Source of the DNA: Rhynchosporium graminicola
Taxonomy: Eukaryota > Ascomycota > Leotiomycetes > Helotiales > Ploettnerulaceae
Reading direction: 5' to 3'
DNA: 64,000 nucleotides
NCBI GenBank assembly: GCA_900074885.1
Contig: FJUW01000027.1
Coordinates: forward strand, 124,001-188,000
Both the position numbers and the translations under genes were made by a program. How positions within the stretch are numbered: the stretch's first letter is position 1; each line of letters opens with the position of its first letter. The notes under the pieces were generated by a model that was not told the origin of the DNA, did not search any database, and saw only the letters and a list, made by a program, of their open reading frames with translations. Shown piece by piece: positions 1-64,000 of this stretch.

Positions 1-2123
1 TATAACGATATATAAGATTATGTTAAGCTCTAGTATAACGATTTCAATTCCCTAGAGAAGTTTATTATCGCTTTTAAGCTCTTAATTATTAAATAAGAGA
101 CTTTGATAATAGCTCTACCTCCGGTATAGTATCTAATTATATTTATTACCGCAGTTTCAGAGAAGTGGCTTATATAAGCTGAAAGATAACGTTCTCTCTT
201 AAGAGTTTCTTCTAGTAACGACCTAGAGACGCATAAGAAAGCTAACTTAGGAGTGACTCTAATTAGTCTGATTGAAGATATTACTAACGAGGTAAGAGCG
301 AGTGACTCTACCGGAAAGATAGCAGGTTAAGCTCTATACGGTAATAAGTCTATACCTAAGATAGGAAGCGGCGGAGGAGCTACTAAGCCGGCTAGTAAGG
401 ATACTAAGCCGACTTATAAGCACTATAAACAGACGTCGCTAAAGTATACTCTAGAGAACTATTTTGTTATTAATAAGCAGAAGAAGAAGGAGTTTAAGGA
501 GAAGTCTGGAAAGAAGTGGATCCCGTATACCGAATAGCTGAAGAAGAAGGAGGGAGAGAGTAAGACTGATAAGACTGATAAGAAGAAGACTAGTAGTAGA
601 AAGAAGAAGGAGAAGGATAACGATTCTGACGATAGTAGTATCTTCGGCGTAGCTCTTTTACTATGTTTCCCTACTATTACGGCTTCTATAGCTATATTCT
701 CTTACTATAATAAGTTACGATAGCTCTTCGATACCGGCGCTACGGAGCATATATCTAACGACCTTTCTAAGTTTACCTTATATACGCTAAGAGACGATTT
801 ATAGTATATACTTACTATTAATAGGCTGTTACGCCCTACCGAGATTAGAAGTTATACGATTAAGGCGATTAGGACCGACAGTATAGTACGTATATTAGAG
901 TGCTATGATATACTGTATATCCCGTAGTCTCCAGTCTGCTTATACTCCGGTTCTAAATTGAATAAATTAGGAGGTTATTTACGTAGTTCTGTTCTCTATA
1001 CGTCTAAGGAGAAGGAGATCTGTATAATTAATAAGAATCTATTTATTATTGAAGAAGAGACCTCTGGCGCAGGGTACGCTAGCCTTCCGGGTTTGAGCTT
1101 ACCTGTAGTTGTAGAGTAAGCTATAGTCGATATAGAGCTTTAGCATAGACGTATATATCACGCTAGCTTTAACGTAGTACGTCGCACTTAATCCATAGTT
1201 ACTAGTATGAAGTTTATAGAGCTTAAGACTAGTAGAACTCGCCTTTGCGTACTATATGAGAAAGGCCGACCTATTCGGAAGGTTAATAAGATGTCGGCAC
1301 GTGCACGACCTACCAGATCGATAGATGAAATCTATATAGATATAGTACACCTTAAACCTAAGGGTCTGAATAGTCACTCTTACGCCTCTATCTTCTTATG
1401 CGCCTATTCGACTAGAAAGTGGGCTTTTACCTACGCTAAGAAGTCGGATGTATACTTAGCTAATCAAAAGCTAATTAAGTTAGCCGAAATATAGTATTAC
1501 CGCAAAATTAAGGTATAGAGATATGACGGGGGTAAGGAGTACTCTCCCTCTTAGATAAAAGAGCTTACTGACTACCTTAGAATACTACTAGAGGAGTTTA
1601 CTCCGTATACTCTAGAGTAAGATAGAAGAGCTGAACGCTCTATATATACGATTATCGAGAAGGTACGTATAGTTATAGTAGATCAGAATATACCTGACTA
1701 TATATAGCCGGAGATTCTACTCGCCTGTATATATATCGCTAACCTTACCTCTACCTCTAGGGTAGAAGGGAAGACTCCTTTTAAGTGCTTCTAGGACGAT
1801 ATTAAGCTAGGGGTGAACTATACTCCTTCTGTTAAGTATCTCTGTGTATTAGGATATCCTATCTTCATACTAATTAATAAGGAGGAGAGATTCCAGAGCT
1901 ATAAGGTAGCTCCTAGAGCTGAAAAAGGTATTCTAGTGGGATTTGAAGGTTATAATATCTACAGATGCCTAGTTAATAGAAAAGTAGTTCGTACCTCTTA
2001 TCTACGATTTGATGAAGACGGATTAATTACCGAACCTTATGAAGAAGACGCTATAATAGTACCTTAAACTAGGGGTGATTCTATCGATACTTTAAGTTAA
2101 AATCAAGACGTCGAGGTTACTAG
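1..2123 (+). pseudogene. Copia element D, 5' part of gag-pol (gag, protease, integrase)
   Basis: Decayed Ty1/Copia polyprotein entering from the left edge. In order: a gag tail; a destroyed CCHC zinc knuckle near 412-465, where the spacing C-x2-C-x4-H-x4-C survives as Y-x2-Y-x4-L-x4-Y; a Lys/Ser/Asp-rich linker (480-650); the aspartic protease motif FDTGATEHISND at 728-763; a GAG-pre-integrase HHCC remnant (HRRIYHASF, about 1144); and a DDE integrase (about 1270-1830) followed by the usual post-integrase block up to about 2066. Most stops are TAG/TAA at Gln or Trp positions, as RIP makes. The piece stops at 2123 with ACTAG, where Copia A was inserted. Its RT and RNase H half lies at 48625-50580 on the other strand because of the inversion. 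Confidence 0.9.
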
Positions 2124-2592
2124 TGTTGGATTTGTAACCAGTACCTTGGTCAGTTTTGCCTGCATTAGCATACACACCCTGTACCTTGTCAGTACATGGT
2201 CTTAGTACCTGGTTCAGTACCTTGCCCATGTACCTTGTAGTACCTGGCACCTAAACCCTGTACCTTGTAAAAAGCCTGTACCCTGCATACTATATTAGAG
2301 TTACCATGAAGGTTCTCGATAGAGTTTTACTACTCTCTAGTACGTATATCGTACTTCTAGAGGTTTCTACTGACGTACTACTGACGTAGTATGATTCTAT
2401 AGTATACGTGTCTTCTTCTATGGAGTTATGTATTACGTAGTATAGAATATTCTAGAGAGCTCATATAGCTATATAAGTAGCTAGAATCTCTCCTGTAGTT
2501 AGCTCTCTTCAAGAAAACAAAGCAAGTCAAATTGATCACCTATTATTCTGTTATTCTGACCTTTTGGCTGATTTCCACCTTCAATTTTCACA
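2124..2592 (+). repeat. 5' LTR of Copia A (469 bp)
   Basis: Begins TGTTGGATTTG and ends TTTTCACA, followed directly by the primer site. It shares private variants with the LTR at 50581-51069: an extra GACGTA repeat, GTGTCTTCTTC, and CCCATGTACC. These separate it from the LTRs at 7797 and 56334. U3 is crowded with GTACC/GGTAC words. The two LTRs that share variants differ mainly by a 20-bp duplication in the other copy. Confidence 0.93.
2469..2480 (+). promoter_or_regulatory. Probable LTR TATA box of Copia A
   Basis: CTATATAAGTAG lies about 110 bp before the end of the LTR, and the same word occurs in all four A-family LTRs (about 8212-8223 in the 3' LTR). Position and sequence fit the pol II TATA element of a Copia U3/R junction. 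No transcript evidence can be seen. Confidence 0.4.
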
Positions 2593-2600
2593 TGGTAGCA
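2593..2600 (+). other. Primer-binding site of Copia A
   Basis: TGGTAGCA starts immediately after the LTR end. TGGTAGC matches the 3' end of initiator methionine tRNA (plus CCA) as used by Ty1-type elements. The same word, reversed, abuts the inner edge of the A' 5' LTR at 56325-56333. Confidence 0.6.
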
Positions 2601-3334
2601 ATTCACTTAGTGAAATCAGCCAATCAGACGCTTCCTTCGATCGATTTCGCCTAAACTCGCTTCCGTTACTCCTTACCGACAAAGGAGCTCCCTGATAGGG
2701 CGTACTTAGTCGTTTTCAAGCGACTTCTCGCCTAAGAGCTAGTAAGCTAGCCCCTTTGAGCCCTACTAACACGGCTATAGCGAATCAGACTCGTGGCCCT
2801 TGACCCTAAGACGAAGTTGCAGGGAAATCATAACTTGTAACCTCTCGAAGCCTTTGGAAGTGGAGACGACCTAGTGACCCTAGGTACGAAGGCCAAGATC
2901 TTATTCCGGGGTGCCTATATCTACTACCGACTTAGTTTGGAAGCTAGGCCTCGTTGCGTAGTAGGGAGTAGCTTCTGATTCGCTACTAGTCTAGCATAAA
3001 TCATAGGTCGGCTAATAGGCTATTATTCGGGTATAAGAAGCCATCCTCGGAGAGGGTTACCCGGTAATAGTGCTTAAGGCGCTGTGAGATAAACTGAGCT
3101 AGTAGTAAGGTTATTTCAGTAGCAAATACGACAGACGTAGTTGCCGTATACTACTATTGATTTTGATTAAGCGAAAAACTCGGTAAGATAGTAGTCTCGG
3201 CGTAGCTACTGTCTAATTATAAAGGGCAAGATAAGGTTATTATTTTTCAAGTTACTTAGTAGCTTATACGAGTAAAAACTCGTACTTTCAAGACCTCTTA
3301 GTACTTAGTACTATTCAACTGCCTATAAGGAATC
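2601..3334 (+). other. Copia A untranslated leader
   Basis: About 730 bp between the primer site and the gag start with no supported reading frame. The homologous leader is present on the minus strand at 55590-56325. It is GC-richer and less mutated than most of the window. Confidence 0.6.
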
Positions 3335-6300
3335 ATGTCTTCCTTCAAGGGAGATAAGCTAGTAGGCCGCTCTAACTATATAGAGTAGCTTAATGCGGCT
3401 AGCCTCTATTTAGAGGTAAACGGCTATATGTCTTATATCGACGGTACTGAGACTAAGCCTAGCCGAGCTCTCTACTTCAAGTCAGAAGAACGTATTAACG
3501 CGCAAGGCGAAAAGAGAATAGATTATACTTCTTACTCTCCGGAGCTAGCGATTAAATACTATAAGAGACTAGCTGATTTTGAGCGTGCAAATAAGAAGGC
3601 TTTAGGCGCTATTAAGTCGATTATATCACTTGAAAACCTCGATAGATTCAAGGATAAGACTAGCGCAAAAGACCTATGGGAAGCTATTATAGCTACCTAC
3701 GGTTCTACTAGCCTAGAGGAGATCAGTAGGCATATAAATCGTATTGTCGATAATACCTACTCCTCTTATAAGAATATAGACGAATATACTAGTGTAATTC
3801 AAGCTAGTTCAGTCTACCTAAAGCAGCTCAAGTGTGAGATTCCAAAGCCTATACTAGCTAGCCTTATATTTAAAGGTTTACCTAGTTCTTTTGATTCTTT
3901 TGCTTCTAGGAAGTACGAAGAAATCTCTAATAACATTTCTTCTATAGATATAGAAAGTTTAATAAGAAATCTAATATCAGAAGAGGCTAGAATGAATACT
4001 TCTACCGATTTACAAGCTAATAAGGCTTTTAAGGGGAAGAATTGGAAAGGCAGTAAGAAGTGTGGTTACTGTAATAAAACAAACCATATAGAGGCAAATT
4101 GCCATATAAAGCACACTGAGCTAATACCTAATAAATCGACTAATAATAAGAAGAAGTCGAAAGGTAAAGACGCTAAAGAATCAAAAGAGGAGTCTACTAA
4201 GGCCCTTATGAGTTCTTTCAGTAGTACTAGTAGTAGTAGTAGTACAGCAGATCAAACATACGCTACTATATATAACTATAGAATAGTACTCGATTCTGGC
4301 GCTTCTGAGCATTATACACCGAATAAGAGCTAGTTATTAGACTATAAACCTGTATCTAAGAAGTCTATTACTATCGCTAACGGTAATATTTTGCCTATAG
4401 TAGGTAGAGGAGATATCCCTATAATCACTAGGGAAGGCGATAGAGTACTTATTAAAGACGTAAATTACGTACCTAGCCTTAAACTACTCTCCTAAGCTCT
4501 AAGGAACTGACTAATAAAGATTGGAAAGTTACCTTTAATAAAAAGGGTGCAAATATATCTAATAGCTCTATTAATATAGAAGCTAGATAGCATTATAATG
4601 CGTACTACTTAGAAGTAGACGTAAATCATGAGCTGCTCGAGCCTGTGTCTTTTAAGGTAGACTCTAATAAAAGTAGCAAATTAGACCTATAAAATAAGCG
4701 TCTTTTAAATACTAATAAGGAGTTTATCTATAAGACTATAGAAGGATCTAAAGGATTAAAAATCCAAAAGGGGTTAGATTTATCTGACTGTTCTGCTTGT
4801 AATAGCGGTAAATGCACGCTATAAGTAGTACTAAGCCTATGTCGGATACCCTTTCGCTTACTATCTTTGATATAGATATAGCGGGCCCTTTTAAGATTAA
4901 AGGTCTAAAGGGAGAAAGATTCTTCTTAACTATTACATGTAGAGGCTCTAGAGCTATTTGGGTATACGCTCTAAAACATAAGGCTGATGCGTACGATACC
5001 TTGATCGAGTGGTATAATATGATAACTACTCAATTTAAGTAAGGTGTATTAAAAATCGTCGCTAAAATTAGAGCCTTTAAGCTAGATAACGCCGGGGAGT
5101 TTAAATCTAATAAATAGACTATCTTTTGTAAAGATAAAGGTATTATTTGTGAATATACTAGTCCTTACTCTCCTGAGCAAAACGGTATAGCAGAGCGTTT
5201 AAATCGATATCTTATAGAAAGGCTTATAGCTATCTGTACAGATAAGAATATACCCTTATTCCTTTGGCCTCAAATAATCCAAGGAATAGCTCATATAAAG
5301 AATCGCTCTTATAATTCGGTTATTAAAAAGAGTCCCTTTGAAGTTCTCTTCGGTAAAAAGCCTACTCTTGATTATATTAGAGTATTAGGCTCTCTTACTT
5401 ACGTTCTTGTTAATAAAAGGACTAATAAGTTTGAAGATAAGTCCGATAGAGGTATACTCGTAGGGTATAAGTCCGCAAATAACTTCTTAGTATATATACC
5501 TGAGAAGAGAGCTATTATAAGCTCTAAAAACGTCCTAATTAAGGAAGATTTAACCTTTAAGGACGAAGTGATCTCTAAGGAAGAATTAGAATCCTTTGAT
5601 AAGACACTTAACGATTGCGAGACCTCTGACTGTTCAAATCGCGTGATTTCTTCACCTATAAATACTCCTAAATCAGACCTATCTAGGGCTGAAAACTCGG
5701 AGAAAATCGATAGTAAAACAGCTGATAATTCATTAAATGAAGAAAAAGTCATAGAAGATATAGAACTTGATCTCTTTAACGATATAGCTGAAGAATCTAT
5801 AGTAGAAATACCTAAACGAGGTATAAAACGTAGAAGGGACTACTCTAATTGGGTACCTAACGTTACTACTAGAAGTCAAGCTAAAGACCCTGATATAGCC
5901 TTAGCTATTCAGAATAATAAGCGATTAATTCAAGAGCAGAAAGAGGCTTATAGCGTATATAGAAACGTCATTAACTTAGCTTGCCAAGCTTTTATTAGCT
6001 CTAAATCAGATAAAGAAATTAAGCTATCACCTGATCCGGAAAGAATCCTTATTAAAAAGGATCCGGAAGTAGTTATCTACGAGCCTAAGAGCTATAAAGA
6101 AGCTATAAATAGTCCTTATAAGGATTATTAGCTAAAAGCTATAAATAAAGAAATTGCCTCTCTTGAAAACCATAATACGTGGAAAGTAGTCGATAGTAAT
6201 ACTAAGACTATAAAACTACTAAAAACTCGCTGGGTCTATAAGATCAAAGAACTAGAAAGCGAGTACTACGAACTCAAAGCTAGATTCGTAGCTAAAGGGT

Positions 6301-7619
6301 TTAAGCAATTATACGGTATAAACTACCTAGATATATACACTAGTATAGTTAAGCAAATAGCTTAGCGTCTTATATTTGCCTTAGTAGTACTCTATAAGTA
6401 GTATATATATAAGATCGATATGATCTCCGCTTTTACATAGAGTGATATAGACGTTAATACCTTATATATTTGCCCCCCCGAAGGCGTAGATTATTACGCT
6501 AATAAACTCCTCTTACTCTGGAAAGCGTTATATGGTCTTAAGTAATCAGCTAGACTATAGTTTATTACGCTTAAGGAGGTATTAGTTAATAAATTCGGAT
6601 TTAAGTTAATCCTATCCGAAAATTGCATATTAGTTAATAAAGAGCTTAAGATTATAATCTGTATATACGTGGATAATCTAGCTCTAATTAGCCCTGATAT
6701 AAGTACTATTAAGTCCTTGATTAAAGAGTTAAAACACTTCTTTAAACTTAAGGACTTAGAGCTGATAAAAGACTACTTAGGTATTGAAATTGACTATAAT
6801 AGAGATCAGGGCTATATGAAGCTCTATTAAGCTAGCTATATAGAGAAGGTACTAGCTCGGTTTGACTTATCAGATTATAAACCGAAGAATACGCCTATAG
6901 ATTCAAAGGTTAAATTAGAACCTAATCCTAATAAAGCTACTAAGGAAGATATATTATGGTTTCAGTAAGTAATAGGCTGCTTACTATTCCTTACGCTAGC
7001 TACTAGGCCTGATATAAGCTACGCTATGATCAAATTAGCTAGGTTCTCTAGTAACCCTAGCGATACGCATATCTTAGCTGCAAAGAACGTATTTAGATAC
7101 CTTAAAGGTTCTATTAAACTAGGCTTAGTTTATATTAATAGCTCTAGTAAATACGTTAGCGGATACTGCGATTCTGACTAGACCGGAGATATTAGTACGG
7201 CTAAGTCCACTAGCGGCTATTTCTTCTATATAGGAAGCTGCTTATTCTCTTGGAAGTCGAAGTTGCAATCGATTATAGCTCAGTCTACTACAGAAGCTGA
7301 ATATATAGCTATTAATTCGGCAGTTAAAGAAGCGGTCTATATAAGATAACTTCTTATCGAATTAGGCTATTACTTCTAAGAGAGGTTCCCGGTATTCACT
7401 GATAATAACAGCGCTTTATTGCTCTCTAAAAACCCTTAATTCCATGAGAGAACTAAGCATATAGCTATAAAGTACCACTTTATTAGGGACCTAATTAATT
7501 AAAGTACTATGCATTTAATCTATAATAGTACTTTGAAGCAAAAGGCAGACGGGTTTACTAAAGCCCTAGATAGGCCTAAATTTAAGAAGTCTATAAAACA
7601 CCTTGAACTAGCTTATTAG
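3335..7619 (+). pseudogene. Copia A gag-pol polyprotein, RIP-damaged
   Basis: Single-frame gag-pol starting at ATG 3335 (MSSFKGDKL), with a Trp-to-stop change 17 codons in. Gag resembles the UBN2/gag-polypeptide type (DLWEAIIATYG near 3674) and ends in a perfect CCHC knuckle, CGYCNKTNHIEANC, near 4060-4102. A Ser tract leads to the protease motif VLDSGASEHY (about 4287-4316). Integrase runs about 4680-5450 (a frameshift near 4812). A Lys/Glu-rich linker (5568-6131) is open. RT covers about 6200-6900 (active-site YVDN instead of YVDD near 6665), and RNase H has TEAEYIA near 7294 and the terminal ADGFTKAL. Stops in the RT half are almost all Gln or Trp codons. Ends at TAG 7617-7619. Confidence 0.92.
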
Positions 7620-7784
7620 AGCTAGTAATTCAGATTATTATAAGAAAATTAGGTTTATTTAACTTAGGAGGGTAGCTACGAGGTGGCATTTCTATTCATT
7701 ATATTTCTTTTGTAATAACCTAAGGGTAGTCGATTAGTGATTTACCTTATATAGTTCTGTTTTAAAACTGACTATAAGGCTCTG

Positions 7785-7796
7785 ATTAAGAGGGCG
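7785..7796 (+). other. Polypurine tract of Copia A
   Basis: Purine run TTAAGAGGGCG abuts the 3' LTR start; it would prime plus-strand DNA synthesis. The A' equivalent is the CGCCCCCTTAA at 51070-51080, read on the minus strand. Confidence 0.6.
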
Positions 7797-8522
7797 TGTT
7801 AGATTTGTAACTAGTACCTTAGTTAGTTTTACCTGCATTAGTATATATACCCTGTACCTTATCAGTACATGGTTTTAGTACCTGGTTCAGTACCCTGCGC
7901 ATATACCTTGTTATACCCGGCACCTACACACCCTATACCTTATCAGTATATAGTCTTAGTACCTGGTTCAGTACCTTGCGCATGTACCTTATTATACCTG
8001 GCACCTACACCCTGTACCTTGTCTATAGCCTATACCCTGCATACTCTATTAGAGTTACTATAAAGGTTCTCGATAGAGTTTTACTACTCCCTAGTACGTA
8101 TATCGTACTTCTAGAGGTTTCTACTGACGTAGTATGATTCTACGGAATACGCGTGTTCTTCTATAGAGTTCTGTATTACGTAGTATAGAATATTCTAGAG
8201 AGCTCACATAGCTATATAAGTAGCTAGAATCTCTCCTGTAGTTAGCTCTCTTCAAGCAAGCAAAGCAAGTCAAATTGATCACGTATTATTCTGTTATTCT
8301 GACCTTTGGCCGATTTCCACTGTAAGGGTCAAGCCCTTGGGTTATGGTGCTGGTATTATCAGCGCGACTCGCTGACTAAGGCTCGGTTAAGCCTTGGCAC
8401 TGCGCACCTTTTCTTGCGGCTTCCGGTTAGATTCTTGCTCTCTCCTTATCGAACTTGTTGAATACCACCATGAACCCTCGTGTATACATTGTTCACCCGT
8501 GACATCCACCTTCAATTTCACA
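7797..8522 (+). repeat. 3' LTR of Copia A, interrupted by a solo LTR
   Basis: Starts TGTTAGATTTG and ends TCAATTTCACA. Without the 184-bp insertion at 8321-8504 and its 5-bp duplication it is 537 bp, exactly the length of the LTR at 56334-56870. Both carry two copies of the ~78-bp GTACC-rich block and the variants GCGTGTTCTTC and GAGTTCTG. It therefore belonged originally with the 56334 LTR, not with 2124-2592. Confidence 0.92.
8321..8504 (+). mobile_element. Solo LTR (184 bp) inside the Copia A 3' LTR
   Basis: TGTAAGGGTC...CCCGTGACA, bounded by the 5-bp duplication TCCAC (8316-8320 and 8505-8509). It is a diverged relative of the Gypsy C LTR: both end in ATCGAACTT-like and CACCCGTGA(C/T)A blocks. 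It retains many CpA and TpG dinucleotides, unlike the surrounding DNA, so it looks un-RIPed. No internal region remains, so it is probably the product of LTR-LTR recombination. Confidence 0.85.
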
Positions 8523-9328
8523 ATTCTCCTAGGGAAAACTAGAGAAGAAAGTATTTAAGGCTCTAATAGAGAAGTTTTATAATACTTTGGTACTTATATA
8601 CTAGGATCCGAGACTTCAGATATTCTTAGAGACTAATTATAGTAGATTCGCGATAAGAGGTGCTCTCTTATAAGAAAAGGACAACTCCGACGATTAGTAG
8701 GCTTCTTCGCTTAGAAGCTGAATAAAGCTGAAATTAATTATAATATCTATAATAAGGAGATACTAGTAGTAATTACCTACTTGAAATTCTAGGCTCTCGA
8801 GTTAAAAGTATATAGCCTCTTTATAATTTAGATAGATTATAAGAACTTTAAGTATTTTATAACTAAGTAATAGCTATTAGAGTATTAAGTATACTAGTAT
8901 AAGACCTTAGTACTATTTAAGTTTACTTTAGTATATAGGCCGGGATCCGAAGCTATTATCCCGGATATCTTATTATAAAAGGAGTAAGATATATTAAGAG
9001 CGAGCGATATAAATTCGAGGTTCCGCAGGTTTTTGGACCTAGAACGTGTAGTAAATAATCTAGCCTTAGAAAAGGAAAATAAGATAAGAGTAATACTTAT
9101 ATCTACTTAGCTATTAATTATACTCTCTAGCTAGATTCTTACCTTAGATCTAGTAGTAGCTAGAGGCCCTTTCTAGGATAAAGAACTAAACGACTTATAG
9201 GATACTATAGTATAAGAGGATATAATATATTAAACTATATTCCGCTTATTATAAGATAGAGTCCGATCTTTCTTAAGTAAAATTAAGATTAAAATCTAAG
9301 TTAATAACTATAATATAGATATAAAGAA
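8523..9328 (+). pseudogene. Gypsy C, RT end and RNase H fragment
   Basis: Continues, in frame, the Gypsy C polyprotein that ends at 56871 on the minus strand. The pre-RNase H block FKALIEKF and the RNase H start LETDYSRFAIRGAL (about 8615-8660) are clear, followed by AEINYNIYNKE (about 8731-8763) and the TDHKNL-like IDYKNFKYF. The family motif QWSxxLSxYDF...YRPG follows near 8935. Numerous TAG/TAA stops at Gln positions. Cut at 9328 by insertion of Copia B; the integrase continues at 17811. Confidence 0.88.
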
Positions 9329-9558
9329 TATCGTACACTTTCACCTGTTATATATAGTCACGTTATGTCTGATCACCTGCATAGCCTAGTGTATACTCAT
9401 ATGATCTCCTTATATATTTAAAGCAAGCTTTTTCTCTTTCTTCTAAAGGGATAACGCTCTCTATAATTAATATTTAGAGACAACTTCAATTCTCTATCTC
9501 CTGATACTTTAAAGTGATCTTTCATAACTAATAAAGCTTACCTTACTTTTATACTATA
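9329..9558 (+). repeat. 5' LTR of Copia B (230 bp)
   Basis: Begins TATCGTACACTT and ends TTTATACTATA. It aligns end to end with 17581-17810, differing almost only by transitions. The terminal TA dinucleotides are best read as RIP-mutated TG and CA. Confidence 0.9.
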
Positions 9559-9960
9559 GTTAAGAGCTATATATTAATATATCGCTTTTAAAGCTACCTG
9601 TTATATATATAGAAGTAAAGCTTTATTCAAGCTTTCGATTACTTGAGTTACTTATTCAGGCCTTTTATAATATATTAATTAACGTTCTATAAAGCTTATA
9701 TCAGCTTTTCAACTACTTAAACTATATCTTTTAACGATCCTTCTAATAATTCACTTGATCTGAGTAATAAGATAATCTGCAAAAAGCTAGAGTAATAGCT
9801 AGATTAGATCTCCTATGTTTAATTTATAGCTATAATAATCGGACTATAGTAATGTATAGACCTAGATCTACTAGACTAGGTCTCCCTAGCTAAGCTTCTT
9901 TAGATCTAACTATAATAGCTATAAGAGATCGCAGATAGTAAGAATCGAAGCTCTAAAGTA
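9559..9960 (+). other. Copia B leader and presumed gag start, unreadable
   Basis: AT-rich sequence between the 5' LTR and the first readable gag frame. No start codon or convincing primer site could be fixed. Confidence 0.4.
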
Positions 9961-12900
9961 GACTATAATATAGAAATAAAAGCTTAGGAGCTTAAATTAG
10001 TTCAATAGGCTAAGGAGCAGATCTCCGAACTAACTAGAAGCACTCGAGACATAAGTCAGGTGCTCGATCTAACTTCGGCACGCTCTATTCTAGCTAAACT
10101 TAAGAAACCTGCTATAATTACTATAGTATCTCGGAAAGCCGAAGTAGAGATCGAAAATAAGTAATTTAAACTCGATCTCGCTACTAATAGCTAAAAGGCT
10201 ATTACTTACGCTAAAATCTACGTATAGGTAGAGAAGACTATATTACTGACCTACTTAGCTCCTGCGATTAAGGGATAACTAGCTGAAAAGAGAGTAAACT
10301 TTTAATACCTTTTAAGAGCTTTAAAATAAGAACTCTATTGAACTAATACGATTATTTAATCTAATATATAGAAAGCTTATAGGCTTTATCTTACTATAGG
10401 GGTATCCGCTAGAAGTAAAAGAAGAAGTAGTAATTTAAACTCTTAAGCTTAGATCGTTAAACTTCAAGCTCCAATTAGAGATTAGATACTTTATAAGGTC
10501 CTGGATATCGAAAGATCCCTTAGAATTATAGACTTCCTAAATATAGTTAAATCTTTCGACTACTTATAGGTAGATAACCTTCTGATTAAGTATTAAAGAG
10601 CTAAGTTATATAGAAGACCCTCGCTATATACCCTTAAGGAGCTTACTAAGGAATTATATATAAGTTAAGTTAATTATATATATTAGGAGTTTTAAAGTAG
10701 TATAGGAAAAGGTTAGAGCGTTTTCTTAACGCTTAGATCTCGAGTTAGTACTAATATTAGCTTATCTCACGCTATTACTAGTAGATCAGAACGTATTAAG
10801 CACTCCTATCTATATATAAAAGATAAAACTTATTTCTAGAAGCTAATAGACTATACTAAATTGCAGCTTACTATATGCGGATAGGTCTATACTACTAGTA
10901 AAGATAATAGTCTAATCGCAGTTAGAGCTTAGGATCCTAAAGTAACTTTAGTAATACGCTAACGTTTTATCCCTAGTAAATAGAAAGATCTCCGTGCTAG
11001 CTTTAGAATAGATCGACCGATCTCCTAAGTAACTTATAATCTCCTTATTAAAGTAGTAAGAGATTCTAAATATAAGATAAGCTTCCAAAGAATATCTTAG
11101 ATAAGAATATAAAGCGAGATAGAAAGAAAGTAGAACTAGTTATAATACTTTTCCTTAATAATAATTAGGAGCTTATAGAATTACTAGGGATCTATCTAGT
11201 TCAGGGAGGAGCTTATCCGCTTTCTTAATCTACCCTTTTTAATAACTATAGAGCTACTAACCTAGTTAATAATCGTGATCTCTTAGTTAAAGGATCTTTT
11301 ATTAAGTTAGAGATTAATAATTATATAGAGAGTAGAACATTCTAAGTCCCTATTAGCGGGCGCAGAACCTATCTAATAAAAAGAGTCCTTTCAGGACTAG
11401 ATAAGAAGTACTTTAACTTTAAACTTTATAATATTATAGTAATAGATAGTTTTTATACTAATATTATCTTAGAAGCTCGATTATTAGACTTAGGGATCAA
11501 GTATTATAGATAGATTATACTTTACGCTAAGGAGAAGAAGGAATCCTATAGATCTCTCACCTAGTTATTCGGAAGCTTAAATAAAAACAGAATCTTATAT
11601 TCTTTAAATATAAAGTTCGTTTAAACTATTAACTTTCAAAATAACTCTCTTCTTTAAGTATAGTAAGTATAGTAGTCTATCTTATATAGATATACTTATC
11701 TCTGGATTTATCTATTAAGAGATCTATTATAAAATTAGCTTAAAGAGTAATTAGTAGAAAGGATTCTGAGAAGATATAGTATCTAAGAGCTAGTTATCTT
11801 ATACTAGATGCTCTTAGGAAGCTTATAAGCTACGCCTAAGGAATAGTAATTACTAAAGGGGTAGGAAAGTATAAATACGAGTATTATATAGTTATATATA
11901 CTTTATAAAGGATCTCTAGATAGCTACTGGAAAGAAAATCCCTTTATCTATTTTAGAGGATAATATAGGATTTATTCGACTTTCTAGTATACTAGAGGAG
12001 ATTATAATTACTTCTAATGAAGTGCGAGTATAATAGATTAATTATTACTTTTACTTTAAGAACCAAGGAATACGATAAAATCTTTAAGTATCTCGAAGCT
12101 TTTAAAGCTTAAGTAAGGAGGTAATTTGGCCTTACTATTTATATATTTAAATATAATCAGAAGAAGGCAGTTATAGTAATTTAAGGATTCATATACTATT
12201 AGATATAGTATTTAAAGCTCGGAATTGAAATCGAGCTCTTACTAGCTTATACGCATAAGCTAAATAGTGGAATCGAAAGAGTAGGATCGGAAATGATATC
12301 TAAAGGAATTTATATACGACTATTAGCTAATCTCCCGGATTTCTTAGGTCTTAAGTGCGCTTTAGCTACTACTTAGCTATTTAATAGATTACCTAGGAGA
12401 GGGAACGATTAGAGATTACTTCTTAAAGAGAATAATAGATAGTTTCATAACTATTTCTGATTTTACGATCTAGTTATTATTACTCGCTTAACTATAGATT
12501 TCAGATTAAATTAGAGCTTGATTTATATATATATTAAGTATACTTATTAATAAAGGAAAGAATAAAAGAATAAGAAAATCGAGCGTTTAAAATCTCAGCG
12601 AGAGCTTATATCGGGTATTTAGTGGGCTATATAGCCTCTAATATCTATAAGATCTAGGTTCCCGCGCTCTAAAAGATTATTATTACGCGGAATATATATT
12701 TTTAATAAAGACGAATTCTATATCTCTTCTCTAGAGGAAAGAACTATAATTACTAAAGAGGAGGCTTAAACGATCTGCGACTTTATTAAGGAAGCTGAAA
12801 TTCAACTAGTTTAAGCTAAGCTCCTTAATAGTATTTCAGAAGATATCCCTGAAGAAGTCCCTTTAGAGATTAGGTTAAATAAAGGAAGATCAGAAGATCT

Positions 12901-15640
12901 CCTTAATCCTTTAGTTCATTTCGCAGAAGCTTATGATACTCGAGAGGGTCAGAATCTAAGGGTAAAAGGAACTAATAACTCTTCTAGAAATTAGCTTATT
13001 TTTACTAGCCTTTAGACCCCGGATACTACTCTATTAGTAGATATATATAATGAAGAGGTAATAAGGTAAGGCTATTATATATTAATCCTAGAGCTTGCGA
13101 TAGGTATAGTATAGAGCTTAGGGGAGCTAGCTATAGGTAAGGAAATACTACTTATAGACTGCGAAAGGGATATATAAATTAAGGATAAGCGATATACTTA
13201 CCTCTTAAATAATCAAGTCACTAAAGGGGCACTTATATCTTCTAATTAAGTTACTAAAGAAGTACTTATATTAATAATACCTCGATTATCTAGGATTAAG
13301 GTTCGAATGCTATATAAACCTCTACTAGAGGGGCACTAAGTGATTCTCGATTATTCGACTAACGAGCCGGATATAGAATCAGATTCGATTAGATCTTCTA
13401 ATAACTCTATCGAGAGATTATTAGAAGTTTAAAGCTTAAATTCTGAAAAGAAGCTTTCAAAAGCTAAGAAGAAAGCTATAAAGAAGCCTAAGTATCTAAA
13501 GAAGGTAAATAGTACTCTAGTATTTTAAGTACTAAGTGCTATAATAAACTCTAGGCGTATAGAGAACCCTTATCGAAAGATCGGGGGTAAAGAAACTCGG
13601 AGTGCCTAAGTTAAGAGCGATCTCTCTTATAAGGAACTCTAAAATAATCCTAAGTTATAAATAGATCCTTAAATCTCTATATTTATACTTGATTAATATA
13701 TAGATATAAAAGGAGGTGCTTTAGACCTGAGAATAATACACGAAGTGATCTAAGTATCTTTTAAAATATTCTAGATACTTAAACTAGATAATTTAATAAT
13801 AGCTACTACTTTAGAAGCTTAGCTTTTAAATATTAATAGAAAGCTTAAACTTCTAAAAATCAAGGTAGTAGATCTCCTACTAGAACTAAAGAGATTTAAT
13901 AATCTTAAGAACTATCTAATAAAAGCTTAGTTTTCTAAAGATATAGATCTAGAGATAGGAAATATAAAGAAATAAGGCTACTAGGAATCTAAGATATACG
14001 ATTAGTATATAATATAAACGCTAGTTCCTCTGATATAGGTTTTTAAGTATAAACCTAATAAAGATAGATATATTAAAAGATATCGCTCTCGAATTAGTTA
14101 GAGGGATCTTTAAAGCGAAGTAATAATCACCTTAACTTACGCTAGTACGCTTAATATAAAATTAATCCGAATAGCAATAGCTCTTATAGTATACTTCGAT
14201 CTGGAGATTAAGTGCTTTAATATTATAAATACTTTTATTAATACCTTAAGGGATATTAAAGGAGAATGAGTATATTATTCCTTTCTTCCTAGAAGATTAA
14301 ATCCCGGAAAGGTACTTAGAGTCGATCGCGCTCTCTACGGAATAAGAGATTCTCTATACTTATAGTATAAACATATAGCTAATACCTTAACTAAACTTAA
14401 GCTATCTCTATATCTAGAGGAGTCTTATATATTCATAGAGAAAGATTATAAACTAATAGTCATATTCTATATAGATAATATATAAGTACTCTTCTATAAT
14501 AATAATAAGGAGCTCAGGCAGGGCTTTATCAATTAGCTAAATACGGAATACGATATACATATTCTCGGAGATATTAAGTAATTCCTTAGTATTATAGTAC
14601 TCTATAATAGAAAGCTTAAAACTATTTCACTTATATATAATTAGTTGTTGTACGGACTTAATAGGGTGTAAATACTCTCTAGGTATTTCCTGACAGCCGT
14701 GCTGTTCGTATCAAACGACAGCCTCGCTTATGTAATTGTCGCCAAGGAACGCCCTCTAATAGGGAGAACTCCTTCTATAGTTACATGAATCAAGACTCTT
14801 ACACTACTGTAATTCCTCACGTACTCGTAATAACTGCTCGACATTAGTATATTAAGAAAATCGCGTGTAAGTTTAATTAAATAGATAGAAACTGCTTAAT
14901 TATACTACTTCGTTAACTTAATCTTATTAAGAACTTAAACTAAGCTTTAAAGAAGTTAATTAAAGTATTTCAAGAGAGAGTAAGATTAGTTCTCTATACC
15001 GTAATTATAGTTCGACTAGACGTATTATATACTATCTTATAGCTCTCTAAGTACTTAACTAATCCCTTATTAGACTATTTTATAGCTATCTACTAGCTAA
15101 TCTGATATCTTTACAATACTCGATTTCTAGGTATTATTTATAGAGGAGAATACTTAAGAGCTTTAGTAATAGCTTCTGATACTTTATTTATAAACGATCT
15201 AGACTCTAGAAGATTATCCTAAGGATATCTAATCCTTATATATAGAGGATTAGTGATTTGGAAAGCTTTAATATAAGATATAGTTATAACCTCTATAACT
15301 AAGGCTGAACTGCTTATATTAGCTAACCTAGTAAAAAAAACTATAGCTCTTTAGAAATTCTTTAAAGATCTTGCCTTCGATATTGGAGAGACTTAGGAGA
15401 TCTTTTATAATAATTAATAAACGATTAGGCTAGTTATAAATAAAAGCGAGAGAATAATTACTAAATTATAATATATCGATATTCAGAATATATAGCTTAA
15501 GTAAGAGCACGCTAAGGGATTATTTGCAGTAACTTATCTGCTAACTAATAATATACTAGCAGATAGTCTTATAAAGAATCTCACTCGATAGAAATTCAAA
15601 GCTTTCAGATCTCTTTTAAATTTTGGAAATTATAGATCAT
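9961..15640 (+). pseudogene. Copia B gag-pol polyprotein, heavily RIPed
   Basis: The gag-like part (about 9960-10700) is Glu/Lys-rich with a helical block (KEQISELTRSTRD near 10015). Integrase is readable about 12070-12420: YTHKLNSGIERVGSEMI matches the Copia YTPQQNGVAER block, followed by LANLPDFLGLK and FNRLPRRGN. A Ser/Lys-rich linker precedes RT (about 14020-14640) with FDLEIKCFNIINTF, ALYGIRDSLYLW and FYIDNI (YVDD family, last D changed to N). The RT/RNase H junction is split by a solo LTR. RNase H (about 15110-15640) shows VIWKALI, TKAELLILANL and the tail ADSLIKNLTR. The frame is interrupted throughout by TAG/TAA at Gln/Trp positions. Confidence 0.85.
14646..14843 (+). mobile_element. 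Solo LTR (198 bp) inside Copia B, TSD TTAGT
   Basis: TGTTGTACGG...GCTCGACA with perfect TTAGT duplications at 14641-14645 and 14844-14848. GC-rich and full of TpG and CpA compared with the RIPed host element, so it either arrived late or escaped RIP because it is short. No other copy of this family is in the window, so strand and family are unassigned; plus is nominal. Confidence 0.88.
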
Positions 15641-15785
15641 AAATAGAGGAGCTTTAAGTATAGTATCAAGTCGCTTACTTAGCGTACTTTTTTTATTATA
15701 TAAAATTCAGACTAAAAAAAAAACTAGGCTTTTAGGGATCCGCGAATAATTATATAGGAAGATTAAATACTTACTTTAAGCTATT

Positions 15786-16915
15786 CTTCTAGCGCTTAAT
15801 CCGGTACTTAGTAAAGTACTTTCTATCCTTAGAAGGAGTTCTGCTACTATATAATCCTATAAACTTACTAGCAGAAGCTCTATCTGCACTACTATTACGA
15901 TCTCTCTTCTTTAGAGAAGGTCTAGGTCTAATAGATTTTATATTAAAGATCTCGACCTCAGATTCTGACTCTATATCGTTATCGCCTTTCTTCAGAGCTC
16001 TCTTAGCTTTTATATCTTTAAGCACTTATCGAAGATTTATATAATAGTTCTTAAGAAACTAAGTAAATTAACTAAGGTATTAAAAGATCAAATTATTAGA
16101 AAGCTTACGGATTCCTTAGTCTTAGTTCTCTTTCTATCTATAAAATCCTTAGCCTAAGTAATTATCTGCGGAGTAGTAGGAATATAGCTATAAGAAGCAT
16201 AGGAGTAGTATCTCTTTAACTTTATAGCTGTATTTATATAGTAGCGACCTTTCAGTCTAGTTCCCTTTATACCTATACTAATATATCTCTAGTAAAGATC
16301 TTTATTCTCTTTACTTAGTAGATATTAGATTTAGATAATATCAGTATTAGGAGATTACTTACTTATCTTACGCTTTACTCTAGATCTGGGGGTAGTAGTA
16401 ATAGACTTACGACTATAGGAAAGTATAATCATCTTCTTTAAAGAAGAAGAAGCTTTTAGTATATAAGGAGATAAATTAGTTCGCTAGAGAAATAGAGAAA
16501 ATTCATAGGCAGAATAATCAGATAAATCGTTAAGGGGATTATATTACTTAGGCTTAAGCTTCGAGTTATCTCTATTAGTATAATTAATAGATCGAAAGGA
16601 ACGGATTTCAGGATCATTTCGGGGTGGAGCTACTAGGCGACGAGGAATAGAAGGGATATCTTCCTTAGAGTAAGGGCTATCGAACTATATCGCAGATTTT
16701 TAGTTAAAAGATTAAAGTAAAAGATAAAAAATAATCTTATAATATCGCGATAGATATATTTAATCGCAAAAGATCTTCTAGTAGTAGCAGAGGATTCTAT
16801 AACGCGATGATATGATATAGGACGCGCCTCGGGCTCTTTAGACGAGTTCTTCTTTCGTGATCTCTTATTTAGAGAATTAGAAGATATAATAATAATAATA
16901 GAAGATTTGAAATAA
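15786..16915 (-). pseudogene. Antisense accessory ORF in the Copia B 3' region
   Basis: Between the end of pol and the 3' LTR, the minus strand gives long coding-like stretches. Near 16910-16735: SSNSLNKRSRKKNSSKEPE. Near 16690-16080, in another frame: RRLVAPPRNDPEIRSFRS and TTPRSRVKRKISK. The open 78-codon stretch 15789-16025 contains ESESEVEIFNIKSIRPRPS. Residual stops are TAG/TAA at likely Gln sites. The start codon is lost. The protein would be basic, Ser/Arg/Lys-rich, with no domain I recognise. Transcribed opposite to pol, it could be an antisense accessory gene or a captured gene. Confidence 0.45.
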
Positions 16916-17000
16916 AGTTATTAATAAAATGAGAGAGATAAGCGCGAGTAATTATAATATATTATATTTAAAGGAAGAAGAACCTCTCTATATGCGAGAT

Positions 17001-17038
17001 AAGGGGTTTATATACCTATAAGGGGTTTATATACCTAT
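17001..17038. repeat. 19-bp tandem duplication
   Basis: AAGGGGTTTATATACCTAT is present twice, head to tail, in the Copia B 3' region, upstream of the antisense frame. Small and of unclear significance. Confidence 0.8.
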
Positions 17039-17570
17039 AAGGCTTCGGCTACCTACTCTTATGAGTAAATAAGGCTAGCTGCCTGGAGTTCTTCTTCGGT
17101 CTAGAAGACTCTTCTACCTGGAGTAATTTTTTTACTCTTTCAGAATTAATAAATAATAATAAGGTAAGATCACTCGATTAGTTACGATAGCTATTTATAA
17201 CTCTCTAAGATTATATAACCTGAACTTCGATTTTAATTCATTCTAATGAACGCTTCTTTACGGTATCTTACCTTTACTCTTATACTCGACGATCACTTAA
17301 AGCTTAGAATCAGCTAATTTTATACTATATATAAGGCTATAGCCTTATAATTTTCTTTATTTACTTAACTCTACTCTTCAATAGTAACTTCGACTTTGAT
17401 TATTTCACGCACTTTATCTGTACTTTCTTTTGTTAATTTATATAAATAGTAGAATCTACCCTCTCTATTTAGAAGCTTCTTTACTTACTTAGGGTAGTTT
17501 ATATTCACTAACTAGGTAAAGGTATACGTATAGTTAATAGTAATCTCTAGACTTATACTAAGAGATTACT
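17039..17570. other. Copia B 3' non-coding stretch
   Basis: AT-rich sequence upstream of the polypurine tract (AAGGGG, 17573-17578). No coding frame is supported. If the antisense frame is real, its promoter would lie here or in the 3' LTR. Confidence 0.4.
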
Positions 17571-17580
17571 ATAAGGGGTA

Positions 17581-17810
17581 TATCGTACACTTTTACCTGT
17601 TATATATAGTCACGTTATATCTGATCACCTGTATAGCTTAGTATATGCTTATATGATCTCCTCATATATTTAAAGTAAGCTTTCTCTCTTTCTTCTAAAG
17701 GGATAACGCTCTCTATAATTAATATTCAGAGATGACTTTAATTCTCCATCTCCTGATACCTTAAAGTGATCTTTCACAACTAATAAAGCCTGCCTTACTT
17801 TTATACTATA
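17581..17810 (+). repeat. 3' LTR of Copia B (230 bp)
   Basis: Same length and ends as 9329-9558. Preceded by the purine tract ATAAGGGG and followed by the AAGAA target duplication. Confidence 0.9.
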
Positions 17811-19300
17811 AAGAACTACTTATATTACTATAGAAATTTATAAGTATTAAGCGCCTTAGTTATACTAGAGTCCGACTATAAAATAATAGACCTCGAGACT
17901 CTCGAAAATAATACTCTAAGGATAAGGCTTATCTAGTTTATCTGTAACTTACTAGTCTACAGTTATCTAGGGCGGGACTCTACTATATTAATACTAGTAG
18001 GACGCTCCTTTTACTAGCTATTATAATCGAGGTATATAAGATAATTCTTAAGGAACTATAACTATTATAGGAGAAATAAAGAATAAAGGGAATATAAGCA
18101 CGGACTCTTAAGACTAATACTAGTTCCTAACTAATTCTTCTAGGAGATATCTATAGACTTTATAATCGAATTACTAGACTCTTAAGGTAATTATTACCTT
18201 TAGGTGATTAAAGACCGATTAAGTAAATAAATAGTTATCGAAGCGATACTTAGTATAAAAGTAGAGGAATATACTAAGAAATTTATAGAATACTAAATAA
18301 GAAACTATAGGATACTACGAGCGATTATAAGCGATAGAAGTACTAACTAGATAAGTATATTCTAGAAGACTTTTTATTACTTAATTAGCATATAATAGAG
18401 ACTTAGCTCCGGATATTACTTATAAACCGATAGAGAATTAGAAAAACTAAATTAAGATATCTAAGCTTATTTATAGAACTTTATTAACTAAGAGTAGTCC
18501 GACTAGAAAAAGTAGCTTCTTATAGCTTAGTTAGCGTTAAACGGATATTACTACGCGGGCCTTAGGATAAGCTTATTCTTTGCCATATATAAGTACGAAG
18601 CGCTATTACTTATCTTATCAGAGATAGAACCCGAGATTAACTTCTAGTTACTATCGAGCGAATAGGTAGTAGTATTCGTAGAGAAGATAAAGAAGATTAC
18701 TAACTTATACTAGTTGAATATAGTAGCGTCCGCTTAGAAATGGGAGGATAGCGCTAATAAGATAAGGACCCTAGCTTTAGTATACTAGAAGAGAGATAAG
18801 ATATAGTTAGATCTATATAACTACTAGATAAATCGACTAAAAAAGAGTCTTAATATAAAGTATACTAAGTATATAGTAGATAAAGTATTATCGCTAGTAG
18901 CTATTCGTTTATCTGAGGTCCTTAGTAATATTTATCTAGTATTTTATATAGATCTATTATAACTAGCGAGCTATAATCTATTACTTAGGCAAGAGACTAA
19001 CGATAGTTAACTGGAGCTCGTACTATTCGAGACTTATAAAGAATAGTAAGTAAAGGAGATTCTTTATACTAGAGATAAATCGAGAAGAAAAGAGAAAGGT
19101 AGAGAGATACTAATAAAGTGGATAAGTTATTACGAACTTACGTAGGAACTTATTAAAGACCTATCGGATACTATAGCTATAGACGAGTTTAAAACTAAGT
19201 ATAGTGATATTAAGTACTACGATAAACCTAGATAAATATAAGAGAAAAAGAAGAAAAAGAGAGGATCCGCTTAATTGTAAGCAAGTTAATAGTATTAATA
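17811..19300 (+). pseudogene. Gypsy C integrase and chromodomain
   Basis: Continues Gypsy C in frame after Copia B. The integrase zinc domain is mutated (His/Cys to Tyr, NYNYYRRNK near 18060). The catalytic core follows: EISIDFIIELPDS (about 18145-18184), ISDRSTN (about 18333-18353) where the family has SDRGxQF, and SGYYLTDRELE (HPQTDG region, about 18410). C-terminal GPY-like sequence leads to a chromodomain near 19055-19210 (EILYTRDKS...ILIKWISYYELTQE), the targeting module of chromoviruses. Stops are mostly at Gln/Trp. The catalytic Asp of ISDR is still encoded. Confidence 0.87.
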
Positions 19301-20568
19301 AGCGGAGTTCGGATTTCTTTTTATAAAATTTTATTAATTAAAAAGGTAATATAATATAACTTAATAAATCTCCTTAGGATCTTATACTAAATTAAATTAA
19401 CTAGCTTAGTTAGCTCTATATAGGGACCTAAAACTAAGGCAAGAGGGACTTTACTAGTACTATAGCAGTTAGTAATAAAGAGTAAATAGAGTCCGGGAAA
19501 CTTATATCTGACTTTACTAAGTAATAATATTAGTAACTGAATTAGTTACTTCAGTAGTAATAAGCCTAAAACAAGCGATTAGCCATAAAATATAAGCGGA
19601 ATCCGAGGATAGTTATAAAGAGAGAAGACTAGCGGCTTAGAGAGACTTTAAGGCTTTCTAGGCCTTAAGGACCTTACCGAGATCGCGATAAGCGTTAGCG
19701 CTAAATAGGTAGTTAGCGATAGAAAGTAAGCGTAGTCTAAAAACTTATATAGTATCTCTATTAGCAGAGCGAGTCTAAATAGTATAAGTGATATACGCTA
19801 TTTAAAGACTAAGCAGTTAGTAAAGTTTTCTTAGCGGAGCTCGGGATAAATATATAAGTTTTTATAGTTCTTACGATTATAAGAATAAGTCGTATAAGCG
19901 CAGAAGTAAGTAGACTATATAAGTTAGCGTATATCAGGCGAAAAAAGATAGGATCCGACTTATATTCTATTAATATAGTTAACCCTAGAGAGAGTATAAG
20001 TAGCGCAGTAGATAATAGAAGATATCTGACTCCGATTAGTAGTAAGCGGGATATAGTGTTTTTAAAGCGGAGATAGTAAAAGGAAAGGAGTAATCGATAT
20101 TAGATAATCTTATTAACTTATAGTTAGTAATAGTTAATTAAGAAGAATGGAATTAGTTTATAAAGTGATAGGAGAAGGTATATATATAGCTAAGGCAGGG
20201 GTATTTACTAATTCAATTAATAATGGAAGAGAGAGCGATAATAAAGAAATAAGAAGATATAATTAGCCTTACTATTATTATAGGCGGGAAATAAATAGAG
20301 AAATTATATAAACGAATAATTAGAAGCCTTATACGACTTTAATAGTATTATTAATTATTCCTTTACTATCGGTTTACTATCGTACTCTATCGGTTTACTA
20401 TTATTATTAACTTCTAAGCGAAATCAGCACGAAGCGAGGAAAAGAGTTGCAGATATAATAAGCTCTAACGAATCGGAACTATAATATAGGACTATATATA
20501 ATAGGGTGGGATATAGGTTATTAGAGGCGAACTCTAATATAAGATAAGCGAAAGGAGGAAGGGAGTAA
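19301..20568 (+). pseudogene. Gypsy C 3' region with possible extra sense-strand ORF
   Basis: About 1.3 kb separates the chromodomain from the 3' LTR. One plus-strand frame reads as a charged, Arg/Leu/Gln-rich protein interrupted mainly by Gln-type stops, e.g. AFQALRTLPRSR (about 19645) and LAIESKRSLKTYIVSLLAE (about 19715), continuing to LYKRIIRSLIRL near 20335. No domain is recognised. It may be an accessory ORF or simply biased AT-rich sequence. A purine tract (AAAGGAGGAAGGGAG) immediately precedes the LTR. Confidence 0.35.
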
Positions 20569-20736
20569 TATAAGAGGCGAGCCTTAGGATTAAGCACTAG
20601 CGATACTTATGCTTACTAAGCTTAGCGGCACTCGCATATTTTCCTTCGGAGCTAGGCTAGAACCTAACTCTCTCTTATATCGAACTTCTTAAATACTACA
20701 CTTGATCATCTGCGTACGCGTTACTCACCCGTGATA
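20569..20736 (+). repeat. 3' LTR of Gypsy C (168 bp)
   Basis: Starts TATAAGAGGCGAG and ends CACCCGTGATA. It is the same length as, and collinear with, the reverse-strand LTR at 59628-59795. Followed by TAGAC (20737-20741); the complement GTCTA sits just outside the other LTR (59796-59800), so the two are the ends of one insertion separated by the inversion. Confidence 0.92.
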
Positions 20737-20741
20737 TAGAC

Positions 20742-23700
20742 TTATATAAACTACTTTACTATAGCTTCTATATTAATTAATAGTAGTCTGTTATATATAA
20801 TTCCCTTCTTAAGCCGATTAGTAATTACGATTAAGTTAGTATATCTTTTACTTTCTGGAAAATCGATAATAAAATTAATAGAAATTTCTTATTAGATCTT
20901 ATCTAGTAGTAGTAGTAGCTTAAGGAATCCTTAACTTTAGTCTCGCTATATCTTATTCCTTCTATAAGCGTTATAGTTCCGAATAAACCTTCTTATATCT
21001 TCTGATATCTATAGCTAGAAGAACTATCGACTTATAGTAGTAGTAGTTAAATCTTATTCTAAGTATCTATATATCTTAGTATTATATATCACTTAGATTA
21101 ACTTTATATATAGTTCTTCGGAATCAGGTACCTATAGTCTGCCTCGGAATTATAGTTTACTTACTTCTGATAGTAAGTACTCTAATACTAATACTTTCAA
21201 CTTTAGCGTAATAAGGAATACGTGCTACTTATCGCGTATTATCTTAGCTGCTTCTTAGTATATACTATCGGCTTATTCTACTTATAAGAAGAGTTCCTTA
21301 AGTAGCGTAGAGGTAATAGTAGTAGTATTATTATCCGGGATAGCTTCGTTAACTATTTCGGGTTCTTTAACTTATGGAGATTCGTTCTATAGTCGCGAGG
21401 CTTCTTCTTCTTCTTAGTATCTTCGATCTTATCGTATCGTAACCGGAGCTACTACTACTATCTCTTATAGTAGTAGTAGTTCTCGTAGTGCCTTTAGCTT
21501 AATTAGTTAGATTAATTAGTACTAGAGCTATTTATCTTCTATACTATAAGATATATACTATTCGTATCGTAAGAGTATATCTACGCGCTTGTTTTCTTTC
21601 CTAGGGATATAACTAATTATATAATTAAACTATAAGAGAAGTAGCAACTACTATATTTACCGCTTCGTAAGCTACTATACTATTATGAAATACTCGAGGT
21701 TCTTATAGTTAGTATAAATATAGAATTCTTATACGCTTTTCATTTCGTACTACTACTTCTTAAGGTAATATATAATTACTAGTATTTCCTTATTATAGAT
21801 TTCATAATTATATTCAGCAAGAGCGTTTTTCTTCGAGAAAGATTACGTAAGGTCGTAAGTATCTTTAGTTATCGAATTATATAAGTACCTCTCCTACTGC
21901 TTATCCGGAAGAGTCTATTTCGAGTATTATTTCTTAGTCGGGGTTAAATTACGCTAGGGTAAGTCTAGTAGTAAATATATCTTTTAGCTTCTTAAACGCT
22001 TTATCTGCAGCTTTATCTTACTACTATAGCTAGTCCTTATAAGTAAGCTATATTAGTAGTAGCGTAATTATCGAGTAATCTTTAATAAATATCTATTAGA
22101 AATTTGTAAATCCTAAGAAGCTTCGTACTTCTTTTAGTAAGGTTAGGAGTTTCTGTTCTCGAATCGCTTATACTTTCTTAGAGTCTATTTGAATACCCTC
22201 TTTTATATCGATTACGAACCTAAGGTATTTCGTTATTTGTACTTCGAATTCGCACTTATCGATATCTAGTTATAGTCTAGCCTCGCGTAATCTTACTATA
22301 ACCTTTAGTACTTACTTTCAGTAGTAGTAGTAGTTACTATCTATATAGATTAAGATATTATTAATATAAGTAGAATAGAATTCGTTTAAGTAGTCGCGTA
22401 AAGCTTAATTAATATATTATTAAAACGTACTTAGGGTATTCGCAAGTTCAAGAGGAGTTACTAGCTACTTATATAAACTATATCCCGTGCGAAAAGCTGT
22501 CTTCTATTTGTTGCTAGTAGTAATACGTATCTTATGGAAAGTAGTAGTAATACCTAGTTTCGTAAACTTTTTCGCTTTCTCTATATTCCGAAGAGTCTTA
22601 TAGATTAGTAGCAGTAGGTATCGACCCTTCTTCGTAATTTGATTTAATCTATAGTAGTCGATATAAAATCGTAGCCTGCTTTCTAGTTTCTTTACGAATA
22701 AGATAGAGGCAGTAGTAGGTAAGTTACTAACTCGAATGAATCCCTTATTAAGAAGCTTCGTAAGAGTCTTCTGTAGTACTAAGAGTTTATCGCGAGATAT
22801 ATTATATAAGAGGCCCTAAGGTACTATAAGTTCCTTATTATTATATAGTTCGAGTTTAATCTTATAGTTAATCCTGGAACCTTATAGTAGTAATAGTACG
22901 TCTGCTTTCTTATTATTATATAAGTCGAGGTACTTATATAGCTAATTAAGGAGTTTCGTTCGCGGGTTAGTCTTTATCTTCAGTATAAGAGCCTTCTGGA
23001 TATCTGCTATACTTATAGTAAATACCTATATCTTCTTACGTAATCGTCCTCGAGTCAGCCTATTAAATACTACTACTAATACTATAAAGCAGTCTAGCTC
23101 GTAGTCCGGCTCTTATACTCGGTTGCGTAAGGTCGTAGCAGTAATATTAATATAGTATTATAACTTTAGTGCAATTATATATATATCGTTTTTCTTAAAC
23201 TATAATAGTCCTAAAATCAAGTTGTAATCTTCTAGGCGTAGTACTATATAAAAGAAAGCTCTAGCTTCCTTATACCTATCGATATCTATCTCTATAACTA
23301 CTACTTCTATAATAAGACTTCTTTTTCCTTCGAACGAACTTATTTCGATAAGGAAAATAGGGAAACGCTAGAAGCAGTAGCGAGTAATAAAGCGAGAATT
23401 AATAATATTATATGAAAAGCACTTAGTATTAAGTAGAATCTTAGTATTATACTTTTTATTAATTATTATAGATACTAAGAAAAGGGCTCTATTTATTATA
23501 TTCTTAAACTAATTCTAAGCTTCTATTACTACTACTTAATCAACCTTCTTTTACTTCTATTAGCGATTTTAGATAGAAGCTATTCTTTTTCTAAGCTCTC
23601 TAACTCGGAGCTCGATCCTTCTATCTCGACTTCTTTCGGCTTTAACTTCTTTATCTTCTTCTTAGCTACTATTACCCGGCTTTTCTTCTTCTTAATTATA

Positions 23701-24900
23701 ATAAGTTTTATATAATAGTTATAGATTATATATCTATCTTATCTCCAGTAAAAGTAAAGCTGCTCTGCTTTCTGTCTCTCGATCTCTATAGAGCTTACTT
23801 ATCAGGGTTCCTTCTTTATTATTATAACTATAGTAATAATAAAAGTTATTTCTTAATCTTAGCTTCTTAACTTCGGCCAGTTAGTTACTAACTATACGTA
23901 ATTACGAATAGTACTTTTCGTATAACTATATTTGTATACTAATAGTACCGCGGACTAATATAATAGTAATAGTAGCTTTCAAGTAACTCTTCTTAACTAT
24001 ATGTGCCTAGTGCTATCTTTCTGCTTCGAGGATTAGCTAATTAAAATTATTAAGGAATTCGTTTAAAGGACGAGTTCCTTACTTAATCTTATTTAGCTAG
24101 CTTATAGCTTTCTATTAGTAGTAAGAGTCGCGAAAAGCAGTAGCTATCTATTGAAATAGCTCTTCGACTATTAATTGCCCTTATCGTTAGGTAAAGCTTA
24201 TCTATAGGTAAATTCGACCTATAGTCTCGCCTAAGAGATAGCTGAACGCGTACTATATTCGTTCCCTCTTATTACTAATAATAGTAATATCGATCTCTAG
24301 CTTCGCTCGTAAGATGCCCTCTAATTGAGAGTATAGGGCTAGGTTAGTACTATCGAACTTCTCGGGTTTTAGTATACGTTACTTCGTAGATATAGTTAGC
24401 TCCGGAGTTATCGACTATATCGTATCGTTTAGAGTTAGTACTACTAGTAGTAATAGCTATACGTTTCGTTATTCTATATCTTCGATCTTACTAGCTAAGG
24501 TAGCTATCGAACTTGCTTATTATACTAATAGCTTAGCAACTTATCGTCTTTATGCCTCGAAGGCATCTAGTAGCTACTAGGGGGGCTATTCTTCTGCTAT
24601 TATGAACTATATATCCTAGCGTTATCGTAATTACTACTCGTATAATAGTTATATAAATAGCCGAATCTACTATATATAGTCCGAGGCGTCTATCGCTGTA
24701 TCGTAAGTATTCGTGTGGTAATAGTAAGGCTAGGGTACTAGCTTCCTTACGCACGCGTATTATCCACTGCTCGAAAGCAGATCCTCTTTCGTTTAATTAA
24801 GAATATCAGGAATAAGTAAGGCAGCCGGATCTACTATATATAGTCCGAGGCGTCTGTCTTCGTATCGTAGGTATGCGTATAGTAATAGTAAGACTAGAGT
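20742..24900 (-). pseudogene. Gypsy E gag-pol, first part
   Basis: Reading leftward: a poorly readable gag; the end of the protease domain near 23170-23230 (YNLILGLL, family motif DxILGxxWL); RT with the LRFYIDYYRLNQIT block near 22640-22680 and the active-site block YINNILIY near 22325-22375 (family YxDDILIYS); an RNase H remnant near 21900-21600; and the integrase N-terminus ending near 20742 with NIEAIVK. Trinucleotide TAG/TAC repeats and TAG stops reflect RIP at CAG codons. The frame carries on at 59801 without a shift across the target site. Confidence 0.82.
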
Positions 24901-24988
24901 ACTAGCTTTCTTACGCACGCGTATCGTCTACTGCTCGTAAGCAGATCCTCTTTCGTTTAATTAAGAATATTAGGAATAAGTTAATTCT
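24661..24988. repeat. 164-bp tandem duplication next to the E 5' LTR
   Basis: Two head-to-tail copies (24661-24824 and 24825-24988), each starting CCG(A/G)ATCTACTATATATAG and ending near AGGAATAAG. They cover the leader/gag start just inside the 5' LTR. The copies differ by a few transitions, so the duplication predates at least some mutation. Confidence 0.88.
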
Positions 24989-24990
24989 AA

Positions 24991-25189
24991 TATTATATAG
25001 CGAATATAAAGTATATAGTATAAAAGCTCGTCTGTATTATCAGGAGAATTAACTAAGGAGGGAAGGGAGGAATAAGAGTCTCCCTTCTAAGTGCTAGTGG
25101 CAGTAATATTAGAATACGTATAATAATACGTCAGGTACTAGCGTAGACGCCTCAGGCGTCAAGTATACTAACGGGTATAACCCGTCACA
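24991..25189 (-). repeat. 5' LTR of Gypsy E (199 bp)
   Basis: On the minus strand begins TGTGACGGGTTATACC and ends at a RIP-mutated TATAATA. It matches 60747-60963 throughout; the other copy is 18 bp longer because of one internal indel. The outer flank is TTTTC (GAAAA on the minus strand). Confidence 0.9.
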
Positions 25190-25349
25190 TTTTCCCTCTT
25201 GATATTAAATACCTTCTTTTCCTTCTTAATATTAATTACTTCTCTTACTCTCTTAAAAGTCTCCTTCTCCTTTTGCTTCCTCTACCTAGAGGGTTCTATA
25301 TCTAGTATTAATAGTCCTTACTTATAACTCTTTCTAGCTTTTAAGGGAG
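25190..25349 (-). pseudogene. Locus J fragment: part of a Lys/Glu-rich reading frame
   Basis: A 160-bp island between Gypsy E and the tip of the H LTR. On the minus strand it reads a very basic stretch (KEKETFKRVREVINIKKEKK) that continues in frame, across one GAAAA target site, into DIKKESKKESKEED at 60969. It is thus the target of E and of H, now 36 kb from its other half because of the inversion. No domain recognised. Confidence 0.6.
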
Positions 25350-25360
25350 TGTAACGATAC
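25350..25360 (-). repeat. Outer tip of the Gypsy H 3' LTR
   Basis: TGTAACGATAC, matching the first bases of the solo H-type LTR at 38147. The rest of the LTR resumes at 38864 after Gypsy F, which inserted 6 bp inside it and duplicated GATAC (now GATAC at 25356-25360 and GATAT at 38864-38868). Confidence 0.8.
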
Positions 25361-25605
25361 TGTGACGCTTACTCTAGAAAGGTCTCAAAACTACCTTAGT
25401 AATAAGACCTCACATTGCTATGAATATGAAGTAGTAAGAATCACTTAAGAATCTATAACTAAAGAGCTAAGAAGTAGAAGACAGGAGAGAAGGTATATAT
25501 AAAAGGGGCTCTGCGGAGCTCTCGGTAATCTCGCTTAGTATACCCGATTGGGAGTACTTACTAGTCCTACCAAGTCTATGCTAGTTATATACTATAACTA
25601 TCATA
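25361..25605 (-). repeat. 3' LTR of Gypsy F (245 bp)
   Basis: Aligns end to end with 38619-38863. The inner edge carries the polypurine tract (CTCCTCCCTCCG on the plus strand, 25609-25620). The outer (U5-side) half is almost the same as in F' LTRs; the U3 half is different. Confidence 0.9.
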
Positions 25606-28600
25606 CTACTCCTCCCTCCGAAAAAAAGCTCGTCCTCGAGCGCTATACTATCTCCTTGTTATCGTCAAGGTAGTCGTAATCGTCTATTCTATCGTGGAAA
25701 GCCTTCAGCTAATCAGGGAGCTTTATAAGGGGACCTGCTTATATCGGGTTATCGAGGTGGAATTACTAAAGCTTTACGGGAGCGTACTTAATATCTAAAG
25801 TATTATACCACGTGAGATCGACGTCTTGATTTAACTAGGAGACGCGGTAAGAGAGGTTACCGCGCTACTTATAGCACGCTAATATATCCTCTATTTCCTA
25901 TTCATTATCGCCAGTGATATTAATTAGTAGCAGTTATAGTAACGTTTATCTAAGTAATAGGTCATTAGTATTCTTACGTAACTTCGACGCAGGGAAGATA
26001 TTATATACTTTTATACTTATAAGTAGCTCTAATTAGTAAAAGCTACTTACCTTTTCAAGTACTCGGAATAGTCTATTAGTCGGGAAGTCGAGCTTTTTGC
26101 TTAGCTATATAAACGTAAAGTAACGTATATCTAACTATACTAAATCGTCTTTACCGAAGTCGACTTCTCTATAAGTACGATTATAAGAGCGTAATATCTT
26201 TACTTAAGAGCGGAGGAGATTTGCCTACGTTATAGTCCATGAAGTACGTAAGCGTGTAGCGTAGTTAATAGCTTACTGAGTATTAAGCTTATTAGTAGGA
26301 GTAGCTGAATTAGGTAGATCGAGTTTCTAATTCTAATCGACGCGCGGGGCGTAACTATATACTACCTCGAAGGGTGAGAGACCTCCTAGAGAGTCGTGAG
26401 GGAGAGTTATTTCAGCGTAGTCTATAATAGGTAAGAATTCTGATTAGTCGTCTTAATAGTAGGAGATAAAAGGTCGTAATTAGCGCTAGAGGTATTAGTT
26501 ATAGATTTCCGTCTAGCTATCTATCTAGGGGTAATCTGCCGAAGAAAGCTATCTTTTAGTACTTAGAATCGTGCAAATAGCTATCTAAAAGCGTGAAACG
26601 AATTAAGGCCCTCTATTAGACGTAATTATCAGTAGAGCTCCGAAATAGTAGTATACGTAATATAAGTAGAGCTTTGCAAGGTCTCGCGTATCGGAGGTCT
26701 TTCGGCATAGAATACTAATTACTTATTTACTGAAACGATCTATAAATACGAGGACGTTATTATAGCCGTATTTATCGCGATTGAAACTATAGTAATCGAC
26801 TATAATATATTCCTAGGGATACAATAGTACCAGTAGAGGTTAGAAGATGCCTAGTTTCTTATCACGCGGAACCTGTATTCGTCGGTAAGTATAGTAGTTG
26901 CGGTAGTACTAGTTAATAGTTAAAGCGATTCCGTACTACTAGTATTACGACGCTAGTAGTTATAAGGTCTTCTTTACACTTAGATAGGTAGTTTCCAATC
27001 GATTATATATTTCGCGTATAAGTAGTATACGAAAGTATAAAACGTCAGGTACGATTAATCTTTCTTCGTAGAGTAGAAGATCATTTTCTATATTTAGTTT
27101 TTCAGGAGTAGCGGAAAGAGCTTATTTCTGTAGTGCTTAGAGTAATAGCGTAGTGCGATTAGCTTTAAGTACTTACTATACTATAGAGAAAGCTAGCGAT
27201 AGGTCAGCGACTTCTAAGGCGTTAATAAGTTTAAAGCTATCTATAGAGTCGGAACTGCTCCGGAGGTTACTCGTAAGTAGTACTAGGTCGATCTAGTCTT
27301 CGCGTAGTAGTTATTATAAACGTTAAGCTCTTTTAGTGTTATTTTAGTTATCAAAATTATCCGGTCTACGAGAGAGAGCGTTAGTAAGTAGGTTATACTT
27401 CCCGGGTCGATAGGTGATTATAAAGTTGTAATCTGCGAGTAGCTCCGCCTATCGTACTTATCGTGCGTTTAATTATTTAGAGGTTATAAAGTACTTAAGA
27501 GCTTTATAATTAGTAACGACTCGGATTTGATATAGTACGCCTGCGAGCTCAGATCTCTAGTTACTAAAAGATTATATAATTACGAGCATTTCCTTATTAT
27601 AGATAGCGTAATTAAGCTCGGTTAATAGTATAGTCTTAGAGAAGTAAGCTACTAGGAACTACTCTTTACCGTGTTACTGCGATAGCACACCTGCTACTAC
27701 TCTATTATTAGTATCTGTTTTAATCATATAAGGTAGATCTTACTGATAGTAGTAGAGGAGAGGTGCCGAAGTAAGAGCGTGCTTTAGGTAGTTAAAGGTA
27801 TCTTTATACTCTTTAGTAAACCGAAATACTATATTATTTTTAGTTAGTTATATAAGAGGTTTTGCGATTATTCTATAATCCTTAATAAATCGCTAGTAGA
27901 AGTTATAAAAGCCTAAGAACAATTCTACGCCCTTAACTATCGTTAGGTAATTCTAAGATCGTATAATATTAACCTTTTCAGGGTCTACCTCGATCCTAGA
28001 AGTAGAGATAATAAATCCGAGGTATTTAGTGCGAGTAACGTTAAATTCATACTTCTTAAGGTTAGCCTATAATCTAGCGTCTTATCATCGTTATAGTACT
28101 TTATATATATATGATTAGTACTTAAATAGATCGTCTGAATAGATAAGAATATTATCTAGATAAGTAGTATAGAAATCGTCTAAATAGTCGAATAAGATAT
28201 TATTTTTATACTATTAATATATCGCAGGGCTATTAGTTAATCCGAAAGGGAGTACCTTACACTTATATGCTCCGTAACGGGTCCGAAAGGTCGTATACTC
28301 TTCAGAGGCTAGATCTATCTGAATTCGGTGGAATGCCTAGCGAATATCTAGTTTAGTAAAGATCTTGGTATTAGAGATTCTAGCTAGCGTCTTATCGATC
28401 AATAGAAGGGGATATCGGTCTTTCCGTATAAGGTTATTTAAGGTACGGAAGTCGATATAGAAACGGAGACTTCTATTCGCTTTCTTAACGAATAGTACAG
28501 GTGCTGCGTATAGAGCTTAAGACAGCTCGATGAAACCCTTTAATAGGTTATTAGTAATATACGTCTTTATAAATTCAAGTTCTTCTGCTGATATCTTATA

Positions 28601-29461
28601 TAATAGAGAGTACTTTAGACTCTTTTCAGCCCTTTCCTTAAGATCAATTCGGTGATCGTATGAATAATAAGGAGGGAGAATATCGCTAGCTTCCTTGGAG
28701 AAGACGTGTGCCCACTAGCTATACTCGGGAGAGATCTATAGTTCTAAATCCAATTCGCTTAAGCTAATAGCAAATTACTATATAGTTTTACAGCGTTCTG
28801 TAAGATCGATAGTTAAAGATACGATAGTAGTATTACGTTACTGATCTGCGATTCGATCGTTAAGAAGCTCATCTACCTCGTAGAGAGTAGTAGAGAAGAT
28901 CTTATCGTTAGAAGACTTCTAGCGTTTATATAAGAGATGAAAGGCTAGGCTGCTAATTATATAGATCTCTAGCGTAAGAAGCTCTTAGAGAGGCAGGAGC
29001 ACGAGATAAGGTGATCTTTATCGCTATTAGCGCTTCCGTAGTAGCGTAATAGCTACATTAGTACCTAGATCAGCTTCCGCTGATTCGTAATACGGTCTTA
29101 CGAGTGGTTTCAACTATTAATCTATCGTATGAATTACACGGGCGTAATCTTATGCGTAGGTTTTTAACGTAGAGACTTCTATTTAGGTCTAAAATAGAGA
29201 TTCACGCGGGATATATGTAGTAACGTTACTAAATCGTATACACTTCGGGCGTATATTAGTAGCTTTTCTAGCGTATAAAGACTTATCTCTACTACTCTTT
29301 CCTTATTCTTCAGATAATAAAGACTTAGGCTCGGCGTATCTATAGGAAGTGATAGAAACACTAGGGAAATAGTTCTCCCTAAGTAGTAATAATAGCAGAG
29401 GGTTCGTTACCTATAGAATACTCTCTAAGGGAGAGTTTTAGATATTCTTATAGCTAGAAAT
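25606..29461 (-). pseudogene. Gypsy F pol, 3' part (RT, RNase H, integrase)
   Basis: Homologous base for base with F' pol at 29724-33560 but with more TAG/TAA codons. RT is near 28650-28000, with the active-site block YLDNILIYSDD around 28115-28165 (family YLDDILIYS; second Asp now Asn). RNase H and integrase follow leftward, and the frame runs into the polypurine tract near 25612. It is broken at 29461 by F' (TSD GAAAT). The upstream gag and protease are at 36085-38484. Confidence 0.85.
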
Positions 29462-29723
29462 TGTGACGCTTGCTCTAGAAAGGTCTCAAAACTACCTGAG
29501 TAATAAGACCTCATATTACTATGAATATGAAGTAGTAAGAATCACTTGAGAATCTATAACTAAGGAGTGAAGAAGTAGAGAGAGAATGGAAGTATATACA
29601 TGAAAAGGGGCCCCTAAACTCTACTCGTGTAATCTCGCTTAGCAGTAAGTGTTTCTACTAATAGGGAGAGGGTAAGTGTTTCTACTAATAGGGAGAGACC
29701 TCCAAACCTGACTAGTCGTCACA
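29462..29723 (-). repeat. 3' LTR of Gypsy F' (262 bp)
   Basis: TGTGACG...GTCGTCACA, matching 35818-36079. Contains a 27-bp tandem duplication (29645-29671 and 29672-29697) in the U3 part. The polypurine tract is the pyrimidine run CCCCCCCCTCC at 29727-29737. Confidence 0.93.
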
Positions 29724-32700
29724 CTACCCCCCCCTCCGAAAAAAGCTCGCCCTCGAGCGTTAGTCTATCTCCTTGTTACTATTAAGGTAGTCGTAATTAT
29801 CAATTCTATCGTAGAAAGCTTTCAGCTAATTAGGTAGTCTAGCAGGAGGTCCAGCTTGCGTTGGGTTATTAAGGTGGAATTATTGCAGCTTAGCGGGAGC
29901 GTATTTGATGTCTATAGCGTCGTACTATATGAGATCGATGTCTTGATTTAACTAGGAAACTCGGTATAAGAGGCTATTGCGCTGCTTACAGCACGCAAGT
30001 ATGTCTTCGATCTCCTATTCATCGTCACTAGTGATATTAATAGGTAGTAGCGGCGGTGAGGTTTATCCTGGTAAGAGGTCGTTTAGATGCTTCTGTAGCT
30101 TAGCAGCAGGGAATATGTTATATACTTTTATACTAGTAGGGAGCTCTAGACGATAAGAGCTTCCGACCTTTTCAATTACACGGAAGGGTCCGTTAGTCGG
30201 GAAGTCGAGTTTTTTGCTAGGTCGAGTACTCGTAAAGTAGCGTATATCTAGCTAGATAAGGTCGTCTGTAGTGAAGTCGACTTTACGGCGTGAGCGATTA
30301 TAGGATTAGGATATCTTAGCTTATACACGTTAGAGGCTGGATTGAGCGGTAGTCTAGGCGTCGCGCAGGCGATTAGCGTAATCTAGAGCTTGCTGAGTAT
30401 TCAACTTATCGGTAGGCGTAGTAGAGTCAGGTAGGTCTTTCTAATTCTAATTAACGCGGGGTGTGTATCTATGAACGACTTCAAAGGGTGAAAGACCTCT
30501 AAGGGATTCATAAGGGAGAGTTATCTAGGCGTAGTCTATAATAAGTAAGAATTCCGACTAGTTATCTTGATAGTAAGAGATAAAAGGTCGTAATCTGCGT
30601 TAGAGATATTAGTTATAGATCTCTGTTTAGCTATCTGTTTGCGGGTAGTCTGCTGCAGAAAGCTATCTTTTAGTACCGAGAATTATAATAACTATAGTCT
30701 AAAAACGGGAAACGAATTAAGGCCCTCTATTAGAGGTAATTGTCAATAGAGCTCCGAAATAGCGGTACACGTGGTATAAGTAAAGCTTTATAAGGTCGCG
30801 CGTATCGGAGGTCTTTCGGCATAGAATACTAATTGCTTGTTTACTGAAACGGTCGATAAATACGAGAACGTTATCGTAGCCGTGTTTATCGCGGTTAAAG
30901 CTATAGTAGTCGACTGTAATATGCTCCTATAGACGTGACGGTACGGGCAGAGGTTAGAGGAGGCCCGGTTTCTTATTACGCGGCACTTGAATTCGTCGGT
31001 AAGTATGATAGTTGCGGTAGTACTAGTTGATAGTTGAAGCGATTCTATACTACTAGTATTATAATACTAGTAGTTATAAGGTCTTCTTTGCACTTAGATA
31101 GGTAGTCTCTAATCAGTCGTGTACTTCGCGTATAAGTAGCGTGCGAAGGTATAAGATATCAGGTATAATTAGTCTTCTTTTATAGAGTAAAAGATCTTTT
31201 TCTATAGTTAGTTTTCTAGGAGTAGCGGAGAGAGCTTGTTTCCGTAAAGCTTAGAGTGACGGCGTAGTGCGATTAGCGTTAAGTACTTACTGTACTATGG
31301 AAAAGACTAGCGATAGGTCGGCGACTTCTAAGGCGTTGATAAGCTTAAAGTTGTCTATGGAGTCGGAGCCGTTCCGGAGGTTGCTTATAAGTAGTACTAG
31401 ATCGATTTGGTCTTCGCGTAGTAGCTGCTATAAACGCTAGGTTCTTTTAGCGTTATTCTAGTTGTCTAATTTATCTGTTCTGCGAGAGAGAGCGTCGGCG
31501 AGTGGATTATACTTCCTAGGTCGATAGGTGATTATGAAGTTGTAATCTGCGAGTAGCTCGGCCTATCGGGCTTGTCGTGCGTTTAGCTATTTAGAGGTCA
31601 TAAAGTACTTAAGAGCTTTATGATTAGTAACGACGCGGATCTAATACGGTGCGCCTGCGAGCTCAGATCTCTAGTTACTGAAAGATCGTATAATTGCAAG
31701 CATTTCTTTGTCGTGAATAGCGTAATTGAGCTCGGTAAGTAGTATAGTCTTAGAGAAGTAGGCTACTAGGAACTAGTCTTCGTCGTGCTATTGCGATAGC
31801 ATACTTGCTATTACTCTATTACTAGCGTCTGTTTCGATCATATAAGGTAGATGTTGCTGATAGTAGTGGAGGAGTGGTGCCGAAGTGAGAGCGTGCTTTA
31901 GGTGATTAAAGGTATCTTTGCACTCCCTAGCGAACCGAAATAACACGTTGTTTTTAGTGAGTTACATAAGAGGTTTTGCGATAATTCCGTAGTCTTTGAT
32001 GAATCGTCGGTAGAAGTTGTAAAAGCCTAAGAACGATTATACGCCCTTAATTGTAGTCGGGTAATTCTAAGATTATATAATATTAACCTTCTTAGGGTCT
32101 ACCTCGATCCTAGAAGTAGAGATAATAAATCTAAGGTATTTAGTGCGAGTGATATTGAATTCACACTTCTTAAGGTCGGCTTATAATCTAGCGTCTTATA
32201 ATCGTTGCAGTACCTTATATACGTGTAATTGATACTATAGTAGGTCGTCAGAGTAGATCAGAATATCGTCTAGATATGCTATATAGAAGTCGTCTAAGTA
32301 GTCGAATAAGACGTTATTCATATATCGCTAGTATATCGCAGGGCTATTAGTCAGACCGAAAGGGAGTACCTTACACTTATATATACTGTAACGGGTCCGG
32401 AAGGTCGTATACTCTTCAGAGGCTGGATCCATTCGAATTCGGTAGAACGCCTAGCGAATATCTAGTTTAGTGAATATCTTAGCAGTAGAGATTCTAGCTA
32501 GCGTTTTATCGATTAATAGCAGTAGATATTAATCATTCCTCGTAAGGTTATTAAGTACGCGAAAGTCGATACAGAATCTTAGACTTCTATTAGCTTTCTT
32601 AACGAAAAGAATAGGTGCAGCGTATAGTACTTAAGAAGGTTCGATGAAACCTTTAGCTAAGTTATTAGTGATATACGCCTTAACGACTTCAAGTTCTTTA

Positions 32701-35683
32701 GCCGATATCTTGTATAAGGGGGAGTATTTGAGGTTCTTCTCGGCCCCTTCCTTAAGCTTAATTCGGTGATCGCATGAGCGATAAGGAGGGAGAATATCGC
32801 TAGCTTCCTTAGAAAAGACATGTGCCTACTAGCTATACTCGTGAGGGATCTGTAGTTCTGAATCAAATTCGCTTAAGCTAATAGCAAATTGCTAGGCGGT
32901 TTTACGACGTTCCGTAAGGTCGATAGTTAAAGATACGATAGTAGTATTGCGTTACTGAACTGCGATTCGGTCGTTAAGAAGCTTATTTATCTCGTGAAGG
33001 GTAGTAGAGAAGATCTTATCGTTAGAAGACTTCTAGCGTTTATATAAGAGATAGAAGGCTAAGCAGCTAATCGTGTAAATCTCTAGCGCAGGAGGCTCTA
33101 GAAGAGGTCTGAGCACACGAGGTAATCTTTGTCGCTTTCGAAATGTCGTAGTAGCTGTTTTTGTACTTTGAGTAGCTTCTGTTGAGTCGCGAGACGGTAT
33201 TCCGAGCAACTATTAGTCTATAGTATGAATTATACGGGCGTAGTCTTATGCGTAGGTCTTTAACGTAGAGACTTCTAATTAGGGTTAAAGTAGAGATTCA
33301 CGCGGGATGTAGGCGATAATGTCGCTGAATCGTACGTACTTCGGCCGTGTATTAGTAGCTTCTCTGGAGTATAAAGACTTCTCTTTACTGCTCTATTCTT
33401 ATTCTTTAGGTAATAAACACTTAGGCTCGTCGTGTCTATAATAAGTAGTATAAACGCCGGAGAAACGGTCCTAACTGATCGGCGGTAGTAATAGAGGGTT
33501 AGTTACCTATGGAACACTCTCTAGGGGAGAGTTTTGGATGTTTTTATAGCTATAAGTCTCCCTAGAAATGCGCTTCCGAGCTAGTAATAGTCGTTTAATA
33601 ACAGAGATAGAGTTAATAACAGCTCGAATATTAACAGGAGAGTTAGCTGCGCTTCGCTGTTCCTCGTACGCTTCCTAGAACTGATTAAGGCATTCGTTTC
33701 GTTCGTCAGCGTCGTGTTAGTAGCGCTAGTAGGTACGGTGTTTATATAAGTCCTTGATCTCGATCGGAGAGCTATAAATATTACTAGGAGGAGTATATAG
33801 TAGCTAAATAATCTGTCGTTTGGAGGTATCTAAGAGTACTTGATGTTCCGAAAGCCAGGTCCTTCCGAGTATAATACTATGGTTTCCGAGAGTAGTGATA
33901 AGAAAGGGGGTAAATACCTGAACGCGACGATCTACTGTTAAATTAAGTATCGTATAGTGACTGATAGTACTACTATTAACGCTATTAAAGCCTTTGATAG
34001 GAATTGCGTTTAGTAGAGAGTGAATTGAAGGTTTTAAGAAGAAGGAAAGGGATTTGAGAAAAGAACGATTAATAAAATAGTATCTATTAGCTCCAGAATC
34101 GAGAAGTGCGGGTAGCTTGTACGAGAGTCTATTCTTAGTAAGAGTAGCACGTGTAGTAAATAATTAACTACTAAGAAGCTTCGTAAGGTCAAGATATCGC
34201 ATATCTCGTATACTACTTAGGAAAGAGTCTTTCCCTAGGAGTAGTCTTTTACTAGCGGTTTGATATACTCCTGGGCGTCGTCGTACGTTTCTTCGTTGTT
34301 ATTATCTTCTAGCTCGCTGTCAACGTTATTATTAGCGTTAATTGCGTTAATTCGATACGGAGTGTTAGGTCGAGCTGACGACGAGCGTAGGTATGAGGTA
34401 GGCGTAAAGTGACGAGGAGTATTCGCTAGCGATTGTGCACGAGGCGTGTCGTTTCGTGCAGAGTATAGTGCTTATTTACTAGTCGCACTAGTGTTCTCGG
34501 GCGTAGGAAGACTAATTTGCGGATAAGAAGAGGAGTTAGTACTACGGCGCTAGGAGGAGGTATTTATAGGGCGTTCCCGAGTCGCGCTAGCCTTAGCCGA
34601 AGACTCGGAATAGTAAGTCTTTTCAATGAATTGACCTTAGTCTTTAGCTTATATAGCCTTAACGTATTCTTCTAGTGTCCTTGACGTTCGGTACTATTAG
34701 AAGAGCTGTTTCCGTAGCCGTGCAGGTAGCTTCTCCTGTAAGTCTATTTTCAGAGTCGATTGATTATTTACTCTAGCTTTACGAGCTAGCGTACGAAACT
34801 CGTAGTAGAACGTCCAGAAGGTCTGCTTATAATCTATCTTTAGCGCGGAGTAGCTAGCTCTTGCAGTTTGTTAGTCATATGGATTAGATAAGAAGGAGAC
34901 GAGTTGAGTGATTATATCGAGTGAATCGATCATACTGCTTTCTTCGTTGTATTCTGGTTCTAAGAACGAGAGTTCTAGGTAAGTTCTGGCTATTCCTTCC
35001 GTTTAGTTAAGTAACTAATCTTTACGGTGATCTTCGTCGATAAAGTAGCTGGAGTAGCGCCGGAGGGCGTTATGTATCTGCACTTCCTAGAGTTTTAGAG
35101 AGTAGTCGATTCTATCAGAGAGCTTATTTGGAAGGTTCGGTATCTTCTCTATACGCGTGGCGTATGATATTGACGATATTCCTCCGGTAGATTATTCTCG
35201 ACGACGATTATTAGGCGTAGGAGTAGCGTTATCTTCTTTAATTGACGGTAGCGGTATTATATGCGATTGAACGTTATCAAACGATATAGACTTAGCAGAG
35301 CGCTAGGCAGTTAACTAGCGTAGTTCTAGGAACTCGTCCCGTAACTAGCGTAGTTCTGCAGACAGGTCGGCGTTTAATTATCTCTCCTCCGCGAGCTTCC
35401 TTTCTGCCTCTTATAGCTAGTGAGCGCGGTCTTCCTATGAGTTACTTATAGTTACTATTAATATAGGGGTATTATCGGGGAGGTTTAGCGACTCAGTGAG
35501 TTCGTTGATTATAGTAGGAGTTAGGGAGCTTAACTCGGACGAGGCGTCGTCGCGAGTACTCTCTACTATAGAGAGAGGTAAGTTACGGCGAGTATTGCGA
35601 GTCGCCGAAGAATAGGAGGTAGAGGGAGTCGGAGAACCGGTAGTCGATTTGTCGGACTTAGGTTACTTCGGTTTAGGTGCTAT
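29724..35683 (-). pseudogene. Gypsy F' gag-pol
   Basis: Start codon at about 35683 is now ATA. Gag begins PKSDKSTTGSPTPSTSYSS and contains a retrotransposon-gag helical domain (KIPNLPNKLSDRIDYSLKLW near 35130). Aspartic protease LLDSGANRYYFI is near 34070-34110. RT follows: LFVKKANRSLRFCIDFR (about 32570-32620), LPFGLTNSPAIYQRYM (about 32320-32370) and an intact active site AYLDDILIYSDD (about 32240-32280). Connection/RNase H and integrase run leftward, and the frame ends overlapping the polypurine tract. Only scattered stops remain, nearly all TAG at Gln or Trp. It has the usual length and order for a fungal Ty3/Gypsy element, but is inactive as it stands. Confidence 0.9.
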
Positions 35684-35817
35684 TCTTCAAGTTTATACTT
35701 AGTATAGGCCTTCTCTGTATAGCGTAGTCTCCTGCGTTTAGTAGCTCTAGGCACAGAGGTATAATATAAGTAGATATTTACTATCTTCCTAGACGTAGGT
35801 AAAAGAGTTATAGATAA

Positions 35818-36079
35818 TGTGACGCTTACTCTAGAAAGGTCTCAAAACTACCTGAGTAATAAGACCTCACATTACTATGAATATGAAGTAGTAAGAATCA
35901 CTTGAGAATCTATAACTAAGGAGTGAAGAAGTAGAGAGAGAATAGAAGTATATACATGAAAAGGGGCCCCTAAACTCTACTCGTGTAATCTCGCTTAGCA
36001 GTAAGTGTTTCTACTAATAGGGAGAGGGTAAGTGTTTCTACCAATAGGGAGAGACCTCTAAACCTGACCAGTCGTCACA
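35818..36079 (-). repeat. 5' LTR of Gypsy F' (262 bp)
   Basis: Same length and ends as 29462-29723, and the same 27-bp tandem duplication near 36002-36054. Followed by GAAAT. Confidence 0.93.
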
Positions 36080-36084
36080 GAAAT

Positions 36085-38484
36085 CTCCCTTAAAATACGT
36101 CTAGCGTTCGGTAGCAGGTATTTAATAATAGATAGAGAGTTAATAATAGCTTAGATATTAACAGGAGAGTTAGCTGCGCTTCGCTATATGTCGTACGCTT
36201 CCTAGAACTAATTAAGACGTTCGTTTCGTTCGTTAGCGTCGTGTTAATAGCGCTAGTAAATATAGTATTTACGTAAGTCCTTGATTTCGATCGGAGAGCT
36301 ATAAACGTTACTAGGAGGAGCATATAGTAGCTAAATGATCTATCGTTTAGAAGTATCTAAGAGTACTTGATATTCCGAAAGCTAAGTCCTTCCGAGTATA
36401 ATACTATAGTTTCCGAGAGTAGTAATAAGAAAGGGAGTAAATGCCTGGACGCGGCGATCTACTATTAAGTTAAGTGTCGTATAGTAACTGATTATACTAC
36501 TATTAACGCTATTAAGACCTTTAATAGGAATTGCGTTTAGTAGAGAGTGAATCGAAGGTTTTAGAAAGAAGGAAAGAGATTTAAGAAGAGAATAATTAAT
36601 AAAATAATATCTATTAGCTCCAGAATCGAGAAGTGCGGGTAACTTGTACGAAAGTCTATTCTTAGTAAGAGTAGTACGTATAGTGAACGATTGACTACTA
36701 AGAAGCTTCGTAAGGTTAAGATATCGCATATCTCGTATACTACTTAGGAAGGAGTCTTTCCTTAGGCGTAGTCTTTTGCTAGCGGTTTTAGGGTCTTATT
36801 AGTATCTCGAAACATTACTTAGTCGTCACCTGACGATTCGCTATTAATCCTATCTCTAGTATTAATTTTATTAATACGTTAGGGGGTATTTAGATAAATT
36901 GATAATCGATTAGGAGTAAAGTAATAGGTAGTATTAGAAGGTGATTATACACGAGGTATATCGTTTCGTGCAGAGTATTAGTATAAGGAACTGTTTTCCC
37001 GAGGGGGTGTATTAGTAGTAGTAGTAAATAAGTCTTTTAGACTAAATTCAGTACGAGTCGTTAGAGGGTTAGAAGAAGAGGAGCTTTCGTTGCGTCGTTA
37101 AGAGGTTCTTATAGAGCGATCGCGAGTTACGTTACTCTTAATTAATAGCTTAGCGTAATAAGTTTTCTTAATAAATTAACCTTAATCTTTAGCTTATATA
37201 GCTTTAACGTATTCTTCGAGTGTTCTTAACGTTCTGTACTATTAGAAGAGCTATTTCCGAAGCCGTAAAAGTAGCTTCTCCTGTAAGTCTATTTTCAGAG
37301 TCGATTAATTATTCATACTAGCTTTGCGAGCTAGCGTACGGAATTCCTAGTAGAACGTCTAAAAGGTCTATTTATACTTTATCTTTAGCGCTGAATAGCT
37401 AGCTCTTATAGTTTGCTAATCGTATGAGTTTAATAAGAAGGAGACGAGTTAAGTGATTATATTAAGTGAATCGATTATATTACTTTCCTTATTATATTCT
37501 AGTTCCAGGCATAAGGGTTCTGAATAATTTCTAGCTATTCTTTCCGTTTAATTAAGTAACTAATCTTTATAGTAATCTTTATTAAGGAAGTAGCTAATGT
37601 AGCGCCGGAGAGCGTTATATATCTATACTTCCCAGAGTTTTAGAGAGTAGTCGATTCTATTAGAGAGTCTATTTAGAAGGTTCGGAATCTTCTTAATACG
37701 AGTTGCGTAAGATATAGAAGAAATTCCACTTATAGAGTGTTCTCTACGAGAGTTTTCTTTAATTAATAGTAGAAGAGGAGTTAGCGAATAAGGATCGTCG
37801 AAAGATATAGATTTAGTAGTGCGAGTAGCTATCGTTTAGTATACCTTACGTAGTTCAATCTATAATTATCGTAATTAATCTACTATATCCTTCTTTAATT
37901 ATATTTCCTCCGCGAGCCTTCTTTCTGCCTCTGACAGCTAGTAAGCACGATCTTCCTATAAGTTACTTATAGTTACTATTACTATAGGAGTATTATCGGG
38001 GAGGTTTAGTAATTCAGTGAGTTCGTTAATTATAGTAGGAGTTAGAGAGCTTAACTCGGATAAAGTGTCGTCGCGAGCACTTTCTACTATAGAGAGAGGT
38101 AGATTACAGCGAGTATTGCGAGTCGCCGAAGAATAAGAAGTAGAAGTGTAACGACATAAGACTCGAGGCGGTATACAAGCAAGAATAAACAAGTAGGGAG
38201 GCTAAGAGCGATCTTATATAGTCTACTACGAAGGAAAACAAAAAGATAAGGAAGGAAGAAGAAGAGAGATAGAGTATAAGGCACCTTATATATATATGCC
38301 GGTACTAGTCCGATACTATACCGAGTCGGACACTAGTTCTGCCGGGATACCTGTGAACTTAGGCCCTGGTATCTATCCTTCTTCTCATGTGACATTCAGG
38401 TGAGCTGTCGTCATAAGAAGTAGAGGGAGTTAGAGAACTAGTCGTCGATTTATCGGACTTAGGTTACTTCTGTTTAGGTGCTAT
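36085..38484 (-). pseudogene. Gypsy F gag and protease
   Basis: Collinear with the F' gag/protease. Start near 38484 (ATG now ATA). The protease stretch is open at 36382-36729 with ALLDSGANRYYFI, then SIHSLLNAIPIKGLNS and TTLGNYSIILGRT. Gag is split by the solo LTR at 38147-38415. Residual stops are at Gln/Trp sites. It continues into pol at 29461 beyond F'. Confidence 0.85.
38147..38415 (-). mobile_element. Solo LTR of the H family inside F gag, TSD AGAAG
   Basis: 269 bp, TGTAACGACATAAG...GTCGTCATA, with AGAAG at 38142-38146 and 38416-38420. Clearly the same family as the Gypsy H LTR (25350 plus 38864-39135), which has a 9-bp indel relative to it. It is less mutated than the H copy. An apparent ORF running from it into F gag is an artefact of the junction. 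Confidence 0.88.
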
Positions 38485-38618
38485 TCTTCAAGTTTATACT
38501 TAGTATAGGCTTTCTCTATATAGCGTAGTCTCCTGCGTTTAGTAGCTCTAGGCACAGAGGTATAATATAAGTAGATATTTACTATCTTCCTAGACGTAAG
38601 TAAAAGAGTTATAGATAA

Positions 38619-38863
38619 TATAACGCTTACTCTAGAAAGGTCTCAAAACTACCTTAGTAATAAGACCTCATATTACTATGAATATGAAGTAGTCAGAATC
38701 ACTTGAGAATCTATAACTAAAGAGCTAAGAAGTAGAAGAGAGGAGAGAAGGTATATATAAAAGGGGCTCTACGGAGCTCTCAGTAATCTCGCTTAGTATA
38801 CCCGATTGGGAGTACTTGCTAGTCCCACCAAGTCCATGCTAGTTACATGCCACAACCGTCACA
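38619..38863 (-). repeat. 5' LTR of Gypsy F (245 bp)
   Basis: Collinear with 25361-25605. The outer end keeps AACCGTCACA, while the inner end is RIP-mutated (TATAACGC for TGTGACGC). Followed by GATAT. Confidence 0.9.
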
Positions 38864-39135
38864 GATATAAGACTCGAGGCGGTATACGAGTAAGAATAAA
38901 ACGAGTAGGGAGGCTTAGAGCGATCTTATATAGTCTACTACTAAGGAAATAAGAAGATAAGGAAGGAAGAAGAAGAGAGCTAGAGTATAAGGCACCTTAT
39001 ATATATATGCCGGTACTAGTCTGATACTATACCGAGTCGGACACCAGTTATACCGGGATACCTATGATACTAATGAACTTAGGCCCTAGTATCTGTCCTT
39101 CTCCTTATATAATATTCAGGTAAGCTATCGTTATA
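38864..39135 (-). repeat. Main part of the Gypsy H 3' LTR
   Basis: Resumes the H LTR after Gypsy F, ending at GCTATCGTTATA. With the six bases at 25350-25355 it makes a 278-bp LTR. The inner edge is followed by a C9 run (39139-39147), the polypurine tract on the minus strand, so this is the 3' LTR of a minus-strand Gypsy. The 5' LTR lies outside the window. Confidence 0.82.
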
Positions 39136-39459
39136 TTACCCCCCCCCTAAGAAGAACTTAACCCTAAGCTCATAAGGTTATAGTTTATATAATCGGTCTT
39201 TATTATAACTGTTTCTGTTGATATTCGCGTAACTAGTACTAGCCGGTCTTTAATAGTAGCAAATCCTTTATTAGGTACTAGCTAGTTATATCACTATAAT
39301 AGTACTATATTAGTCGTAGCTTCTAAATCGGGCGGTAAACTATATTTACTTTATTTATTTATAGCGGGAGTCGAGTTTAAGTAGGGCGTAGAGTATATAA
39401 AGGAAGGGGTTTATTAATATTAGGGCTTTCCTTCTTTAACCTCGATAACTACTTAAACT

Positions 39460-40588
39460 ATGAGTTTACTCTCCCTAGATTATAATATAGTTACTAGAGT
39501 AGCTATCTTTACTAATATTATAGTAATACTGCTATAATCTTATATATTAATCGACCTAATTAACTTTTCTCCTCTTATAAGTAAGTTACCTGCCTTAGAG
39601 TTAGGGATACTTTCTAGATAAGGTATAAGGGCTTTATAAGTCTATAACACTAATACCTCTAGTGCTTCTACTAGTTCCTGCCAGTGCTCTTTCAGCAGCG
39701 TATCGTATATATTACCTGCGATATATTCGCGCTTTCCTTAAGCTAAAGTATAATAATACTCCTACTCTAGAACTTCTCTATTTATTTAATAAGCTTAACT
39801 CTAAGCTTTATAAGTATTACGCGGCATTAAAGAGTAGTTACAAGTATAGAAGTTATCTGATCCTAAGCGTAGTTATATATACTAACGCGTTATAGTTATT
39901 TAATTATATTAATATAAAGTATACTATCTTATCTAGTTTACTTTTAGGCGATAAAGCTAAGGATCCGGAGCTAAATCAGGGCGGTATTATAGCTACTTAT
40001 AAAGCTATTAATCGGATTTATCGTCTCGCGAAATCTACTGCTCCTACTACTACGTTAGAGATTACTACTATATAATTAGCGGAGACTTAGGCCTTAAGAC
40101 AATTTATAGAGAAGGTATTTAAGAAGTTAGAATTTATTAAGGCAATAAGTTAAGATCCTAGAACCCTTAGATACTAGTATAATAATAACATGATATAGGA
40201 CTTAGATATTTTAATACTAGATTCGGCGAAGTCTAAGGTAATAGAATAAATAGTATTAAAGCAGATAAAAGAGTTAAATACTATTATACGGGAATTTACG
40301 AAGAAAGCTATATTCAGAGCTATAATATTTAATACTAAAGGCAAGAGGAATTTACTTTCTAGCTCTAAGATAGCATCGGATCTAGATACTCCCGGACCTT
40401 CTCTAAAGAAGAAAGCCCGTAGGATTAGCTATTATACTCGATCTACTACTCGAGCTACGTTAGTAAATTTAAGTAAGGAGTTAGAAGTAGTAGTTCCGGT
40501 TCTAGATATTCCAGATTTACTAGAAGCTCCGAAGACCTTAGGGGAGAAAGCCGGTAAAGTAGAAGTAATAGAGGAAGTAGAGTTTTAG
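39460..40588 (+). pseudogene. Antisense accessory ORF in the Gypsy H 3' region
   Basis: A plus-strand frame, opposite to H pol, fills the space between pol and the 3' LTR. The main frame runs from about 39662 to TAG 40586-40588. It includes 77 open codons (LYLFNKLNSKLYKYYAALKS) and a C-terminal stretch with LKKKARRISYYTRSTTRAT and VLDIPDLLEAPKTLGEKAG. An ATG at 39460 (MSLLSLDYN) opens a different frame, so a frameshift or intron lies between. Internal stops are mainly Gln-type. The product would be basic in the middle and acidic at the end; no domain is recognised. Confidence 0.5.
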
Positions 40589-40659
40589 ATATAGCGTTAT
40601 TATAGAGTATAATCAGGGGATTATCCTTAGTAATAAATTTTTAATACTAATATCTATAA

Positions 40660-40822
40660 TATTATTATTCTCTAAGTAATTATAGTTATCTATTCTGTCT
40701 TCTTAGGCCTTAATCTATTAATCTAGTTTACGCGGAGGTCTAGGTTTACTTAGGTTAGTAGTATAGAAGTCTCTAAGCTTATACGAAGTACTTATTAAGT
40801 CAGAAGCGTTATACTAAGTTAG
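40660..40822 (-). pseudogene. C-terminal end of Gypsy H pol
   Basis: Continues the H integrase C-terminus on the far side of Gypsy I, over about 160 bp, to the region where the antisense frame begins. Short and highly mutated; assigned mainly from continuity across the GTTAG target site. Confidence 0.5.
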
Positions 40823-41244
40823 TGTAACATTCCTAGTTCTGACTGGTACGCGGTGTACACGCTCGTCAGTTAGTATTAGCTATAAAGTAAAGTAAATAAG
40901 AAATTCGGTTCTTAATTGGAATTAAGATATTATAAGCAGGTATTAATTACTATATGAATTTGAGCACGAAGCTCCTATCTAATAGCAGAAGTGCTAGTCT
41001 TATATAGAGCTTTCGTTCCCTTATGCTAGCTATGCAAGACTGTCTTATAGAGCGTGCAAGCTCTCGCGACTCATCTAGTAGTCTAGTATATCACGTGATC
41101 CTGGATTATCTATAGCTATAATACTATTATTACTATAATACAAGTAAGCGTATAGTACTACTCGCTAGTTTATACTATAACTGTATTAGTGCCTTTCTAG
41201 TGCTAGGACGGTTTTAGTACTAAGAACTAGGCCGATTCGTAATA
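40823..41244 (-). repeat. 3' LTR of Gypsy I (422 bp)
   Basis: Collinear with 46998-47419, with the same length. The outer end keeps TGTAACATT; the inner end is RIP-mutated (GTAATA for GTGACA). Contains a GC-richer core shared by both copies. Confidence 0.92.
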
Positions 41245-41333
41245 CTATCCCCCTTCTATCTTAGCGTGTCCCTACGCTTAAGTATACCTAAGGAAATATC
41301 GATATCTACTTATAGCTATCTCCTTCCTTTATT

Positions 41334-41915
41334 ATGCCCCCCGAACGCTTAACTAAACGAGTTGATTATATTATACTCGGAAGATAAATAGAATTAAGTA
41401 GTAAAATTATAGTTCTATATACTAGATATGAAAAGGCGGAATATAAAGAGTATATATCGCCTCGCGACTTTAAATTAACCCGGTATAGTTATTACGCCCG
41501 ATTGAATAAATCCTGCGATATTCGTATAAAGAACCGGATACCTATAGCTTCCGAATAGGAAAGTCTGGATTCCTAAATTAAAAAATTAAAAGATAAGGAA
41601 AACTCGACTATAGCTAAGTTCTTTACGCGAATTATAGAGTTAAAAAAACAGAAACGTTTCTTATACGAAAGGCGGCAAAAGATAATTACCGCTAGTTTGA
41701 ATTTAATAGCTAAGCTCGATACTCTTAAAGCTCTAGAAAAGGAAGAAAAAGAGAAATAGGAAAAGAAGGAAGTACTTAATAATACTAAGTTAGTAAGTAT
41801 AGAACCCTCTAGTTCTGACGTCCCTATCGACCTCTTATTCGACCCGATAGTCGACCTTCCTTTCGACTCTGCGGACCTGCTCTAAGCAGATCTGGGTTTT
41901 ATCAATAGAAATTAG
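41334..41915 (+). pseudogene. Antisense accessory ORF of Gypsy I, coiled-coil protein
   Basis: ATG at 41334 (MPPERLTKRVDYI) to TAG 41913-41915, 193 codons, interrupted by TAG/TAA codons at likely Gln/Trp positions. It lies directly inside the 3' LTR and is read opposite to pol. The middle is a charged helix likely to form a coiled coil (FFTRIIELKKQKRFLYERR, then LDTLKALEKEEKEK), and the tail is acidic and Ser/Pro-rich (SSSDVPIDLLFDP...DSADLL). From memory, unchecked, small hypothetical proteins with this LRKQKRFL-type helix and acidic tail are common in fungal proteomes, so this may be a widespread retrotransposon-linked family. Function unknown. Confidence 0.6.
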
Positions 41916-41949
41916 CTAGTAATACTAAGTAGTAAAAGCTTAACTTAAG

Positions 41950-44900
41950 TTCCTATATATTTTCCGAATATAAGTAGTTCTTCTATTTCACTAGGTATCT
42001 GATAATACCTTGTTTATACTAATAGTCTAGTAGCTCCTTTATATCGTATTCTACGAGTAGATTAACTAGTTTAGTATATATCTTCGGGGCTAGTAGTACT
42101 CCTGATAATGCTTTTTCTAATAAGGATATATAGAATATCAGGAATATCTTCTTTATTATAGCTAGTAAGTAGAGTTTATAATTTAAAGGTCCTTTAACTC
42201 GTTTGATTTTAAATAGTCTAAGTTTCTTATAGTCTAGCTTATCGCTTAGTCTCTATATATTAATATTTTTTATAGAAAGTAAACCTTATCCTCCTTCTAT
42301 AGTATTAGCTTCTAACTATAGTTCTTATTATAGTAATACGTATTCTTCTCTATTATAAACTGGAGTTCTTCTGCAAGTTCCTTATAAAGGTTCTAGATAT
42401 TCCTAACCTGGATACGAGCTATATTATTATTCTTAACTATTAAGTTAGGTTCTCTATAAGTAATAAGTTTATAACTATAATTCGCGAAGAATAATATAAC
42501 TCTTATTATTTGCCTAGTTAAGCTATTATATATAAACTCTACTAATAGTAATAGTTCTACCTAATTATTTTATTAATAATTAAAATAGTAGTATAAGTAT
42601 ACTTTAACTACTTAGTTCATTCTTTTATTTTCTCTATTAGCTTAAGGATAGAAAGCTATTAATAGTTTCTATTTAGTCCCTAGGAACCCTATTAAAGTAT
42701 TCTAGAACTTTAATATAAATAACTTATCTCGATCCGATACGATTTCTTCGGGTACTCTATACTTAGAGACTACCTCCTTAAGGTATACTTATACTAGATA
42801 TTCGGCTATAAGAGTAGATAAGACTAGTAAGATTATATACTTAGTAAGTCTTTCTATGATAATAACTATTATATTATAGCTAACTCCTATAACCGGGTCC
42901 TTCGATAGCGGTAATAGCCCTACGAAGTCCTATGATATTAATTTCTAAGATATTAGTAGTATTAGTACTATAATTATCTACCTATAAGATATATATTAGG
43001 AAGACTTATTTCTAATATAAGTATTATAGTTAGCTAGTACTTCTTTAACTATATAGCGGAGTCCTTCTAACTAGTAGTTTCTTAAAATCCTCAGATATAT
43101 TCTCTATATCCCTTAGTATCTATACGCAGGAAGCTCGTATTATTCTTCAATATATACTTCTACTAAGCTCAGCGGAAGCTAAACTTTCCTATTAACTCGT
43201 ATAATACTATTCTTAATCATATTTCTTATAACGAGTTCCTTAGTCTTATCTAGGGATATTCTATCCTTCTTCTAGGCCTCTTTTAAAGTAATATACTAAA
43301 GTCTCTTAATTTCTTATTCAATCGTAGCAGCTTCTCTAACGTTAGTAACTATATCTCTATTATCTAGCTATCTGAATAAGGCAGTCTTATTATAAACCTT
43401 ATTATTCTTATAACTTAGTAATCTACTTAGAGTATCTGCTTATATATTATCCTTTCCTTATATATACTTAATAACTAGATTAAAAGAAGCGAGTTCCTCG
43501 GACTATTAAGCTAATCGACGATTATCTAAGACCTTAGTAGTTATAAAGGTTCGGAGATTCATATAGTCGATATAGATAATAACTAGGAACTTAGCTTCTT
43601 ATAAGTATAATTTCTAGTATTTAAGTGCTTTAATAATCGCTATGAGTTCTTTCTTATAGATATTATAATTCTACTTAGCTAGAGATATTTTCTCTGAAAA
43701 GTAAGCGACTAAGTATAGCTATCCTTCGTTATCTCGCTATAAGTATACTACGCTAGTATAAGTATCAGGGGTATTTATTTCTATTATACTTTTCTTTTCT
43801 TCGTCGAAACTATATAGGATTAGTTCTTTTATAAATTCTTTCTTAATTCTCTGAAAAGCTTCCTTATACTAGCTAGTCCAGGTAAAAGGAACGCCCTTCC
43901 TTATTAAGCTCGTAAGTAGTTTAGTAATCTCAGAATAGTTTCTAATAAACTATTAGTAGAAGTTAGTAAAACCTAATTATAACTTTATATCCTTAATATT
44001 CTTTAGAGATTCCTATTCCTTTATAGCTTTAATTTTCTCTAGGTTAATACTTATCTCTCTTAGGCGAATAATATACCTTAGAAAAGTAATTTACTTAACT
44101 AAGAATTCATATTCCGATATCTTTAGTCTAGAATCTATCTTATATAGTACTTCTATAACTCGGGTGAAATAGCTCTAGTATGCCTCGATAGTTTCCGAGT
44201 ATATTAAGATATTATCTAAGTAGTATATAGCGAATTTCCTAATAAAGTCCTTAAGAATATCGTTATTCTATCTTTAATATATAGCTAGAGTATTACTTAA
44301 GCTGAATAGTATTACTATATATTCTTATAGCCCTAAGGGTAATACGAAAGCAGTCTTCTACTTGTATCCCTTCTTAATTCGGATCAAATTAAACGCGTTA
44401 TATTAGTCTAACTTAGTATATATCTTTACTCTAGCTAGCTTATCTCATAAGTACTAAGCATTTAGTAAAAGGTATATATCCCTTATAGTTCTATTATTAA
44501 TTATCCGATAGTTTCTATAAAGTCTCTCTTTAAGATCTCCTGCTTTCTTAACTACTAGTATATTAATAGCATAAGGTGACTTAGATTTCCGAATCTATCT
44601 TTTCTTTATACTTAACTCCTAATACTCCTTAAGCGTCCTTATAGTATTATAATTATAACAGTAAAGTTTCTCTATAATAAGTATAAATCTATCTTTAAAG
44701 TTTATTTTATAATCTTAAGGTTTATACTTAAGTAGAGCTCTTATATCCTGCGGATCCTCGAACAATTTCGAGAACTTCCTATATAGTTCGAGTAGCTATT
44801 CCTGAATATTATTTATCTAACTAGGATAATTCCTAAGTTCTATCTAACTAGGAACCCGACTTAATTAGCTAGAGTCTATTAGCGTTATTATTAAGAAAGT

Positions 44901-46950
44901 ATCGCTAGCCTCTCTTTTACTAGCTAGTTAATTACATTTATATTTATAGCTACTAAATATAACCCTCTTAGTTACTTAGTCTACGCTAAGATTATAGTTA
45001 TATAGCTATAATATTCCTAATACGATATCATATTATCTAGTAAGTATAATATCGAAGTAAAGCGTTTCTTCGTATCTATTAACGATTATCTTTATTCCTC
45101 TTATCCTTCTGTGGACCTATCTATCTAATCCGGCGCTTTTTCTATCTAATAAAGTAAGGTAGTATAGTTTCGGGTTAATAGTAATAGGAATATTCTATTT
45201 CTCGATAAAAGTTAGATTTATAAAGCGTCCTATAGCTCCTGAATTAATAAGGGCTTTTATCTTAATACTATCTATTATAACTAGTAAGATCAACTGATCG
45301 AACTCTCTAGTAGTAGTAAGCTCTAGGTATAGTAGTTCTATTACGAAGTAATCACGTGCTTCTTTAATAATTCTCTCTATTGTTTCGTCTAAATAAGTCC
45401 TAAGGCCGGGTTTATAAGTAATCAGGATATAGGGTATATAGTAATAGAGATTAGCCTGCCTTTAAATCGGATCTAATACTATTCTTTAATAAGTAGCTAA
45501 TTCAAATAGGTATTATCTTCTCTACTAATAATATTCCTCTTCTATTTCCTTAGTAATAGCCTAAGTATCTTTAATTCGAAGGAACTAATCTAGTTATTCA
45601 GATTCTTTTAGTTCTAGTTCTTCTTCGAGGTTAGCTACGTAGTAGTCTAGTCGTTCCTTAATATCCCCGGTATTAACTTAGAATATAATAGTAGCAATAT
45701 CATAGTAAGTAATAACGCAGTCTATACCCGGGTTAGATATATTATAGGTTTAATAATACTCTATAAAACTAGACTTAGTTCTATTATAAGCTTATATTCT
45801 TCTTCTATTATTGTGATTTCGGAGAGTCTAGTTCTTATTATTATATAGAAGATTATAGTATGATAGTTTCTTTTATTTATAATACTCTAGCTTTCTTAGT
45901 CTTTATCTAGAAGTTTAACTAAGTTCTCTTCGAATTCTTCACTAGATTTATAAGCTATAAAGTCCTGCGAACTCCATTCTACGCTAGAAGCTTCTTAGTA
46001 ATCTAGCTTCCTTTCTACTAGTTCGAATTCTCTCTTAGGTTTATTCTAGGGTTTTCCTCTCTACTTCTTCTTCTGAGAATAATCATATGCGAGGTATCCT
46101 AGCTTACTATATATATAGTAAAAACCCTTCTCTCGACGTTTATCTTTCTTAGCTTAGTCCTTAGATCCTCTCTCTACTTTATCTAATTCTATTAGATTAT
46201 AGTAATTATATTTATTACTTAAGTAAAGCTAGAAACTTCCTTAATACTTATTATCTTATTATAGAAATTAGGGTTTCTGGAGGTAAGTAAATATAAAGTA
46301 TCCTTCTTTTTCCTTCACTTATTTCTAGATTCGTTTATCAATAGTAGTAGATAATCTAATTAAGTCCTCTAAGTTATCTAGTTTACTAGCCCTAGAGAGC
46401 TCATTCTTAATATAGTCCTTAAGGCCTCGATAGTATTAAGCTCTTAATCTACTATCTATCTAATTTAACTATATAGAATATTAGTAGAACTCAGTAGTAT
46501 ATTTATAGACGGATCCTTATTATCGAATTCCGAGCAGGTGCTTCTCGTCTTATTCCTTCTTATTAGGGTCTCCGAAGACTTCTTTAATAGTATTAGTAAA
46601 GCTTGCGGGAGTTCGAAAGATAACTCGGCTTTTTTCAGTTATAGCGATAGAATAGACCCTAGATAAGTATAGATTAACTAAATAGTTACTTAAAGCTAGC
46701 TTAATCTAGTAAGCTATAGTATCGCAGAGGAATAAGGCAATCTATAGGACTTTAAGGGAGTCCGCTTCGAAGTTATCTCTATTAAAGGCGAGGTATATTT
46801 AGTACTAGAGGATAAACTATTCTAGTTTATTATAGTTCCTATAATAAGTATTAGGTAAGTTCATATGAAGCGGTATACTCTTATCGACCTTATTAACCTT
46901 ATCTGGCCTACTAGTCTAGGAGCTTTCTCTTACGATAGATCCTTCTTTAG
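41950..46950 (-). pseudogene. Gypsy I gag-pol
   Basis: Reading leftward: gag (about 46900-45500) with a ruined zinc knuckle near 46080-46140, where C-x2-C-x4-H-x4-C has become Tyr at the Cys and His positions (FYYIYSKLGYLAYDY). Protease INSGAIGRFINLTFIEK is near 45190-45260 (family DSGA). The RT active-site block FAIYYLDNILIYSE is near 44190-44235. RNase H (about 43900-43600) and integrase (about 43450-42300) follow. TAG/TAA codons are very dense. Confidence 0.82.
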
Positions 46951-46997
46951 TAGCTATTTCGTTCTTACTAATAATACTTTAAGTAAGGTGCTTAAAG

Positions 46998-47419
46998 TAT
47001 AACGTTTCTAGTTCTAACTAATACGCGGCATATAAGCTCGTTAGTTAGTATTAGCTATAAAGTAAAGTAAATAAGAAATTCAGTTCTTAATTAGAATTAA
47101 GTTATTATAAGCAGGTATTAATTACTATATGAATTTGAGCACGAAGCTCCTATCTAATAGCAGAAGTGCCAGTCTTATATAGAGCCTTCGTTCCCTTATA
47201 CTAGCTATATAAGACCGTCTTATAGAGCGTGTAAGCCCTCGCGACTTATCTAGTAGTCTAGTATATCACGTGATCCCGGATCACCTATAGCTATAGTACT
47301 ATTATTACTATAATACAGGTAGGCGTATAGTACTACTCGCTAGTTTGTACTATAACCGTATTAGTACCTTTCTGGTGCCAGGACGGTTTTAGTGCCAAGA
47401 ACAAGGCCGATTCGTGACA
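46998..47419 (-). repeat. 5' LTR of Gypsy I (422 bp)
   Basis: Collinear with 40823-41244. Its outer end keeps TTCGTGACA, while the inner end is mutated (TATAACG for TGTAACA). Followed by GTTAG. Confidence 0.92.
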
Positions 47420-48238
47420 GTTAGGTCCGGATTATAGCCTAGGTAGCTAATTTAATACTTCAGATTATCTCTTAGGAATTATATAGCGAGTATATCTTAT
47501 AACTCTTATTCTTCTTAAGTAGTAATAATCTCCGGGAGTAGGTTTAGTAGCTCCTAGCTTAGTAACAGGTTATTCGGGTCCTTAAAGAGTAATTCTGAGG
47601 CGAATATATTCTATATAGAAGATCTAAGAGGTAAATCCAGCTTATAGAAGTATCCGATCTTAGCCAAGACTTAGTATAATCCTACTTAGAAGCTAAATAG
47701 CTTCTTACTTAGCTAGTAATTCTTAAGGTTCCTTATAGAGAGAAATACCTTATCTCTAACTTCCTAGTCCATACTACGCTATTTCGGATCAGTTATAGCG
47801 CTTATCCTTTACTAGGTAGCTAATATATTAGCTTTTATAAACTCGATAGCGGATTTAGTACGTTTAGCTAAGGATTTAGTATTAGTATAGTTAAGCTTCT
47901 CTTATAGTATCGATATAGTAAGTTAATTCTAATCCTAGCTATTCCGTAGTAGTATACTATACTTAAGGGTATATAGCGCTATACTAATAGAATCATAAAG
48001 TAGGGTTACTTAGGCGCGATCTATTATTAGTAGTAGTTCGCCCTAGTTACTCTAGTAGTAATTAACAAAAGGTCTAAAGCGTTAGTTAATATACTAGTTC
48101 ATAATCTCTATTTATCTATTAATTTACTAGTAGAAGGAGGTAAAGAGCTTAATCTTAACTCTAATTATATAGTAAAACTCTTACTAGAAGGATAAGATAA
48201 ACTAAGCTCCTCGGTCAGATATAATTATCGCAAGGTTA
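47420..48238 (-). pseudogene. Gypsy H integrase, C-terminal half
   Basis: Minus-strand integrase of the Ty3/Gypsy type. It enters at the second catalytic Asp (IISDRGA near 48200-48230), continues through the NRQIEIMN block (family QTNGQTERxNQ, near 48110) and NQGELLLIIDRA, then a C-terminal module (IRNLKNYQLSKKLFSFQVG and FYKLDLPLRSS, family GPY/F type). It is cut on the right by the 3' LTR of Copia D and on the left by Gypsy I. Its RT and gag should lie beyond Copia D, i.e. left of the window in the present, inverted arrangement. Confidence 0.82.
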
Positions 48239-48411
48239 CGTTGATCTTCAGAGTAAGGCATAGAGGTAGTAATCGTGTGAATGATATTAGTTGCATTGTA
48301 GTACTAATTACTATGGAGAGTCGACAGAAGATATTATCTAGGAATATCCGCACGGACTTTGCACGTGACTACAATCACCTGATCCATGCTAAGACCCATA
48401 TCCTCGCAACA
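48239..48411 (-). repeat. Probable 3' LTR of Copia D (173 bp)
   Basis: On the minus strand begins TGTTGCGAGGATATGG and ends GATCAACG (expected CAACA). Preceded in that orientation by the purine tract TAGAGGGGTG. GC-balanced and rich in CpA and TpG, unlike the flanking H sequence. The 5' LTR is outside the window, so no pair confirms the limits. The small ORF at 48241-48435 lies in it and is not believed. Confidence 0.6.
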
Positions 48412-48624
48412 CACCCCTCTATAGAGATACTATAAAGTCGGTAACTTCTACAGGTACGAGTAATCCAATTTCTTCTGTAATTAGTCGATTATACTATCGT
48501 ATGCGTACGTATAGTAATACCCCTAGAGACTAGGACCATGCCTCGATATCACGTGAACTAGATAAACCCCAGGTTCCGTAATTCCTTCAAGATAGTCTGC
48601 CTTCCCGATTGATATCTATACCCC
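48412..48624 (-). other. Copia D 3' untranslated stretch
   Basis: About 210 bp between the end of pol and the LTR; no coding frame seen. Little RIP damage. Confidence 0.5.
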
Positions 48625-50580
48625 TTATTCTAGGTGTAAAACAGTTATATTCAGTATTGCTATAAAGGCCTTAAGGTCTTATAAGCCAAGTGGTTTAGTG
48701 AAACCGTCTGCCGCGTTCTCTTTTGAGGGTATATACTAAGGGTCTAGGTAATCTCTAGCAACTTCCTATCGCAGGTAATAGAACTTGATATCGATATGCT
48801 TAGTACGCTAGTGTAATTCAGGGTTCTCTGATAGAGATAAGGCTCCCTAATTATCGTATTATATCTCTATACTCCTAGAGTCTGGCTTATTATAGCCTAG
48901 CTCCTTTAGTACTTAGCGTATCTATGAAGCTTCTCTAGTAAAGGCGCATATAGCTATATACTCTGCTTCCGTAGAAGTAAGAGCTATAGTAGTCTATCGC
49001 TTTGAAATTACTAAGAAAACACCTCCTGCAAGGAAGAAACATACTCCGGTGTGCGATACTCTATCGATTCGGTTACCGGCCTAATCAGAGTCACAGAAAC
49101 CTCTTAATTTCATTTTCTCTCTATTAGTAATATCTCCTCCGTAAGTCGTAGCGTAGTACTTCGTACCTTATAGGTACGCAAGTACTCTCTTAGCGCTCGC
49201 AAGATATTAAGGTAATAGATTTATCAGAAATTATAATAATATAGAGTAGTAGTATAGTATATCCCAGCGAGTATAAGCTAGGTACTAAAGACTACCGTAA
49301 AGCTATTAATATAGCTTGATTTCTTATAGAGTAGCTACTCCCTTGAATTTGACTATAGAAACCTCTGAACTAGTAGCAAAAGGCGTATCGGCGCTCTTGC
49401 AGTTAGTCATTCTAAATCGATCTAATATCTTGTCGATATACGCATCTTAGCAAAGAGAAATCGTCTTCTTCTCTCTATTACGTATAATTCTGACGCTAAG
49501 GAAGTATTTAGCTAGTCTAGCTAGTAGAATATCGAATACAGTGAGAATCTTCTTCTTAAGCTCTTCAAGAGCTATTCTAGCTTTTAAGATAACTAGAAAA
49601 TCGTCGACGTAAGTAATGATAATTATTCTAGTTTCTCAGTTAATATATATGTAATTATTGGTTTATAAAGGTATAAAGTCGATAATACCGAACTCCTTAT
49701 GTAGTATCTCTTACTAGAGGCGTAGAGACTACTTCAGACCGTATAGAGCCTTTAGCAAGAGCATATATTTATCGTCTATAAGTCTACGCCTAAATTATCT
49801 ATAAAATAGCGGCAATTTGACGTATATCTAGGTGTCGGCTTCACTATATAAGAATGCTGCTACTATATTAAACTGTTCGACTTCTAAGTCGTACTCCGCC
49901 GCAACTGCCAAGCCTATCTTCTAAGTAGAAGATTTATAGACTCCGGTATACGTCTAATCGTAATCGTAACTAAATCGTTACGTATAACCTTAGACTATAA
50001 ATCTGACCTTATATTTATCGATTTTGCTGTCCATATCTCTCTTAGTCTTGAAAACTAGACGAGAACCTAGCACTCTGCACCCTTTTAGCATATCAGAGCG
50101 ACTTATAGTCTTCTAAGTCGACTTCTCCTTAAGAGATCGGTACTCCTTAATTATAGCCTTCTTCTATTCTAGCTAATTAGCTCTCTTTATAGCCTAATCC
50201 AAAGTAGTCGGATCATCTAAGAATAGAGACTCTTCTTAAGCCGTATAAAAGGCGAGTCGATACTGACTAGTACTCTCTATCTCTTCTTCCAATAGAGAAA
50301 CAGCATAGAAGTAGCTGTTATTTAGTTCCGGGGTTACCTCAGGTATCGAAATTGGAGTCGGATTATTACGGCTAGAGCGTATAGCTCTAGGGACGTACTC
50401 CGGCATATAGTTCTTAGATCCAAGAGGCCTACTACGCTTCTTTTATATAGTAATTTGCTCCGGAATATCGACCTCTAGTACTAGAACTTCGTCCTCAACT
50501 ATAGATTCGGCATCCATACTATCCGTACTATCGACTTCATCTTCCGAGACTATACCTGTATCAGGAGTAGTAGCGCTAGT
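48625..50580 (-). pseudogene. Copia D pol, 3' part (RT and RNase H)
   Basis: Continues element D from 2123: EVTS at the left junction joins ATTPDTG here, in frame, across ACTAG. An acidic linker (EDEVDSTDSMDAE) leads to RT: TKRDMDSKIDKYKVRF, LEVEQFNIVAAFLYSE, LLLKALYGLK and the active site TYVDDFLVILK near 49600-49640. RNase H retains FCDSD (about 49075), LTSTEAEYIAI (about 48950-48985), RTKHIDIKFYYLR and the terminal AADGFTKPL (about 48690-48720). The catalytic YVDD is intact. Stops are fewer than elsewhere and are TAG/TAA at Gln/Trp positions. The true stop codon is uncertain (TAA at 48625-48627 or later). Confidence 0.9.
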
Positions 50581-51069
50581 TGTGAAAATTGAAGGTGGAA
50601 ATCAGCCAAAAGGTCAGAATAACAGAATAATAGGTGATCAATTTGACTTGCTTTGTTTGCTTGAAGAGAGCTAACTACAGGAGAGATTCTAGCTACTTAT
50701 ATAGCTATATGAGCTCTCTAGAATATTCTATACTACGTAATACATAACTCCATAGAAGAAGACACGTATACTATAGAATCATACTACGTCAGTAGTACGT
50801 CAGTAGAAACCTCTAGAAGTACGATATACGTACTAGAGAGTAGTAAAACTCTATCGAGAACCTTCATGGTAACTCTAATAGAGTATGCAGGGTACAGGCT
50901 ATTGACAAGGTACAGGGTGTAGGTGCCAGGTACAACAAGGTACATGGGCAAGGTACTGAACCAGGTACTAAGACTATATACTGACAAGGTATAGGGTATG
51001 TATACTAATACAGGCAAAACTAACTAAGGTACTAGTAAACTGACTAAGGTACTAGTTACAAATCCAACA
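50581..51069 (-). repeat. 3' LTR of Copia A' (489 bp)
   Basis: Ends TGTGAAAATTG / AATCCAACA on the plus strand. Carries the same private variants as 2124-2592, with one extra 20-bp duplication of the AGTACCTTAGT type near its U3 end. It is therefore the original partner of the LTR at 2124. Confidence 0.92.
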
Positions 51070-51251
51070 CGCCCCCTTAATCAGAGCCTTATAGTCAGTT
51101 TTAAAACAGAACTATATATAGGGTAAATCACTAATCGACTACCCTTAGGTTATTACAAAAGAAATATAATAAGGAATGGAAATGCCACCTCGTAGCTACC
51201 CTCCTAGGTTAAATAAACCTAATTCTCTTATAACAATCTGAATTACTAGCT

Positions 51252-54200
51252 CTAATAAGCTAGTTCAAGGTGTTTTATAAACTCCTTAAATTTAGGCCTA
51301 TCTAGGGCTTTAGTAAACCCGTCTGCCTTTTGCTTCAAAGTACTAATATAGATTAAATCTATAGTACCTTAATTAATTAGGTCCCTTATAAAGTGGTACT
51401 TTACAGCTATATGCTTAGTTCTCTCATGGAATTAAGGGTTTTTAGAGAGTAATAAAGCGCTGTTATTATCAGTAAACACCGGGAACCTCTCTTAGAAGTA
51501 ATAGCCTAATTCGGTAAGAAGTTATCTTATATAGACCGCTTCTTTAACTGCCGAATTAATAGCTATATATTCAGCTTCTATAGTAGACTGAGCTATAATC
51601 GATTGCAACTTCGACTTCCAAGAGAATAAGCAGCTTCCTATATAGAAGGAATAGCCGCTAGTGGACTTAGCCGTACTAATATCTCCGGCATAGTCAGAAT
51701 CGCAGTATCCGCTAACGTATTTACTAGAGCTATTAATATAAACTAAGCCTAGTTTAATAGAACCTTTAAGGTATCTAAGTACGTTCTTTGCAGCTAAGAT
51801 ATGCGTATCGCTAGGGTTACTAGAGAACCTAGCTAATTTGATCATAGCGTAGCTTATATCAGGCCTAGTAGCTAGCGTAAGGAATAGTAAGCAGCCTATT
51901 ACTTACTGAAACCATAATATATCTTCCTTAGTAGCCTTATTAGGATTAGGTTCTAATTTAACCTTTGAATCCATAGGCGTATTCTTCGGTTTATAATCTG
52001 ATAAGTCAAACCGAGCTAGTACCTTCTCTTTATAGCTAGCTTAATAGAGCTTCATATAGCCCTGATCTCTATTATAGTTATTTTCAATGCCTAAATAGTC
52101 TTTTATCAGCCCTAAGTCCTTAAGTTTAAAGAAGTGTTTTAATTCTTCAATCAAGGACTTAATAGTACTTATATCAGGGCTAATTAGAGCTAGATCATCC
52201 ACGTATATACAGATTATAATCTTAAGCTCTTTATTAACTAATATGCAATTTTCGGATAGGATTAACTTAAATCCGAATTTATTAACTAATACCTCCTTAA
52301 GCGTAATAAACCATAGTCTAGCTGATTGCTTAAGACCATATAACGCTTTCCAGAGTAGGAGGAGTTTATTAGCGTAATAATCTACGCCTTCCGGGGGGCA
52401 AATATATAAGGTATTAACGTCTATATCACTCTGTGTAAAAGCGGAGATCATATCGATCTTATATATATACCACTTATAGAGTACTGCTAAGGCAAATATA
52501 AGACGCCAAGCCATTTGCTTTACTACACTAGCGTATGTATCTAGGTAGTTTATACCGTATAATTGCTCAAACCCCTTAGCTACGAATCTAGCTTTGAATT
52601 CGTAGTACTCGCTCTCTAGTTCTTTGATCTTATAGACCCAGAGAGTTTTTAGTAGTTTTATAGTCTTAGTATTACTATCGACTACTTTCTACGTATTATA
52701 ATTTTTAAGAGAGGCAATTTCTTTATTTATAGCTTTTAGCTAATAATCCTTATAAGGAATATTTATAGCTTCTTTATAGCTCTTAGGCTTATAGATAACT
52801 ACTTCCGGATCCTTTTTAATAGGGATTCTTTCCGGATCAGGTGATAGCCTAATTTCTTCGACTGATTTAGAGCTAATAAAAGCTTAGTAAGCTAAGTTAA
52901 TAACGTTTTTATATACGCTATAAGCCTCTTTCTGCTCTTGAATTAATCGCTTATTATTCTGAATAGCTAAGGCTATATCAGAGTCTTTAGCGTGACTTCT
53001 AGTAGTAACGTTAGGTACCTAATTAGAGTAGTCCCTTCTACGCTTTATATCTCCTTTAGGTATTTCTACTATAGGTGTTTCTTCGGCTATATTATTAAAG
53101 AGATTAAGTTCTATATTTTCTATGACTTTTTCTTTATTTAATGAATTATCAGCCGTTTTACTGTCGATTTTCTCTGAGTTTTTAGCCCTAGATAAGTCTG
53201 ATTTAAGAGTATCTATAGGAGAAGAAATCACGCGATTTGAATAGTTAAAGGTCTCGCAATCTTCAAGTGTCTCTTCTAAGGATTCTAATTCTTCCTTAGA
53301 GATCACTTCGTCCTTAAAGGTTAAATCTTCCTTAATTAGGACGTTTTTAGAGCTTATAATAGCTCTCTTCTCAGGTATATATACTAAGAAGTTATTTGCG
53401 GACTTATACCCTACGAGTATACCTCTATCGGACTTATCTTCAAACTTATTAGTCCTTTTATTAACAAGAACGTAAGTAAGAGAGCCTAATACTCTAATAT
53501 AATCAAGAGTAGGCTTTTTACCGAAGAGAACTTCAAAGGGACTCTTTTTAATAACCGAATTATAAGAGCGATTCTTTATATGAGCTATTCCTTGGATTAT
53601 TTGAGGCCAAAGGAATAAGGGTATATTCTTATCTGTACAGATAGCTATAAGCCTTTCTATAAGATATCGATTTAAACGCTCTGCTATACCGTTTTGCTCA
53701 GGAGAGTAAGGACTAGTATATTCACAAATAATACCTTTATCTTTACAAAAGATAGTCTATTTATTAGATTTAAACTCCCCGGCGTTATCTAGCTTAAAGG
53801 CTCTAATTTTAGCGACGATTTTTAATATACCTTACTTAAATTGAGTAGTTATTATATTATACTACTCGATCAAGGTATCGTACGCCTTAGCCTTATGTTT
53901 TAGAGCGTATACCTAAATAGCTCTAGAGCCTCTATATATAATAGTTAAGAAGAATCTTTCTCCCTTTAGACCTTTAATCTTAAAAGGGCCCGCTATATCT
54001 ATATCAAAGACAGTAAGCGGAGGGGTATCCGACATAGGCTTAGTACTGCTTATAGCGTGTATTTTACCGCTATTATAAGCAGAATAGTCAGATAAATCTA
54101 ACCCCTTTTGGATTTTTAATCCTTTAGATCCTTCTATAGTCTTATAGATAAACTCCTTATTAGTATGCAAAAGACGCTTATGATATAGGTCTAATTTGCT

Positions 54201-54631
54201 ACTTTTATTAGAGTCTACCTTAAAAGACACAGGCTCGAGCAGCTTATGATTTACGTCTATTTCTAAGTACTACGCATTATAGTACTATCTAGCTTCTATA
54301 TTAATAGAGCTATTAGATATATTTGTACCCTTTTTATTAAAAGTAACTTTCCAATCTTTATTAGTTAGTTCCTTAGAGCTTAGGAGAGTAGTTTTAAGGC
54401 TAGGTACGTAATTTACGTCTTTAATAAGTACTCTATCGCCTTCCCTAGTGATTATAGGGATATCTCCTCTACTTATTATAGGCAAAATATTACTATTAGC
54501 GATAGTAATAGACTTCTTAGATAAAGGTTTATAGTCTAATAACTAGCTCTTATTCGGTGTATAATACTCAGAAGCGCCAGAATCGAGTACTATTCTATAG
54601 TTATATATAGTAGCGTAGGCTTGATCTGCTA

Positions 54632-54693
<62 letters not shown>

Positions 54694-55586
54694 GTACTAC
54701 TGAAAGAACTCATAAGGGCCTTAGTAGACTCCTCTTTTGATTCTTTAGCGCCTTTACCTTTCGACTTCTTCTTATTATTAGTCGATTTATTAGGTATTAG
54801 CTCAGGGTGCTTTATATAGCAATTTGCCTCTATATAGTTTGTTTTATTATAGTGACTACACTTCTTACTGCCTTTCGAATTCTTCCCCTTAAAAGCCTTA
54901 TTAGCTTATAAATCGGTAGAAGTATTTATTCTAGCCTCTTCTGATATAAGATCTCTTATTAAACTTTCTATATCGATAGAAGAAAGGTTATTAGAGATTT
55001 CTTTATACTTCCTAGAAGCAAAAGAATCAAAAGAACTAAGTAAACCTTTAAATATGAGGCTAGCTAGTATAGGCTTTAGAATCTCATACTTAAGCTGCTT
55101 TAGGTAGACTGAACTAGCTTGAATTACGCTAGTATACTCGTCTATATTCTTATAAGAGAAGTAGGTATTATTAATAATACGATTTATATGCCTACTGATC
55201 TCCTCTAGGCTAGTAGAACTATAGGTAGCTATAATAGCTTCCTATAGGTCTTTTGCGCTAGTCTTATCCTTAAACCTATCGAGGTTTTCAAGTGATATAA
55301 TCGACTTAATAGCGCCTAAAGCCTTCTTATTTACACGCTCAAAATCAGCTAGTCTCTTATAGTATTTAATCGCTAGCTCCGGAGAGTAAGAAGTATAATC
55401 TACTCTCTTTTCGCCTTACGCGTTAATACGTTCTTCTGATTTAAAGTAGAGAGCTCAGCTAGGCTTAGTCTCTGTACTATCAATATAGGATATATAGCCG
55501 TTTACCTCTAAGTAGAGGCTAGCCGTATTAAGCTACTCTATATAGTTAGAGCGGCCTACTAGCTTATCTCCCTTAAAAGAAGATAT
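51252..55586 (-). pseudogene. Copia A' gag-pol
   Basis: Same frame layout as the copy at 3335-7619. The start codon is ATA at 55584-55586. The open parts are informative. 54285-54485 covers the end of the protease region (YVPSLKTTLLSSKEL). 53913-54230 covers the integrase HHCC (YHKRLLHTNKEF intact, but the Cys pair changed to Tyr, SAYNS). 52041-52514 carries RT with MISAFTQSDIDVNTLY, ALYGLKQSARLWF and the intact active site CIYVDDLALI. 51522-51845 is RNase H (YVSGYCDSDYAGD, IEAEYIAINSA). Stop at 51252-51254. Copies A and A' carry largely complementary lesions. Confidence 0.92.
54645..54692 (-). repeat. (ACT)n microsatellite in Copia A' gag
   Basis: About 16 ACT units; on the coding strand they are AGT, encoding a poly-Ser run after the zinc knuckle. 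The homologous site in the other copy (about 4235-4245) has only a few units, so this tract expanded in one lineage. Confidence 0.92.
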
Positions 55587-56333
55587 AATTCCTTATAGGC
55601 AGTTTAGTACTAAGTACTAAGAGATCTTGAAAGTACGAGTTTTACTTATATAAGCTACTAAGTAACTTGAAAAGACACTAATCTTATCTTACCCTTGAAA
55701 AAGATAGTAGCTACACTAAGCTTACTATCTTACCGAGTTTTTCGCTTAGTCAAAATCAATAGTAGTATATAGTAACTACGTCTATCGTAGTTACTATTGA
55801 ATTAACCTTACTACTAGGCCCAGTTTTACCTTATAGCGCCTTAAGTACTACTATTAAGTAACCCTCTCCGAGGATAGCTTCTTATACTTAATAGTAGCCT
55901 ATATTAGCCGACCTATAATATATACTAAGCTAAATAGCGATCAGAAGCTATATCCTACTGCTTAACAAGGCCTAGCTTCCAAACTAAGTTAGTAGTAGCT
56001 ACGGGCACCCCGGAATAAGATCTTAGCTTTCGTACCTAGGGTCACTAGGTCGTCTCAACTTCTAAAGGCTTCGAGAGATTATAAGTTATGATTTCCCAGA
56101 AACTTCGTCTTAGGGTCAAGGGCAACGAGTCTGATTCGCTATAGCTATATTAGTAGGGCTCAAAGGGGCTAGCTTACTAGCTAGCTCTAGGCGAAAGAGT
56201 CGTTAAAAACAACTAAGTAACACCTAATCAGGAAGCTCCTTTATTAGTAAGGAGTAACGGAAGCGAGTTTAGGCGAGATCGATCGAAGGAGGAAGCGTCT
56301 GATTAGCTGATTTCACTAAGTGAATTGCTACCA

Positions 56334-56870
56334 TATGAAAATTGAGGGTAGAAATCGGCTAAGTTCAGAATAACAGAATAATACGTGATTAATTTGACTT
56401 GCTTTACTTACTTGAAGAGAGCTAACTACAGGAGAGATTCTAGCTACTTATATAGCTATGTGAGCTCTCTAGAATATTCTATACTACGTAATACAGAACT
56501 CTATAGAAGAACACGCGTATTCCGTAGAATCATACTACGTCAGTAGAAACCTCTAGAAGTACGATATACGTACTAGGGAGTAGTAAAACTCTATCGAGAA
56601 CCTTTATAGTAACTCTAATAGAGTATGCAGGGTAAAGGCTATAGAAAAGGTAAAGGGTGTAGGTGCCAGGTACAACAAGGTATATGCGCAAGGTACTAAA
56701 CCAGGTACTAAGACTATGTACTGATAAGGTACAGGGTATGTAGGTGCCAGGTACAACAAGGTACATGCGCAGGGTACTGAACCAGGTACTAAAACCATGT
56801 ACTGACAAGGTACAGGGTGTGTATGCCAATGCAGGCAAAACTGACCAAGGTACTGGTTACAAATCCAACA
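56334..56870 (-). repeat. 5' LTR of Copia A' (537 bp)
   Basis: Its inner edge abuts TTGCTACCA (reverse of the primer site). It has two copies of the ~78-bp GTACC block and shares all private variants with the LTR at 7797-8522. ORFs read through it (e.g. 56604-56798) only reflect the repeat. Confidence 0.92.
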
Positions 56871-59627
56871 AGAATAAGCGACTCTTCTCTATTAACGCTA
56901 TTAAGGGCGCGGCTAGCTTTAAGTAGTTCGCTATAATTATTTAATAGAAGTTTATAAATCCTAAGAAATATTACATTTCTTTCTAAGTCTTAAGTTATAC
57001 CTAGTTCTTAATTACTATTACTTTCTTTAGATTAGGATCTATACCCTTTTTATTAGTATATATAATAAATCCTAGATATTTAAGCTTCTTACGTGTAAAC
57101 TCGCTCTTTCCGGGATCTAAGTATAATCTACTATCCTAAAGCTTATAGAGAATAATTCGGACCTTTTCGAAGTAGTCTTCTCTAGAGCTATTCGAGTAAA
57201 CGATTATATTATCTATATAAGCTAAGGTAAAGTCGTATAATTATTCCCTTAATAAACTATTAATATACCGCTAGAAACTCGCTAGAGCTCCTAATAATCC
57301 AAAAGGATATATAAGCTATTTAAAAGACCTAAATCTTATATAAAAGACTATTTTATACTTATAACCTAACGCTATATATATTTAATAAAATACCGAAACT
57401 ATATCTATCTAAATAAGCTATTTAGTACTTATAAGGTTCTGTAAGATCTCCGGTATTAATAGTAATAAGTACTAGTTTAGCTTTGTAATAGCGTTTAGCG
57501 CTTAGTAATCGCAGCAGAACCTTAGACCTCCCCTAGGCTTCTATATAAAAAGGATCAGGGCTACTACTTCTAAAGTACTAAGCTATATATATCCTTTTTC
57601 CAAGAAGCTATTTAATAACTTTCTTAGCGCTAGTAATTTATCTTTAGATATACTATATAGCGGACCCTATAGTAAGGCAGTAGAGGACTCATCTAATTAT
57701 TCGCAGACATCGATTCGATAGTCGATACCCGGTCGATAAGAAGCTAGTTTCTCTACTTCCTGCTTAGAAAAGAGTAAAGCTATATCTTAAATCTCTAGAG
57801 AAAGAATATTTTTAAGTTAATTTAAGGTTAGATCTTCTTTATCCTAAAGAGCTATCTTTATATCCTCTAACGTTATAGCGGATACCGAGGTATAGTTACT
57901 ATTATCTATATACGAGTAGTAGTTATATCCTTCTATTACTTATTTCTTTATTAGACTATAATAGTACTATTGTTTTTCAAGCGTTATTCTAATCTTATTT
58001 TACGCTTTCTATAAGTTCCCTAAGATCAATAGAAAAGCTAGTTCTAGTACTATATATACATAGACCCTTTAGCTAAACCTTACAATTTTCATTCGGAACC
58101 CGACTACTTCTTTAGTCCTTAAGTTCTATATAGCTTTTAAAGCGCTCTTTATCTCGCGGGTTCTATAGCTTATATATATAAGATTGAGACCTTCTGTAAA
58201 GTCTTTATTTATTATAGTATAGCACTAGTATCCTTTATTAATAACAGTAAATATTCCGAACGTTTCTTAAAGGACTATATCTATATATATAAGGTTTCTA
58301 TTTATAAGCTCTTTGAATTTGCCTTATCCTTTTATTAATACTTTATCTACTCTAAGCTTCTAACTTTAAAAGAGAGTTAGTCTGTTCCTAACTTTAAAAG
58401 AGTAGAGTCCGATATATTATTATTATCCTCTAATAATAGTCTTATTATATTAATCGCAGTAAGTTATACTACTAGAGCGTATAAGTAATTATAGATATAA
58501 TACCCGGATACTCTATAGCGGAAATAGAGCCCTTTCTTATAGCGTCTCTCTTATTCGGCTATATTTACTTATTTATCTCTTTATTTACCGCTGGAATTAT
58601 TATAAGCTCTGCTATTCCTTTCTCGGTTTCCTATTATACGCGCTAGTACTATTACTATATCTCTATTAGCGTTAACTTTAGCCTTTATAAGGGCCTTCTA
58701 GGGACGTATATAGTCTGCTATATATCCTAGAGTCCTTATTCTTATTATTCTACCTCTTATTCGATACTTCAAACTAATCTGTCTCTTCGAGGTTAGTTAT
58801 AATCTGTTCTATCTCTTCGGCAAATTCGTAGTAATCCGTAGTCTTAGCTATAAAGGCTATATATATTCGGATATGGTTTAAAAACATATTCTTAAGATAA
58901 CTTATCTTTATATTATCTTTCTAGCTCTCTTCTCTAGCGCTCAGCAGGAGTTCGTCGAATTCTAGCTAGTGCTCGTGCTAAAGCTATCCTATAGAGTACC
59001 TTATATTTATAAGCTGTTCGAGGGCTTTAGCTCGCTTATTACTATCTGCAAATATTTTATCGAGCTGCGCGAAGAAAGATTCAGGGTCCTTATTATCTAT
59101 AAGGCTTCCCCTCTTCTAGAAGTATCGTATACGAGCTCGTTCACGCTATAAGAGGGTATTATAAATAGTATCTTAGTAATAGTTAGCGAAGAGAGATAGC
59201 CTTTAAGTAGAGTATACGTAATAAGAATTTCTTAGTCTTAGAAGATAATCTCGAAAAGAATCTATATATTTATCCTAGGTAAGTAGTATCTATCTGCTAG
59301 AACTTAATAGTTCTCTATTAGAGCTCGGCTAAGACGCTGCGAGAGAGTCGATAAGGGTTTTTATTAGGGCACTCGAAGACGATAAGTCTCTAGTATTATT
59401 AGATCTAACGCTTATCTAAGTCTTTTAGCCTCTGATACCTCTAAGGCAGTACGCGTATTTACTAGCTCGGTTTCCATTAGAAGCTAGCGCTCGTATATCT
59501 CTTATATAATACGCTATAGTTTATCGTTAGGGTCCTCTTATAGAGGGCTTCTGTTTCCTAATAGGTTTATTCTAGTATTTAGTATAAAGGCCGCGGGAAT
59601 AAGTAAGCTTATTTTAATCGAACTTAA
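56871..59627 (-). pseudogene. Gypsy C gag, protease and RT
   Basis: Minus-strand 5' part of Gypsy C. Gag (about 59600-58450) contains a helical capsid-like domain (DPESFFAQLDKIFADSNK near 59040-59090) and a ruined zinc knuckle near 58480-58545, with spacing C-x2-C-x4-H-x4-C but Tyr at most ligands (YFRYRVSGYYIYNY). RT is about 57700-56900, with the active-site block YIDNIIVYSNS near 57185-57220 (family YIDDIIVYS). The frame passes from SRLFS at 56871 into GKLEKKVFKAL at 8528 across one ATTCT. Dense Gln/Trp-type stops. Confidence 0.85.
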
Positions 59628-59795
59628 TATTATAAGTAAGTAACGCGTACGCAGATAGTTAAGTATAGTATTTAAGAAGTTCGATATAAGAGAGAGTCAG
59701 GTTCTAGCCTAGCTCCGAAGGAAAATATGCGGGTGCGGCTAGGCTTAGTAAGCATAGGCATCGCCGGTGCTTAATCCTGGGGCTCGCCCCTTATA
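59628..59795 (-). repeat. 5' LTR of Gypsy C (168 bp)
   Basis: Reverse-strand copy of the LTR at 20569-20736, same length. The outer flank is GTCTA (59796-59800), the complement of the TAGAC beside the other LTR. This pairing across 39 kb and in opposite orientation is independent proof of the inversion. Confidence 0.92.
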
Positions 59796-59800
59796 GTCTA

Positions 59801-60746
59801 CTATAGATAATATATACTACTACGCGTAATTATATCCGACCGAGGGAAATAGTTCGTCGGAATATTATAGATACGAGTATATACTTTACTAGGGATTACG
59901 CGACGCCTCTCTATAGCTTACTACCCGGAAACCGATAGCTCTATAAAGAGGATAAACTAGATATTAGAGACATATTTATATATATTCGTAGACTTCGTAT
60001 AAGATAATTAGTTTAATATACTACTATTAGTAGAGGTAGTAATTATTAACTAAGACGCTATATTAATAAGAGTAAGCTCTTTCTCTCTAACTTATAGTCA
60101 CTATATATAATATATCAATTTGAATATCGAAGACGAACTTACTACTACTACTAACCGCTTACTTATTTAAAAGGCGGATATGATCTTAAAGAAGCTATAA
60201 GACGCTAGGGAATAGGTATAGATAGTAATAGTAATAGTATAATAAGTCTAAGAGAAGGTTACTAACTACTACCGCTAGTAAGCCCCGAAGTTCAAAGTCA
60301 GAGATAAGATCTAGTTAAGTTTACGGAATATTCGTACGAATGAGTTCGCGAAGAAACTCGATATAAAGTAAGCTAAGTATATAGTACTCGAAGCAGTCGG
60401 GTCGTATAGCTATTACTTAGATACGCCGCCGGGAATATATAATATTTTTCATATATAGTTATTACGCTTAGCTACTACTAACTTATCACTAAGCTAAGTA
60501 TAAGATAACTTATAGCTATTACTATTACTAGTAGCAGATAAAGACGAGTTCGAAGTAGAAGAAATCCTAGCGGAGAGATCCTTTCGATAAGAAGGCTAAA
60601 TAAAGAAGAAGTGTCTAGTTAAATAGATAAGTTATATAAGACTAATATAAGAACCGGAAGTAGCTGTTACTACTACTATAGTACTTAATAAGTAAGAAGA
60701 GAAGAATAGACCCGAGGGCCCTAACCTCGAAACAGGAGGGGGATAA
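59801..60746 (+). pseudogene. Gypsy E integrase core and chromodomain
   Basis: Continues Gypsy E from 20742 in frame across GTCTA. Integrase: RVIISDRGK (about 59845-59870), LLGITRRLSIAYYPETDSS (about 59905-59960, family HPQTDG), RNIRTNEFAKKLDIKQAKYI and LDTPPGIYNIFHIQLLR. A chromodomain follows near 60550-60665 (EFEVEEILAERSFRQEG, then CLVK and ISYIRLIQEPE). The frame ends near the purine tract GGAGGGGGATAA at 60736. TAG/TAA stops at Gln/Trp sites. Confidence 0.87.
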
Positions 60747-60963
60747 TATAATAAGTTATACCTGTTAGTATACTTAACGCCTAAGGCCTCTACGCTAATA
60801 CCTGACGTATTATTATACGTATTCTAATACTACTGCTCCTAGCGGCCGCGGTATTATCTTTTCTTAGAAGAGAGACTCTTATTTCTCCTTTCTCTCCTTA
60901 GTTAATTCTCCTTATAATATAGACGAGCTTTTGCACTATATATTTTGAATTCGCCCCGTGACA
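60747..60963 (+). repeat. 3' LTR of Gypsy E (217 bp)
   Basis: TATAATAAGTTATACC...CCCCGTGACA, matching 24991-25189 except for one 18-bp indel. Followed by GAAAA, the complement of the TTTTC outside the other LTR. Confidence 0.9.
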
Positions 60964-61257
60964 GAAAAGGATATTAAGAAGGAGAGTAAGAAGGAGAGTA
61001 AAGAAGAGGATCAGGATCTATTTAGGGATTTCAAAGCCGAGGATATTAAAGCAGCTGAGGAGGAGGAGTTAGGTAAGGATTTAAATAACTTTCCAGACTT
61101 TTTATAAATAGTAAAAGTAACTAGGATATTAGGAAGAGCTATTAAGAAACTAGTAAAGTTGAATAAATAGTTCTTATTTATTCTATTTATCTTAGTTATA
61201 TCTTTAATAGTAATAATAGATAATAATATAGAGAGCTTCAGAAATATACATTATTAA
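60964..61257 (+). pseudogene. Lys/Glu-rich reading frame of locus J, C-terminal part
   Basis: Reads DIKKESKKESKEEDQDLF, then an acidic segment (KAEDIKAAEEEELGKDL) and a hydrophobic end (FLFILFILVISLIVIIDN) that could be a membrane segment, ending at TAA 61255-61257. The 5' part is at 25190-25349 on the other strand, beyond the inversion. The upstream end is lost at the Gypsy H LTR. One stop (TAA near 61107) interrupts it. Not recognised; it could be a host gene remnant or part of an older element. Confidence 0.45.
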
Positions 61258-61570
61258 TTTTTTTATATTTAGAAAAAAAAAACACTTTAATAGTAATAAT
61301 AGATAATAATATAGAGAGCTTTAGAAATACATATTATTGATTTCTTTATATTTAGAAAAAAAATACTTTAATAGTAATAATAGATAGTAATACAGAGAGC
61401 TTTAGAAATGCATATTATTGATTTTTTTATATTTAGAAAAAAAAACACTTCAATAGTAATAATAGATAGTAATATAGAGAGCTTTAGAAATGCATATTAC
61501 TTATTTTTTTATATTTCGAAAAGAAAACACTTTAATAGTAATAAGCGATAGTAACGCAGTTACTTATAAA
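61203..61570. repeat. 82-bp minisatellite, four full units and a partial fifth
   Basis: Units start at 61203, 61286, 61367, 61449 and 61531 (spacing 83, 81, 82 and 82 bp). Each begins TTTAATAGTAATAATAGAT, contains GAGAGCTT(T/C)AGAAAT and ends in a T-run and an A-run. It overlaps the last 55 bp of the plus-strand frame and lies just downstream of the minus-strand integrase stop. Confidence 0.93.
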
Positions 61571-61582
61571 CTATCTCTATAA

Positions 61583-63260
61583 TTACTCTCCTTCTATATC
61601 TTCCTTACTCTCAGATTCAGAATTAACCTTATTATCTAAAATAACTAAAATCTCCTTTTCTACTTCTCTAGCTAAATTAGATAGAGTAGTATATTATACT
61701 CTAGGTAATTCAGTACCTGCCTTCTTATATTCAGTAATCAAAGTACGTATTCCCCTAAGATACCTTTCTCTAGGTTTAATTATATCTCTAGCTAGCTCCT
61801 GTATACAAAGCTCTTATCGTGAAAGTATATATACTTATTTATAAGGCTAATTAGGCCTAGGATTAAGATTATTAATATTATACTTAATCCTATAGGTCTT
61901 AACTACCTCTTTATAAAGCTCTCTAACTCTAGGGGTTAAAAAGGCTTAGTTATTATACTACTGAAACCTTTCTTTAAACTAGTAAAGTAAGTTAGCGTTA
62001 TATAGCCTCTTATAATCCTTTGCTCCCTCCTATAGGTAGTTATAGAGCTTAAATAGTAACTAACTAGTTAGTAGATAGTTATCTCGGAATTTCTATCTCC
62101 TAATAGTTATTTTATTATAGATTCTGATAGTTTATTATAATAGGAGTCTAAGTTAGTCTATAAATAAGAACTAAAGTGCTATGATATTATATTTAGACTT
62201 CTTACTAAATAGATTCCTTTTCTCTAGATCACTAAAGTACTCTATCTACTGATTCGTAAACTAATTAATTAGGCTCCTTTAAAACCTCTTAATCCTTTAG
62301 TTTTTAGTAGATATACTAAAAGCTAATACTTTACTAGTAGGAAGACCTAGCTTTTTAGTACGCCGGAAAGTAAGCTAGATAGCTCCTAATATCTTTATCT
62401 CCTAACCTTTATCTGCACGTGTAGCTTTTAGAAAACTAAATTCCTTAACTATATATAAGAAGAATCTACTAATAGTAATCTAGATTCTGTTACTATAGCT
62501 GATAAAACAACTTAGAACTCGGCGATTATAGCTATCTATAATACTATAGATCTAGAACCTAAATCGACTGAGTTTATTATACTTATTAAGAGACTAAATT
62601 CAGTTTAGTCCTTTAACTATAAAGCGCTGCCGGAGTCTAAGACTATTTAAAGTATATAACTATACTATAATAAGGTCTAGCTTAATTAAGATCTCCCTTA
62701 TAGTATTTCTTAGTAATATTATATAGTAATAAATCCGAAGGTATATTTTAACTTTCTAGTATCCTAATTAAGTAAGAAGTATACTTTTCAAATCATGAAG
62801 TATAATTCTAGTAGTAAGTTCTCTTACTTGAGGTATAAGTATAAGGGTTATATTCCGGTAGCTAAGCTTTTAGTATTCCCTGATCCGGCGAAGTTACTAA
62901 TCTTATAGCTTAAGATAGCTATGAAATTTATTCAAATATCAGAGTATATTCTTATATTTAATATTATTATAATATAAGCTAGAAATAGTATAGAGAAGTG
63001 CTTTATCCTTTAAGTGCTTGTAGTACTTCTTAGGAGTATTACCCTATAACTCTAACCTCCGGTAGTAGGTTGCCTTTCTATTTATAAATTAGACTAAGTT
63101 ATATTACTATAAGGTATTACTATTTAGAAGACTACTTACGAAGTATTTAAGCTTTTCTCTACTATAATCCTTATTACTTCTTTTATATTAAGGTCTCTTT
63201 CAAAGTAGAGATTATATATCTTATTTTTATAACTATCCTAAACTACCTAAGAAATTAGTA
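61583..63260 (-). pseudogene. Stand-alone integrase-like DDE protein of locus J
   Basis: Reading leftward: a segment near 63110-63220 (KIYNLYFERDLNIKEVIRI) that resembles a Clr5/HTH-type N-terminal helix pair; then a DDE core. FQIYSIIDSYNRRVLSCF carries the first Asp near 62535, TRADKG the second near 62412, and STKN-x-RIKRF sits where the family has the catalytic Glu (now Lys, codon AAG at 62288-62290). C-terminal blocks include TIRRQKFRDNYL and EYKKAGTELPRVQ, ending in an acidic tail at TAA 61583-61585. The layout matches the stand-alone 'integrase core' proteins known in fungi and animals, thought to be DNA-transposon-derived, rather than Gypsy or Copia. No terminal repeats found. Confidence 0.6.
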
Positions 63261-63509
63261 GTAGTATATTAGAAGAGTATAAGTATTAGGTAAAAAGAGA
63301 GAAAGAAGGATATAATTAGTTAAGTAAAGAGATTTTTAGAGGAGTAGTAAATAGATATTTAGAGTTTATTCTAGTAAGTAAGCGTTACTATTTACTATTA
63401 CTCCTAGAACTTCAGACTTACTCTAAACTCTATATCTCTAGATTATTCTACTTTATAGTAAAACTAAGAGAAGACTCCTACTAGCTTAAAAGAGTCGAAC
63501 TAGTGCAGA

Positions 63510-63810
63510 ACTACTTTATGAGTGCTGTATCCTTCGTCTAAATAGTAACTCTTTTTCTATAAATATAATATATATTAGAAGCTATTTTTCTATTAGTAAA
63601 ATATACTATAAATAAAAGGAAAGAGTAATACTTTTAAAGCAAGAAACTAGAAAGGCCTTAGTAGCTTCTTAAAGAGCTTTAATAGCAGAAGACTAGAATC
63701 TCAAGTCTGACTTAAAATCTTAGGTAACCTTACGAACTAGGCGTTAGAATAGAAGCTTTCTGAGGAGGAGGTTATAGCTTTTCTGAAATAGTCTGATTTC
63801 TCGTAATACT
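63510..63810 (-). pseudogene. Histone H3-like pseudogene
   Basis: On the minus strand the frame reads LREIRLFQKSYNLLLRKLLF, then RLVRKVT, DFKSDLRF, SSAIKAL and EATKAFLVSCF. This covers the alphaN, alpha1 and alpha2 helices of histone H3 in order. After about 75 unclear bases it reads KRVTI, stop, TKDTALI, i.e. loop 2 and the start of alpha3. All five stops fall where H3 has Gln (LPFQRL, AQDF, RFQSS, LQE, TIQ), as RIP predicts. The N-terminal tail and the end of alpha3 are not recognisable, and an intron may lie in the unclear part. It could be a captured or duplicated host H3 (canonical rather than CENP-A in the DFKSDLRFQSS part). Same strand as, and 250 bp upstream of, the integrase. Confidence 0.7.
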
Positions 63811-64000
63811 TTTATTATTTATAGTTAGTTATATTACTATTAAGTATTACTATTAGAATCCTGAGTACTTACTACTAGATAGTAGCTTCCGGACTATTAA
63901 ACTAGGCTTCGTAATACTATAAGCTCCTATCTTCTCAGGATTAGCCTTATATGCTTATTTACGCTTATCCTAAGTAGTAATTTTTTCAGCTAAGGTAAGC
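63811..64000 (-). other. Sequence upstream of the H3-like frame
   Basis: AT-rich minus-strand sequence running off the window. A basic stretch (QDKRKQAYKANPEKIGAYS) can be read, but it does not match an H3 tail and is in another frame. Nothing firm. Confidence 0.25.

Follow-up and report, generated by a model that had tools for sequence, protein, structure and literature searches.

A probable 42-kb inversion between two inverted copia retrotransposon copies in the barley-scald fungus Rhynchosporium graminicola

In the barley pathogen Rhynchosporium graminicola (R. commune), the barley-scald fungus, a segment of about 42 kb is enclosed by two copia retrotransposon copies in opposite orientation, A and A', and has probably been inverted by a crossover between them; we put the probability of such a real inversion at roughly 0.6. 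The window, that is, the whole stretch of 64,000 nucleotides analysed here, corresponds to C24:124001-188000 of a genome of 55.3 Mb in 121 contigs, and the segment spans its positions 8523-50580. The segment had been delimited between inverted A and A' in initial annotation, and our observations confirm it there, exchange of target-site duplications (TSDs) and continuity of the flanks being in agreement. Inversion by ectopic recombination, which had been proposed as the cause, is a textbook process, of which this locus is a new instance. Three TSDs, the continuity of three elements, cross-paired long terminal repeats (LTRs) and an identical tract of 550 bp speak for its geometry, its direction and the exchange between A and A'; that the organism, rather than the assembler, was the place of the event is the part of the proposal that we infer. 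Reciprocal crossover between inverted repeats is the account that best fits the marks carried by A and A'.

Both copies belong to Ty1/copia, as judged from their LTRs, 5-bp TSDs and copia gag and integrase-region domains (Pfam gag PF14223 in A, SH3 PF25597 in both A and A'). A occupies positions 2124-8522 on the plus strand, A' positions 50581-56870 on the minus strand. Self-BLAST aligns 2171-8320 with 56742-50595 on the minus strand at 92.1% identity over 6231 columns, so that homologous copies of opposite orientation stand at both breakpoints. Read on the plus strand, A runs from TGTTGG to TTTCACA between ACTAG and ATTCT, while A' runs from TGTGAAA to CCAACA between CTAGT and AGAAT. With ACTAG/ATTCT around A and CTAGT/AGAAT around A', each element carries one TSD of its partner. 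The swap was thus verified in the sequence at both element ends, and the paralogue continuity described below agrees with it. We denote as X the element belonging to TSD ACTAG (2119-2123, plus strand; the other copy, in reverse complement, at 50576-50580, minus strand) and as Y the element belonging to AGAAT (8523-8527, minus strand, in reverse complement; the other copy at 56871-56875, plus strand). A would then be a chimeric copy consisting of the 5' part of X and the 3' part of Y, and A' the reciprocal chimera with the 5' part of Y and the 3' part of X.

A third TSD, GTCTA, marks the insertion of Gypsy E into Gypsy C. Recognised by paralogue overlap, it is found in reverse complement at 20737-20741 (minus strand) and directly at 59796-59800 (plus strand), and it pairs only after the flip. 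Flipping 8523-50580 therefore restores three TSDs: ACTAG, AGAAT and GTCTA.

The 3' LTR of A contains a solo-LTR-like insertion of 184 bp (8321-8504, minus strand), bounded by TG...CA and the TSD TCCAC as read in the sequence. The ends of its reverse complement resemble the terminal repeat of Gypsy E (TGTCACGGGTGA...CCCTTACA), and it is perhaps a solo LTR of a family related to Gypsy E.

Next, we examined the host elements. Copia D, Gypsy E and Gypsy C had each been described as split by the inversion; the parts were indeed found, and in paralogues across the genome they are contiguous, at the level of DNA, in the flipped order. Copia D consists of an outer part at 1-2123 (plus strand; integrase-like ORF recognised by eye, SH3 by Pfam) and a part within the segment covering at least 48226-50575 (minus strand; weak RVT_2 match at 49450-49635). 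Its assignment to copia comes from PF25597 on one part and from PF07727, below threshold, on the other. Gypsy E ends near 20736 and 59795 and has terminal repeats of about 160-170 bp. It comprises an inside part adjoining A (8523-9327, minus strand), a further inside part with a terminal repeat (17833-20736, minus strand; repeat core 20569-20728), assigned by paralogue comparison, and an outer part with the other terminal repeat (56871-59795, plus strand; core 59636-59795). Gypsy C has an inside part at 20737-25199 (minus strand; end approximate, tested for continuity as far as 22734, with a presumed LTR stretch at 25000-25199) and an outer part at 59796-60961 (plus strand; presumed LTR stretch 60737-60954). 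The name Gypsy is the label of the initial annotation, the ORF pieces of C and E sent to Pfam having given no typing match; at 20754-20888 (minus strand) lies what we take, by eye, to be an integrase-like motif.

Sequence 1-2123 continues into the reverse complement from 50575 in 18 of the 38 listed genome copies that reach the end, with a gap of 0 in 15 of them. The reverse complement of 8523-9327 is followed by 56871 onward in 30/39 listed copies, and all 30 overlap by exactly 5 bases, which is the TSD. Finally, the reverse complement of 20737-22734 passes into 59796 onward in 24/27 listed copies, 23 of which overlap by exactly the 5-base TSD GTCTA. The neighbours as assembled are adjacent (empty site, within 300 bases) in 0/38 and 0/32 listed copies at the two outer junctions, which are the ones covered by this control. 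These totals refer to listed places reaching the junction, self excluded; rows not reaching or starting at the junction (3/44, 29/69 and 5/45 in the copy lists) were left out, and some of the non-continuous copies are explained by the scoring of about 40 candidates per search among the matches listed. For two of the hosts, one uninterrupted copy each was set against the window. A Gypsy E copy on C56 corresponds to window positions 59578-56871, then 8523-9328, then 17807-20591, and a Copia D copy on C19 to 1-2123, then 50580-48226. Both junctions are exact, nothing having been lost or gained beside the TSDs. Chance had rightly been called implausible: three TSDs, three continuities and zero counter-examples at the two control-tested junctions rule it out.

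The two LTRs of one insertion start out identical, so that pairing is expected within an element. For A and A', K2P distances are 0.053 and 0.058 across the two elements and 0.091 and 0.110 within them, the values for seven control copies being 0.038-0.075. The 3' LTR of A groups in the tree with the 5' LTR of A' (support 100/98), and a tandem duplication of about 70-80 bp is common to these two only (2/18 LTRs). The closest LTR to the 5' LTR of A is, if narrowly, the 3' LTR of A' (94.9% vs 94.7% for the next). Against the cross-pairing of X, the tree does not resolve this pair, and the 3' LTR of A' is nearer to an LTR on C66 (95.4%). Cross-pairing of the LTRs is strong for Y and weaker for X.

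Internal sequences were compared as well. In the early internal region A, not A', resembles the copies on C107, C70 and C94, and towards the 3' end A' is closer to these copies than A is. When halves of the elements were searched separately, the nearest copies among the places listed were C107 (97%) for the 5' half of A, C66 (98%) for its 3' half, C69 and C66 (both 94%; C66 second by bit score, near-tied) for the 5' half of A', and C66 and A (both 96%) for its 3' half. As C107 is absent from the places listed for the 3' half of A', no crosswise pairing of X results. The nearest copies of the halves fit Y loosely, X being left without crosswise pairing.

The probable place of exchange lies in the interior of the elements. 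Over 550 bp, A (5047-5596, plus strand) and A' (53278-53827, minus strand) are identical in the alignment, the next longest identical run between them being 156 bp, and 0/5000 shuffles in each of three ranges reached a run of 550 bp. Beside the tract, 26/501 columns differ on one side and 41/501 on the other. This is a probable exchange or conversion tract, or alternatively an assembly switch point. Among the 45 pairs of ten sequences the run ranks second, with A-C66 (1166) ahead and A-C107 (442) behind, C66 and C107 having been picked for their closeness to A. In switch-point mapping with eight reference copies, the best switch fell at the tract in 1/8 (C66) and at 3.1-4.9 kb in the rest; of the comparisons, the one with L043 is confined to the left side, and the one with L045 is not significant (48/300 permutations). 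Since this test hits the tract for C66 only, the exchange was placed by the identical run.

Long identical stretches are also shared by A with copies on other contigs. A is identical to the C66 copy over 1166 bp (5721-6887) and to the C107 copy over 442+340 bp (2895-3678) with one column between, in each case amid several per cent divergence elsewhere.

The course of events that we propose starts from two elements of the same Ty1/copia family, X, inserted in Copia D with TSD ACTAG, and Y, inserted in Gypsy E with TSD AGAAT, which would have faced in opposite directions at a distance of about 42 kb. The segment between X and Y would have been inverted when the two underwent a reciprocal crossover, most likely in or beside the tract 5047-5596 / 53278-53827. 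Both elements would have come out of it chimeric and with their TSDs exchanged, and the hosts, Copia D as well as Gypsy E and Gypsy C, would have been split. The 550-bp tract was presumably homogenised at the crossover, and the exchange appears to be young. Terminal-repeat identity rises in the nested order, from 79% in C (presumed LTR pair) through 90% in E and 94.3% in Y to 100% in the tract; for X, seated in another host, it is 96.7%. Taken at face value, and assuming that the exchange homogenised the tract, the exchange would be the youngest event. No difference within the tract (95% upper bound about 0.55%) against an LTR divergence of 5-6% would make the exchange roughly ten times younger than the insertions. 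A fuller reading, which we offer tentatively and regard as doubtful, is that the inversion is real, recent by this roughly tenfold measure and possibly segregating, and that LTR recombination is a major ongoing source of such changes. If this reading is true, the inversion could still segregate among isolates and, with mismatched TSDs in 5/15 other copies of the family, exchanges between LTR elements would account for much of the rearrangement in this barley pathogen and would still be going on.

These other copies of the A family served as a yardstick. Among 15 scored copies, TSDs are identical in 8, differ by one mismatch in 2 and by two or more in 5; a sixteenth, on C94, had no scorable TSD and was left out. 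The five mismatched copies are C56:452k, C99:57k, C56:1396k, C86:177k and C55:464k. The two flanks match different sequences in C56:452k and C86:177k (BLAST) and in C55:464k (one flank by eye), while in C19:889k, whose TSDs differ at one base, both flanks run on in a single host. Mismatched TSDs together with differing flanks indicate that chimeric copies are common here, through biology or through assembly. The five TSD-mismatched copies are thus either recombinants at other loci or chimeras made in assembly.

The main rival to a real inversion is a phase switch during assembly. X and Y would then be whole and the segment uninverted, the assembler having jumped between the copies within the 550-bp tract, and the tract would owe its identity either to gene conversion with no crossover or to reads that were collapsed. 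We consider this explanation, taken as a whole, rather unlikely. Its basis is that the published UK7 assembly, to which we take the isolate of the window to belong, is a short-read one: PMC5118889 gives Illumina 2x36 and 2x151 reads (270-bp and 3-kb mate-pair libraries), 454 reads with a mean of 377 bp, and assembly by ALLPATHS-LG and SSPACE with a contig N50 of 49.6 kb and a scaffold N50 of 800.5 kb. It is unlikely that any single read spans the 550 identical bases together with both edges, the run being longer than reads usually are, and a switch of phase at this place could yield the marks listed above. However, 3-kb mate pairs are able to span 550 bp, fosmids are also named in the methods (PMC5118889), and 5-8% of columns differ on both sides of the tract. 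That the tract is the sole A-A' run over 156 bp, and that 5/15 control copies have unmatched TSDs, at least two of them with flanks from different sequences, speaks for a switch; the copies on C66 and C107, on the other hand, share long tracts with A (1166 and 442+340 bp) and yet keep matching TSDs. Of four LTR elements inside the segment, three show, by eye, TSDs GTTAG/GTTAG, GAAAT/GAAAT and GATAC/GATAT, and the window contains no N, which also argues against an error of assembly. Moreover, random switches among dozens of copies would presumably seldom close reciprocally on one contig. The locus shows how a single genome can serve to test a rearrangement, through TSDs, the pairing of LTRs and paralogues elsewhere in that genome, and also where these same marks no longer tell a biological event from an error of short-read assembly.

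It is improbable that the segment was turned by a more complex route, for example two successive rearrangements or break repair templated by A copies, without a single reciprocal crossover. A does share extended runs of identity with A', C66 and C107 (the latter two chosen for closeness), but both junctions are exact and a single crossover suffices. Scarcely credible is the idea that gene conversion or template switching during retrotransposition made A and A' mosaics with no inversion, the host pattern being coincidental: mosaic tracts are common among the compared copies, yet the idea fails on three 5-bp TSDs and three hosts continuous only in the flipped order, and conversion alone is ruled out as sole cause since it does not move flanks. 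Aberrant (hybrid-element) transposition was rejected, because the flanking copies are 92% identical and not identical as it requires.

A real inversion by crossover has counterparts in known systems. For the Galileo inversions of Drosophila buzzatii, the sections of Delprat et al. 2009 (PMC2775673) on their signature give opposite orientation, exchanged TSDs and terminal repeats alike between copies but not within them. With these the window shares breakpoint copies in opposite orientation, exchanged TSDs, probable chimerism of both copies and repeats more alike between than within them; unlike these, it concerns a fungal copia LTR retrotransposon, a 42-kb segment of nested elements and one genome only. 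Ty-mediated inversions in yeast, named in the introduction of PMC2775673, likewise involve LTR retrotransposon copies recombining into inversions, whereas our case is deduced from sequence only and lies between old, diverged copies. In Cochliobolus heterostrophus, also a plant-pathogenic ascomycete with mosaic transposable element copies, the relevant part of PMC4112212 presents signals of ectopic recombination by RDP-type tests, not a TSD-exchanged inversion as in the window. The titles and abstract starts of the Rhynchosporium papers searched contain no mention of the present inversion, and the word 'inversion' occurs 0 times in the main text of PMC5118889. The locus would represent a well-marked inversion bounded by LTR retrotransposons, in which the succession of events can be read from the nested elements and a candidate tract of exchange is preserved.

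As regards gene content, TSDs, paralogue continuity and Pfam searches characterise the segment 8523-50580 as nested LTR elements. Among the 30 ORF pieces sent to Pfam, 19 of them inside the segment, none was recognised as part of a host gene, though intron-bearing genes could escape such a search; the set consisted of 22 of the 68 ORF pieces of at least 70 aa and 8 shorter ones. The pieces with Pfam matches lie in A, A' and Copia D, apart from a protease-like one at 33807-34163; one DUF3724 match stayed below threshold. Two nested LTR elements were noted at 25361-38863 and 29462-36079 (TSDs GATAC/GATAT and GAAAT/GAAAT), with 25361-29459 and 29462-33555 being 80% alike. A further LTR element at 40823-47419 has TSD GTTAG on both sides and terminal repeats 91% identical, and the element at 9328-17832, inside Gypsy E, has ends of about 250 bp that are 90% identical. 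In the right flank, a tandem repeat with a unit of about 82 bp extends over 61202-61554.
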